Below, in pieces: positions 1 to 64,000 of a stretch of 64,000 nucleotides of DNA. The stretch lies in contig JAAEAF010002323.1 in NCBI GenBank assembly GCA_011037195.1, forward strand, positions 62,001 to 126,000, read 5' to 3'. The notes under the pieces were generated by a model. It was given only the letters and a program-made list of their open reading frames with translations, did no database searches and was not told the DNA's origin. This stretch comes from Triatoma infestans. Taxonomy: Eukaryota; Arthropoda; Insecta; Hemiptera; Reduviidae. How positions within the stretch are numbered: the first letter of the stretch is position 1; the number at the start of each line of letters is the position of its first letter. The translations under genes and the position numbers were made by a program.

Positions 1-2244
1 TTTAACATAGTCATTCGTTCAGTTTTGTAGTGCTTATGATTTCGACATGTTCTTGTGAAGGATTGGGAGAAGGCGGAACTATTCCACGAGGGCAAACCAA
101 CCAACTCCCGCCCACCTTAAAAGAAATGTTTGGAAAAATCTATATCTTCCCTGCTAACACGCGACCCCCACGAGTCCATTCCTGAGCACGTGACCGCAGA
201 GCAAGCTCTCACGTTCCCATGGTACCATTTTTTAGGAGTCCCTGCTAGAATCGCCTACTTAAAGGCCTAGAATGGTCACCGGCCCGATCTTGAACAGGCA
301 AGCCTGTCCATAAGCCTACGGTTTTGCAACACTCTCCTGACAAGGCCGGGACTTTGCCCTGCCATTCAGATGAAGCGGGTATTCCGTACCCAAAGTGTGA
401 TTTCGACATCTATGAAACTGCACTTCATTCGTGAATGAATATCGTTAATAAAATAAAAATGAATATGCTTCAGGGTGCTCGCAAAGAACTTTCGCCGCCA
501 GGATTGTTTAATAATTTTTTTCAATGAACATTAAGTTCTTTATGATTGTCGAAATCGTAGAAGCTTCTCCGTCTCAAAAGTGGTGTCAGATTTTTTTCTA
601 GATGCCTTACAATAAGTATTATTGTTCGAGAAACTTTCTCTCTCTTAAAGCTATTTTGTATAATGGAATATAGTTTTCTAGTCTTTTTTTAAATTTTTTC
701 TTGAAGAAATTCACCTCAACCAGCAACAAGTGGCTGGAGACTTCTTGCTACCAATACCTGCTACATCTGCGCTATGCTTTTTCCTAACGAGTTCTTGATC
801 GTCCTTCTAGGCGCCTATCTGTACGCTACTGAAGATTAGACTACAATCTTAAAGAAACTACTTCCTCTCAAGGGTTGACCACTACCGAATTCTAGTTTCT
901 TTATTTCTAGATTTCACATGCTACATATTATCTTTGGAATATTGTATACTCCTATCATTTATTTAACCAATTGTCTGAATTACATAATGGTATCTGAGTG
1001 TATGTCTATCAGAAAACTGGCAAGAATGGGTATAAAAATTATTGTGTTCTAGTATAAAGAATGAGATCCATATCACTAATTAGAAATGATCTTATGAGGA
1101 CCTGAAATAAACGCAACTATTTACAAGATTAGAGACTGAGTTAGCGAGCGACTAGAGACTTGTTGGCTGAAGCTTGATAAAACAAAAAAAAAAATTATCA
1201 AAAAATATTATAAATTAAAAATAAATACATAAAATGATTAGACAGAAAACTACTAATTCGAACTTTTTCCAGAAAATTTTTCTTGGGTTTTTTTTTTGGG
1301 AGGGGAGAACTGCATTACGTTTACTGCGTTTCACCGGGTATCACTGATGCAATTTCCCGGTGTATCATTTTCTAGCGATGCATTATGGGCAGATAATATT
1401 CAGTAAAATTTTAAAGAAAATATATCATTAGAACAGTGATGCACTAATAAAAACTTATTGAAGGTGGAGAGAAAGTAAACCAGAAAACACGACCAGGAAT
1501 ATTGTCACAATTACGTTCAAAATGGATTAGGGCTTCGATTTACCTGAAAATTACAATTTTTTTATCATGTTTTCCTAGTGGTAAATTTACTTTTGAAACA
1601 AGCATTTTATTGGGCGCAGACAGTGATTAACATACTGAATTCCGTGCTATGACAAACAAGTCTCCCTTGACACCAAAGAGAAGAATATTCCATTCTTTTT
1701 TCCTAGAAACCGCTCTATAGAGCATGCAGAAGCGTGGACCATAAAGAAAAGAGGTGGCAATAAATTATAAGCGCTTGGAAATGGATTTCTGGAAGCGGAG
1801 CAGCGGTATTGCTAGGGCGATATGTGTTTAACATGAGATAAAGAAAAAAGGCAAAAGTAGAAGAGCTATCCTCCAGCTCAGTGGCAATAGGAAGTTGTTG
1901 TGTTAAGGGAACATTATGTAAATGAAGAGAGAGCGATGATCCAAAAAAGCTCTTAGAAATGCGGGCAACCGAAGAAGCGAAAATGTCGGAGGTCTTATGG
2001 AAGAAAATATGGAAAGAGGGCTCCTGGAGGGATTGAATAAATCTATATAATATATATATGATATATAATGCCGTGTGTGACAATTCTTGTCATTAAGTCC
2101 AAAAAAAAAAAAAAAGCATTGATATAAATTTGGAATTTATAAGAATGGAGTGAGAGAGATAAGCCATTCTGATTCGCGATTAGAGTGTTTTAATGAATAA
2201 TTTAATATGGTTGACAACATGAGTAAAGTTTTTTTTTTTGTATG
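1..2244. other. AT-rich spacer, no recognisable gene
   Basis: I see no protein-coding similarity, tRNA or structured repeat here. Short open frames (for example one of 122 codons on the minus strand at 1715-2083) have no recognisable domain and an AT-rich, low-complexity composition. Positions 1120-1170 faintly resemble the GAGCGA-rich part of a repeat near 63.4 kb. Confidence 0.5.
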
Positions 2245-2329
2245 TATAATTTACTTTGTTGTTGTGGTTTGATTCCGCAGAGCTGGAAAGCATAAGAGAT
2301 ATTTCCCATGATAACCTGCTTCTTTTTGT

Positions 2330-2376
2330 GGTCATACACAGGTTTCGAGCGTTCGCCCATCATCAGGGCGACACTG
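2330..2376 (-). ncRNA. Degenerate hammerhead-like motif (R1 left arm)
   Basis: Read on the minus strand the core is CTGATGA, one extra T, stem II GGGCG-AA-CGCTC, then GAAA. The expected ACCGGTC cleavage segment is changed to ACCTGTG, so stem III and the cleavage nucleotide are damaged. Probably inactive. Confidence 0.5.
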
Positions 2377-2471
2377 CTTTTTGTCAAACAGTGTGATAAC
2401 ATAGATTTACACAGAGCAAATTTAGTTAATACACTCAGTGTATCTATGTTATCACACTGTATGATTAAAAG

Positions 2472-2510
2472 CATCCTGGTGATGGGCGAACGCCCGAAAC
2501 CGGTGCATGA
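2472..2510 (+). ncRNA. Degenerate hammerhead-like motif (R1 right arm)
   Basis: CTGGTGA replaces CTGANGA (the invariant A6 is G). Stem II GGGCG-AA-CGCCC, GAAA and palindromic ACCGGT are kept, but the base at the cleavage position is G, not A, C or T. Probably inactive. Confidence 0.5.
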
Positions 2511-2909
2511 CCACAAAAAAGAAGCAGTGAAAGGAGCGGGAAATATCTCTGATATAATTTACTTTATTAATCAGTTTATACGTAGGGTATTCAAAACTAT
2601 AATTTGTTGATTAATAAGTTATTGATTATAAAAAAAATATAAATGATACCATTTTTTACAGTAACATAGTATTTATTGACATGGTATGGTTGGAACGAAG
2701 CGCGCCCTTGCTTTAAAACGGAGGAATGTTGACTGTGTATCTGTGAGTGGAACATCAACAGAGCTACAAGCAGCCACATCAAATCCCATTTAGCTCTAAC
2801 CAGTGGTCCGTTTTTAATCGGAGAAAAAGGGAGTTAATGACCGGTTTTATGTTATCAGCTGGTGCCGGCACCAGAGTTGTCCAGAGTTCCTACTACACTA
2901 ATGGGATTG

Positions 2910-2910
<1 letters not shown>

Positions 2911-2946
<36 letters not shown>

Positions 2947-2966
2947 GTGTGTGTGTGTGTGTGTGT
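2911..2966. repeat. (TA)n followed by (GT)n microsatellite
   Basis: About 15 TA units run directly into about 11 GT units. The frame of 73 codons reported across it simply translates the repeat. Confidence 0.95.
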
Positions 2967-4305
2967 AACGTACAGTCATCCGCCTTGCAAAATGTGTGTA
3001 AACATTATTATTTGTTCTGGCCTCCCTTTTTGTTATAGACTAATTTTACTTTAAAAAAAACCTAAAAAATACTATATTTACTCTGTTTGTTTTTATTTCA
3101 CCGCTTGAACCACTTAGATTTTGTTTTTCTGTGGTTCTATAACTCAATTTCTTTTTGCATACATTTAGAAAAATCATTATTTAAATTTTTCTGCTTCGCT
3201 AAAGTTTATTTCTAGTTTTAACTGATAGCTAAAATCTTTTTCATACACACCGTAGGAAATATTTATAATTTAATCAGAATTTTGTGGTTCAAATTTTTCG
3301 GGCAATACGTATTAAAAAATGCATTGGAAAATACATTCATATAATTGGGCATTCTCAGCACGACAAAATAAAGTGTTTTAATTAACGCCAAAAAATATAT
3401 TATATACTTACCGATAATTAAAAGTTTCAAATAATTTTTATTGTCCGCACAGAAGAATTACTGTCTTTTAATTTACTATTATCAAATGTAATTCTTAGGT
3501 TTAGCTGCATTTTCTACCAGCAGTTTTTTGCATAATCACACAATAAATAATGTAGCGATCAGATAGATGCTGGTTTTTATTTACTATTTTGTTTTCATTC
3601 GGCGAAAAAAAACAAATACTCTAAAAATTTTTGTTTAAAAAAAAATAAAAGTAAATTAAAGTTTAAAAATAATTTTAATCAACAGAATTGATAATGTCTA
3701 TTAATTTAAATAAACAATTCATTGGCTAAGATAATAAAATTTATTAAAGTACTTAATTTATGTGGTACTTTATACGTCATAGCATGCAGTTCTTATTATT
3801 CTTGGCCTGTTTCGAATGGATTTTCATCCATTGTCAAAGCAAATTTATTAAGTTTTTGTAGAGAGTTCACTGCAACGCAGTGTTTCTGTTTCACTCGACA
3901 CTTGTTGGTTTGTTGATCAACATATAATTGCATGCTACGGCGGATAAAATCCCAGTTGTTATCCAGCATCTAGAAATAACTTTTACTACTTCGAGGCTGT
4001 TTTCCCAACAACTCTGAGTTAGGTGAATGCCCGATGGCAAGCTAACATAAGATATGGAGGTTAAAATTTACAAACATCGATTACTCCAATGGTATCTTTA
4101 TAAATAGATAATTTTTCCAAACTATGTCGATTTATTTCAATCCAAGTTCAATTTATTTCAATTTTAATAAATAATTTTTTTTTTGTTCTTTTTAGAAGAA
4201 ATATGTACATAGGTATGTACTACTTAATACCTATTTTAAACATTATTTTAGTAATGGATTCGAGCTACTTAAATTTGAGCTATAAAGTAAAAGTAAAGTA
4301 ATGCC
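2967..4305. other. AT-rich spacer
   Basis: No coding similarity is seen. The only structured motif is a weak hammerhead-like relic near 3.80-3.84 kb, listed separately. Confidence 0.5.
3803..3842 (-). ncRNA. Very degenerate hammerhead-like relic
   Basis: On the minus strand the order is TTTGACAA, a perfect hairpin TGGAT-GAAA-ATCCA, then TTCGAAAC. Layout and GAAAC box resemble the other ribozyme motifs in this window, but G8 and the 5' core bases are altered and no cleavage site can be assigned. Confidence 0.25.
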
Positions 4306-4309
4306 TATT

Positions 4310-4490
4310 TTCTTTCAGGCGGGCTTAACGTCCAACTACTAAATTAGGTGTCGTGGACGGAAGCGGAAGCACTTGCTTTACTATTAACATTTTTTAAACA
4401 AGTATAATGTTTAGCAGTTATACGCGGGTCTTGAACTGCGGTCCTCCCACACGTCCATGCTCACAACCACTACACCAACACCCACCCCTA
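4310..4490 (-). mobile_element. tRNA-derived SINE (SINE-3)
   Basis: Read on the minus strand it starts with a tRNA-like head: an A-box-like TGGTGTAGTGGTTGTGAGC and a B-box-like GCAGTTCAAGACCCG about 30 nt further on. These are the two internal RNA polymerase III promoter elements of tRNA-derived SINEs. The remainder (4310-4420) is tRNA-unrelated body. No clear target duplication was found. It is not a tRNA gene because no acceptor-stem partner or 3' half is present. Confidence 0.6.
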
Positions 4491-4794
4491 AATTTGAGCT
4501 ATATTTAGCTAGTCAAGCTCATAAAATATACTTAGTGATGAGGTGTATAAAAAAACAATACCGTTTTTCTAACTAAAGAATTTCCATGGACTTTAAAACC
4601 CACCCATATCGGATTTTTACAAGCACTATATTATATTTATGTTATTAACCTTTAGATTATGTAGAGTATTTCTATACATATTATGTTCCCTTCAAATATT
4701 CAATTCAAAGATGAACTTTTTAAGAAAAACCATGACTGTGTCTTACGATATATTATTACTATTACGTCAACTGGAAAAAAGTGGACAGCTGTTG

Positions 4795-5385
4795 AAGTAC
4801 ACGTGCTCTATGTGTAATGGAAGGGGAAGATGTCTTTGATCAGCTTAGTGCCCGGCATTTTTTACAAATTTTAAAAGTGGTGATACGGCTCTACAAAGAA
4901 AGACAGGCTCAGGGCGGCCATCATGATTGATTGGAATCTATGGGAAGCGTCGAGTCAATTCTAACCAGAAGTATGTGCACTTGCTACAGAACTGACAGTG
5001 TCTAAAAACATAGTTTGACCTCCAAGCTATGGGGAAGGTATAAAATATTTAGGATAGTACCGCATGAAATAACACCTCAACAAGCCGTCAGCAGAATGGA
5101 TACTTGCCAACTTGTCTTTAAAAAAACATGTGACATGCACTTCTATAAAAGAATAGTGACATGTGATGAGGAGCTAAATTTTGAGACAGGTGGTCAATGG
5201 TTGGATTGCGGTCAAACGGCATTTCCGACTGGCACAAGAGGGGAATTTGAGAAAAAGTTCTCATACTCCGATCTTTACTGCCAACAACAAGGTAGAATGT
5301 ACTCAGAAAATGGCCCATCACTATCCACTTTTGGTCAAACGCATACAGGTTTTGTTGCATTCACTCTATAGTTCTACTTAGCTCC
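4795..5385 (+). pseudogene. mariner-family transposase relic
   Basis: Mariner (IS630/Tc1-mariner) transposases cut and paste DNA at TA sites using a D,D34D active site. In several frames this stretch gives the usual mariner order: a helix-turn-helix tail read as FKSGDTALQRKTGSGRPS near 4868-4922, LQAMGKV plus a broken WVPHE-like motif near 5020-5070, then RMDTCQ and RIVTCDE near 5092-5175, where the D of TCDE would be the first catalytic aspartate. Frameshifts and stops separate the blocks. The second and third catalytic residues are not recognisable and the C-terminal half appears lost. I found no terminal inverted repeats. A dead fossil, not a gene. Confidence 0.7.
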
Positions 5386-5889
5386 ATCCAATTGTTTCAG
5401 TCTATTGGGCACTTATTTTGCGGGTTAAAATTTAATGACTTCACCGAAGTTGATATTTACCCCGATTTTTTTATATATACATAGACTAGATTAAACTAGA
5501 TTGAAAAAAAGAGGTGGTAAAAACCTTATTTCAACGCGACCTAAACAAGGAGGTCTGTTGTGGAGGTTATTATCGAACTTACAAAATCGGCAAGCTGGGG
5601 CATGTGTCAATCTAGCCTACAATGCTCCCGCCCCATCAGTAGACCTATAATTATTATCCTTATAATCTTTCGGCTATGGTTAAGATAGGTGTCTAGTAAA
5701 CTTAGACGAGTGTTTCTCATTGAAGAGCTTTTCCTACCTCTAGTGTCTTGGTATTCCTTTCCACCATTACAAATGCTGGTACTCCATCCTTTGATGGATG
5801 CTTGAATAAGGCGCAGAAAGATACAGAGCCTATGAAATATCCTTCTCGCCTTCCCTTGCCAGTTAATATTTAGATTACATTTAATTATT
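5386..5889. other. AT-rich spacer
   Basis: Nothing recognisable. A phrase near 5585-5605 (GGCAAGCTGGGGCATGTG) recalls the LINE 3' end at 29.77 kb but is too short to call. Confidence 0.4.
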
Positions 5890-5950
5890 ATTTATTTGTT
5901 ATGTTGTAAATTGGATTTTGAGGTTCGGTCATACAAAAGAACTCTTTTTA

Positions 5951-6001
5951 AATTTCTACCGACGTTTCGTCAAATTTATTGCCTTCTTCAGGATAAAAAT
6001 T
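5951..6001 (-). ncRNA. Type-I hammerhead ribozyme motif (P2 left arm)
   Basis: The minus strand gives stem I, CTGAAGA, an extra A, stem II GGCAA-TAAAT-TTGAC, GAAA, ACGTC, then the other stem I strand. Stem I pairs over about 10 bp with G-U pairs. One stem II base is changed (GAC against GCC in the partner arm). The cleavage site would follow ACGTC. Core identity is seen; activity is inferred. Confidence 0.75.
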
Positions 6002-6141
6002 GCCAATTAGAATTCCAGTAGTAATTAATCTAGTTTAACCTTTGACACACCATTAAACTTGAACAAGTGTTCTACCATCAACACTTGGTGATGGTATGTC
6101 ACAGGTTAAACTAGATTAATTACTACTGGAATTCTAACTGG

Positions 6142-6194
6142 AAATTTTTACCCTGAAGAAGGCAATAAATTTGCCGAAACGTCGGTAGAAATTT
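6142..6194 (+). ncRNA. Type-I hammerhead ribozyme motif, best preserved (P2 right arm)
   Basis: Stem I strands 6142-6152 and 6184-6194 pair over 11 bp (one G-U). Between them are CTGAAGA (6153-6159), one extra A, stem II GGCAA-TAAAT-TTGCC (5 perfect pairs), GAAA (6176-6179) and the two-pair palindromic stem III ACGT. Cleavage is expected after C6183. All invariant core bases known for hammerheads (C3, U4, G5, A6, G8, A9, G12, A13, A14) are present. The extra base before stem II occurs in every copy in this window, so it looks like a family trait. A stem III this short is known from Penelope-associated hammerheads, which are thought to work best as dimers. Confidence 0.85.
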
Positions 6195-6290
6195 AAAAAG
6201 AGTTCTTTTGTATGACCGAACCTCAAAATCAAATTTACAACATTGAATATAGCGGTCGTAACGAACACCAAATACATCAATTTATTTGTT

Positions 6291-6438
6291 GTGGTGGTTG
6301 GTTCCGCAGAGTGTGAAACTAAGTTACTCTCGAGTCTGTGTTGTCACACTGTCTGAAAAACGCATCCTGAAGATGGGCGACGCCCGAAACCGGTCGATGA
6401 CCACAAAATGAAGCGGGCTACCACGGAAAATGTCTCTG
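6291..6438 (+). mobile_element. Small retrozyme-like element, family R (copy R2)
   Basis: A 148-bp element bounded by perfect 15-bp direct repeats ATCAATTTATTTGTT (6276-6290 and 6439-6453). It starts with the family tail GTGGTGGTTGGTTCCGCAG and ends at TGTCTCTG, the same two boundaries as R1. It keeps one full hammerhead core on the plus strand and has lost most of the left arm. Confidence 0.8.
6363..6399 (+). ncRNA. Type-I hammerhead ribozyme motif (R2)
   Basis: CATC (6363-6366) pairs with GATG (6396-6399) as the inner stem I. CTGAAGA (6367-6373), an extra T, stem II GGGC-GAC-GCCC, GAAA (6386-6389) and the 3-pair palindromic stem III ACCGGT follow. Cleavage is expected after C6395. Every invariant core base is present. 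Confidence 0.75.
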
Positions 6439-6453
6439 ATCAATTTATTTGTT

Positions 6454-8987
6454 ATGTTTGTCCTGGCCTAACGCCAGCTTTTGTCATCAGCTCCTATTCT
6501 TGATTATAATCATTTTATTTTATTTTTTCAATTTTATTTCAAGGAAATGAATTTATTTCGTACAAGGAAATAGCAGATTTTATTTTTATTTAATAGTTTT
6601 AAAAACTTAGAACATGCCTGATTCAATAAATGCATAGAGCAAAGCTAGGAGAGATGACAAGGGTAGGAGAGAAGACGCAGGCTTTGCTTCTCTTGTTTGC
6701 CACCACGTGACGTCATGCAAGTTAGTCGAAGAGTAGAGAGAACAAATATTGTAAATTTGTTTAGTTATTTTGTGTGTTCTTCTGTGTTCTACGAACATTT
6801 ATACGCATCAGCTATATCTGGTAAATACCTGAATTTTCATAACGCTTAGTAAATTTTTTTTTTTATACACTATATTAATTGCAATTGAAATGAAGATTTC
6901 CTGCTGCCGTTAAAGTGGACTGGTAGACATAGTGTTTACCAAGTTTCATGTCGATCAACCTGTTGCCTTCACAGAGGAGAGGTCTCCTACCTATGGAGCG
7001 TCATCTATCCTACCATAGTAGGAAAGACTGCCAAATGTAGTGTATTTGTATTTTGTTTCTGGAATAAATGAGAATGTCTTTATTTTGAAAAATAACATTT
7101 TTTCGCAGATAATGGTAGTTGACATATGTTTTATAAGCATTATCTCTTTAATATATCTCCTATATTTTGATACAGGGCATAACTTTGAAATGTGCATCAT
7201 CTCTCCTAGCTTTACCCTATAAAAATTTATTTAAAGAAAAGTATTAAAAGGGAGCCTTTAATTATAATGTTTTACCACAAAATAACTTCGGTGAAAAAAA
7301 CAAAGGGAGATTAGTTTCTTTGGTAACAAAACTTTAGGGAGGATTCGGACAATCCTTCACGGTCAGCACCCTCTGTTACCATGGCAATCAGTAAACCGTT
7401 GGGAGTAATGGCATCTCTTCTCCCATTATTATTTGTATTTTCTCTCAGTTCTAAGAGAACGGTAATAGGGGCCAGGCAAAACTGGGAGAAATACAGACAA
7501 GGGAGGTTTATGGGGGGATTAGAACAGAGGACGTTGCAATATTTGCATTCATTACTCTTGCCCCTCTACACTCCAATGAATACTTCCTACCTATTTGGCG
7601 CTGTCACGCCACAATGTCCAAGGATTAGCTTGTCTAAACGTGGGCAGGTTTTTTTCACTCCATCTCCTTTGCAATAAATCTCAATTTATTATGTTAATAT
7701 CAATTTCTTTTCAAAAATGAATGGCATTGTAACGGAATAATTATTGTAGGTATATAAGTTTATTGTTATATTACTTAATATAACTTAGTAAGAAACTACT
7801 ATTCCGTTTTTAATGGTAATCATAAGGCTAAAATATATGTATAGTTTTTACTGAATGAATCTTCTATGAAAAATGGAATGCTCCCTTCACCAGAGCTCCT
7901 GCCACTTAAACAGCAAAAATAAATATTTGTTAACACCATAAACAATGAAACTTAATATTTATCGAAATATTAAAATATCTTTTCACCTTAAGTTTTCCTT
8001 GTTATAAGTTTGTACATATTGTGATCGGGCAGATTTTGCGAAATTAATTTTTACACAGAAATATAAATTTTTGGATTCTCCTAAATGTTTATAGAAACCA
8101 ATCTTAATCTCTCTTTTTCTTTACTCTGTGTGATTTTGAAAATAAACAGTATAACTGAAAAACGAAGAAGTAGCCAAATCAAAAGATCAGTCATGAGATT
8201 TTGTTTAAATTCAGTCACGGGAACGGCCTTTTACGGATTTTTTTTTTTTTTTATGATTTTGTCAAGAGACTTCTTTAATGTTTCATGGAATGATCTAAAT
8301 TTTACTACACATAGAAATGCCTATTATTTTTTTTTGAAAAATTGCTTTATTTTACTCCCTTCTTCATTTATTTTGAAGAAAATTGTTGAGAAGTTGTGAT
8401 AGTAAGACTTATCTCTATATTTATCAGTTGAATAAATAATAAGATTCCACTGAGTATTCAGGTTTTAAGGACAAGTGTATTTATAAAAATTTTTGAGTGA
8501 TAAAAATCAGAAGATTCTTTATAGCAATCATGTATAGGATATTTCGTTCCTGTTCAAACTTACTTTGTATTATATACGTAATTGTGGAATTGCAGAGGTG
8601 CTCAGAACTGGATTTACATAGCATTTTCTCCAGCGACCTATCTCCAAGGTCGTAGGTTTGCCCATATAGAACGTAAGCGAACTCAACGAGAGTTTTTATT
8701 TTATTTTTTCTATAACAGTTAAAACTATTTTAGAATATACAAAAACTGGTAAGAATTTGGTTGGTAACCTCTAAGAGATTGTTATTAAATAATGGGGAAA
8801 ATTTAACTTCATAAAGGTTATAGATCCTTCATGTTGAAGTGAAACAAAATTCTTTTTTCGAGATTTAATTTATTGTTTTGTTACAGTTGTAAATTTAAAA
8901 AAAAAAATAATTATTGTTAAATTGATTTCAAAATAAATTATTAAAACAATTAGGTAGTTTGAGAATTTCTATTTTATTTTAATGACC
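6454..8987. other. AT-rich spacer without supported genes
   Basis: I see no TE or coding similarity. The 98-codon plus-strand frame at 7381-7677 and the 104-codon frame at 8085-8399 have no recognisable domain or partner exons, and I do not call them genes. Confidence 0.45.
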
Positions 8988-9610
8988 AGTAATGACATGG
9001 CAAGGTCATAGCAATGTCAAACCTTCACAACACATAACAAAGAAAGAATAATTTATAACTAGTGGCCTAGCCGGCTGCTGTCTTCAAGACAAGGCCGCAG
9101 CCAAACAAACAAAACCAAGGGTCAATACTTTACATCAAAGCAAGCACCGATAAGCTGGCCACTGACCTAAATCGCTGGTCACCGAACTAACCAAGGTCGC
9201 ACACTAGGACAGATGTCTTGGTGTGAGTGTTGCTAACACTAATATATAAACTTTGCCCCATTGGAAGAGGGGATGATTATACTTCAGTACGTCTTCAAGA
9301 TCATTATACGAGCAGCAGTTCCGCGTCCCTATACAGTTTTTATTTATACTTATTTCCTTAGTTGTGCATCTTAGTTCATTTATTTTAATCATTCTAAATT
9401 ATTAGTTATTTATCTCTCCTATTTATTTCTAAGTATTTCTTGTTAATAGTTACCATCTCACGTTTAAATTATTGTACAAATACAGTCTATTTTTATAAAT
9501 TCCATGTTAATAATTCGAGCACTAACTCCCAAAAATCTCTAAACTAACTTCCGCCCTCTTCAAGACATTTACTACATACCTCAGGAATCACAATAAACGA
9601 TTCCACTACA
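8988..9610 (+). mobile_element. Solo LTR, family A (A1)
   Basis: A copy of the long terminal repeat family that begins TGTAATGACATGG and ends CGATTCCATTACA; here the ends read AGTAATGACA and CCACTACA. No internal retrotransposon region follows. The flanks GACC and CGCC do not match well, so its target duplication has decayed, or the element inserted at the edge of the SINE that starts at 9611. A TATA-like sequence near 9241-9250 supports this orientation only weakly. Confidence 0.8.
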
Positions 9611-9877
9611 CGCCTCACGCATTGGTCTAGTGGCTACTACAATCGTCTTTGGTGCGAGAATTTAGGGTATTTTTTCCCGGTGAATGCAAAGACGATGATG
9701 AACCAGTATCGTGAGAAAAATTGGGAAGCTACATGAGTAGGGTACCAATGTAGTGAAGACCAGAACTAAACGGTGATAGGATCGGTGGCTCGTTCATTCA
9801 AATCACGTCCCCCCCACTCAAAATCATCGGGCAAGTCTTGGCCCCTTCTTGGGTTCGTGCGCCAAAGGTGTCTACTT
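9611..9877 (+). mobile_element. tRNA-derived SINE-1, copy a
   Basis: The head CCTCACGCATTGGTCTAGTGG is tRNA-like (A box) and is followed by a decayed B-box region. The rest aligns throughout with the better copy at 10382-10641, ending in CTTGGCCCCTTCTTGGG and GCGCCAAAGG. The A-rich tail is lost. LTR A1 touches its 5' edge exactly. Confidence 0.75.
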
Positions 9878-10367
9878 TATTGTAATATTATGAATTATAT
9901 TAACAATTTCATCTAAACCTTAAAATTTGTTTAATAGAAAGTTGGCCTCAAAATTTTTATCTATAATCTCTAGAGATTAAAAGTAAAATTTGTCCACTAG
10001 TAGAACAATTGTCACATTATTAAATAGTTTTAGAAGAATTATAATTTTTTGTGTGCTATGTTGGTATTCTCTGCTCAAAAAAATTAAACTGGACCCATAT
10101 CATTATTTCACTTTTGAAAGCGTTGTTATTTATTAGAGTTGTTATTTTACTATTAAGTAAATAGGCAAAGAAACGCCCTGTTATATTTATTCTGCCAATA
10201 AATCTATAAGTTGCGTAAAATGTGTGTAATTATTATATAGACTTTCTAACTTGAAATGGTATCGTTAACATCCTGAATTTAATCATACAGACGGTCGAAT
10301 CAAAATTCTGCTCTTGACATCCTTCTTTTTAAGTTAATTTAGCTATTGAAAAATATCAGGATCTGAT
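9878..10367. other. AT-rich spacer
   Basis: Nothing recognisable. Confidence 0.5.
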
Positions 10368-10381
10368 TATCAGAATCTACT

Positions 10382-10641
10382 TTCTTTTTTTTTCTATGGC
10401 GCAACAGCCCATGAAGGGCCAAGGCTTGCAGACGGCGATTTGAATAGTGGGGCGTGTGGTAAGCACGCCGCAGTTCCCACGCCGTTAGTTCTGGCCTTTG
10501 GGTACCTAGGGTGCTACTAACTGTACTTCCTAAGTTTTATCACGATGCTGGGTCAACAACGACTTTGCCCTCACGGGAATCGAACCCTGAATTCTCGCAA
10601 GAAAGGCGAGTGCGCTAGCCACTAGACCAACGCGTGAGGAC
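10382..10641 (-). mobile_element. tRNA-derived SINE-1, copy b, with target duplication
   Basis: Flanked by perfect 14-bp direct repeats TATCAGAATCTACT (10368-10381 and 10642-10655). Read on the minus strand it starts CCTCACGCGTTGGTCTAGTGG (A box), has the B box GGGTTCGATTCCC, a tRNA-unrelated body, and ends in an A-rich tail (the T run at 10382-10394). The pol III boxes and target duplication mark it as a retroposed SINE, the best preserved of three copies here. Confidence 0.9.
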
Positions 10642-10655
10642 TATCAGAATCTACT

Positions 10656-12177
10656 ATAAGTCCTTTATTTGTTAGCTTAGGCTGCCATTGTAGATAATGG
10701 CACTCTCAATTAAGAGGTTTTTGTCGAGTATCAAAAATCCCATTCATCAAAATAATATGATGGCAAAACTTTTCAGCTCTCTTCTTCTCTTCATTCAACC
10801 TCTTTCAATTGATATTTTTGAAAATCCTATATGCCTATAAGAACAGTTTGATCACCAGGAAACTAAAATCAACTGCATAAAATACTCTTTTGCGCCTCCC
10901 AGACTTGGGCTAATTCTCAATTTGTATTCGAAAGGAATATGATCCTTAATCTTACTCCCATGTAATATGACTGGCGCACCTTAATGTGAATAGATAGATA
11001 ATCGTTTCAGTATAACAATTAAAAAAAACAAAACATATTTTATTAATTTGTTATTACTTACAAATTATTTTGTTCAGGACCTTTACCTCATCCTTCAGTC
11101 CACAGAAATTAAGCGGTAGCAGTAGTACACCGCATCGAATTTTGAACTTTTCCCCCCCAAAAATGGTACCGCTTGTTCACAGAAAAATGAACAAAAGAAA
11201 TGTTTGATGAGGCTGATGTGGTTCGGATAGGATATTAGAGAGTAATGTACCTTGAGGAAACATTACTGGGTTGTGAACTTGTTGTTTAGAAAGGTGAGGA
11301 GTTAAAAACTAGGATGTTTGGATGGTGGGACAACAGATTTGAGAAATTTACTGGGTTAACAGGAGGAAATCATAGAGAAAATCAGAAAACTATAAGTTAA
11401 TCAAAGTTAGTTATTTTAATGGTAGCAGGAATTGGTGACTGGTGATGTTGAAAAATGAAACACAAAACTCACGCCATTTACACTTTAAACGAATTAATAT
11501 TTTAACGTATTTTTTGATAAGTAAAGAATATTTTAGAATTGAGTGACCGTGAGAAGAGTATGTTGATGGCTGGTGCTATAGAAAATAGTTTGGCTGGTAC
11601 GAGTCGCTTGAAGGGGGTTGTGGCTAGGTGAAACTCTTGCTTGTTCTAACTGTCGATAGCAAGTGTAGCTAGAGCTTCGTGAAGACTCTCCTAACTTTAA
11701 AAAGAACTTTTGGGAGAGAACGAGTTGAGACAGTAGTTTGCTTTAGTAAACAGTTTCTTGAGTAATTCTTTTGAGAGCTGCAAAGTAGATTGCTTAATAT
11801 TAGCAAGCTCCCTAAATGCTTGTTCCAGATTTGTTGTTTACTTCTTGATGGCTTCAAATCTAGTTCTTCGAATGTTATTTTTAAATCTTCAAATGTCGTT
11901 TCTTGATCACCAAAAGACATAGATAGTCGAGCTTTGATACAATTTTTCTATGTTTTTGGAAGTTTGGTCCTCAGAGTCGTAGTAAATTCATCTGTAGAGT
12001 CGATAAACGTGACAGAGCGTGTGGTAATGCGTAGTTAAAGTGCGCCTTCAGTGCACGATGCTAGCGCTGATAACATCAGATGACATATTTTCTCAACAGA
12101 GAATCAATAATTTCACTATATTAGATACTCTAATGCTATTAGAATGTGTAACTTTTTTTTGTTTTTGTTTTTAGAAA
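10656..12177. other. Spacer containing a copy of repeat E (about 11447-12105)
   Basis: From about 11455 (AATGAAACACAAAACTCAC) to about 11750 the sequence shares ordered blocks with 63240-63530: GAGTGACCG, TGGCTGGTG, and an AGAG-rich block ending in GACAGT. The stretch 11447-12105 begins TGTTGA and ends TCAACA, which would suit an LTR, but no matching target duplication was found. No gene is supported. Confidence 0.4.
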
Positions 12178-12181
12178 TATG

Positions 12182-12857
12182 TGTAATGACATGGCAAAGT
12201 CATTGACATCGGCAAAGCCACAAACACCAAAGAAAGAATAATTTACAACTAGTGGCAATACCCAGCTGCTATCTTCACAAAGGATGGCAGTAATAAAAGA
12301 ACAATTTATAATCAGCGACCTAGTTGGCCGCCGGCTTCAAGACAGCCGCGGCCAAACAAACAACAAAGCCTTTTCATCAATACTGTACATCAAAAAGCAA
12401 GCACCGAAAAGGTTGACCACTGACCTAAATAAGGTCAGCAAACTATGAAGGTCGCACACTAGGACAAATGTCTTTGTGTGAGTGTGGCCAACACCAATGT
12501 ATAAACTCTATCTTATACAACGAGCGATTATTATATCATCTACGGCCAAACGAACACGTCTTTATACCCGAGCGGCAATTTACAGTTATATTCAAACTTA
12601 TCATTCTTTAGTAGTGCATCTTAGTTCAGTTATTTCAGTCATTCTAATTTATTAATAATTTATCTTCTATTTATTACTAAGTATTTTGCTAGTTATTAGT
12701 TACCATTTCTAACGTTCTTATTATTGTTAAAATACAGTTTATTTTTATAAAATCCGTTTAATTATTCGAGCACTAACTTCCAAAAACTCCAACTAACTTC
12801 CGCCCTCTTCAAGACATCTAGTACATCAGGAATCACACATCAAACGATTCCATTACA
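12182..12857 (+). mobile_element. Solo LTR, family A (A2)
   Basis: Starts TGTAATGACATGG, ends CGATTCCATTACA, and is flanked by a perfect 4-bp duplication TATG (12178-12181 and 12858-12861). A TATA-like TGTATAAACTC near 12498 may be its promoter. The 4-bp duplication and TG...CA ends fit a Ty3/gypsy-type retrotransposon; the internal region has been removed, presumably by LTR-LTR recombination. Confidence 0.9.
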
Positions 12858-12861
12858 TATG

Positions 12862-15488
12862 CAATTTATATAAGAATTCAGGTAAAAGCAATTTAGCGTT
12901 ATTTACAATATAAAGTATTAAATTTTTTTGGGTAAACTGATTTAAAATATTATAAAATTTAACAGAAGACAACAGAGTAATGAGACAAACGCAACAACGC
13001 TTAGATGGCACATTTAAACGAAAAGGTTTATATTTCTTTTATAGAGAGAAATTCCCTTGAGTGAACGCTTAAAGATAAACAGAAAAGGAAGAGTTGGTTT
13101 TGATGGGTGGAATGGTTTTACAGATGGGTGGATGAAATTATGCTCAAAATTAATAAAGTGACGGTGTAGCAGAAGTAGTTGAAGAAGAAGATGACGTAGA
13201 AGAAGAAGAAGAAGAAGAAGAAGAAGAAGAGGTTTCTGGCCAGAGGACAACATTGCCAGCTGAGAAACTCAATTGAGAGATAGGCACGAGTCAATTCGCT
13301 GGGTATTTCCCTCTTTATTCTATATCATGCTCTCTTTCTCGTCCCCTTCACAATTTCTCTTACAATCTGAAGCCACTACGGTAGTAGGAAAAGAGGTAGA
13401 CGACTACCCAAACTGGAAAATAAGCAGAGCTTAATTAAGAGCGGGCAGGGTGGAGTGGCGGGGGAGGCGCCCCTTAATATTCATCAACTCCAACGGAATT
13501 GTACTTTATAATGCAATTATGACTATTAGTCCGGTGGATATTTTAAGTGGTTCCAAGCTATAGCTGTTTCCAAAACCAACCGACCGTTTGGCAATTGAAA
13601 CTGTTTCATAAATAAAGGGAAACCCTTTAGCTAAATTTTTTAAATGCGTTATAATGAAATTGTATCTTTACTAACCTTATTTAAAAAATAAAAACAAAAA
13701 AAAAGAAAGTCATGAGAATCTTATAGAAACATGTTTGTGCTGAAAAAATAAATAAATCGAATCATTGAATTATTGCTTTAGTAAATAAGACAAGTAGGAA
13801 GGCGTCATCGCATACTAGAGTTTGAAATAGTGATTAACCATGGACGCTAAACGATTCATCCAAATTACATTTCACACACTTACTAAGACTATAGATGCCT
13901 ACTTATATAAAAGCTTTTTTTTTTATTGAAGGTCTTATATACTGAAAACTATCTCCGTAAGTAATAGTTTTAATAGGAATTCTGGGGGGCTCTGATCGTA
14001 AGACTTTCGTGTAAACATCCTTTCTGCTTATTACATATATTACTCCATCAGTTTTATATTAAGCTCAATTCAAAATTCCATATTTAAAAAAAATTCGTTT
14101 ATTGGGAATCTAAGAAGGTAATAAAAGAAATTTACCTGAGCTTCTCATCTGGAATTTTTTGAATTAAAATTAAAATTGTATTATTTAAATATGTCCAGAA
14201 AATATTAAATTACAAGAAATGATAAAAAAAAAAGCTAGACTGCAAAGAAAATCTAGCATTTTGTTATTTCTGATGTTATTTGTATTAAATGAGGTTATTT
14301 CCAGTTGGCCAAATAAGAATCAAATAGGGAGTAACAGTAAAGCCAGCGCACATCAATTCCCAGTCACACGTTACAGTACAGTGTTGGGACGTTGTTTGCT
14401 CAAATCACTCCTGTGCTTGCCTCTTTCTATCGATTGGTGGGTAGATAGTGAACGAGCGAGCGGGTGTGTGTGTGTGTATGAAAGAGAGAGCAAGTTTGAT
14501 AGAACTATATATTCAACATAATTCTAAGATAGTCGTGATGGATCACGATCGGCAGGGATTATGCGCTGCCAAGCTGATGTCTCCCCTTGCCTTTGTCTCC
14601 CGTGCTCTCTATTTATGTCTCTCACTTGTTCCTGTTTCACTCTATATATTGCCACTGTGATCTATTATGATTGATGGTTGAGTGCCGGAATATAAACTGG
14701 CTAGGACCGTGCCGTTATTATGGGGGCAGAATACTAATCATTTATGAACCAATAGAGTAAAATTTAAAGAGAAGTTACTCACTTCTTCCTCGATTCAATC
14801 TAATTAATTTTTATCTAATATTGTTAATTATTTATTTTATAATTAAATTTAATATTACAGTTGCTCAGAGGGTCCAAATTCCAAATAGTATTAAAATTTA
14901 CGTTATTCTAACAATTATGTTTTTTAATAATTATTCTTATTGTTATTCTGGTTAATGGATCTAATGCAGAAACTTACAAGATAATAGGAAGAAACTAAAC
15001 ATATGGTGAATTTGTGACAATCAATTCTCAATTTGACAAGATTAGATCAAATAAGAAATGAAAAATGATAAAAATGATTGAAATAAAAAATAGAACATTA
15101 TCGGAAAAGTGAACACGATGAAGTTGCATTGATACGGTCATTTAAGTGGAATAGAACTTACCAGGTGTTCTACTAAAATTTATAGATTTAGTGACTCCAA
15201 AAATGAAAAAAACCTACAATTCCAACAATTCTGGGATGATGTATTCCTAGAAGAAAATTGTAGGCCGCAGTATGATGGAAAATGACTTTAGGAAAGTACC
15301 TTGACTTAAACGGTAACCCTTACGATAAGGGAGAAGCCGTCATAAACAAGTAGGTAACTCTCAATGAAACCAAAGTCCTGGAGCTAAACATACAGTTCAG
15401 TAGTACTTAAGTGCTTAATCCTTAAACGGTTTTGTTCGTTAATAGCCTTGAATTTGGATTATTACATTTAAAATAATTTTATAAGTTT
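12862..15488. other. Spacer, no supported gene
   Basis: It contains a (GAA)n run (13181-13231) and short GT runs near 14463. The frame of 79 codons at 13014-13253 is a translation of the GAA repeat. A 100-codon frame at 14219-14521 begins with a hydrophobic stretch that could mimic a signal peptide, but no domain or splice context supports a gene. Confidence 0.4.
13181..13231. repeat. (GAA)n microsatellite
   Basis: Interrupted GAA trinucleotide run, longest uninterrupted part 13199-13230. Confidence 0.9.
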
Positions 15489-15501
15489 ATATGAAATCAT
15501 T

Positions 15502-16106
15502 TTTTTTTTTTTTTTTGTATATTTACAGTCTGTAACAGTATAATAAGTAAATGTGGGCTGAGATAAATGTGGCTTGAAGGCTTGAAGGAGGTGGCCAATG
15601 CCACTCTTCCTGGTCTTGTTACTCCTCTTCCTGTGGCAGGAGATCCCTTGGCCACTGGCGCTTCAAACATCTGGGAGGATTCCCAGGAATGGTTAGGAAG
15701 GACAGGTTTGTGACGTGAGGGTTCGTGTGTGTTCCTAGTTTGCTGTAAGAATCGTTTGTAAAGTTGTTGTGTTAAGTCGTGTACAAATGGGATTCGAAGG
15801 TCAGTATGTAGCGTCATGTTAGAAACATAGTATGGGCATTGTGTGATTGTTCGCAGTATCTTGTTTTGTATGGCTTGTATCCGTTTAGTGTGTGTCGGTT
15901 TGACAGTTCCCCAGAGTTGTAGTCCGTAGGTCCAAATTGGTCTTATTATGGTTTTGTAGATTTGAACTTTGTTTTTCAAGTTTAATTTAGATCTTTTGTC
16001 AAGTAAGCGTTTTACTAGGAAGTATCTGGTTTTCATTGACTGTCGAGTTTTCGTTACGTGTGTGTTCCAAGTCAAGCGTCTATCTAGATAGAGTCCAAGG
16101 TATCGG
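15502..16106 (-). pseudogene. 5'-truncated Jockey-like LINE, reverse transcriptase C-terminus
   Basis: The minus-strand frame reads like the end of a Jockey-clade ORF2: YLGLYLDRRLTW (the YLG-LD-LTW hallmark just after the RT fingers/palm), then KTIIRPIWTYGLQLWG, IQAIQNKILRTIT and LHTDLRIPFVHDLT. These are the post-RT blocks that normally sit before the stop. The frame is open for about 200 codons, so the copy is fairly young. The poly(A) tail appears as the T run at 15501-15517. Near-identical 13-bp repeats ATATGAAATMATT (15489-15501 and 16107-16119) are the likely target duplication. The first dozen residues of the open frame belong to flanking DNA. Confidence 0.85.
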
Positions 16107-16849
16107 ATATGAAATAATTGATTACTGAAATAATTTTGCATCTCACACTAATACGAAATATATTATTTGTTATCATACATACAAGATTCTAAAATGAGAT
16201 CTGTTCAGTCACCACTTATTTCCTTTTCTTGTTAGAATTGGCTTCGAACATTTGACTCTTTTTCAAGAAAACGGTATATTAGTAATTCATAGTAAACGGC
16301 ATATTCTATAAATTCAGTGAGCGGACTGCTACAACTTCATAGCATTGTCACACCTGCTGCAATCTAACCGTGAACGAAGAGGATAGGCGCTACACAAAAA
16401 CTTCAGATGATGTCCTGCACTGTGGAACTAACCAGCTGTTCAGGATCTAATAAATAGATTGGTTGGTAGCTTATATTATAAAATAAATGTAAAATACATT
16501 TCTTTATAATTTAAAAACAAAATAAAAAAGTGTATTATATTAATAATTTTTAGCGCTGAGTGTTTATTAAGTAATTGAAATTATCCATTCATCTCACCAA
16601 GCGTGAATATCATCGTGGGAACTTGGACAGGCCGTTAGTGACCCCCCCTCCTAATAACATAACAAAAAAAAGTAGTATTTAATTGATTTTTTTTATTTTA
16701 TTTTGTTTATGATTTACATATCAATATTTATATATATATGTATAAAAATACATTTTTCAATATATGTAAATTTTAAGAGATATGTACTGGGGCTTCTATA
16801 TTTTATATATATACTCAAAATGTTACAAAAAATTAATAATAAATATGTG

Positions 16850-16852
<3 letters not shown>

Positions 16853-16880
<28 letters not shown>
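16853..16880 (-). repeat. Poly(T) run, possible retroelement tail
   Basis: Twenty-eight consecutive T. On the minus strand it would be a poly(A) tail. Confidence 0.6.
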
Positions 16881-16886
<6 letters not shown>

Positions 16887-17104
16887 ATGTATGTTTGGAT
16901 TTATTTTGCGGTAATCCTATGTTGAAAGGATGGTAAATCCGTGTAAATACTTCGGTCTGGTTTCCATAGAGTTTTTGTTGAAGTATATCTTTTCACGGTG
17001 GAAATGTTACCTATAGGCTATGGGAGGACGTTGGTTTCCACAATATTTGCTTCTGGTAGAGGGGCGCATGCTTTATAAGAGTTGTTATTCAAATTTCCTC
17101 TTTA

Positions 17105-17106
<2 letters not shown>

Positions 17107-17141
<35 letters not shown>
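17107..17141. repeat. (GT)n microsatellite
   Basis: Pure GT dinucleotides. Several short open frames are artefacts of it. Confidence 0.95.
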
Positions 17142-17151
<10 letters not shown>

Positions 17152-17899
17152 ATATGTGTATGTATTTTTTATGTTTACAATCCCTGCTCCATCTTCCTCA
17201 CCACCACTTCTCTCTCCTACTTACTCAAAAACATATCTCTCCCCCATACTATTTTTTCCTCCATTTGTAACTGGGGAAAAAAATGTATTTTAAAATTATT
17301 ACATTACTTCGTTATATACGTATCTTTAGGTGGTCATTTATTTCTGGCTATGTTCCCATTTTCCCATGAAGTGCCTATTAGTGTTTTGCCCAACCATATG
17401 TTTTAGTAGTTTTTTTTTTTTTTTATTACTTAACCCTGGGTGTTTCTTTTTTTATTTTATTTCATTTTGCAATCGACATATTGTTCTATTGCAGTTTATT
17501 CGGGTTTTGAATATCTTCCTATTTCATATGTTATGATCTTTTCTGTTTTGTTATGCCATTTGTAAATGACTTGATTTTTCTTCTTTGCGATATTTTTTAT
17601 TTAAGAGAATTATAGACTTTTGAGATACAAGCCTATCGTATAAATTTGTCACTCAACTTTTTAAAACTGCTTAGAGATTCTTCCTTAATAATGGGTCTAA
17701 CTAATGAAAAGAATTCATCTATCCATTATTAGTATCTTCGTTAATTAGTCGTAAATAACACCTCTCTGTTTTTCTCATGTTCTTCTTAAACTCTTATCAG
17801 AACACTATACATCTCTTGTAGGTTTGAATGAAGCTTTGTCGGAACTATTATCCTTAAAGAAATAGCTGGTACGATCACTCATATTACTCTTTCATAAGA

Positions 17900-17966
17900 G
17901 ACTTCCTAAATTTCCTTTGAATTTAGAAATTTTAAATTCTTTCATATTTATGTTTGCCTTTCAATA
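17900..17966 (+). repeat. Direct repeat, left copy (partner 19118-19192)
   Basis: Shares with 19118-19192 the order TTCCTTTGAATTT-like, AAATTCTTT-like and TTTATGTTTGCCTTTCAAT. The two copies flank a 1.15-kb block holding two LINE fragments. Confidence 0.6.
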
Positions 17967-18015
17967 ATAATAATAATAATAATAATGAAAAAAATAATAA
18001 ATAATAATAATAAAA
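17963..18015. repeat. (TAA)n microsatellite
   Basis: TAA/AAT units with one short interruption. Confidence 0.9.
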
Positions 18016-18019
18016 GGTA

Positions 18020-18475
18020 TACATAATAGATGTCACAGTCCCTGACTCAGCTAATGTTGTGCGGGGCTTCAATGAGAAACTGATTAAGTACAGGCCGCTG
18101 GCAGCTAAGGTTACTTCTCTTTGGAGAGGCGTTGAGTCTGTTGTTGACATTGTGCCGATTGCTATCTCTGCTGTTGGTGTGATATCGCGTGCTATCCAGG
18201 GTGTACTACTCTAATTTGAGATTAATAGAAAGACGCTGCCTTTAATGCAGCAAGGTGTAATCCTCCATTCCTGGTAGGATCATCCAGAGAGATTTTGCTG
18301 CAGGGGAAGGACAAGCCGCGGCCGCTGGACCTCTGATGATGATGACCAAGTATTACTAATACAAGAATACAAAACAATGTGGTTACTTATAATGATCCAG
18401 ATGCCTCCTTTGCCTAAAGGCCGCGAGACACCTTAAATAAAAAATAAAAATAATAAAATAATAATAATAACCTTT
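18020..18475 (+). pseudogene. LINE 3'-end fragment (post-RT domain)
   Basis: The plus strand from 18023 reads IIDVTVPDSANV, then KYRPLAAKVTSLWRGVE and VDIVPIAISAVGVISRAI. This matches the conserved C-terminal block of a LINE-type polyprotein (DV-VP-D-N, YRDLA-EI--LW, IVPIVIS-TGVI-K-L), known to me from many insect retroelements. A stop follows, then KTLPLMQQGVILHS, also typical of that tail. The fragment ends in an A-rich run and TAA repeats at about 18435-18475. Clade not assigned. The RT domain itself is missing. Confidence 0.6.
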
Positions 18476-18619
18476 ATTTGGTTTTAGATAACAGTAATAT
18501 ATAAAAGAGACACAGAAATAAAAACACATTATCATTACAAAAAAAAAAAAAAAATAGGAAAGAAATAAAACTTAAACAAACAAATTAATAAGAATTTAAA
18601 TTTTTCAGTCCCCTATAGT

Positions 18620-19065
18620 TCACTAGTTTAATTACTGAAACCAGACCCTAAGAGAGGCCCCTCCCATTCTATTTCATTGTTCCCTGTCTTGTGTTATTTT
18701 AATCCATGGTGAACCTGCATGTTTCATCAAATCATTCGTCTATCTTTTATTCGATCGTCATCTTTTCCTTCTTTCCTTCGACTCAGATAAGATTTCCATA
18801 TTGTCTTTAATTTACACCACCTGTTGTCTTGAGTTTTAGCTAAGTGTTCAGCCCACTGCAAATATGATTAATTTAATCTTGACCTCAATATCTTTCCCAT
18901 TGGTTCCCCTCCTTATAGCTTAACATCTAATCTTTACTTTAATACCCAATATACTAAGTTCCATTGCTCTTTAAGTAGTTTTTAATCTTTCATATCCTTC
19001 TTTGTTAAGGTCTGCGAGCCATACGTTAAGCACGCTACCAAACAATTATCCAAAATTTCTCCTTT
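18620..19065 (-). pseudogene. RTE-like LINE, reverse transcriptase C-terminus
   Basis: Minus-strand frames, broken by several shifts and stops, give LTYGSQTLTKKDMK, AMELSILGIKVKIR, a WAGHVA-like region (FAVG then TLS), QQVV near an NRW motif, KERRKR and finally SPWIKITQDREQ. That order (YGC-TW, ILGI--KDRIRN, WAGHVAR-DNRW, GKRSRGRP, W-R-AQDR--W) is the classic end of RTE-type LINE proteins. It is heavily decayed and lacks the catalytic YADD region. The 3' boundary near 18620 is approximate. Confidence 0.7.
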
Positions 19066-20291
19066 GTTTTTTTTCATTAATATTTTTATTTTTTTAAATA
19101 TGAATTTTAAGAACTCATAAGACATTCCATGAATTTTCTTTGAAAATTGAATTTTTTTAAAATTCTTTTATGCTTATGTTTGCCTTTCAATGGACATTAT
19201 TTATTACACACTAATAGTTAAATTTTAATCATAATTTGTATTCGTTCTTTTCTGGTGTAAGTAATACACGCGTTCACATACTTCTATAACCACATAACCT
19301 CCAAGCACTCAGTATGGCGCGCGATATTAACAATTAGTTGAAGTCATCTCTGTACACGAATTGATTAAAAATCTTATTTCTGACGATGTATGGAAGTACC
19401 AAAATAATGTAGCATGCTACGAGGATAAAACCATGTAGAAAAAGACTTGTGAATGATTCACATCCCAGATTTTTATATATCTCTACTAAAAACAGTTTGT
19501 GGCGATTTTAATTTTTTTTTATTTAGTTATATACTGTTAATTAAATAAAAATAAAAATTATATTGGTCGCTAGATTACTTGCATGTTTGTGGTCAAAGCC
19601 AGTGGTTATGGTGGATGTGATGAATGGCTGGGATTAGAGTTGAATTTTTAGGGTGAGTTTTGACGTGAGGCTGTGACAGATTTGCTTGTCACCTGCAGAG
19701 AGACTAATGGTTAAAAAAAAAAATGAAAGAACATACAAACACACACATACACATAGAAATACAAAGTGTACGAACTTTATTCCTGTATAGAACAGTAAAG
19801 TATAATAATGTTTGCATTGGCAATAGAAGGTTAGGCATAAAAAAATAAAAAATAAAAAAGTATAAATGTTACCAGCGAATTCCAAAAAAAATTGTCGTAC
19901 AAAACCATCACTTTATCATCTGTTTTAACTTGAGTATATATGTCCATCTTCTTATGCCATCTCTGATACAATTTGTTTTTTTTATTTTTTTATTAGTTTA
20001 ATTAAAAATTATTGCAGCATTCTTTTTAGAAACAAAAAGAAAAAGTAAAAATTTTACAATCTATCGGGACTATTACAAATATTAATAAAATTTTATTTCA
20101 TATTCTTTTTTCACCATCTATATTGCTCTTGCGAATTTAAAATGTTGTCGTTAAAAATAGGTTATTATTTTACAGGAGAATAAAGTGACAGTTTTACACA
20201 CGCGACCTTAACAACTAACGAGAGTAAATGGACTTTACTCCATAAACTATTTTAAATGGTAGTAAAAAAAGAGATTAAACATGCACGGTAA
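19066..20291. other. AT-rich spacer with a direct-repeat copy at 19118-19192
   Basis: Contains the right partner of the 17900-17966 direct repeat. I see nothing else of note. Confidence 0.5.
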
Positions 20292-20295
20292 CCTC

Positions 20296-20720
20296 TGTGA
20301 TGGATGCAAGGAACATAAAAATATATTAATTTGAAAAAAAATCAAGACATTTCAGGTAGAAAAGTACAGCTACTGGGACGGTTAATGAACCTTGATGGCA
20401 TTGTACTACCCCATTCTTCTCACAGGGGAGGAATTGAACGAACAAAGAGAAGACATTCTTTTCAAGCCAGATTTGTTGTAGACAGCAAAGAGAACACATC
20501 AGGACTGTGCCAGTTATAAGTTAAAACATAAGAGTTTTGTATTTAATTACAGAGTTATTGAATAGCATTTAAATATCTTTAAAGAATATATTTAAGTTAA
20601 TCTACCAGTGTTTACTAAATTATTCTTATTACTTCTATCTCAAACATACATATAAGCCCTTTAACAAAACCGGTCACGCCACAACCAACTACAATACAAC
20701 AACACACCAATCACATTTCA
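20296..20720 (+). mobile_element. Solo LTR, family D (D1)
   Basis: Starts TGTGATGGATGCAAG and ends CACATTTCA, flanked by a perfect 4-bp duplication CCTC (20292-20295 and 20721-20724). It aligns in blocks with D2, e.g. GCATTGTACTACCCC, CAGTTATAAGTTAAAAC and CATAAGAGTTT. No internal region is present. The 62-codon frame inside it is not a gene. Confidence 0.85.
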
Positions 20721-20724
20721 CCTC

Positions 20725-21899
20725 TAAGAGCATCATTAACTAATCCAAGATTGTATAACATTGGGTTAAACAAAATTTGATAATATTTTTTGATATTTCA
20801 TTTATTTGCAAATTTGATTTTATAATATTAATACAAATATATAATTTACGAATTATTTAATATTAATATATATATTTTTATAAATTTCATTCAACCTTCA
20901 AATTTCTTTAATTTAGGGGGTGACAACACTGTGTTTACATTTAATCTCTATAGATTTAAAAACTACTTTTACTCTCTAGAAAAAAAATATTTGAAATTTA
21001 TTCACAGATTTTAGTGACACAATTATCATATTAAGCAACAGTTTTTTAGAAAAACTATATAGTGTTTTCTAGTATTTAATTAATTCTTATTTAGGGTTTT
21101 ATAAATAATATTCAATTTAAAAATAATAAAATAATTTACAATTAATATTTTACTTAATACAACTATGAAAGATATAAAATTTATTTAATTAAAGACGTCA
21201 AGAAGAGGATTACTTTTTAAGCTATAGCAAATAAAAAGATTTTTAACATTTCAGATTAAAAATAAACATTTTATTGCGGGATTTTGTGGTAATAATCTTC
21301 GACATATTTAATCGTTTTAGAAATAATCTTTTTATTTTGAAATATTTACATTTTGAAAAACAAAATGATAAATGTAAGCAAAATATATTATAAAATGAGA
21401 AAAATAAATTTATTAATATTTGTTTTCTTTTTAAATAAAGTACAGATGGCTCTCCAGGTTCGTTTTTTTTTTTTTCCAAATTAAGAAATAAATATCTATG
21501 TACTCAGAAAATATTCTCTTGTTAATCATTATTAATGACATTCATGTCAATACTTGCCCGAAGGGTTTTTTTTCAAACATAAAATGTATATTTTCATATT
21601 TGTTCGATTATGCTACCTCATTATTTTACATAATGAGCACTACATAATATGTTTATACTGTATATATCATGGACAAAAAATACGGATCCTCTTTTGGAAT
21701 CGTACCTTGCACTTAATTTGAAAATATATATATTTTTATTTAGATAATGTTATTTTAAAATAACCAAACTAAAAGAGATAAAAAATTCCGAAATTTTTAT
21801 GAATATTAATAAAATCAGATGGTTTGAAAAAAAAAATTCATCCAATTAAAAGTGAAAAGTGTTAAAGCTGAAATTTACTGATAATTATTTTCTCCGAAT
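20725..21899. other. AT-rich spacer
   Basis: Nothing recognisable. Open frames here are AT-rich chance frames. Confidence 0.5.
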
Positions 21900-22800
21900 A
21901 GCGCTGCTATCACCGCCTCTGCTGGCCTTGCGTAAAAACTCCAAATCTTTTAAGTATCGAATAAATAGCGAGTGGATTTCTTCTTGCGAAACAGTATCTT
22001 ATTTTTCAACAAAAGCAATTCGGAACTTTTCGCTTGGAGACGGCGAACGATATCTAATACGTCTCCCAATTATGTTCCATACGTGTTCTATTTTATGTTA
22101 GGAGAACGTGCTGCTGGCCAATATAATGCGATAATTTCTATTTGCTCCAAGTATGTGTGGCGGCGAGTTGTGCTATGTGAAGTCAACAATATCATGTATT
22201 ATCACAAAGTTACGTCCAATAAATAGAGCAAATGTGATCTCATTTTCCAGAAGAACTCCTTCAATGTCCTATGTGAAAAACTCCGTCAAAGCACCATTTT
22301 GAAAAAAAGTTCGGTTAACTGCTTGCATTTGGAAAGAGTGTGACTCACGAATGGTCCATGGAATAAAACCGGTCTCCACGTCTTCTCCCTCACGGTCCCA
22401 GTCATCTGATTATTACAACAGAACCGGGACTCATCTGTAAACACAACACTCCCTAATGTTCAAGAGTCCAAACGAGATGCTGGGATATAGTTACTAGATC
22501 ACACTCTTCTCGATTTAGTGGTCACCCGTACATTATTGACAGTTTGCAGTTGGTTATAAACTATGAAAGCATTAAAGAAATGTTCCACAGGTCGGTAAGA
22601 GCTATGGAACTGTCGTCTGTAGCCATCGAACATCGTAGTCGACCATTTCTTCTCTTTGATCGATACTTGGAGTGACCTTAATCGCTGGTGACCATCGTTG
22701 ATTGCAGAACTTGGCATACCGATGACTAGGGCTATGTAACGCATACTTAGTCCTTCGTTGGCCAAAGCATCTGCCCAGGCGAGATGATCTCGACTTATAT
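21900..22800 (-). pseudogene. Tc1-like transposase pseudogene, nearly full length
   Basis: Tc1-like transposases move DNA by cut and paste using a DDE active site. Read on the minus strand the blocks run in order: ALANEGLSMRYIALVIGM (first helix-turn-helix; the expected start codon reads ATA), NQLQTVNNVRVTTKS (second DNA-binding helix), FTDESRF (first catalytic D), FIGRNFVIIHD (second D, the HD-NARPH motif decayed), KIEHVWNIIGRRI (the E of NPIEHVWD) and QEEIHSLFIRYLK (C-terminal helix). About six frameshifts or stops separate them, so it is dead although all three catalytic positions can still be read. No terminal repeats were recognised. Confidence 0.8.
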
Positions 22801-23059
22801 CTATTCTTTTAGAGCAAATTACTTAATTAAATGTATTATGTATAATCTTTTGCATTTCTTTGTACTAAATAAAATTTGTTGCCCCCCGACTAATGCAGCT
22901 TTGGTCTAGAACTCAAATCAGCTATAACTTAGGACTCTAAAATAATGCAGTAAGAGCGAAACTTCGGTTAATTCGAAGAGTTAATACGGTTTCAAATAAA
23001 GATCTATTTTGTTTTTGCATTCATTCATCACAAATTTATTTATTCACAAATTATACAGA

Positions 23060-23290
23060 TTATATAGGTATGTTACACTTCCGATTGACGGATTTTGCCC
23101 GAAATCGTCATGTCATATGCGGTGAAATACCAAGTTTGAACTTCTTGCGATTTTTCAAGTTTGAGAAATTTCGTTTAATATACCTACTATAACAGATTCC
23201 CATTTACAGACCATTAGCTAAAAACATTTTTCTCTTTCTAGAGGAAAAATTAACCCGATAGCAGCATTTCCTGTTATAGTAGTAAGAGAA
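23060..23290 (+). repeat. Repeat S, partial copy (3' part)
   Basis: Similar to 57650-57890 and 26700-26950. Ends near the phrase TTTCCTGTTATAGTAGTAAG, a decayed version of the family's end. Confidence 0.5.
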
Positions 23291-23616
23291 ATAAATGAAT
23301 ATATTTCATTTATTTCTAACTAAATATAATTTCATTAATACTCTTTTTATTAGCCAACACGGCAATATTTTAATGTTGAAATGTCTATTTAAACAAATTA
23401 CGGTTTATCTAATTCTTAAATGGCAACCTTTAGCTTCTAAAGCTAAATGATAAGGAATATTTTAAATAACTCTTTCAGGTATGTGAGAAATATTGATTTA
23501 CAGCAACCAGGGTTTAACATACAGCAAAAGGGTTAGCCGAGTGAGTATAGGGTAGACTGCATTGTGTGCATTCATTGGCCGTATGAAAGGTCGGTACGTG
23601 TGTACGATGTTTGTAA

Positions 23617-23618
<2 letters not shown>

Positions 23619-23646
<28 letters not shown>
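23619..23646. repeat. (GT)n microsatellite
   Basis: Pure GT dinucleotide run. Confidence 0.95.
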
Positions 23647-23648
<2 letters not shown>

Positions 23649-24401
23649 TTACGTACGTTTGGGTATAAAGCTCTCTCCGTCTCCCTAAACTGGTCACGTG
23701 GTATATTGACCCTCATATCCCAACCTACTCCAGAACCCTCTTCCGCTAGTAGTAGCACTCCCTTCTGGTGATTGCCCAGCTCTCTGATAGTGTCCCCCTG
23801 GGGCCCCGTCCTCTCTCATTAACCGCCAGTCTCAGCTTTACTGTTCGCTTACCACACCAGCTTCCCTGAGTTAAAGCAGCAGTCGTCTCCTTTAACATCC
23901 TTTTCTACTACCTTTGGGAGTTGTTTCTTTGGCTACCAGTCATAGCTACCAAACCGTTCTCTTACCAAGTTTTCTTTGGAATAAGTGCTTTTATAGTGAA
24001 GATAAAATTTACCTATTTTTTTTAGACATTACCTGTATTTAACCATTCCAAAAATTATTATACTTTTCTTGGGTAAATATAATATTTTTTTTTTTATGGG
24101 TATTATACGTTTATTAATATATCCCAAAGCCCAATAAAGTACCATTTCCAATCCTATTGTTTTCGGTTCTGCCATTGACTTTCCGTTAAATTTCATTGAT
24201 TTTCCCAGAAATAACTCCAACGGTTTTCTTCAAACGTATTTAAGTTAAACATATTATGAACTACAACATTTATTTGTTATATTTCTTAAGGGAAATTCAT
24301 TTAAGACGGCTTTTATGTGAGGGGTATGTTCTCCTCTGAAATGCTAATTTAGTTTATTATTCGATTCTTTATCTGAATAATATTAAATAGAATTAAATAT
24401 G

Positions 24402-25226
24402 GTATTTAAATCGTCAGGCCTTAAAATTACAATGAGATGTTTGTACGGCAATGGACAGAAGCTTTTAAAAAAAAAAAAAAAAAAAATTTCTTTCTTGCTC
24501 AACGTTTCGGGTACCATTGGTGCCCTTCTTCAGGAGCTCTGTTAAAATTTATTGGAGGAAATACTTATTGTACAATTATAGTAGTTATGAAAAGTTCATA
24601 GATTTATAACAAAAAAAAAAAAAAGAAAGAAAAATTTAAATTAAAGAAATATTTCCAGAAAAAATTATAAACGAGAAGTGACAGTTAATTAAATAAAATG
24701 ATATTAACAATAAGATAAAATAAGACAGATAAAGATACCTTTAGGGTAAGAGAGGAGTGAACGATGAGAACGTTGAGACTGAAGTGAAGAGAGAGTATTT
24801 TTTTAAAAATTTAAAAAACTGTTAAACGATGGGAAGGATAAGAAAAATGTTTGTAGTGAGGTGCGGCAATTTCAAATTTGGAAGAACAAATTACTGGTGA
24901 GTATCTTTTTTTAGGGTTAGAAAAATATTGTTGTAAGTTGAAGTTATGATTTCTTTGTCTTTTTTAAAAATTGATAGAATTCGGATGAAGGTGAATTTGT
25001 AAGGATTCGGATAGAAGATGTTTTGAATGGTTGGGGTATGTGGTTATTGAAATCGATGGTATGATTGAAAGTCAGAACATGAATGGAGTGCTGTCAATTT
25101 TTTTGTTAATAATGTCTAGTTCGTGTTGTCAGAGTCTTTTTACGTAAAAAGACAAACGTAGACCAACAAAGCAATTTTTTTTTTCCTTTAAAAACTCCTC
25201 TGGCCATTGCCGTACAAACATCTCAT
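24402..25226. mobile_element. Penelope-like element with inverted ends and a hammerhead motif (P3)
   Basis: Bounded by perfect 14-bp direct repeats TAGAATTAAATATG (24388-24401 and 25227-25240). The inverted arms begin ATGAGATGTTTGTACGGCAA (from 24432) and end in its reverse complement (to 25226). As in P2, P4 and R, only one end has an extra tail, here 24402-24431 (30 nt). The 0.8-kb interior is AT-rich and non-coding. A hammerhead core lies just inside the left arm on the minus strand, followed by an A/T run. Confidence 0.75.
24497..24536 (-). ncRNA. Type-I hammerhead-like motif (P3)
   Basis: The minus strand reads GCTC (stem I), CTGAAGA, an extra A, stem II GGGCACC-AAT-GGTACCC with one C-A mismatch, GAAA, ACGT, T, then GAGC (stem I). 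All invariant core bases are present. The cleavage triplet is GUU rather than GUC, an allowed NUH triplet but usually slower. Confidence 0.7.
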
Positions 25227-25240
25227 TAGAATTAAATATG

Positions 25241-25969
25241 TTTTCCAAAATTCTACGCTGCATGTGGTGTGTTAATATGAAATGCTTGATTGCTGCTGCA
25301 CGCTCCACTGTTTTAAGAAGAGTATTATTCAGGAGTTATTTTACGTAATCTTGTCTTTTAAAAAGATAGTGCTGGAACAAAGACGAATAGGACAGGATTA
25401 GAAAGGATGATGTAGCAGACCAATTAGGGACAAGGGCTTAGTATACCTCTGACTATGACATCCTAATCTAATCTATGTCGGAAGGTTCTGGCGCTGAATA
25501 AGTGAATATGAATAATTCCTTCTATTTCCATTCGACACAAATTAGTAGACTATTATTATTACTTTCTGTTTGCTTTCGGTAAGAGGAAATGTTATGATCA
25601 TGTCAAATTTTAGAAATTGAGTTACAAACGGAAGTTGAGTTACGGAAATACATGTTTTGAGATCGCCCTCAATAGGAAAAAAATGTTCTTAGTGAATAGT
25701 CTGTGTGAGTAGTTTAAACAAAATAACTGAAATAAGAAAAAATCGTAGGACCATAAAAAAAATTGGTATTCCCCGTTTAGGTACTACAATCTCAGCTGAT
25801 AAAAAAGTTGTGGGCATAATCGATCAACCGAAAGTGCTTCTATACAGAGTAGTGTTTTCTAGGTTTTCACAAATTTCTAGGTAATACTCTAATGATTTTC
25901 TTTTAACTTCGTATTCTAACTGCACAGATATAAACGTATCACTTCTATTTAAAAACATTTTTCAAAAAA
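25241..25969. other. AT-rich spacer
   Basis: Nothing recognisable. Confidence 0.5.
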
Positions 25970-26965
25970 AAAATCTCAAGGTCAAACACTCACACAACTT
26001 TCTCTTACTCCAGTTCTCAAAATTATAATTGACAAATGTTTATATTTAGTGTACCAAATTTAATGAAATTCGTCGAAAACTGGAAAAAAAACTGTTCATT
26101 AAAAGCCCACTTCCAGTTTACTAATTTTCTTAAAACTTGAAATTTTGGCCATCCATTTATTTCTAATTAATTTTGTTCGGATGATAGAATTGTATAATCA
26201 ACTATGATAGCATTTCAAAGGAAAACATAACCCCATCCCTTCCCTAAAAGTGCCTTTAAAGGAATGTTTCTAGAGAAATGTTTTAAGTAAAAGTTGTAGA
26301 TCTTTGCATGTTTAGTTTAGATATGAAGCTTCAAGAAAACCATCAGAACCATTTTTGAGAAAATCGCGAAAAAGTGAAAAAAACCATTTAGTATAGTGGT
26401 AAAGTAAACGCACTTCCGGTTATGCGATTTATTTCAAACTTGGAATTTCCGCAATATATTTAATTCTTGATTAACATTATTTAGATGAGCGAATTGTCTA
26501 ATTAACTGAAATAGTACTTTAGATGAAAACCTAACCTCACCCTTACCCCAAAAGTGCCCTTAAATGAATTTTCCTAGAGAAATGTTTCAAATAAAAGTTG
26601 TAGCTGTTTGTATGTCTAGTTGATGTATCAAAGTTTAAAAAAAATCGTCGGAGCCATTTCTGAGAAAATTGCAAAAAAGTAAAAAAAAAGCTAGTAAAGT
26701 GGTACTTCCTGTTGTGGAATTTTGACAGATAACGTACTGTCAGATCCCATGGTGATACGTAAACGGAATATCAAGTTTGAACTTTCTACGATTTTTTCCG
26801 TTTTTAAGCTATGCTGTTCACATACGAGTACATACACAAACAGACCATTTGCTAAAAACCACTTTTTTGGACTCAGGGGACTTCAAAAAGGATATTTCCG
26901 GTGAAAACTCGATATCGAAAATTTGACACGATTACAATACTTCCTCTTACTAGGAGTAAGTGAAA
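25970..26965 (+). repeat. Repeat S, most complete uninterrupted copy
   Basis: An unclassified repeat of about 1 kb. It begins next to an A run with CACTCACACAACTTTCTCTT and ends near TTCCTCTTACTAGGAGTAAG, so its ends contain a short inverted pair (CTTTCTCTTACTCC and GGAGTAAGTGAAAG). Inside, two units of about 303 bp (26107-26410 and 26411-26705) repeat in tandem; each starts CACTTCC and contains CCCTAAAAGTGCC-like and GAGAAATGTTT phrases. No coding potential is seen. Other copies lie at 46.4, 55.7-57.9 and 23.1 kb. Confidence 0.65.
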
Positions 26966-28060
26966 GTAAAAAGATACTGATTTTGGAAAGGTGTGAAAAA
27001 TTTGTGTTGTTAAATTTTTAAACGTATTATACAGATGGTTCAGTCGTTTTTGGTGCACTCTACTAGGCCACAATATAATCATTTCTCAAGTTGACAAGAT
27101 TAGCAGGAAGGTACTTATCCCCTCCCCCCCTACGTTTAAAGAAAATTTGCAATTTTATGTATGAACAAAAATTGGGAGGTCTGGGGTAAAGGGACCCATA
27201 GAAACATAGTTCCTTTATCCCCAGAACATTTCAAATGAACGGCCATACCTTCCTGCTTAATATGTGACCAAGTTTTATTTCAATAGATCAACTATAAGTG
27301 GCAGCACATTTTTTTCTTTGATCAGCTGTTTTTTTTTTTTGGTGAGAATATAATCTGAGTGGCTGTGATACTGTTTGTTACTGCACTATTTCAGTATGTT
27401 TACAAATAATGTTGATGATAATATTGCGAGTGAAGAAGACTATATGAAACGGAAACTGAAAGGTAGACCTTCAGAACACAGAATTTAATTACTGTTGTTC
27501 ACAAAATTATTTAAAAATATAGTTTTGCATAAAAAGGGCCTATAAACGGTAATAGTTACATTTGCATTTTTTTTTGAAAAATCTAACATGATTTTACTCA
27601 TAAAAATTTTGTTAAAGGTACTACAAACTCATCCAAAACTATGGTATTAAAAGTGACTATGGTTGTAGGGAAAATAACAGAGACTCAATAAAAAGTAACA
27701 TTCAATGTACGTTTTCTCAAAATCAAGTTTATGCCTATGGACCCCTTTTCCTCAGACTTCCTCAATTGTAGTATAACAGGAGTAAGAGATAGTCGTGTGA
27801 GTGTTTCACACCAGATTTTTTTTTTTTTAATAAATTTAAAAAGTAATTTTAAAATTATATCTGGGGACCTTGCAGACATTATGATATGACTATAAGCCAC
27901 ACTGCAATTTGGTCCGTAGCTGATCATTCTCCTTTTTGAATACTTTTCAAATTTCCAGTTATGCGTCGAAATATTGTTTTGATAAATAGTTTAGTAACAC
28001 TCAAAAAAAGTGTGTTCCCAACCCAGCTGACCATACCCCTTGACCTAGTTTAAGAGTTTA
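26966..28060. other. Spacer with an isolated repeat-S terminus
   Basis: 27773-27826 carries, on the minus strand, only the S terminus (TGGTGTGAAACACTCACACG) beside a T run. No gene is supported. Confidence 0.45.
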
Positions 28061-28063
28061 GTT

Positions 28064-28253
28064 TTAAATACAATTAAAAACACCAGTCAGTGTGTAAATT
28101 GAATTTGCTCTGTGCAAGTCTGTGTCATCACACTGTCTGAAAAACGCATCCTGAAGATGGGCGAACGTCCGAAACCGGTCGATGACCATAAAATGAAGCA
28201 GGCTACCACAGAAAATGTCTCTGATGCTTTCCAGCTCTGCGAAACCAACCACC
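28064..28253 (+). mobile_element. Family R retrozyme-like element, 5'-truncated (R3)
   Basis: From the TTGCTCTGTGCAAGTCTGTG block through the hammerhead to the full family tail GCTTTCCAGCTCTGCG and ACCAACCACCACAAC. The opposite arm is missing. No clear target duplication was found, so the left boundary is approximate. Confidence 0.7.
28147..28184 (+). ncRNA. Type-I hammerhead ribozyme motif (R3)
   Basis: CATC, CTGAAGA (28151-28157), extra T, stem II GGGCG-AA-CGTCC (five pairs including one G-U), GAAA (28171-28174), ACCGGT palindromic stem III, expected cleavage after C28180, then GATG pairing with CATC. All invariant core bases are present. Confidence 0.75.
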
Positions 28254-29479
28254 ACAACTAAATTTTAATATAATATATAATTTAGATATAATGAAATCAT
28301 AATTCATAGGATATGTCATAAACAGGTAACAATAGGTAACTGCAGGGGAACTTCTTTTCATAGCCCATGTGTTGATTCATAAAGTAAATAACAGTAATAA
28401 ATAATGGAGAAAGTATGATAAGAATCTTCCAAGGAAATAACAGAAAGTGAAAAAGGAAAGAATGATAAAATATTACCCTTCTTCTTTTTTTTTTTTTTTT
28501 TTTACTTTCTTTGCTTCATTTAAGATTCATAAACATAAAATTCCATGGTGGTAAAGAGTGTATATGAATCAAGAAAGTGCTTTACCCAGGGAATGACTAA
28601 AAGCTTGGCCCATGATGATGTTGATGGGGTATGAGTGTAAAGTATGTCGTCTCGGGCTGCCGCTCCCGTCCATATTCGCTGCTGTATTACCTCTTCTTCA
28701 ATGTTGCCCTATAATGCTCGCCCTATAATGTCATACAGATAGTAGTATAATAACTGGATGCCCTGCTGAAATATAACCTACTTCCTGTGGCTCTTATTTC
28801 TTAACATAGTCTTCTATCATTGAAAACAAAAGTTACTTTTATATCCTCTTTTCATTTTTACCATATATTTATTGGATTGTGTTCTATTACAATCATTTAA
28901 TTTATGGATGTATTACTGATAATGGTGAATATATTTATGCCTTAAAATATTACCCTATGCTAGTCAATATTGGTTATGATTTCCGTTTAATAAATCATTT
29001 CTACTGTTATAGAATTCTTTTCATAATATTATATATTTATGATACATATTTTACAGTAGTGAGGACTTGCCCTATATATGAGATACTAGAAATTACTAAC
29101 TTACACTTTTCTATTAACAAGTTTTAAAAGGCATTTAATATTTTGTTTATTATTATTTATTTATTTTGTTTTAAGATTATTCCCCATACAAATGGAATTG
29201 AGTTTTACATAAAATTACATTATATATCAATATATTCAAAATAAACAATATTTTCTGTTTCTTTTCCAAAACAAAATTCTAGAATAAATAAGAAAAATTC
29301 AGCAAAAATGTAAGTAAAAAAAGAAAAAAAAAAGCATTTACAAATTTTTCAAATTAAAAAAAAATTTAAATTCATGAAAGAAAAATTACATTTCATGGCA
29401 AACGTGTTCAAAAAAAAAATTCAGTTTTATACTCAGAAGCCGGCAAAACTCTTATTAAGAGACATTTGCCTAAATTCAG
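28254..29479. other. AT-rich spacer
   Basis: A T run at 28487-28503 may be a retroelement tail. Nothing else is recognisable; the 82-codon frame at 28879-29127 has no known domain. Confidence 0.45.
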
Positions 29480-29860
29480 TTGGGATCTACTGAGCTATAG
29501 CCGAAGGGATATAAGGTAGGTAGTAGGTAGTAAAGTAGGTCTACTAACCGGGTATTGTAGGCTGAATAGGCCTGAATACGCCAATTACAATTTGCAGTTA
29601 GCGCGGTAAGCCGATTCTGCAAGGCAGAAAAACAGACCCCGATGCACATCCTTTGCGAGTGCGCCGGCCTGGCATTGAACAAGGTTTCTTCAATTGGGGA
29701 CAGGCAATCCCGAAACTATAAGCTTCATGACGGAGCCGCTCTCAGCTTTGCTAGGCCTGATTAGGAAGGCGAAGCTGGGGGATGTGCTATAATTTTAGGG
29801 GATCCACAATAGACCTCGTTTTATAGGTCGCAGTGGAATGAGGCCTGCCCCCCCCCCCTT
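29480..29860 (+). pseudogene. R1/Jockey-like LINE 3'-end relic
   Basis: Plus-strand frames give LLTGYCRLNR, then after a frameshift AEKQTPMHILCECAGLAL and LLGLIRKAKLGDVL. This is the terminal segment of R1/Jockey-type ORF2 proteins, with the C-x2-C-H-C zinc-knuckle-like region (ETPLH-LCEC) before the stop. The first cysteine pair is lost. After the stop, the 3' end (29800-29845: CACAATAGACC, TAGGTCGCAGTGGAATGAG) closely resembles the 3' tail of SINE-2, suggesting that this LINE group mobilised that SINE. Confidence 0.65.
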
Positions 29861-29974
29861 TTATTCTATTCTATTCATTATTCACCGAATTATAATAATA
29901 ATAATAAAATATCACTAAAAATAATAATAATCGTTTTAAAACCGACTTCGTTATATTGAAATGTACCTAAATAC

Positions 29975-30095
29975 AGTCCAGTAATGCAGACTACACTCTG
30001 TTCATCACCGGACAGAGAATTGTAGAGGCTCCAAGAGAGAAAAAAATCTACGAGCAGCACAGCTGGACTCGAACCCGTGTCCTCTGCGTCGGAGA
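29975..30095 (-). mobile_element. SINE-2, partial copy c
   Basis: Matches the SINE-2 body and B box (minus strand GGGTTCGAGTCCAGC) but lacks the A-box end. No poly(A) or target duplication visible. Confidence 0.6.
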
Positions 30096-32118
30096 GGAAT
30101 TACTTTTGGTTTCATTTTTATTGGTATTTTAAATTTCAAAATATTATATCCACGATTAACATCAACCATATTTTAACCATACATAAATTAATACATTTTG
30201 TGAAAGGAATTATTTTTACATAACCAAACAATCTGGAAGGAAGTTTGTAAAACATTATGTATTATTTGGGTAACTTTTCATACATCTTGAAAAAAAAGTA
30301 GTGTAATTTAGTCAAAATATTCTTTTTAATAGTCTCTTAGAATTAAAAAAAATTTTTATTTAAATTACAAACATTAATTATATCCTAAAAAATTAGACTA
30401 AATAAATAAATAATGTTCAAAATAGGCTAACTTTTTATTTTATTTAGGAACAGTGATGCTTCTCAATACGAAAGGCCGTGCAAGGTCGCTGTAGATCGCT
30501 TTACAGGTTCACCTTCCTTGTTACAGATAGACGTAAGTTACACCCAGGTAATTTTTCCAATCCAATACTTCTATATTGTGAAGTAAATGAATAAGGCTCA
30601 TCTGGATTGTTCCACTTTTCGAACCACTCGTCGTCTATTGATTTGATGATTTTTTTTTATGGTAAATGTAATCTTGACATATTTTTGCATAGTATGGAGG
30701 GGATGTAAGAATTCAATACCATTCTTTCGAAAATATTTAAGAAGAAAAACTTTTTGCAATTCTTGATTGCTGCGCGTTAATCAAGATAAACATATAACAT
30801 TTTATCAGATTCATCAACATGATCTATAAATTTTGTTAGGTAAATAAGGGGTTCGAACAAAATATCTGAATCCTGTGTATAAACTGTGGTAGTGTACCAT
30901 GAGTTAATGAAATCCAGAATGGCGTAAGTAAAAAACAAAATATTGAAGAACAAAATATATTCTTTATTATCATCCATCATGTTGAATGAATTTCAGAAAC
31001 CCTCCTAACCATGGTGTAACTGGCAGGAATATGGAAGCACCTTTCAGTGGTCAGAGACAATCTTCACACTGACATGTACCTGTATAGCCCATTAGGTACT
31101 GGTTTGAGAAGAGGCGAATCGGAGGACCATTAAATGTTGAAGGTATAACTGGGTAGATGGTATGGCCTTGTTTAATATACAAGATGATAATTATAGAATG
31201 AGGATAGACTGCCAGTTGAAGATTAGATGTTTACTTCAGAAAAGGGTTCACTCAAAACAAGGGCTGAACTGTTGATGTATTCCCTTGTAGCCTACTTGAT
31301 TTCACTCACTTATGAAGAGACAATAATAATAATAATAATAATATGGAAACAGGAGAGGATTGAGGAAGAAGTTACCACCTAGTGCTTCGCACTCACAAAG
31401 GATTCGTAGGTTACAGCTGAATTGAGTGCACATCTTTTCTATTCAATATAAAGTCAAGAACTGAAGAAATTCTCAGTAGTGAGGCGAATAAAATTGTAGT
31501 AAGGTTAAAATAGTATGTTGGCAGACCAGTTTAGCATAAGCAATGTTATAGGGAACTTAGAACATAAGCCTTCACAGTACTTCAGGCAACTTCAAGGTAA
31601 AGTAAAACGGTGAATCACAGGAAATGCAAGCAGTGTTGCCTTGGTGAAGTGCACAAAATTCCCATTGACAGTAGGGCGCTAACTGGAATTTAACTCTCTA
31701 TTAGTACCCAAACAAAAGAAGGTACAAATTAAAATGCAAATAATCAGTTTATTGTCTCACCCGAAATTGGTGGACCCTCTCTTTTTATGTAAAATTGTGG
31801 CTGTAAGCTCAGTTACGTTATTCGCTGCCTAAAATTCACTATTGAAACAAGAAAAATATAACAAATTCTGGAACCATTGTGGTACACAACACTACCGTGA
31901 AAATAAATTGAAGTATCCAATGTATTTTGGGGTTATAATATAATAAGTAATCAATTAATTGAAGGGTTGGGTTTCGGAGGATGTTTGGGTCCTGATACTT
32001 AAAAAACAACTTTTATTGGAAACTTGAGAAATGTATATTATCTTAATCAGAATTAGAAGAACTCAATAGTAGACGTAATCTTTTCCTAGCAGCCAATATT
32101 ACATCACTTCCGGTAACA
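30096..32118. other. Spacer, no supported gene
   Basis: An (AAT)n run lies at 31322-31342. The stretch 30990-31700 has higher complexity than its surroundings but shows no recognisable protein similarity in any frame. Confidence 0.4.
31322..31342. repeat. (AAT)n microsatellite
   Basis: Seven AAT units. Confidence 0.9.
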
Positions 32119-32122
32119 GAGT

Positions 32123-32639
32123 TGTGATGGATGCAAGAAACTTGAAATAATATTAAATTATAAATAAATCAAAATTAAGAAAAAGATTGACATTCCCTTG
32201 CAAAAGGACAAGACCAGGTATACAAGTCCAGTTACTCGTTCAAGAACAATTACGGCATTGTACTACCCCCTTCTCCTAACAGGGGAGGAACAGAAGAACA
32301 AAGAGAAACATTCTTTCCAACAGACAGACGAGTGGTAGAAATCAAGGTGGAAACATCGAAACACTACTTCAGGAATCGCCCTCTTCAAATCAGTGCCAGT
32401 TATAAGTTAAAACATAAGAGTTTAGCATTTAATCTAGATTAATTAATTGATTTATACTTAATCGCTGTGATATTATAAAGCTATTTAAATTCAGTTAGAA
32501 AATATATTTATTTCATAATCAGTGGTGCATTCTTGATTATATTCTTAATACTTCTATCTCCAACATACTTAAAAGCCCTTTTCGCTAATACGCTCACGCC
32601 ACAAGCTACCTATACACAACATCACGCCATAACATTACA
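32123..32639 (+). mobile_element. Solo LTR, family D (D2)
   Basis: Starts TGTGATGGATGCAAG and ends AACATTACA, flanked by a perfect 4-bp duplication GAGT (32119-32122 and 32640-32643). Longer than D1 because of extra sequence in the first and last thirds. The 80-codon frame over its end is not a gene. Confidence 0.85.
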
Positions 32640-32643
32640 GAGT

Positions 32644-33379
32644 CATCAAACAACCAATTCGATTTCTTCACTTCCGCAGATTTTTTTAATTTTATTTCTA
32701 TTTATATTTTTTGTATTAGCCCTGCAAGATATTATTTCATCTTTTCTAAAATTAAATAACCAAAAAAGATGGTAAGAACTTTAAAATTTCATTAGTTTAT
32801 ATCAGTTCTCCTTAAAATGTCTTTTATTATAATTGTGGTATAATATTTCAGACAAATTAAAATTTTTTTTGATAATACTTTTAATTAAATCTTTTTTTTT
32901 TTAATTGAATAAACCTTCTTTTCAATCGAATCAATTCATTTTACAGTAAAAATTAACTTCCTTTGTTCTTCTATAGTTTAAAACATTTTTTTCGCTAAAC
33001 TCTTGGAAAGTGGTTTAATTCAATTAATTAAAATAAATCACCTGTGACATATTCACAATACTTTCTCTCTTCGTTGAAAGTCATACGTCGTGGTATTATC
33101 GATGTGTTTAGGATTCCAAATTTAAGGTAAATAGTTGTTTTAGAGAAAATTCCAAAAAGTATAAATTAATTAGAGCAATTTATTTACGCTCAATTTAAGA
33201 AATATAATGGAAGACTTTTTTAACCATCCATAGTTTTTGCAATCAGTGCAAAAACATTAACTTAATAGAGGGACGCAATTTTTTAACTCAGTTAAATTAA
33301 ATAATAAATAAATTGTGGAGCGGAAGAAACAAAGGGGAAAAATTGAAATAATTTTGGAAAAATATTTTAGTGAATTTTA
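32644..33379. other. AT-rich spacer
   Basis: Nothing recognisable. Confidence 0.5.
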
Positions 33380-33419
33380 ACTTAAAATAAAGTGTATATG
33401 CGTGAAATGAAATGAACTT

Positions 33420-33778
33420 TTAGGGACTATCCCAGGTAAAGGACACCGTTACAAGAAAGGTCGGAGAACTCAGCCACTATTTGTCTTTTACTCCTTCTAG
33501 CAATCATATATAAAGGGCAGGATTTTAACTACCAAGAAGAGCGTTCTTTCTCGAGTTGTCTTATAGCATTTTAACCAGCAACATTTATCTCAGAAGTCGC
33601 TCTCTTAACTCAATTATAAGTGTTAACATTTGAGTTTCAATCAATCTAGCTAAATAATTGACGTTATAAGCTTATTATTGTGATATTGAAAAGTATTTAA
33701 ATTTCTTTAGAGATAATATATTTATTTTAATCTAGTGGTGACTTTTACTTATTTCTCAATACTTTTCTCTTCTTCAAA

Positions 33779-33815
<37 letters not shown>

Positions 33816-33885
33816 CCCCATTCATACATCGTTCGAGCTACACACACACTACAAACAAACACACACATCTCACCAACAATTCATT
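33420..33885 (+). mobile_element. Diverged family-D LTR (D3), boundaries uncertain
   Basis: Shares with D1/D2 the order CCCAGGTA, AACTCAATTATAAGTGTTAAC, GTGATATTGAAAAGTATTTAA, TATATTTATTTTAATC and an ACACAC-rich end. It has a TATA-like CATATATAAAGGG near 33507. Neither end nor a target duplication could be fixed. Confidence 0.5.
33783..33813. repeat. (AC)n microsatellite
   Basis: Pure AC run inside the end of D3. Confidence 0.95.
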
Positions 33886-34941
33886 AAAAAAATAAAATCG
33901 ATCTGAATAAAATTCCTTCCAAAGGGCTTGTGTCTTTAATGTAAAATCGATCTGATTGATATCTTTTATTCTGGTTAAAAAATTTCCATTCTGGAAATAT
34001 GCCACGCTTGAGCATTGTGACTATCACATTTTTGTCTTAATGGAAGAAAGTGTGTGTGTGAAAATGCTGGGCATGAAATGTTGCTTGTGGTGGAAATGGA
34101 CAGGTCGAAAGACCTGCGGTGGGGTACGGTGAGGTTATCGGCTAATATGTAAAAACATTTTCATGTTGATTGGGTGTGTGTGTGTGTGTGTGTCTGTGTC
34201 TATGTGAGTGTATATGTAAAGACAAAAAATGCTAGCCTGAGGGTTTTAACAAATAGTGTCGAGCAGTTGGGTTGTTTCGCACGAGTCTACTAGTTGAAAT
34301 CTAGAGTGAAGGCTCGCTCATTCCTATAAAAAGAATTAAAAATTAAACTAAATAAAAAAAGAAAGAAATTAACAGAACGCAAACCATAATAATTATCCAT
34401 TTTGTTATTAATTCAAAATAGTTAAAATTCTAATAACGGTAGTTGAGATTTTTTTCACTGGAGATTTCATTTAAATCATTATTGTAACTTAAAATAATTT
34501 TAGGGAGCGACAGGTCACTTGGTAATATCCTTCGTGACTGGACAACTGTTTTTCACTCTGTCGGTTTATCTAATCTTTATTGTATTTTGGGATGAGCCGA
34601 TGCGCTCTACTCTAATTTAAAAGGTGTTTGCTTCTGGTGGATATAGTCTGACAGCATTGAAATCTCACTAGTTACTTGTACGTCAAAACTAAATTGGTAC
34701 TATAATGTTTTAGGTTATTTTAAGAATCCACCTTCAAGTCTAGGAATCTGACAAAATGGGTAAGTACTTCGGAGAATGAGAAGGTGGACAGGTTGGCAAA
34801 TTAGTGCCTCTCTCTCCCGTTCTAGGTGTATCTTTGGGCACACGTCTGTCAAGCTTCTAGGCATGAACCGCAATAGAGTATTCATTCCTATGGGTGAGGT
34901 AGGTGGTTGGTGGCAATCTAAGTGACCCATCGGGATTCAGG
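33886..34941. other. Spacer, no supported gene
   Basis: A short GT run lies near 34171-34192. Nothing else is recognisable. Confidence 0.5.
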
Positions 34942-34945
34942 ACAG

Positions 34946-35675
34946 TGTAGTGGAATCGTTTATTGTGATTCCTGAGGTATGTAGTAGATGTCTTGAAGAG
35001 GGCGGAAGTTAGTTTAGAGATTTTTGTAAGTTAGTGCTCGAATTATTAACACGGAATTTATAAAAATAGACTGTATTTCTACAATAAATTAAACGTAAAA
35101 AATGGTAACTATTAACAAGAAATACTTAGAAATAAATAGAAGATAAATAACTAATAATTTAGAATGATTAAGATAAATGAACTAAGATGCACAACTATAG
35201 GTAATAAGTATAAATAAAAACTGTATAGGGACGCGTAAACTGCTGCTCGTACTGAAGTGTAATCGTATATTCATATAATAATCTAATGATCCCCTCTTCC
35301 AATCTGGCGAAGTTTATATATTAGCGTTGGCCACACTCACACCAAGACATCTGAGTGTTGCCCACACTCACACCAAGACATCTGTCCTAGTGTGCAATCT
35401 TGAGCGACCTTGGTTAGTTTGGTGACCACCGATTTAGGTCAGTGGCCAGCCTTAGCGGTGCTTGCTTTGATGACAGCAGCTGGCTACCGATTTAGGTCAG
35501 TGGCCAGCCTTAGCGGTGCTTGCTTTGATGTAGGGGTATTTACCCTTGGTTTGTTTGTTTGCCCGCGGCCTTGTCTTGAAGTCAGGCAGCTGGCTAGGCC
35601 ACTAGTTGTAAATTATTCTTTCTTTGTTATTATTGTGAAGGTTTGACATTGCTATGACTTTGCCATGTCATTACA
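34946..35675 (-). mobile_element. Solo LTR, family A (A3)
   Basis: Reverse-oriented A-family LTR (TGTAGTGGAATCG to TGTCATTACA on the plus strand) with a perfect 4-bp duplication ACAG (34942-34945 and 35676-35679). It contains a private 58-bp tandem duplication (units at 35428 and 35486) and a 31-bp one near 35331-35384, which make it longer than A1 and A5. The 78-codon frame at 35410 is an artefact of these. Confidence 0.9.
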
Positions 35676-35679
35676 ACAG

Positions 35680-36209
35680 GATAATAGTGAAATGTTGCTA
35701 GATCTTTCAGTTAAATGTTGGCATCTGTTTGAATTCTTTACTGGGTATTTTTTGATGTAAAAGGTGAACACAGAAACTGAGTATATCAAAATTTATATTT
35801 TATGATTAATTATTGATTATAGAAGTGTAACTGGAGGATAGATTGACTGAGCGAAGAAGTGATGATGTTGTCGAAAGGTTTAAGGGTTGCTGTGGTGATG
35901 TGGACTAGAATAATTCTTACATTTGTTTTATCGGTAGATAAGCTCGAGTTTGGTGTACCTTCCATGGTAGATGTTGAGGTTTGTTAACTCACCAAAGTTT
36001 ATCTGGCGACTGGAATTTGGAACTATTTAGTCCAGCATTGCGTGGTGAATTTGACTAGATATCACTTAATTAATACGATTTCTTCTATTTAATTTCTGAC
36101 GGTTTTGTATTTTCCTTATCGTCAGTGTTTATCAAGTTTCCTTAGAGAAAATAAAATATTTTATAATGTTTTTCGCACACTATACTGACTGTTGTGACAT
36201 AAACTTTAA
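35680..36209. other. Spacer between two LTRs
   Basis: No gag-pol similarity. A3 and A4 have different target duplications, so this is host DNA and not the inside of one element. Confidence 0.7.
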
Positions 36210-36213
36210 TGTG

Positions 36214-36945
36214 TGTAGTGGGAATCGTTTATTGTGATTCCTGTGGTATGTAGTAGATGTCTTGAAGAGGGCGGAAGTTAGTTTAGTGATTTTTGGAAGT
36301 TTAGTGCTCGAATTACTAATACTGAATTTATAAAATAGACTATATTTTTTACAATAATTAAGTGTGAAAAAATGGTAACTATTAAATGAAAATACTTAGA
36401 AATAAATAAGAGATAAACAACAATAATTAAAAATGATTAAAATAAATAAACTAAGATGCACTGCTATGAAAATAAGTTTAAGTAAAATCTGTATAGGGAC
36501 GCGGAACTGCTGCTCGTATAACGATGTGCTCGTATATGATAATCTAATGTCGTACTGGTCTATAATAATCTACTGACGTGCTCGTATATAATAATCTACT
36601 GACGTACTCGTGTATAATAATCCCCTTCAATGGGGCGAAGTTTATATTAGTGTTAGCAACACTCACACCAAGACATCTGTACTAGTGTGCGACCTTGTGC
36701 GACCTTGGTTAGTTCGGTGACCAATGATTTAGGTCAGTGGCCAGCTTTATTGGTGCTTGCTTTGATATAAAGTATTGACCCTTGTATTGAAAAGGGCTTT
36801 GTTGTTTGGCCGCGGCCTTGTCTTTGAAGACAGCGGCCGGCTGGGCCACTAGTTATAAATTATCCTTTATTCCGGCCATCCTTTGTAAAGATAGCAGCTG
36901 GCTGGAACCACTTTGACATTGCTATGACTTTGATGTGTCATTACA
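36214..36945 (-). mobile_element. Solo LTR, family A (A4)
   Basis: TGTAGTGGGAATCG to TGTCATTACA on the plus strand, perfect 4-bp duplication TGTG (36210-36213 and 36946-36949). Contains a short internal expansion of CGTACTCG/CTCGTATATAATAATC units near 36530-36620 not seen in A1. Confidence 0.9.
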
Positions 36946-36989
36946 TGTGCAATATGATCTTTTAGGTTTCTGCGGCCATTTTCATTAAA

Positions 36990-37150
36990 AAACACTCGCG
37001 TCAGTGGTTTGATAAAAACCTCATGTTCCCCCATGTTGCAATGAGACTCTTCAGGAACGTTTCACCTTGAAGAAGCTCATTGTAACTTGGGCGAAACGTC
37101 GGTTGTTATCAAACCACTGACGCGATCTCAACTCGCAAACTCAACTGTTA
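36990..37150. mobile_element. Palindromic Penelope-like relic, family P5 (copy a)
   Basis: The arms CGCGTCAGTGGTTTGAT (37007-37023) and ATCAAACCACTGACGCG (37108-37124) are inverted. Each continues inward into a decayed ribozyme half (ATGAGACTCTTCAGG and GAAGAAGCTCATTG). On the right a tail-like segment (CTCAACTCGCAAACTCAACTG) extends past the palindrome. No target duplication was found. Confidence 0.6.
37062..37110 (+). ncRNA. Degenerate hammerhead-like motif (P5a)
   Basis: CACC, TTGAAGA (C3 changed or a T inserted), stem II GCTCA...TGGGC, GAAA, ACGTC, then GGTTG. The GAAACGTC box is intact; the 5' core is not. Confidence 0.5.
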
Positions 37151-39610
37151 TTCTTTCCACCCAAACTTAATAACCTGAGCCTCACTGATGGAATAAAATT
37201 CGAAACAGAAAATACTTCAGATATTGTTTCTTAGATTGCTGATCAAACCCGTCCCATATTCAAGCGTTAAATAAAAGTTGATAACTGATAAACATCGTAA
37301 TTTATACTTTCTAAATTAACTCTATAAATTAAATAATATTTTTCAATTCCATTAAAATCATTAAAAAAAATGCAAATGTGATCAATTATTTCATTCTAAT
37401 GAAATATAATATATCTAGAGTTTTATAGAAAATTAATTAAATCTAAAAATAAAAAATTAATTAAATCAATAGGAATTAAAATAATGAATAATACATATTT
37501 AACTGAGCGAATAAGTAATATTTAGTAAAATGATTTTTAGGTCAGCCAATTTATTATTTATTAATAATAGTATGGTTTAATTATTTGAAAATTTTAATTG
37601 AATTTAATTTTTTTCTATTGATGGAAAATTAAATTTTTTAACAGTAATTTCCACTTTTTATTCTATTAATATAAATTTTTAATTGTATTCAATAACTTTT
37701 TTTTTTGTTCTTTTTGTTTTGTTTTTTATGTTTCAGCGAATGCTGGACTATATATACGTTATGGATGCTGTTGTATTTTTCCGAGTAACAAAACAATCTC
37801 TACTGGCTGTGTTCATTGTGGTTGGCCATTGTTTCCGTTGTCGAATTTATTTTAACAGTGGCTTTTAGTTTGTGGTTCCCCCCCTCCTTTTCTATATTGT
37901 TTTTATGGTATGGTATTGTATTCTCGTACCAAATGTTTTTTGTAGAGACTCAGGGGAACGGGTGCTGGCTGAGCCAGTGAAATTCCCTGTCAATTACGTC
38001 ATGCCAGTCTATATCCAGCCAGGTTAGGTAAGAGTTTCTCTATTGTTTCCTTTCAAATAACGTCATTAGTAGAATTTTCATGATGGTTTTTTTCCCTTTT
38101 CAACCTGTAATTAGCATCTCTTCCAAAACAATACCCATCAAATCTTTCACTATAGAAGTCTATCTATATATAATACCAAATAATACTCAAGTTACACTAA
38201 TTGATATCAGTTTTCGTCATTAACTGAACTATTAATATCTGGCTGACGGTAGAAAGGGCAGTCTCATATAATACCACACAATAAAGCCATAACAGATGGC
38301 GCTCAGTATTCTGTTATAATCCACACTAATGATGTTATTGTTCCTTGATTTTTATCATTCTCTTGGATGTTTTTATAAGGAAATTTTAATGTTCATCCTG
38401 CTCGGAATTATTGATCTGAATTATTGAATCTCGGTTAGATTTTGGGTTATATAGATTTTAGTGATGTAAAATTTGGTTTATTGAATAATAACATCTCAAA
38501 AAGCTTTACACTTTAATAGTGTAAACAGCTATTACTATAAAGTTTAACTTACACTTTTGAGTATGTGACAGTTGTCGTTAACTTTGGAATGTCAATTGAA
38601 TAACAACTATAATAACGCAAGAAGTTATTTGACAATTGATGTTTTTTTTCTGAACAACAGTTTTTGAAAGTGAGTTTTGCTCTGCCAAAGTTCCTTTTAA
38701 CATTACTTTTATCCAACTTATTGAAGAAATTGAAAAGTTACATAAATTTCTTTTTTCTAACATTTATTTATTGAACAAGCTAGTCACTTACTCACTCCAT
38801 TATGCTACGATCATGCAAGGACCTAGGACTCATCCACTTCATATTGCCATTAACTCCTTTTTATTCTGTTTTTTAATTAAATTTAATTTTCAAGTTTTTA
38901 ATTCAATAATTAATTAATTATTAAAAATTAATTCAAATAAGTGAACGTTTTGAAATTTTAAGAAAAAAAAATTCATAAAGTGTTTTAAAGGCGACAAACT
39001 TAAATCTAAAATTGGATTTTCACCGAAACTACTACAAATTACCGAAAATTCCATGTGGAACAGAAAATATTATTTTTGAAATTGGTTTTCTTTGTGAGAA
39101 TAAAACAGAATATCTCAGCAAGATTGACTTAAAAATCTCAGCAAGTCCAACTTCTTTCTATCACTTACGTACTTTGCCAAAATTTTAAACCAAGCTATGC
39201 GATCGTATCTGAAAAAAATTAATAAAAATTACTTTGTTCCTTATAATTATAAGGAATTTTATAGAAAGCTACGTTTTTCTCAATGTTATTTACTATACTT
39301 ACTAAGACACTTATTGACGATTTAAGATATGACATGACCCATTCTATCGTTTTTTCCATTGCTCAAGATTATAGTCTATTCATCCCAGAAATAAAGCCCA
39401 TTTCATGATTGTAGCATTAATTTCATTGCCCTCTACCCTAATTTTAATTATTGCTTTAAGACGAGTTCGAAAGAAATTCCTATAGATAATTAACTCTAAT
39501 TCGTTCTTATTAGTTTCTTATTAGCCAGTGCTCCTAAATCAAAAGTAAATGGAACTAGCCCTTCTAACAAAACAACAGCTTAAATTGAAATTTCCATCAT
39601 CATAAGTATG
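37151..39610. other. AT-rich spacer
   Basis: No coding or TE similarity that I can defend. Confidence 0.45.
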
Positions 39611-39614
39611 GTCC

Positions 39615-40252
39615 TGTAATGGAATCGTTTGATGTGATTCCTGATGTAGTAGATGTCTTGAAGAGGGCGGAAGTTAGTTGAGAGATTTTGGAAGTTAGTG
39701 AATCGAATTATTAATACGGATTAACAATAATTTTAACGAATAAATGGTAACTAATAACTAGCAAAATACTTAGGAATAAATAGAAGATAAATAAGTAATA
39801 AATTAGAATGATAAAATAAACGAACTAAGATGCACTACTAAAAGATAATAAGTTTAAATGAAACTGTGTATAGTCGCGTAAACTGCTGCTCGTGTATATG
39901 GACGTGCTCGTATCGTCGTGTAAGATAGATATAATGATCCTCTCGTTGTATATGATAGAGTTTATATATCGGTGTTGGCCACACTCACACCAAGACATCT
40001 GTCCTAGTGTGCGACCTTGTGCGACCTTCGTAGTTTGCTGACCTTATTTAGGTCAGTGGCCAACCTTATCGGTGCTTGCTTTGATGTAAAGTATTGAAAA
40101 GGGCTTTGTTGTTTGTTTGGCCGGCATTGTCTTGAAGACGGCGGCCCGCTAGGTCGCTGGTTATAAATTGCTCTTTTATTACTGCCATCCTTTGTTAAGA
40201 TAGCAGCTGGCTGGAACCACTTGACATTGTTATGACTTTCTTTGTCATTACA
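39615..40252 (-). mobile_element. Solo LTR, family A (A5)
   Basis: TGTAATGGAATCG to TTTGTCATTACA on the plus strand, perfect 4-bp duplication GTCC (39611-39614 and 40253-40256). Matches A2 best. The 90-codon frame at 40004-40276 lies in the LTR and runs past its end. Confidence 0.9.
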
Positions 40253-40256
40253 GTCC

Positions 40257-41209
40257 AGTATCCTTCCGAGCCTCACTTTCTGCGATCGGTGAACTTAAAG
40301 CTGGTTTTGATATTTGTGAAATAGAACACTAATCCTTTGAAAATTTATACCTCTCTTTAATTTCTAAGGTTGAGATATACTTTATTTCCTAATTATAACC
40401 TTACCACTATTATCTCAGGTTGACTTGGTTATACTGTGAGATATCATAGAGCCGCCATATTTAACACTATAAAGAGAAAGAATAGTACTTCTGTCTTAGT
40501 TTGTTGTTCTTTCATGTGCCATTTCCATAGACTATTCACCTAAATATTTCCTGTGGATGTAAGTAAATATTCACTATTATAGATGAAGACATCACTTTGT
40601 GTATTTTTGTGGTACAGTATGTGTGTGGAGTGTTCTAATTTTGTGAGTGAGTCAGTGCCCTAATTTAGCAAATGCTAGTTGGTATATAACACGGTTTACC
40701 AAAATAGTCCGAATGGAATAACATCCGTTAATTCCAAATTGATGATTAGGTCCCGATCCGCAGGGCTGGCCGTAGATTTTTCTCTTCTTACGAACCTCGG
40801 CAGCTCAATGCTCGATGATAAGCAATACTGTGCGACAGAACACTGTCCAGAGGCCAGCATGATCTGAAAAGGTTCTACGAGTGGCGGAGTACATAAATCT
40901 TTCAGATGCTGTGCATTATCTTCTCAGAAAAAAGGAAGCATTTCCCTACTTTTATAGGTACTATTTAGACAATTACACTTTCCCAGTCTTGAAATGAATT
41001 TATTTCTACAAATAGGAAACAAAGTTGATGATGGTGCGTGCTAACCTTGAGAACAGGAAACAGCGTTTTCACTCTCATTTTATTTATGTTTTAAATTTGA
41101 ATAATGATTTAAATTTTGAAAAAAGAATGGATAAAGTGATTTAATATTACCTATAACGAAATATATTTATTTCAATATAAATTTTTAAGAAACCAAGAAG
41201 AAGCGGAAA
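40257..41209. other. Spacer, no supported gene
   Basis: 40640-40920 has mixed base composition but no frame with a recognisable domain. Confidence 0.4.
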
Positions 41210-41214
41210 CACAC

Positions 41215-41345
41215 TTGAGTGTTTTCGGATTTGCTAAAAACCGACGTTTCGCAATGCATATTGCACTGAGCTCTTCAGGATCGTTACATCTTGAAAGCCA
41301 AAGAGACAAACCACTGACGTGGTCTCAAACCGGAAACTCAAACCG
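41215..41345. mobile_element. Penelope-like relic, family P5 (copy b)
   Basis: Left arm with a hammerhead core on the minus strand; right arm reduced to ACAAACCACTGACGTGG plus the tail-like TCTCAAACCGGAAACTCAAA, also seen after P5a. Boundaries approximate. Confidence 0.55.
41236..41284 (-). ncRNA. Type-I hammerhead-like motif (P5b)
   Basis: Minus strand: GATC, CTGAAGA, stem II with inner TGCA-ATA-TGCA and outer GC...GC pairs, GAAA, ACGTC, GGTT. Core bases are complete. Stem I is short (about 4 pairs, with G-U) and stem II is irregular. Confidence 0.55.
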
Positions 41346-41895
41346 CGAAAAACCTAAAAGTTCAAAGAAGAAATTCTTGATATGAATTAATTTTCTTCTT
41401 TGCATGTACAAAGGAAATCTAGAATGATTTTCATTTTCAAAATTCTCTTTGTTTTGAAGCATTTTATTAGAATTCAATAGCAATAGAAGTCTATATTAGT
41501 AGAATTTCATAACACTAGTTTTGATTTCTTTAGAGAAGTGTATTGTTAATTATTATAAAAATTTTTGTTGAATAATAAGCCAGTGACCATGCCCAAAACA
41601 AATTCTAATTATTAAAACTAATTAAAATGGTTAACAACTTTAGTTTTATTCAAATCATTTTGATAGACTTTTTTGCAGGGAAAATATACTTTATTTTTCT
41701 TAATATTCTTAATACTTCCATCATTCTATGCGGAAATGTATGCAAATAATGAATTTAAATATTTAGTCTTATTACATCTACTAGAACATAAGCTATTTAT
41801 TTCAAAAGACTAATTGTTGAAGTGGCGTTGCGAAGTGGTTTGGAGCTAATTGCTTTGGCCCTGTAAAGTAACTGTTATTGGGTTTGTAAAAGGCT

Positions 41896-42011
41896 AACTT
41901 GATTGGCTAGTTACTGGATGGAGTGGTACTACATGATTGGTACACGTCCTGGCCAATCATTGGCCCCTCTACTACCATCCAGTAACTGCATTAGTCTCGG
42001 TAAATCAAGTT
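41896..42011. repeat. Imperfect palindrome (hairpin), MITE-like
   Basis: AACTTGATT...GTTACTGGATGG on the left is matched in reverse by CCATCCAGTAAC...AATCAAGTT on the right, with an extra 15 nt in the right arm and GATTGG/CCAATC near the centre. No target duplication confirmed. Confidence 0.55.
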
Positions 42012-42757
42012 GTATTTGATAGAAGGAGGAGAACATCTAACATAGATTGAATAGAATGAATACATTTTATTGAATGGAGTATTGTGCTGATATTACGTAT
42101 ATCTATTTATTAGGCCAATTAATTTTCATATAGAACAAATTTCGCATCATACTTTGAAGTTTTTGAACATTTAATGAGCCAATTTTAAATCGAAATTTAA
42201 ATCGAAACAATCATCCAAGATCAGTTAATTTCAATTTGATGTTTTGTTTTTTTTAAATTCGATTCAACAATTGTAATATTAACAACAGAGTAATAATTTT
42301 TTTCTTTCTAAATTTCTAAAAATAGCCATAATTCTTTTTTGTAAAACCGTATAACTTTTACCTTTTTATAAACTTCCCATACCGACCACCTCCGTGTCAA
42401 TGACTTGACGAAAAAAGAGTGTAAAATATTTTATTACAATGATCGCTTTCATTAATATCCCTACAGCAATCTAGTGGCTGGTTTCTCCAGTTTTTTGGTC
42501 TCGAGTTCTCGCAGTAGCATGAACGGTGTTGATTCTGGATCATGAAAGAAAAAGGGGTGAGTTAAAATTAGTAGCTTAACATATAGAAGTGGCTAGAACT
42601 AGACGACGTTGGGAACCGTGGGTGCTTACAATACGTTCTTGAATACAAAGCTGTGTAACAGGCTTTGGTTCTCTATGGATTGTTGTCCCAAAGGCTTAAG
42701 TTTCATTTTTATTTTTGTTTTTATTAAAATACTATTGCTAGGCTTAGAATCGATGTC
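42012..42757. other. AT-rich spacer
   Basis: Nothing recognisable. Confidence 0.5.
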
Positions 42758-42774
42758 AATAACGCTCGTAGATT

Positions 42775-44038
42775 TTTTTTTTTTTTTTTTTATTGTTGCT
42801 CATAAAATATAATTTTTTAGCAAGAGTTGAGTACATTATAAAACATATACATCATAATATAACATCAGACTTCAAAAAACAAAAAGAAAAGTTTACAAAA
42901 TATCAAATTTAACCAAATTAGAAAAAAACAAAACAAAAAACCATTTACCTTTAAGAATGGAAAATAAAAACCAAAAAGTAATGAAATAAAATCAACAAGC
43001 TGTCACACTTTCAGCATGTATTAAAAATATAAATAAACAGAGATATGCCTCTAGGGAAGATTTAATAAAACATTTCTTAATTTGAGGGCCTTAGAAATAT
43101 AATAGAAAATTTTATTGATTTTAGAGACTGACTTTGGTACCAGCTAGTTACAAAATATTAAATTCATATCTAAGACGTCACTAACATATTTTGTAATATA
43201 GAGCTTCCGGAGATTATTAAATAATTTACATTCTAAAACAAAATGTTCCAAGGTATCCAAACTACCCGAATTACATAATGAGCAAATCGACTCCGGAGAG
43301 AACTTATAAGCTGTCCCATTATAAATAAGCCTATTAACCTTCTTTCCCATTAACCGCAACTGACAAAATATTCTAAGTTTATTTATATCTATATTAAACA
43401 TTAAATACTCTTCTCCCAATCCGAGGGTACTTATATTTTTAAAATACATATTGTAATTAGAAGTCTCTGCCTTAGAGATATCTTTACATAAAAGATTATT
43501 TCTACACGCTTCAATTAGGGAAGAGCAGTTTTAAGTCTTCGCCAACCAGACATCCTGTGCCCCAATCTCGAATAAATAAGAACTAAACTCAGTAACCCAA
43601 TTAAAGGGCATCTTTTTGCTATCATTTAGCTGCAAAAGTCCATCATAGCACATTCTGGGAAGGCGGTCATTACTCATAGCAAGTAGTTTCCTCCACCAGC
43701 CCAGCAGCCGTTTGAACACATTAAATTTTAGATGAATCCTACCAGATTCTAGGCGGAAATAAAAATCAGGAGTGGAACGCGGCAGATTCAAAAGAAGCTT
43801 AATAAAACGGACCTGCGCCCTTTCAACTATTTCAGCATATGAAGGGGACCAAATTTCTGCACTATATAAAAGCACATTGACCACAAGACTATCAAACAAT
43901 TGGATGCTTGATTGCCAGCTATCCACTTTTTACTGACTTGAGAATATCTAACACTCCTGGAATAGCCAAAGAACTTTTAGTTAAAAAATCTGAAGCAGAT
44001 TTAGCAAATTTAGCTGAAGAGTAAAGCGGCACACCTAA
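42775..44038 (-). pseudogene. 5'-truncated LINE, RT C-terminal part with one stop and one frameshift
   Basis: On the minus strand coding begins near 44036 with LGVPLYSSAKF (the LGV-L motif after the RT palm), continues to DILKS, shifts frame at about 43925, then reads DSWQSSIQLFDSLVVNVLLYSAEIWSPSY and GWWRKLLAMSNDRLPRMCYDGL. One in-frame TAA (43531-43533) interrupts it before NCSSLIEACRNNL, and it ends with CSLCNSGSLDTLEHFVLEC, the C-x2-C-H-C knuckle typical of LINE termini. The poly(A) tail is the T run at 42773-42791. Direct repeats AATAACGCTYGTAGATT (42758-42774 and 44039-44055; 16 of 17 match) are the target duplication. Clade not assigned. Confidence 0.85.
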
Positions 44039-44055
44039 AATAACGCTTGTAGATT

Positions 44056-44544
44056 AAATTACAGTTAAAGATACTGCCGATAACTGGCTGATTATAAATT
44101 TAGATTATGTTTTCTTGTTAACTTTACTTTTACGCTTTAATCGTGGCAAGATTTTTTTTTTTTTTTTTTTTTTTAATCAAATATTTGGAAGAAAATTTTG
44201 TGTATTAAACATTGCGGTAGAAATTGAAATAGAGATGAGCAACCTGATGGGCAAAGGGACGTACACAAATTTGATGCTCTAGGTCAATAATGATCTGCAA
44301 AATATAAGAGTTACTTTCTGCAGATGTTAGTGGCTTTTATGATAATTAATTATCTTTACGGAATGATTAGATTTATTGCATTAATTCCAATTTCGATAAC
44401 ACTTTTAACATCAATGGTCACTTTCAAAATAATTTTGAACCAATAAAATAGATTATCATCATGATTCATTTATGTTAGATAATAATTTGAAATCATTTGT
44501 GTTTTCATAAAATAGAAAAATTGTATATTATTATTTATTTTTTA
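44056..44544. other. AT-rich spacer with a 24-nt T run (44152-44175)
   Basis: The T run could be a retroelement tail; no element body is visible. Confidence 0.45.
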
Positions 44545-44766
44545 AAATTTAAGGCGCGCTATACATCTATGGTCATTGGTGCCTGGAGCCTTCTCAGTGC
44601 ACTGCCTACCTCCAGACAGTATTCTCTCGTTACAGGCAACACTGTCCATCACCGGACAGTGAGCTGTAGAAGCTCGTAGGAAGAAAAAATCTAAGGGTAG
44701 CAACAACTGGACTCGAACCTGGGTACTCCGCAAGGGAGTCCAGTACGCTAACCACTCAGCTAATCC
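44545..44766 (-). mobile_element. tRNA-derived SINE-2, copy a
   Basis: Minus strand: GGATTAGCTGAGTGGTTAGC (A box), B box GGTTCGAGTCC, then a body with GACAGTGTTGCCTG and a 3' end AAGGCGCGC-type next to T/A-rich DNA (44540-44560). The head is tRNA-like, so pol III transcription is expected for the family. The 3' end differs from copy b, indicating two subfamilies with different tails. Confidence 0.8.
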
Positions 44767-46020
44767 TATCTCAAAAATTTTGTCAAAATAATGATTAATA
44801 AACTATAATTTTTTCCAATTTCCTAAAATATTATTTTTAATTCACAAAATAAATTAATATTTGTGAAAAATGTTATCGTTAGTGAAAACAAAAGAAAATG
44901 GATGAAATATTACAAAACTTTCTTTCTTGCATATAGTTTCAGTATTAAAATAAATGAACAATTGGATTTATGATTAAATTACATATCTGTTAAGCTAATG
45001 AGGGACCATTGAACGCCCAGGTACTAAGGTTATAGCAAGATTGGTATGTTATTTTGAATAATTAATGGGATCAAGGCAAGCTGGCTGAGTTGCGGCATTA
45101 GATTAATGGGCCTATTGACCCACACTTTACTGCCCAAATACTCTCTTCCTCAGTCCTATTATCTTAATAATAATTATGGAATATTTATTAATATAATTTT
45201 TCATTATTTATTTTCTTCTTCACATGCATTCAGATTTTATTGGATAATTTTGCATTATTGATTATGAAAACAATAATGAGTTATTTTTTTTAATCAATGG
45301 TCCGGGTTAATATTTTTAAAAAAAGAGTAAAGATTGGACCTTTTAATGAGTTAAAAAGAGTTTTAAATCTTTGTGTTCACCTTTGTTATAATAATTAATA
45401 AGTTAATATTTAAAGATCAATAAGTTGATGTAACAATTCAACTTTTTTGAAGAACTATTTTTTTTTAATCCATTTCAATTTCTTTTCAGGTGAGGGTGCC
45501 CAAATTTTAAATCTGTGGATGTAAAAGTGATTTTCAAAAGATCTATTTTCATACATTGCTTAATAATACAGGTAAAAATAATATAAATTTCTTAATAGTT
45601 TTTCTTCTTCCTTTTTAATTGCTATTTTGAAATTTATAATTTTCTTAGTTGAATAAAAAATCCTTAATTTATTTTATCTGAAACTTCGGATTTCAAATTA
45701 ATTAAAAAAAATAAATAAATAAACTGGTTTGAAACATTTACATGGCTTGCTCTAATTGCAAATTCATCTAGTTATAATTGATAAATTTTTCACATACTTT
45801 ATATGTTTAGTGGCTTCAACATTATTAAAAAGGTGGGAGAACGTAAACGACACTTTCCGGGGACCATGACCTACCAACTCCTTTTTTTTTTTTTTGGAAA
45901 AAAATTACGAATCAAGTAATGTCTAAATGCATATAATTAGTGTAATAAAATCTCAATCAATAAATTAGTGCATACCATCTGAAAAACCATTATTCAAATA
46001 TTAATTACTCCCTTACCTAG
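44767..46020. other. AT-rich spacer
   Basis: Nothing recognisable. Confidence 0.5.
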
Positions 46021-46044
46021 GCCAAACTAGGGAGGGAGAATTCA

Positions 46045-46095
46045 TTATAAATAGAAGAGGCGAGCTAGTCCTACAGTTTTCGTCACCAGTCAGTC
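46045..46095 (+). promoter_or_regulatory. Possible pol II core promoter (LTR-like)
   Basis: TATAAATAG at 46046-46054 followed after about 35-45 nt by TCAGTC-like initiators, then a (TC)n tract (46132-46151). The layout resembles the LTR-C promoter region, so this may lie in an unrecognised solo LTR. No boundaries found. Confidence 0.25.
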
Positions 46096-46374
46096 AACCA
46101 TTCTATGTACTTTTTATTTCTCAGCCAGTCTGTCTCTCTCTCTCTCTCTCTTAATTATTCCCTCAATCACTGTAAAGTCATGGCAGTTTATATATTTATT
46201 TAATTACAACATTGTTTAGTGTATCTACAAATTTATCTCTTCACTTTTCCCAAATTATCTCCAATTCTTTTCTTCACATATTTACCACATTAGTATGCCA
46301 TGTTGATTTCAAACTCGTTAGAATTGTTATAAAAAAAAAAAAAAAAAAAATCACAGAAAACACCAATCAGTAAA

Positions 46375-46890
46375 GATCGATTAGGACCAGTAAGTTGAGT
46401 AAAGATCAGTAAAATCGATTTTCTTCAAAATTTGGAATTTCTCGCAATACATTTAATAATATTTGTATTAATATTATATAATTGATAGAATCATATAATA
46501 CATTGAAATGATAGTTTTAGATGATAGCCCAGAACTGCTTTACTTCTCACCAGTCATCCAGAACTCTCCTGAAATGTTTAAAAAAAAAATTATAACTCTT
46601 TGTATGTGATAATCATATACTAACTTTAAAAAAAAAATCTTTGATGTCTTTTTTGAATGAAAATCGCAAAAAAACTGAAAAATACATTTTTTTATACAGT
46701 AAAGAAAGAGTTCCGGTTTGTCCGATTTTAAACAATACCATATTGTCCGCAATATAAAAATAAAATATCAACAACAGAAAAGAAATCATTTTTTTTCTAA
46801 TTCAGGGGACCGCAAAACATATATTTTCTGTACAAATTCAATTTCACAAATTTGATACGATCGCAATACTTCCTTATTAGAGAAAATGTC
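46375..46890 (+). repeat. Repeat S, partial copy
   Basis: Shares with 26.1-26.95 kb the phrases TTTTCTTCAAAATTTGGAATTT, CGCAATA-CATTTAAT, TCAGGGGACC and CGCAATACTTCCT. The proximal terminus is absent; a poly(A) run lies just upstream (46330-46350). Confidence 0.6.
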
Positions 46891-47362
46891 TCTAAGAGGA
46901 AATATCTCTTTTATCTTTTTATAAATATTGTGTGTAAAATTTTTTATATCTCAGAGTATATTTCAATTTTTTTCGTTTTTGTTTCCACTTTTCTATGCTT
47001 CTTTTTAGGAAATAAGTATTTATACACACACACTAAAGTATCTAAATAAAATTAGAAATGTTCCATTAGGCTAATGTATGTAGGTTGCCAGAATAATTAA
47101 TGTACATCACGTACCCTAAATACTTAGAAGTTAATAGAACAACTTAATAGTAAAAAGAAGACTATCATGTCTTTTCTTACATAATTCTTGTGAAAATAAA
47201 ACATAAAAAAAATAAACCAACTTGATTGAATTTACGATAACAAGGTTCACGCTTCTTCGACGACTTTATACTAAACTTAAAATCAAATCAACTTCTTTCT
47301 TTTTAAACTTTAGCTTCAAAGCTCCATTTTTATATTTTACAGAATATATTTTAATATGACTG

Positions 47363-47844
47363 TTTCTGGGTTTTGTATAGGCTGTGTTTAGATTTTATGA
47401 TTTTTAGAAATTTTTGAACCTTTAAACAGCCTTATCTTCAAATTATATTTATTATAATTTACAAACCATTTATTACATCAAATTTGTACTCCCAACGTTT
47501 CGACACTATACACGTGTCCTCCTCGGGGGTTTTTTTTCAGATTCTATGGTTATAAATTATTGTTATATACTTGTTAATTTTTCTTGATTTCAAGAGAGTC
47601 CCATGTGATTTAAATTAGTTATTCCTTTTATATTTTAAATTGTAACATTACGTTACTAGTCCGTATTTATTATGTATTTAATAGCTCATGAATTTATGAT
47701 TACTTATATTTTATGTGTTAGGTTTTTAATTTATATTTTATCGCCTTTCCACGTGGTTTTTGTATTGTTGAACATGTACCAAACTAATAATAAATATAAT
47801 TTGAAGATAAGGCTGTTTAAAGGTTCAAAAATTTGTAAAAACCA
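47363..47844. mobile_element. Penelope-like element with inverted ends and hammerhead (P4)
   Basis: Bounded by perfect 13-bp direct repeats TTTAATATGACTG (47350-47362 and 47845-47857). Perfect 44-nt inverted arms (47411-47454 and 47788-47831) extend outward imperfectly to about 47394 and 47844. Only the left side has an extra tail (47363-47393, 31 nt). The interior holds one hammerhead-like core and no coding sequence; short frames here read through the arms. Confidence 0.8.
47489..47529 (-). ncRNA. Variant hammerhead-like motif (P4)
   Basis: Minus strand: CCC, CCGAGGA (U4 changed to C), stem II GACAC...GTGTC (5 perfect pairs), GAAA, ACGTT, GGGAG pairing with the upstream C run. The U4 change probably weakens or abolishes cleavage. 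Confidence 0.5.
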
Positions 47845-47857
47845 TTTAATATGACTG

Positions 47858-48185
47858 ATATAAGCTTGCATACCAGACAGAGTGTCTGATAAGATGTCTG
47901 CCTGTACTGTCATCTTCAACACATGATTTTGCTAAATTAATCACTTATATGCAAAACTTTAGGGAATCAACCCTTTTTATCTATTACATACATATTGTTG
48001 GTATACGTTATTGAGAAATTTTTAAGTTTCTTAAATTATTTGTGCATAAAAAAAATAGAATAATTAATAATAAATGTCAACATGTTATCCTTGCTATGTT
48101 GAAGTGCGATCTTGCTAAACTTCCAATCATCACTTGTTATTGCTGCATTTATGAAAGTTATGGAAGCGGACAATATTTCAATTTA

Positions 48186-48217
<32 letters not shown>

Positions 48218-48844
48218 ATAAATCTTTAGCGCAATAGCATATGAATGTCGAAGACGGCGGATTTTTGTTACATCAGTTAAGCACGCCGCTATTCCACCAA
48301 CTAAATGGATATTATAATTGCAATGATTGCAGCAATGAGTGTTTCACACCAGATTTTTTTTTTTTTTCTTTCTCTATTTTTTAACCACTTTTATAAGACA
48401 AAATTACTTAGAGTTACATGTTATTTAATTCATTTATTATTTTTTTATTTCACTTTTTGTTGATTTTCTTAAGTTACATATGGTAAGTGATGTACGAGAT
48501 ATTTTAGGATTTGTTATTTATGAAGTTGATTTATTATTTAATTTTAATTTAGTTTTTCAAAATATCCTCAGCCAGATCTTTATATTTCTCTAGTCCGTAG
48601 TTATTCTATATGTAATTGACACTAAGGGCTAATTTTATCATAGAATAACGGTTAACGTTTTGCATTCTTATCTTCTACTTATTTTCTAGTTTGTCTTCTA
48701 CATAGTCATATGGTTTTCATTTAGTTCTTCATTACCCTCGCATCCATCCTTTAGTACCCTCGTAACATAATTTTGATCTTTCTTATCAGCATTTCATTTA
48801 ATTTATTTGATTAATATTTAGTCTAATATTTAATGTCGTCAAGA
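47858..48844. other. AT-rich spacer with (AC)n and an isolated repeat-S terminus
   Basis: (AC)n at 48186-48210. 48333-48367 holds the S terminus (GAGTGTTTCACACCAGA) followed by a T run, as at 27.8 kb. Confidence 0.5.
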
Positions 48845-50650
48845 AGAAGAAGAAAATCTTTATTCAGAATCTTTATACATATATTATTTATATATTTACA
48901 TAGAAGTGCCAGTATAAATCTCCAACAAATCTATAAAATATTTTAATGAATTGATTAATATTTCGGGAAAAGCTATGTAAAAATAACCTTGAGCGTTGAT
49001 TGATATTTTAACTTAAGGAGTGTTTAACTCTGTGTCTCTATTCAGTGTTCAGGGGATAGCCCCGTATATGTCTTGCACAGATTACTGCACAGATTACTGT
49101 ATATGACTTCGCACATACTGAAAAAAACATTTTATGGAGACCTTGTCTAAATAATATAGTTCATTTTTGTACTTAGATAAAGGTCTGAGATATGAGTGTA
49201 TAGAAGGGAGGATGTCACCATTCTTTAGTAACTTCTTTGTATTACTTGTAGGGAGGCAATTTTTTGATGGACACACCAAGCTTCAAGAAGGGCAAGCATA
49301 TAATAGCATTGGACTAACTGTTGTCTTGTAAAGGAGAAGCTTGTTTCTCTGACGAAAGTTGAGCAGTGGGAATAACGAATGGATAGCTGGTTTGACTCTG
49401 TTCTTACATATTTATATACATAATCCGTCCTCTTCTACCGCCTAGACAGTGTAGAGGCCTTGCATATACTTTTCCATTCGTCCCTGTTCCTGGCGGGTTC
49501 CTTTCCTTTACGCCATTCTATTCCTTTTCCTGTAGGCTTTCCCGTATTTCTTCTTCCCAAGTTCCTCTAGGGCGACCTCGACGTCTTTTCCCTTCTGTTC
49601 TTGCCTCGTACACTAATTTGGCAACTCTATTGTCCTCCATTCTCATAAGCCGTCCGTACCAGCGGAGTTGGTTTCTTTTTATTATATCTATGGAAGGTTC
49701 TACACCTATATCTTTCCTCACTGTTATATTTCTTATCCTATCTCTTCTCGTCTTCCCCAAAATCTTCCTTAAATATCGCATTTCCATCGCTTGGATTTTG
49801 CTCTCTAACTTTTTTTATAGGGTCCACGATTCACTTGATTAGGATATGATTGGCAAAAATACCGTTTTGTACACAGTGACCTCGGCCCGCATAGAGACTT
49901 CCTTCTTCCCTATGAAGCTGTTTCTGATTGCGTGAAAAAATCTTCCTGCCGCACCTATTCTTTCTTTTATTTCATCTTCCATTCTTCCTTCTTCATTTAG
50001 GTGGGCACCTAGATACTTGAAATTTTTCACCTGCCTTCAGCACAGTTCCTTTAACTTTTATCTGTAGTCTCTTCACCAATTACCATAGTTTTAGATTTAT
50101 CCACATTTATTTCCATTTTCTTTTTTGCCAACTCCTCTGTCAGGACTTTCATGTTAAACTGGAGATTCTTATCCGAGTCCGCTGCCAACAAAATATCATC
50201 GGTGTATGCCAGGATGCTGAACCCTATCCGCTGGAGGTTCCTGTATCCAATATGCAGCTTTTTCAATCTTTTTTCGCAGTGACTCTGTTCTTATGTGGGG
50301 TAAAAGTAATTTTCCTCCAGTATTACTCCGAGGTTACTTAACGGTAGTAGACTAAGGCACAATACATCCTCCAAAGCTGATCTGTCGATACAGCATAGCC
50401 TGCGTTTTGAGAACAGAATAGCAATAATTTTCTCCGGAGTTATTTTAATTTTTGCCATTTGTTGCAAAAACTTTCTACAGCTGATATTGCATTTGAAAGT
50501 GTTTTAACACTAGTATCTAGTCATTAGGGGAAACTTAGATAGCTATATCATCTGCTTACAGGGCTAATTTAACATCCAAAGAATTAATATTTATTAAATA
50601 AATGAACCGATCCATAATATAGATCCCCCAGATGCTTTACAAAGATAGAT
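48845..50650 (-). pseudogene. Jockey-like LINE pseudogene, interrupted by another LINE
   Basis: Minus strand, from high to low coordinate: a GSIL...YLININSL region (50650-50570), LAL*ADDIAI with the catalytic YADD tyrosine changed to a stop (50547-50558), KIKITPEKIIAILFSKRR and LSNLGVILEE. After the 873-bp insertion come RNKLLLYKTTVSPMLLYACPS and the decayed C-terminus. Removing the insertion restores collinearity. The 3' end near 48845 has a GAATAAAGA signal on the minus strand but no long poly(A). Confidence 0.75.
49407..50279 (-). pseudogene. RTE-like LINE inserted in the Jockey-like LINE
   Basis: Perfect 14-bp direct repeats TGACTCTGTTCTTA (49393-49406 and 50280-50293) mark the insertion. 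Minus-strand blocks: ILAYTDDILLAADS (the RT active site, YTDD instead of the usual YADD), KKMEINVDKSKTMV, two frameshifts around IKVKGTVLKAG, FKYLGAHLNEEGRMEDEIKERI, YKTVFLP, ESWTL after a stop, MRYLRKILGKTRRDRIRN, RWYGRLMRMEDNR and GKRRRGRPRGTWEEEI. This is the palm-to-C-terminus order of RTE-type elements. There is no poly(A) tail, in keeping with RTE-type ends. Confidence 0.85.
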
Positions 50651-51214
50651 TAAAATTAATCTGAGATTTTCTACTATTTGATTATGAATGAATTATTTTA
50701 GTGTTATAAGGAGGGAAATTGTATTCAATCAGCCTGCCTGATATTATTTCAGTAAGTGTCAAATGCCTTCTGGATATTTATTAATAATAATAGTAATAAT
50801 AACAGTTTTTATTTATGAATCAGATATAATCATGTATATTGGCAGACCTCAATTTTCAAAGTCCGTCTGGAAGGGTCGTCATATTACAAAAGTTAAAATT
50901 CAATCAGTTTAATTAGAATAGATTTATTATTAAACTATGATTTTAAATACATTAATTTTATAAAATTTGCATCTTCAGACCAAAGTTAATAAAAGAAATT
51001 TTTATAAAACTATGATTATTAGACAAATAAAGTGATAAACCTAAAAAAAAAAAACAACAAATAAACAAAAAAAAAGTTCTTTCAAATTTAAAAAAGAAAA
51101 CAAATATACATTCTTATAAGGGGAAAGTAAAAAATTAATAATTAAATACTTGGATTAGCCTAAATCTATAATCCCAAGTAATTTTAATAGAAGTAACTAA
51201 ATTTTTTTTTTTTT

Positions 51215-51480
51215 TTTTGAGGGTTCCGCACCGCGACCATTTGTTGATCTATTGTACCCCCAATTAACTAAATTAGGTTAATCATTCCCATTTAGGTAAT
51301 ACATTAGTTCACCGAAAGTAAGTTAAGTTTTTTGAAAGATATTATGCGAAATTCTTTCAACTCTTCGTCTTTGTGTCGGTTACATAAACGACAAAGTTTT
51401 ATCTCTTTATTAAAAGAATATTTAGATTAAGATATAGCTTCTCTCCTCTACATTTAAGTATCCACCAAATAGCGCTATGC
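51215..51480 (-). pseudogene. LINE 3'-end relic
   Basis: Minus strand: NKEIKLCRLCNRHKDEEL, the C-x2-C knuckle region of a LINE terminus, then stops. The end (51217-51262: ACAATAGATC...GGTCGCGGTGCGG) resembles the 3' ends of the LINE at 29.8 kb and of SINE-2. A T run at 51200-51219 follows on the plus strand, consistent with a tail. Confidence 0.5.
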
Positions 51481-51521
51481 TTAAATTACTGTAGATATTA
51501 TTTGTTTATTTATTTATTTAT

Positions 51522-51572
51522 TTTAAATGGAACTACACTGCGACCTGAAAGATCTATTGTGCCTCTAATTTT
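51522..51572 (-). mobile_element. SINE-2/LINE tail fragment
   Basis: Plus strand ACACTGCGACCTGAAAGATC and TATTGTGCC match the 3' tail of SINE-2 copy b. Only the tail is present. Confidence 0.5.
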
Positions 51573-53593
51573 GGTTATAAATTAAATGCTTATATTATTG
51601 CATGATGTATACTATACTGTGCTTTTAGATATTTTCATTTTCATTTAAGTTATTTTCATTTGCGATTTATTATATTTTCTTTCAGTTTTTTTTGGAGATT
51701 TGCTTTCTTTTTATCATATCATCAAAATTTATAACACATAAATTACAAATATTTTTCTAATTTTTAAACCTGGACAATTTTTTTTTCCAATAATTAATCA
51801 ATACGTATTCTGACTTCACGTTTATGTTTCTGTCACGCACCACACTGTTTGATTCTTTACGATAGGGTTATATACGAGTATAGTTATATTGTATATGTGT
51901 ATGTGTATATTAGCAAAATTGAACTATGTAAATGATAATTACAAAATTAAAGATGGTATACATTAAATAGCTGCATGGATAGGTAATTTAAAATTAATTC
52001 TTTTAGTAAAGTGTTATGTGGTATAGGTTATAATTTAGATTTCCAATTATTCTGTTTTATTGAAGGGGGTATGGCACAGAAACATCAATTTGCGTCACAC
52101 ATGCATAGTTAGCGTTAATTCTGATATATTTAAGCCAATAGAATCATCCAGACCATTTTGCTGAGAAAACTAGAAATATGTTACACGAAATTTTAATATT
52201 GCACATAAATCAGTTCCTTTGTCCAAAAAAAAAAAAAAAAGTGGTTTCTTTAACAATCAAATATCCATTGCTGATCTGGCTCTAAATATCCATGAGCTCC
52301 AAATATTCTTGTGGAAAACGTTTCCTTTTATTTCAAACACCTAATCGCCTTTTTTTATTGTGTAATAAAATTATTTTAACGACCAAAACTTTATCGAGTA
52401 GAGAATTATAATGGTTGAAGCTGAAAATAGTTGTTCAAATAGTGATTGGAAGGTAATACCAGAGTAGTATGGAAGCTTAGCGTTCGTGTTCATACTTTTG
52501 TGCCAATGTAATTGTATCAGCGGGTTCTTGAGGACAAGACCAGCAAGTTTGGTGAGGGAAAGGGAGAGAGTTTGATCCAATTTGGACAACCCTTAAGGAC
52601 CGCTGTTCTTTCTCCCTTTGACACTTCTTCTTTTCCCTACCGCCCTCCCCTCCCTTAACAACACTACCATAGCCATGCTGCCACCACCTCTGTCATCCAC
52701 GAACAGCCATAACTGGATTTGGGTCTGATTCCCGTCAGAACTCTTGGCCCTTCCTTACACATCCTATCAGTACTATCTTTCTATCTTTCTTATACTTCCC
52801 TTGTTTGATATCTTCTCCTCTTACTTACTGGCTGTTTCCTAGTTATGGCCAAGTATTTGTCCCATCTTGTTATCCCATCATCCAATATTTTTGTGCCCAT
52901 TTTCTTCCCCCACCCCCTTTTTTTTTTGTCTATTCACTGGAACGTTCATATTTACAACTATTGCTCTTTCATCTTTGTATATAATATATAAGTATCAATA
53001 GAGAATTGTCTAGGATATCATATTTGGAATTATTTGGTTTGTTAAAATAAATTGAGTCGCAATTTTTATGATCATCTTTAAAATTTTACCGCTAATGTTC
53101 TTCTATGTATGATATTAATCACATTTTACATAAACCATTAATGTAATTTAACTATTACATTTTCCATTAATACGAATATATTCACGACTTACATTTTATT
53201 GTACCTTTCTATCTCATTTACTTGTTTATTCTTCAAGATTATAAATATTCATTAAAGTTTTATTTTTAATTAATTAAAACAAAAAAGTAATAATGGGAAA
53301 AATGTCTATAATTTAACTTAATTCTATAAATAAAATATTTTTGAAATAAAGCTTTAATTTGAAATACATATTTTTAAGCCAGAATTAATTATTAATTTAG
53401 AAATTTATGCCTCAATGCTCTGTTGCAACTATAACAAAATCAGAGGCGACGGATTGCAGGAAGCTCTGATTTGATATTTACATGGACTCTTAAAAAGGGG
53501 TTGCGCCTCTCACGTATGCCTTGCGCCAGCCCTGTAAATTCTCGTTTTTCTTAGCGAAACTCAAAAACTGATTAGGAATCATTTTATATAAAA
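51573..53593. other. AT-rich spacer, no supported gene
   Basis: 52600-52930 is C/T-rich and more complex, but no frame shows a recognisable domain. A poly(A) run lies near 52226-52240. Confidence 0.4.
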
Positions 53594-53606
53594 CTAGCTA
53601 ACCCGA

Positions 53607-54292
53607 CTACGCTTCGCTGTGGCTCAGTCTGATTTTTAGGCTTAACCATGCGTGATTTTGATAATTTGTTTCGATGCTTTGGAATACCCTGTTTACTAAT
53701 TCTTCTTTTGAATGTACAATGTTGCAGAAATTAGATGGGAAGGTGATTTTTCCCGTTTTGATTTGTAGGAGCAGTGCCGTTACCGAGTTCGAGTAATTGT
53801 CTTGAAAATATGGCAGCTGTTGGATCGTTTTGAAGTTGGACCGTTGGATGGTATTTATCGTTGATAAATAATTTTTTTTTACTGTGCTCCAAAGAGTTGA
53901 ATATTTCAAGCAGGCATGCTATTCATCAGCTGGTGTTGAGCGAGGTATCACAGGAAGCGTTTGCCTGAAGTGACCGGCTAGTAACACCAATGCTTCACTA
54001 AATGGAACCTGATTATTTTGCTTCCAATGACTTCTTATAAGCTATTGTATACTCATCCCATACAATAATTTTGCACGCCCGAAGAACCTTTCCCATTCCT
54101 GATGTTTTAGGAATGTTACATGTTGGGTTTTCTGTGAATTGTATGCATGTTTGTCATCTCAGTTTAAGAGCTGAATGCGCTGTTCTACCTCCTTCCATCA
54201 ACGTAGCAGCAATACCTGAAGAAGCAAGTGCTAACACAATATGGCCGATTGAACGGATTTTAGCTTGGAATTTCCCGTTAGTAGATAAGGTA
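53607..54292 (-). pseudogene. Helitron Pif1-like helicase fragment
   Basis: Minus-strand blocks in order: GHIVLALASSGIAATLMEGG and GRTAHSALKL (helicase motif Ib region), NIPKTSGMGKVLRACKIIVW then DEYTIAYKKSLEA (Walker B DE), GHFRQTLPVIPRSTPADE (motif III; usual GDFRQ has D changed to H), and ACLKYSTLWSTVKK continuing to a 100-codon frame at 53607-53909. This is the standard core of the Helitron Pif1-family helicase, which unwinds DNA during rolling-circle transposition. At least four stops or shifts break it, and Walker A is missing, so it is non-functional. Confidence 0.85.
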
Positions 54293-54299
54293 GGGGATT

Positions 54300-54520
54300 A
54301 TTGCACTGCGACCTGAAAGATCTATTGTGCCCCCCCCGGAGCCTTTTCCAATGCACAGCCGGCCTCCAAGCAGCGTTCTCTAGCCACAGACAACACTGCC
54401 CATCACCGGACAATGAGTTGTAGAGGCTCCTAGGAAGAAAAAAATTTAAGGGCAGCATGCTGGATTCGAACCCGAGTCCTCCGCGTTGCTAGCCCAGCGC
54501 GCTACCACTTAGCTAATCCC
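54300..54520 (-). mobile_element. tRNA-derived SINE-2, copy b, inside the Helitron
   Basis: Minus strand: GGGATTAGCTAAGTGGTAGC (A box), GGGTTCGAATCC (B box), the shared body, then the LINE-like tail CACAATAGATCTTTCAGGTC. It interrupts the Helitron upstream of the helicase blocks. No clear target duplication. Confidence 0.8.
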
Positions 54521-55019
54521 TTTCTTCAGCGTTGGCTTTAGCCAATTAACTAGGGACGAAAACCCTAGTTTGAGTACTGCGTTTGTCCATGTCTGTAAAG
54601 TGAAGAGTGTATGTAGTTTATGTATATTGTGTACTGTTCTGATGTAGTGCATGGAGTACTGAGCTGTGGTAACCCGTGGGGTCGCTACTCCCCAAGTAAC
54701 TGCATGCAACAGATACCCCTTGCGGGCTAACTTCCCGTTTCCGTGGGAACTTTGGAATAGAGGTACTTAGAAATAGTTGAGAAAGAGGTTCAGAGAGTGA
54801 GCCACCATCGCAGCGCGTCTGAGTCTATCTATTTCTGCCAACCTCGCGAAACGCTCGGAGAAGTTCCCGTTTCCGTGGGAACTTCGGGAAAAAAAGTATA
54901 TATAAACACTCTTGTATAGACACTTGTAACGCTGTGTTAAAATTTCAAGTCAATCCATCGACTATTTTTTGAGTTTTGCGGCCACAAAGATACGGATGCT
55001 GAAGTTTTATATATATAGA

Positions 55020-55699
55020 TTATTGAACTGCCATTATGAAATTGTTGTTTTTTCAGCTATTTGATTGGTCCTTCAATAAAAAAAAGAAAAAGAAAAAAAA
55101 GAAAAATTTAAGCAATTTATTGTATTACATCAAGTTTAGGAAATATTAAAAAACTTAAAAATCATTGGCAACTATATTTTACAGCCGATGAATAGGTATT
55201 ATACGTCATTTTAATATGTATGCAAGAAATGTTTGACGGAAATTACAAAGTTTTTTTGTACGAATATAATATATATATGGGGAAGTGGGATGTAGGTAAA
55301 ACGTAGACAGAAATATGTGGAAAGGATTGTAGAAGTGAGCCGAACAGAACTAAATTAGTTTTGCCATTCCCCGTACCAAAGTTGGCTGACTTGAAGTATA
55401 GTTGGGATGTAACCGCGGCTAAAACATCAAACATGACAAATGGTAAAACAAGATTTTATTTAGAATTAAATTATGACTAAATTAGCTTAATCTTTCTTTG
55501 CTCTAAATTTTCTTATTATTATATTTTGTTCTTTAATTATGTATAATTAACTTCTTGATGGTTTCTGTTTTACTAAATAAATAATTTAATATTTTTTTTT
55601 TAATTTTAAATTAATATTTAGTTAATGGAATATTAAGGTATAAAAGTCTAATTTCATGGAACATTACTCTAAAATTTCCTAACATTTATTTTGTATTAG
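55020..55699. other. AT-rich spacer
   Basis: Nothing recognisable; the 63-codon frame at 55243-55434 has no known domain. Confidence 0.5.
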
Positions 55700-55942
55700 A
55701 AAAAAAAAATCTGGTGTGAAACACTCACACGACTTTCTCTTACTGCGAAATGGCAAATTTGCTTCACACTTACAATTTTAAATCCGTCGGTATTTTTATA
55801 TAGAAAATTGCAAAAAAAACTGACAAAACTATTCAATAAAGTGGCACTTGCGGTCATCTGATTTTCTTCAAACTCGGGATTTCGACAACATATTTAATTT
55901 TCATCAGAGACATTTTCCGTGATAGCCTGTTTCATTTTGTGG

Positions 55943-55981
55943 TCATCGACCGCTTTTGGGCGTTCGCCCATCATCAGGATG
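55943..55981 (-). ncRNA. Degenerate hammerhead-like motif (R4 left)
   Basis: CTGATGA, extra T and a perfect stem II GGGCG-AA-CGCCC, but the GAAA box reads AAAA (G12 lost) and stem III is broken. Confidence 0.5.
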
Positions 55982-56120
55982 TATTTGTTGAACAGTGTGA
56001 TAACATAGAGTTGCACAGAGTAAATGCAGTTGATACACTACATTCTAAAGGTCTTTTCAGTCTAAAGATAACTGGTCCAGTAAGGTTACCGAGAGCAAAC
56101 TTAGATAATCTTATAAATAT

Positions 56121-56544
56121 TGTAACGCAGCCACTGATGCCATCTAGGAGAGAAAGCAGGTACCCCAAGTTCTCCTAGTCTGGATCCCTATCTAGGAATT
56201 TCGCGCTGGCGGTCGAGCTCTAGCGCTTGTTAATTTATTAGAAAATTGCGAAGATCTGCCCCTTCCCGCCGGTATAACTATATACCAAGTCCAGCTAGGG
56301 AGTTTCTAGTCTACAACTCTGTTCATCATACGTTTGTGGAAAGTGTATTAAAAATTGACAAAGTGAACTTTTTTTTGGTTTTAACACTGTGAATTAATCT
56401 TATTATTAAGTGTTGTATGTAATAATGTTATTGTGTAAACAATAAATTGGGGGTTTTTTTTTTTATTGAAGTTTAGAGTATTTTACTCTAAACGAACCAC
56501 TTAAAACTAGTTGCAGTAGCTAGTTTAGAAAGAAAAACGTTACA
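56121..56544. mobile_element. Solo LTR, family B, inside R4
   Basis: Starts TGTAACGCAG and ends AAACGTTACA, with a perfect 4-bp duplication ATAT (56117-56120 and 56545-56548). A related R copy at 58085-58118 (minus strand) has the unoccupied sequence AAATATTTTATATCC, which proves the insertion point. The termini echo those of LTR-A. An AATAAA lies near 56440. Confidence 0.9.
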
Positions 56545-56699
56545 ATATTTTATATCCAGATCAGAAGTAATTTTACTTTCAGTTTAAAAAATTGTAGTAG
56601 CAATAATGTTGGATGCACTAAAAAAAAGACCTTTAAAATCCAGTGTATCAACTGTATTTGCTCTGTGCAAGTTTATGTTATTACACTGTTCAACAAAAA

Positions 56700-56744
56700 C
56701 ATCTTGATGATGGGCGAACGCCCGTAACCGGTCGATGACCACAA
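56700..56744 (+). ncRNA. Degenerate hammerhead-like motif (R4 right)
   Basis: TTGATGA replaces CTGANGA and GTAA replaces GAAA; stem II and ACCGGTC remain. Confidence 0.45.
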
Positions 56745-56865
56745 AATGAAGCAGCCTATCACGGAAAACGTCTCTGATGCTTTCCAGCTCTGCGGAACCA
56801 ACCACCGCAATAACATATTTAATTCTTATTAATATTATTTAAATGATAGAATTGTATAATAAACT

Positions 56866-57135
56866 TTTCTCTTTTTTTTTGTTTTTTATTGATATTTACA
56901 AATGCAAAAATACACTGTAACAAATTATTCTATTTGGCGGTCCCGGGGCCATCTTCTCTTCAGCTGCCTGCGTGGATTGTCGGGAATAGTATTTGAAGAA
57001 AGCTGGTGAATTAAAGGATTAATATGAACATTTGTGGTTGAATAGTATTGAAAGAAACGAGTTTTGGTTAGATGGTTAACGAAAGGAATGTTTAGATCAG
57101 TATGGATGGTGAGGTTAGCAACACATTTAGGGCTG
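56866..57135 (-). pseudogene. Very short Jockey-like LINE 3' end, frame still open
   Basis: Inserted in repeat S with a 9-bp duplication TAATAAACT (56857-56865 and 57136-57144). The minus-strand frame is uninterrupted for about 69 codons: KCVANLTIHTDLNIPFVNHL through NPRRQLKRRWPRDRQIE and a stop. This is the extreme C-terminus of Jockey-type ORF2 (LHTDL-IPFV; RRLKRRWPRDL). It is followed by AATAAA and an A-rich tail. A 5'-truncated insertion that appears young; related to the LINE at 15.5 kb. Confidence 0.85.
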
Positions 57136-57246
57136 TAATAAACTGAAATAACACTACCGAGGGAACCATAACCCCACCTCTTTCCCTAAAAGTGTCCTTA
57201 AATGAATTTTCCCGGAGAAATGTTTCAAATAATAATTGTAGCTCTT

Positions 57247-57556
57247 TGTAATGGCAAAAGAGAGAACACAAGCCCAAAAGAGGAAACAGACTCTCTCTGG
57301 TACCCTCTGACTTAAGCAGGCTAGAGTGGGGAGAATCTGTATATAAGCCAGTGAGAGATCTAGACATCTATCGATCTATCAGACTCAACCATATACATCA
57401 CATCGTGTCATAAATCTACTCTAACCCTTTATTCTATAAAACCATTCATTACAAGTCCAGTGCAGTTTGTGTAAACTTATAGTTATATTATAACAGTGTC
57501 TTCATATCTCGTCTAATTAATCAATCCTAATTTCTCTCCTCATCAACTCCATTATA
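57247..57556 (+). mobile_element. Solo LTR, family C (C1), inside repeat S
   Basis: TGTAATGG to CCATTATA, flanked by CTCTT (57242-57246) and CTCCT (57557-57561), a 5-bp duplication with one mismatch. Core promoter: TGTATATAAGCCAGTGAG near 57340. It interrupts GTAGCTCTTTGTACATG-like sequence whose continuous form is seen at 26.6 kb. Confidence 0.85.
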
Positions 57557-58003
57557 CTCCTTGTACATGTAGTTAATATTTAAAATTCCAAGAAAATCGT
57601 TTGAGCCGTTTTTAAAAAAATTGCAAAATATTGACAATAACTATTCAGTAAAGAGTGGCACTTTCGGTTGATGGAATTTGCCCGAAAACTTCGTGTCTAA
57701 TGCGGTGGTAGTACCTGAACGGAATACCAAGTTTGTAGCTTCCTGCATCTTTCGTTTTTAAAATATTCTTTTCACACACATCCACACACACACACTATTT
57801 CTAATGACCCTTTTTTTGGACTTAGGGGACCTCAAAATTGTACTTCCGGTGAAAACTCAATTTCAAAAATCGCAGTACTTCCTCTAACAGCACTTTGATA
57901 AACTAATATGTTTATTTCTTATAAAGACAAGCAATTAAATTAAATTATATTTTTATGTTTATTGCTACCTTTATATGTAGTCTGTATGATTTTGAAAGAG
58001 TTT

Positions 58004-58745
58004 TTATTTTTTTTAAATTTTTTAGTGCATCCAACATTATTGCTACTATAATTTTTGAATTGAAAGTAAAATTTCCTGCTACTCTGGATATAAAATATTT
58101 ATAAGATTATATAAGTTTGCTCTCGGTAAGTTTACTGGACCAGTTATCTTTAGAAAAACCCCCTCCTAAAGTTTCATGCATTAAATTTTTATTTAGTTTA
58201 CCCATTCCATTTAAACTTTATTGTTACTAGTACACTTTCCAGGTACTTTATAAATTTAATTTTTATTTATAACTACTTAAACACTCAGAGAGGCGAGCTG
58301 GAGACCTCATTCAAATTTCCCTCGTTTTCCCCTGTAATGGGAGGGGCGGGATTAATATTATACTAATAAGAAGTTGTGTTATTTTTTTTTTTGGAACGCT
58401 CACATTTTTTTATGTTAGTCTATCTCTTATTCTTGCATTAGAAATACACAATTTTTCTAATAAACTTCTAAATAAATTTAGAAGTCCAAGTAAAATTAGT
58501 GTAGAAAACAAAATGTAGTATTTTCTTTTATTCATTTATTTAATTCTAAAGTTTAAAGTTTACAAATTATCATGAAACTCATTTTTTTTTTTTTTAAGTA
58601 TTGTTGATTATTGAATTGAATGTGTAAACTGATTTTGTTATGTGCAAGTCTGTGTTTATCAAGATATTCTAATTATAGGCAAACGCCCTAAACGGGCGAT
58701 GGCCATAAAATCAAGGCTATTAACAAAAAAATTATCTCGGATTCT
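58004..58745. mobile_element. Diverged family-R copy (R5)
   Basis: 58004-58180 matches, in reverse, the centre of R4 (AACATTATTGCTAC, the unoccupied LTR-B site and CTGGACCAGTTATC). 58620-58745 matches the R right arm with a badly decayed ribozyme (GGCAAACGCCCTAAACGGGC). The middle is AT-rich DNA. Boundaries are uncertain. Confidence 0.55.
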
Positions 58746-58856
58746 TACTTTAAACTTAATTTAAATATAGTAGAACAATATTGTATTTAAATAAAACTAT
58801 ATATACCTAAATATATATATATTTGTTGGGGAGTACGCAGGAAACGCTTTGCTGCT

Positions 58857-59171
58857 TGTAATGGCAAGAGAGAGAAAAAACAGGCTTGGCAAGAGAGAGA
58901 AAACAGGCCCTCTCTGGTACTCTCTGACTTAAGCAGGCTAGAGTGGGATAACCTGTATATAAGCCAGTGAGAATCAATCTATATATATCTATCTATCAGA
59001 TTCAACCATACATCGCAACGTGTCATATCTCTACTCTCACCGTTTATTCTATAAAATCATTACAACTCCAGTGCAGTGAGTGCAAACTTATAGCTAAATT
59101 ATATATAACAGTGTCTTCATATCTCGTTTAATTAATCAAACCTAATTTCTCTCCTGATCAACTCCATTATA
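58857..59171 (+). mobile_element. Solo LTR, family C (C2)
   Basis: TGTAATGG to CCATTATA with a perfect 5-bp duplication CTGCT (58852-58856 and 59172-59176). Very similar to C1. TATA-type core TGTATATAAGCCAGTGAG near 58955. A tandem GGCAAGAGAGAGAAA duplication lies near its start. A 5-bp duplication suits Copia- or Pao/BEL-type elements; the type is not determinable from the LTR. Confidence 0.9.
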
Positions 59172-59503
59172 CTGCTTTTATAATTCAAGCTGCTTCCTTA
59201 AAAAAAAAAAAAGGTTTCCTTTTGTTTTATTAGTATAAACCCTTAAAGGACAATTTTTCTTCAGTTATGAAATATTTGTTAAATATTTAATTGTTTTATA
59301 ATTACATATGAATAACGAGTGGTGGGGGATATACTTTCTGATATTAAGCATACGTATTACTTTATTCTGATGACATGGTCTTTGTCAGTCATAGGCCAAT
59401 ATTTGTGTCTACAGTATAAAGTTAAATCCATTCCAGAACATCGCTGTAAAACGTTTCTTTTTGTGGCAAACTGTTTGGATTTAAATTTTATCCCTTGTTT
59501 GGT

Positions 59504-59740
59504 CTAATGGCTAGCGCTTTTGCCTTGATGAGAGAATTTAAGGTTCGGTTTTCCCTGACAATATTTACCAAGCATAATAGGTGAAAGTGGGGAGCTACAG
59601 TTAGGAGCGAATTTTGGTAGCTAAAGTCTGAACTAAATGTCGAAAAACCGTGGCACTCTTACACGCCTCATTTTGAAAGCCCTAACCCTTCATGAGCTGT
59701 TGCTACATGAAGCCGTTTTCGAGAAAATTAAAAAAAAAAA
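59504..59740 (+). mobile_element. tRNA-derived SINE-1, copy c
   Basis: GGTCTAATGGCTAGCGC (A box), AGGTTCGGTTTTCCC (B box) and the SINE-1 body through CCCTTCATGAGCTGTTGC, ending in an A run (59728-59740). The first few bases of the head are missing and no target duplication is evident. The 65-codon frame here is a translation of the SINE. Confidence 0.75.
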
Positions 59741-60880
59741 ACACGAAAATCCAGCTGCAGTAATAAATAAGTATAATATCAACTCGTTAGCAATACATGT
59801 TGAAAGTAAAATTATACTTCTGTATTCATTTTAAAGTTTAAAAATGTTGTTAAACCTTATTCATCATAATGACTTCTGAAAATATTATAAAAATATTAAT
59901 ATTAATATTTAAAAAAAATTGTCGTAAAAAAAAAAACCAAGCAACTAATGGAATCCTTCAATAAATAAAAAGAATACATATCATTTATTTAATTAATATT
60001 TACAAGAATCTGAATATTTCACAAAATGAAACAGCTTTTTTATTAAGTTAATAAGATTTTTAATTGAATTGACTTTATTAATTCATAAAATAAAATAAGT
60101 AAAGTGAAGAAATGTTATTTTATTGATTTCTCTCGTGAAACAATTTGAATCTATGTAACTTATAATGAATCTTAGAAACACAGTTATATGTGCATTTAGT
60201 ATCTGAATCAGAAACTGAATATTTTACACCAGTCAGAATGAGAAGCCGTTTTCTCTTCTAAGGTTATCAGGTTTCCCCACTTTACCTCTTCTAACCCATA
60301 AACTACCATGTAAATCAAGATCACCACAAGTCGGACTTTTGTTGGTTATCAATAGTTGTGAATATTTCAAGGAAGATTTCCTTACCTAAGTCCACATAGA
60401 GAAGTTACCACCCTCACAAAATTTATATATACTTTGTGTAAATATACGATACAGACTGAATGTGCTAGAAGTCATGAGCTTGTAAAGTCTACTCTTTTTT
60501 TTAAAAACTTAACTATTGTTTTATAACTAAACAACAAAGCAACAACTTTCGAAAAAAATAATGTTTCTTAAAGCTTTCTTTTTATCTTTGTGTAAATAAC
60601 AAGACAATTTTGTCAGTACAGCTTAAAGAGACTTAGGCAAGCATTAATTTAATTAATTCCAAATATCAATGGAACGAAACTTGACTTTAGCAAAACATAT
60701 CTCGCTATGTGACTAATTTGGACCATTTTTATTTTATTTTATTTATTTTTTTATTTTAAGGAAAACGACAGTTGGAATTCGATATAAACTTGACAGATTA
60801 ATTTAAAAAGTTAGATTCCAATCACAATCTTTTATTTCAAATAATTTTTCTAATATTGATTTTATTTTTTATTTATTTAA
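59741..60880. other. AT-rich spacer
   Basis: Nothing recognisable. Confidence 0.5.
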
Positions 60881-61000
60881 GGCGCATCAACATCTATGGT
60901 CTTTAGCCTTCCGGAACCTTCTCAGTGCACTGCCGGCCGCAGTGTTCGGCCGGGCAGTGTTCTCTCATTAAAAACAACACTGTCCATCACAGCTTCGGCC
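60881..61000 (-). mobile_element. SINE-2, partial copy d
   Basis: Has the AAGGCGCATCAACATCTATG 3' end and part of the body, but breaks off before the B box. Confidence 0.6.
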
Positions 61001-61387
61001 GTCCACACACTAAATATTGAATTTAATGTATAAAAGAATTGAACAAAAATTATTCAGCATTCAAACGTAAACCAGCGAGAACTACTTATTAGTCCATTTC
61101 CTTTATTATTTATTTATTTATTTATTAAATCTTTACATTCCTTTCCATCCTTAAAAAAGTACCGAAGCCAATTCAATCACTGCCATCAAACTGTTAAGAT
61201 AAATTAATATTTTATATTATTTTCATTTTTCGCCAGACCCACTTTTCCACACACCTACTGTTCCAAAATACGCCTCATAATATTTGCTCAAATCGGCATC
61301 TTTTAAGCATCCTTGACCATCGGCCTTTTTGAGAATTTATGGCCTCATAGATTTTACTCTATCATTTGATAAATGAATGTTAACATT

Positions 61388-61591
61388 AGAGACATTTTCC
61401 ATGGTAGCCTGCTTCATTTTGTGGTCATCGCCGTTTTCGTGCGTTTGCCATCTTCAGGATGAGTTTTCAGACAGTGTGACTACACAGACTTGCACAAAGC
61501 AAATTCAGTCTACACACTGACAAAATGAAGCAGGCTACCACGGAAAATGTCTCTGATGCTTTCCAGTTCTGCAGAGCCAACCACCACAACA
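61388..61591. mobile_element. Small family-R element (R6)
   Basis: A 204-bp element with 12-bp direct repeats AATGTTAACATT (61376-61387 and 61592-61603). The left arm begins AGAGACATTTTCC and the right arm ends with the tail GCTTTCCAGTTCTGCAGAGC and CCACCACAAC. The left arm keeps a hammerhead-like core on the minus strand; the right arm has lost the ribozyme half and retains only ATGAAGCAGGCTACC onward. Confidence 0.8.
61418..61462 (-). ncRNA. Degenerate hammerhead-like motif (R6)
   Basis: CATC, CTGAAGA, extra T, GGC...CGCAC (imperfect stem II), GAAA, then a damaged stem III (ACGGC). 5' core bases intact. Confidence 0.45.
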
Positions 61592-61803
61592 AATGTTAAC
61601 ATTGTTTGAAATGTTGTTTATATGGATGTGATATTTCTGAACATTTGTTTGAATAGAAAATAATTTTGAAAAATAAAGAATAGAATGTCATTCGTATCTA
61701 TTAGCATTTATTATTCCGTAGAAATTGAAATTTGTAAAGAAAATGGCCAACTGAGACTCGAAGTCATGGAAATATTTGTTAGAGTTTTATATATATATTT
61801 TTT

Positions 61804-62000
61804 AAGGCGCGTCAACATCTGAGATCATTGGCGTACGAAGCCTTCTTATTGCGCTGTCGGCCTCCGGACAGTGCTTTCTTGAAAACACGATCGGTCACCT
61901 GATTGTAAAGGTCCTACGAAGAAAAAAATCTTAGGGCAGCAGTAGGCTCGAACCCGGGACTTCCCTGTTTTAGTCCAGTGCGCTATCACTCAGCTAATCC
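61804..62000 (-). mobile_element. tRNA-derived SINE-2, copy e
   Basis: Minus strand: GGATTAGCTGAGTGATAGCG (A box), CCCGGGTTCGAGCCTAC (B box), the family body and the GACGCGCCTT-type 3' end next to T/A-rich DNA at 61790-61804. Same tail subfamily as copies a and d. Confidence 0.8.
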
Positions 62001-62632
62001 CTTCGCTAAATTCATTTGTATAACATGATTTGGCTCTCTAAACGTTTTTGATTTGTGAATAGAATGAAGCCGTCTTTAAATAATTTACAACCAATAATCT
62101 ATTGAAGACAAGAGTGAGCTTCTGTTTCTCTTCAACGACTTTAATGATTTTTTAATCATTTTTTTGGAATACGCCAACAACATAATATAAAGTGAAATTT
62201 ACTAAACAAATAAATGTTCTTATTTATTTCTATCTATAAATATATTAATGATTATTTATTTAAAAATTAATATTTAACAATTCTTGTATAAACTAACGGG
62301 AAACATTTCTTTTAATTTAATTTTTTAGAAGAGTATAATTCAAAAGACAAACATATAATAAAAAAAAAGCCTTGATTATAAATCCTAAATGGTCTTACGC
62401 TATTTTGAATTTGATTTACTGGGAATAAGGGTGCCCATAAATTAGTGCATCCATTTAGGGCTCTGTACAAGGGATTATTGTTAATCTTCACAACCGTGTA
62501 TAGCCCAGGACCGCCACTAAATATATTATATTAATTATAATTATGGAACAACAAGGTTTTATTAGTGAAGTTAAGCATTATATCATAAAGGTAGGTAAGG
62601 CTAATTGCTTTGAAAGCGCAATATGTAAAGTC

Positions 62633-62664
<32 letters not shown>

Positions 62665-63160
62665 TAATAAATTCTAATGATCATAAAAAATGTTAAGAAA
62701 AGTAAATTTACGATTTATCTCTTATGCAAAAAAGATATATATCTACTTTAGGGAAGAGAATAATCTGTTTACTTACCTCTAGAATATACTGATTAGCTAA
62801 AATGTACATATTTTACTGTTTTAAATATATAAGGATTTACAGTGAACAATTTTTTAAACTTAATATTATTAATTTATTTAAACGATTGCATTACAAAATA
62901 AAAACGTCATACATAAATTTTATCAAATCGTACGTGCCTTGGTCGAAACCATCAAGCAAAACTTAATACTCTAGCTTGTTTACATTAAAGTTATCAAAAT
63001 GTTAACTAAGTGGAATGATGAAAAATACTTCGTGAGTTTCCGGTTGGCCGATGAATTTGACACAATTTATGTGAAATGATTATATTACTTTCTATGATTT
63101 TTTTTTTTTTTTAGCATAAGTACACAAAGTTCCAATATGTAAAGCACTTAGGGTTTTTGG
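62001..63160. other. AT-rich spacer with (TA)n
   Basis: (TA)n at 62632-62657. A weak repeat-S phrase (GTTTCCGGTTGGCCGATGAA) lies near 63040. No gene. Confidence 0.45.
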
Positions 63161-63167
63161 GGTGAGA

Positions 63168-63232
63168 ACGCGTCAATGATTTGTTGTAAACTGACATTTC
63201 GCCCATATTACAATAGGCCTGTAAAGCTGAAA
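63168..63232 (-). ncRNA. P5-family hammerhead relic
   Basis: Minus strand GCTTTACAGGCCTATTGTAA, TATGGGCGAAATGTCAG and ACAAATCATTGACGCG follow the P5 order (core, stem II, GAAACGTC, tail end). The core is destroyed and GAAACGTC reads GAAATGTC. Confidence 0.4.
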
Positions 63233-63235
63233 TAA

Positions 63236-63560
63236 CATAAAAAATGAAACACAAAACTCACTAATAAATTTTATAAAATTTATATTTCTTTGTAAAGGAA
63301 AATGAGTGAAAAATAGAAATGAGTGACCGAGCGATGAATGACGATATGGCTGGTGATTTAGAATAGTAGCGTTGGTTAGTTAGATAGCTCAGCGAGCGGT
63401 TGAACGGTTAGCTAGCGAGAACTGACGTTAAAACTAACAGGCGAGTAGCTAGTGTGGTGAAAATTCATTGGCCCACAAAAAGGCTTTTGGCAGAGAGCTG
63501 AGTGCAGACAGTTTATTGCTAATTCCTTCTTCGAGGGAGGGTAGTTAGCTCTACAAATAT
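63236..63560 (+). repeat. Repeat E, second copy
   Basis: Ordered blocks shared with 11.45-11.80 kb (AATGAAACACAAAACTCAC, GAGTGACCG, TGGCTGGTG, GACAGTTTATTGCTA-like). Type unknown. Confidence 0.45.
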
Positions 63561-64000
63561 TTCTGATTGCCTAAAGCCTTGAGACTGCCCGGCATTTTAC
63601 ACGATTTTTTTACAATTTCCAGCGGATAACTTAGTTTTCAAGACAGAGCATTTTATCTTTTATAATCAATTTTATCCTCATATATCTTTTTGTTCAATTA
63701 AAATGATCATTAAGGACGTGTAATGCAATAAGTTTATAATATAAGACCAAATCACTGAATCACTCTTTAGAGAACTAATCATTCCTCACCTCAAGTTCAC
63801 TACAACAAATCTCTCAAAGTTGTAGAGAGGGCAAACTAAGGAAAGAGCATCGGGGTATTGGATGGAGAAGTTAAAGAGACTAGAGGCTAGTTCAGCCGCT
63901 TTTTTAAAAACGATCTGACAAAATTCCTCCACCGGAATAACACTTTTCTCAATGGATTTTCTCAGTATTGTTACGATTTTCTCGATAACAGCTCCAACGA
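63561..64000. other. Spacer to window end
   Basis: Nothing recognisable. Confidence 0.5.

What the first reader, a model, noticed from the sequence alone, without database searches (positions are those of the whole stretch)
2245..61603. Several small element families share one plan: ribozyme in inverted arms, one-sided ~30-36-nt tail, 11-15-bp target duplication
Seven insertions (R1 2258-2552, P2 5901-6279, R2 6291-6438, P3 24402-25226, P4 47363-47844, R4 55900-56811, R6 61388-61591) can be bounded by direct repeats of 11-15 bp. They belong to at least four families unrelated in primary sequence, yet each has a tail of about 30-36 nt on only one side, and a hammerhead-like core. Seen directly: repeats, arms, tails, cores. 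Known: Penelope-like elements have a short tail beside the terminal repeat, variable target duplications and hammerheads with tiny stem III. Inference: these are non-autonomous Penelope derivatives, some retrozyme-like, and the inverted layout is maintained rather than accidental. A 64-kb window with so many distinct families is notable.
Basis: partly seen in the sequence, partly recalled or inferred. Interest (0 to 1): 0.9.

Follow-up and report, generated by a model that had tools for sequence, protein, structure and literature searches.

The report
Penelope copies made by paired priming
Seven small repeats in this stretch of genome each have two oppositely oriented ends of which only one carries an extra end piece, they are likely copies of Penelope-type jumping genes (one still holds a decayed piece of the Penelope enzyme gene), and this layout is predicted to arise anew at each insertion because the enzyme would start copying its RNA from both cut DNA strands at two neighbouring places.

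Summary
The layout is real: 7 of 7 insertions have exact 11-15-bp flanking repeats (chance 1.5e-4 each for >=11 bp) and a tail on exactly one of two oppositely oriented arms. Four strict hammerhead cores occur in the window, none in 10 shuffles. The Penelope assignment is direct for P3: its interior matches a GIY-YIG endonuclease C-terminus, and copies elsewhere in this genome (L063/L086, L083) carry RT and GIY-YIG sequence with the same arms and tail. A second, coding family (PLE-A) shows the same plan. R, P2 and P4 are assigned by plan only; no coding partner was found. 'Maintained' inverted layout is not supported: in 26 R pairs the inner ends are copy-specific (4 of 325 locus pairs agree at both ends, with different centres), and in 4 of 7 window elements one arm is too short for a ribozyme. 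New here is a counted rule: in searches blind to the tail, 15 of 15 pairs have one tailed and one tail-less arm (PLE-A 9/9, R 6/6). With the published in vitro result that a Penelope enzyme extends both strands and uses two adjacent RNA start sites, this points to twin-primed insertion. Known kind of element; the integration rule is the interest.

The parts
2245..2565 (.). R1 with its 13-bp target duplication (2245-2257, 2553-2565); tail arm 2258-2439 on -, tail 2258-2294 (37 nt); tail-less arm about 2436-2552 on +
5890..6290 (.). P2 with 11-bp duplication (5890-5900, 6280-6290); tail-less arm from 5901 on -, tail arm to 6279 on +, tail 6244-6279 (36 nt); arms 95.4% identical over 153 columns
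6142..6194 (+). P2 hammerhead with 11-bp stem I, 5-bp stem II and minimal stem III
   Evidence: core at 6153; fold, z -3.66
6276..6453 (.). R2, inserted at the right end of P2; 15-bp duplication (6276-6290, 6439-6453); tail arm only 6291-6311 on -, tail-less arm to 6438 on + with hammerhead core at 6367
   Evidence: as L087
24388..25240 (.). P3 with 14-bp duplication (24388-24401, 25227-25240); long tail arm on - (tail 24402-24431, 30 nt; hammerhead core at 24533-), short tail-less arm 25154-25226 on +
24947..25173 (-). decayed C-terminal part of a Penelope GIY-YIG endonuclease frame inside P3
   Evidence: tblastn of the L063 endonuclease piece, E = 1e-15 (24979-25173) and 4e-6 (24947-25087); 85.6% DNA identity over 770 nt to L083
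27995..28259 (+). R3, single tail-bearing R arm with strict hammerhead core at 28151; no duplication found
47350..47857 (.). P4 with 13-bp duplication (47350-47362, 47845-47857); long tail arm on - (tail 47363-47397, 35 nt; one-mismatch hammerhead core at 47526-), short tail-less arm 47787-47844 on +
55887..56824 (.). R4 with 13-bp duplication (55887-55899, 56812-56824); tail-less arm 55900-56057 on -, tail arm 56624-56811 on +, tail 56780-56811 (32 nt); interior holds a later LTR-like insert
58605..58744 (+). R5, decayed single tail-less R arm
61376..61603 (.). R6 with 12-bp duplication (61376-61387, 61592-61603); tail-less arm 61388-61520 on -, short tail arm 61520-61591 on +, tail 61555-61591 (37 nt)

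Best explanation
The seven insertions are likely copies of several Penelope-like retrotransposon families (P3 carries the decayed end of a GIY-YIG endonuclease frame), and each consists of two oppositely oriented arms of which one alone ends in a tail, a layout predicted to arise at insertion when both 3' ends of a staggered target cut prime reverse transcription at two neighbouring start sites on the element RNA. Steps: (1) the element's RT-endonuclease would cut both strands with a stagger of about 10-16 nt, leaving 3' overhangs that become the target duplication (inferred). (2) One 3' end starts copying at the inner site (tail-less arm), the other about 30-37 nt further 3' at the outer site (tail arm), one site per strand (the one-tail rule is shown, its cause inferred). 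(3) Both cDNAs run toward the RNA's 5' end, through the ribozyme, and stop at the RNA end or earlier (variable inner ends shown; an RNA start at an initiator-like TCAGT inferred from clustered ends in R). (4) The two cDNAs are joined back to back (inferred). A long arm carries RT/endonuclease sequence, as in L063; two short arms give small elements like most of this window. The inverted arms are thus a product of integration, not a maintained ribozyme architecture.
For: One tail per pair: 7 of 7 in the window; tail-blind searches: PLE-A 9 of 9 (PLE-A unpaired arms 9 with tail, 10 without), R 6 of 6 pairs among 8 loci (one of them window R2); tail-containing queries, which favour one tail: R 22 of 24, P3 14 of 17 (P3 set includes the window copy), P4 8 of 8 same-contig pairs read from the coordinates. 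Among pairs with a duplication >=10 bp: 29 of 30. Tail-less ends cluster: R 141-150 of the query (151 in L002), PLE-A 439-449, P3 115-125 (133 in one L082 arm), P4 145-159. Inner ends of 69 R arms scatter; of 325 comparisons between 26 R pairs, 4 agree within 6 nt at both ends and these have different centres (0.56-0.71 identity). 18 of 69 R arm 5' ends lie within 11 nt, 7 of them at one base, the A of TCAGTGTG-like sequence. P3: copies with RT and GIY-YIG share arms and tail. PLE-A: RVT_1 E 6.3e-7 and GIY-YIG E 9e-6 in one 590-aa frame. Published: a Penelope enzyme from Anolis cleaves and extends both strands, starts at two adjacent internal sites, and the tail equals the stretch between them (PMC11167929, abstract and main text read).
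Against: No RT or GIY-YIG copy was found for R, P2 or P4; among 30 R loci (1.5-kb flanks) there was one weak hit (L008, E 4e-4) and none with the P3-type pieces. Exceptions to the one-tail rule: R L008 (two tails) and L002 (none), P3 L069 and L079 (two tails) and one L082 pair (none); only L079 of these has a duplication >=10 bp, and that is AT-palindromic. Ten of 24 R pairs, 9 of 17 P3 pairs and 1 of 9 PLE-A pairs lack a duplication >=10 bp. 5 of 26 R pairs have inner ends equal within 4 nt, and some R loci align with each other across much of the element at 74-80%, as copied palindromes would. Mapped inner ends are minimum extents, because the reference copy L010 diverges upstream. The published work saw no difference in start site between strands and so does not itself predict one site per strand. 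Own-arm similarity is modest: 0.943 within against 0.926-0.927 between, own arm best match in 9 of 16. The joining step is unobserved.
Confidence: 0.75

Rival explanations
1. Self-priming (snap-back): one strand is copied first, the cDNA or an antisense template folds back and primes on itself, giving an inverted repeat. This was proposed for inverted Penelope copies in a rotifer.
For: Palindromic joints occur, for example at the centre of R1 (about 2430-2440); PMC3846280 (passages read) argues for it from palindromes at inverted junctions. 5 of 26 R pairs have equal inner ends.
Against: It does not predict a second, fixed, tail-less outer end in every family, nor arms of unrelated length, nor mates of 21-35 nt beside the target (L003, L015, L026). 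A fold-back copy of the whole first arm would carry the tail twice.
Confidence: 0.12
2. Non-autonomous, retrozyme-like families that spread as whole palindromes, the inverted ribozyme arms being kept by selection.
For: High copy number of R (6008 first-look candidates, 40 scored); ribozyme cores present; no R coding copy seen; some R loci align across much of the element.
Against: Inner junctions differ from copy to copy; in 4 of 7 window elements only one arm reaches the ribozyme; inverted order gives no second sense ribozyme for monomer release.
Confidence: 0.08
3. Fold-back or MITE-like DNA transposons with inverted ends.
For: Inverted arms and target duplications.
Against: Ends are unequal (tail on one side), duplications vary from 10 to 16 bp, and P3 copies hold RT/GIY-YIG sequence.
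Confidence: 0.03

Closest known systems
Penelope-like elements with inverted pseudo-LTRs (Adineta vaga Pen2a and others, PMC3846280, passages read)
   Same: Inverted pLTRs, short target duplications (8, 9 and 10 bp in the passages), a 31-bp tail optionally at one of the inverted pLTRs, ORF start inside pLTR and tail, captured unrelated sequence between solo pLTRs.
   Different: Here six of the seven copies lack any recognised frame; duplications are 11-15 bp in the window and 10-16 bp among genome pairs counted; the one-tail rule is counted; the proposed origin is dual priming and not self-priming.
Poseidon PAc of Anolis (PMC11167929, abstract and main text read)
   Same: Tail between two RT start sites in an AC-rich stretch; both target strands cut and extended; hammerhead near the ORF start; AT-rich targets.
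   Different: In vitro system; inverted genomic products are not discussed in the text read; no difference in start site between strands was reported.
Minimal type I hammerheads dispersed in metazoan genomes (Cervera and de la Pena 2014, not held; cited through PMC7761336, passages read)
   Same: Core with minimal stem III, thousands of dispersed non-coding copies, some in Penelope pLTRs.
   Different: Here a route by which dispersed copies may arise is proposed.
LINE-1 twin priming (PMC2837659, abstract in the search listing only)
   Same: Inverted, truncated copies inside one target duplication.
   Different: In L1 a variant of the usual reaction; here two neighbouring start sites, seen in most pairs counted.
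Metazoan and plant retrozymes (PMC7229834 and PMC7761336, passages read)
   Same: Short repeats with hammerheads; Penelope enzymes suggested as helpers for the animal ones.
   Different: Retrozymes give circular RNA and the plant ones carry ribozymes in direct repeats; here the order is inverted.

Membership tests
Penelope-like elements | RT and GIY-YIG endonuclease in one element (P3, PLE-A) | tested here: met
   P3: L063/L086, L083 and decayed endonuclease in the window copy; PLE-A by Pfam.
Penelope-like elements | RT and GIY-YIG partner for R, P2, P4 | tested here: inconclusive
Penelope-like elements | pLTR arms, inverted or direct | tested here: met
Penelope-like elements | Tail of about 30-40 nt at one end | tested here: met
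   30-37 nt in six window elements, 21 nt in R2; 35 nt in PLE-A.
Penelope-like elements | Variable-length target duplication | tested here: met
   11-15 bp in the window; 10-16 bp in the 30 of 50 pairs that have one of 10 bp or more.
Penelope-like elements | Minimal hammerhead in the pLTR | tested here: met
   Pattern scan against shuffles, P2 fold, PLE-A motif; against: no Rfam match, R2 and R3 folds no better than shuffles. Cleavage not testable here.
Penelope-like elements | RT placed in the Penelope clade by a tree | not tested
   No tree built; 132 relatives at E<=1e-10, the listed ones with an organism name being from insects.
Retrozymes | Ribozymes in direct order releasing a monomer | tested here: not met
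   Arms inverted; second ribozyme antisense or missing.
Retrozymes | Circular RNA | not testable with these tools
   No RNA data.
DNA transposon / MITE | Equal terminal inverted repeats and fixed-size duplication | tested here: not met
   Unequal ends, varying duplications.

The most novel reading that the evidence does not exclude
Penelope integration is obligatory twin-primed reverse transcription on a single RNA: the RNA carries two landing sites about 35 nt apart, one for each strand of the cut target, so every new copy is born as an inverted pair of cDNAs with one tail, and the thousands of scattered minimal hammerheads in animal genomes are the stubs of this reaction. Two R copies whose tail arm stops at or just before the start of the other cDNA (R2, L093) are what a collision of two reverse transcriptases on one RNA would leave.
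Probability: 0.4. Interest if true: 0.75.

Novelty: new member of a known kind. Interest (0 to 1): 0.52.

Why it matters
How Penelope-like elements integrate is unsettled, and the papers read explain their inverted ends and one-sided tails only in part. The counted rule (one tailed and one tail-less arm per insertion) makes genomic copies records of two priming events, gives a direct prediction for the in vitro system that exists, and offers a plain origin for dispersed minimal hammerheads. It also shows that short ribozyme-bearing palindromes need not be independent non-autonomous families.

Tried and rejected
Rfam: no match at gathering score and no hammerhead match at E<=10; the sub-threshold microRNA-precursor hits at 2336-2507 reflect the R1 palindrome. 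Maintained palindrome: judged unlikely on inner junctions. A shared motif in tail-encoded peptides (P2, PLE-A, R looked alike by eye): a loose motif was found in only 3 of 65 long relatives, so not claimed. R arms ending always at the presumed RNA 5' end: rejected, 41 of 69 run further upstream. A coding partner for R in 30 R loci: none convincing; the eight loci were not tested for it. Pfam on 10 open frames of the window: nothing above cut-off.

Limits: R and P3 loci are the best-scoring 30 and 25 of 6008 and 2082 first-look candidates, and the tail-blind R set the best 8 of 902, so young copies are over-represented. P4 pairs were read from table coordinates without sequence. P2 copies outside the window were seen only in passing in L017, L037, L073 and L075. 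The tail-length and end positions from BLAST are good to a few bases. Prior art was looked for, open-licence papers only; Cervera 2014, Craig 2021 and Lunse 2017 were not held.

One search was an incomplete submission of mine, re-read my notes.
Full report
What was checked. All seven insertions have exact direct repeats at the given boundaries: R1 13, P2 11, R2 15, P3 14, P4 13, R4 13, R6 12 bp; random placements of the same lengths reach 11 bp with frequency 0.00015. R2 sits at the right end of P2 and its duplication includes P2's right target copy, so R2 is the later insertion.

Anatomy. Written in the sense of the ribozyme, an arm reads: upstream part, hammerhead, pLTR end, outer end. There are two kinds of outer end, 30-37 nt apart: a tail-less one and a tailed one. 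Each of the seven elements has one of each. In the R family four of five tail-less window arms end at or a few bases after CTCT (the fifth, R5, is decayed), and the five tailed arms end in an AC-rich stretch (CCACAACAAC, CCACCAC, CCACCACAACT, CCACCGCAAT, CCACCACAACA). R3, R4 and R6 read an open frame from an ATG after the ribozyme through the tail, and so does P2, as reported for a Penelope pLTR whose tail lengthens the N-terminus (PMC3846280, passages); P3 and P4 show no such frame. The shorter arm is 21 nt in R2, about 72 in R6, 73 in P3 and 58 in P4, too short to reach the ribozyme.

Ribozymes. A pattern of core, stem II, minimal stem III and stem I finds 4 sites without mismatch in the window and none in 10 dinucleotide shuffles; with one core mismatch 7 against 1 in all 10 shuffles. 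The P2 right arm folds into the expected shape (z -3.66); the R2 and R3 stretches fold no better than shuffles (z -0.7 and -0.3). No Rfam hammerhead model matches. Minimal type I hammerheads are described for Penelope elements (PMC7761336, PMC7229834, passages).

Penelope identity. GIY-YIG (PF01541) has 38 matches over its cut-off in this genome among 150 scored candidates; 30 loci were taken. 28 of the 30 show the 3' end of one family, here called PLE-A. Its copy L054 holds a 590-aa open frame, open at the locus edge, with RVT_1 (E 6.3e-7) and GIY-YIG (E 9e-6); 132 relatives at E<=1e-10 are in the protein collection, and of the 120 listed those with an organism name are from insects. Downstream of the frame PLE-A has a pLTR with a minimal hammerhead, and its 3' ends fall into two classes 35 nt apart. 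For P3 the link is direct: of 25 loci found with the P3 arm, seven carry pieces of a Penelope frame. L063 with the adjoining L086 shows a tailed inverted P3 arm, RT and GIY-YIG pieces in broken frames, a tail-less P3 arm, and, read by eye, a repeat of about 13 bp on both sides with a tail some 10 nt longer than in the window. L083 shows RT, GIY-YIG, then P3 arm and tail on one strand. The window's own P3 matches the L063 endonuclease piece (24979-25173, E 1e-15) and aligns with L083 at 85.6% over 770 nt. For R, P2 and P4 no coding copy was found; their assignment rests on the shared plan.

The one-tail rule. Genome pairs were counted. Searches blind to the tail: PLE-A, 9 of 9 pairs with one tailed and one tail-less arm (unpaired arms 9 to 10, so independent choice would give about one half); R with a query ending before the tail, 6 of 6 pairs among 8 loci, one of the six being window R2. 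Searches with the tail in the query, which favour one tail: R 22 of 24 (1 double, 1 none), P3 14 of 17 (2 double, 1 none). P4, from the coordinates: in 8 of 8 same-contig pairs one arm reaches query position 175-183 and the other ends at 145-159. Of the 30 pairs (of 50) with a duplication of 10 bp or more, 29 obey the rule; such a duplication arises in 18 of 1000 random trials (8/480, 6/340, 4/180).

The layout is made anew. The 5' ends of R arms were mapped on one longer R copy, L010; because copies diverge upstream, the mapped ends are minimum extents. They scatter from -311 to +154 and mostly differ between the arms of one element, for example (tail-less, tailed) 109/-2 in L003, 71/-185 in L014, -248/-86 in L025, -160/-32 in L030, -22/-311 in L009; in 5 of 26 pairs they agree within 4 nt. 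A palindrome copied as a unit would share its centre between copies: 4 of 325 comparisons agree at both ends within 6 nt, and those four have centres only 56-71% alike. Against this, some R loci align with each other across much of the element at 74-80%. 18 of 69 arm ends lie between -2 and +8, 7 at the A of a TCAGTGTG-like sequence; this is read as the RNA's 5' end, an inference. In R2 and L093 the tailed arm is little more than the tail and stops at or just before the start of the other arm.

Mechanism. A purified Penelope enzyme from Anolis cuts and extends both target strands, and its tail is the stretch between two RT start sites (PMC11167929, main text read). Joining this with the counts above, the best reading is that both 3' ends of a staggered cut prime on the RNA, one at each start site, run toward the RNA 5' end and are joined. 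Duplications at both sides with cDNA attached to each follow if the cut leaves 3' overhangs; this is inferred (that GIY-YIG homing enzymes leave short 3' overhangs is recalled). If one cDNA runs into an upstream unit, the copy carries RT and endonuclease sequence; if both are short, the result is a small palindrome. Self-priming, proposed earlier (PMC3846280), explains palindromes but not the two fixed outer ends.

Novelty. Inverted pLTRs, one-sided tails, target duplications and hammerheads are all in print for Penelope elements. The counted rule and its reading as twin priming did not appear in the passages read or in the listings; key papers of the field were not held, so this is not a claim of priority.

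Noticed in passing
window 56121-56544: LTR-like insert inside R4 (begins TGTAACG, ends CGTTACA) that splits a sequence intact at 58018-58154; the same start is seen in a flank of L053.
   Followed up: partly
window 36996-37125: Short imperfect palindrome with a one-mismatch hammerhead core at 37067+; pieces related to it at 41230-41341, 63163-63214 and in L030: perhaps a fifth family.
   Followed up: partly
window 3741-3960: Possible further element: strong stem-loop next to GAAAC with outer inverted GCATGC (by eye); a 74% relative lies in L080.
   Followed up: partly
window 8989-9611, 12182-12857, 34945-35675, 36213-36955, 39615-40261: Five copies of a 600-740-bp dispersed repeat in both orientations, about 73-87% identical; further matches in L011, L017, L070.
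   Followed up: no
window 9613-9867 and 10394-10639: Inverted pair of repeats with a tRNA-like box by eye (SINE-type), not of the Penelope plan.
   Followed up: no
L041 and L059: Another minimal-hammerhead repeat near PLE-A copies, on both strands in L041.
   Followed up: no
L049 and L058: Same 3' flank beside a PLE-A arm on two contigs: one insertion present twice, perhaps haplotypes in the assembly.
   Followed up: no
L003, L021: Partial second copy of the R 5' end at the joint of the two arms, as template jumping at the RNA end would leave.
   Followed up: no
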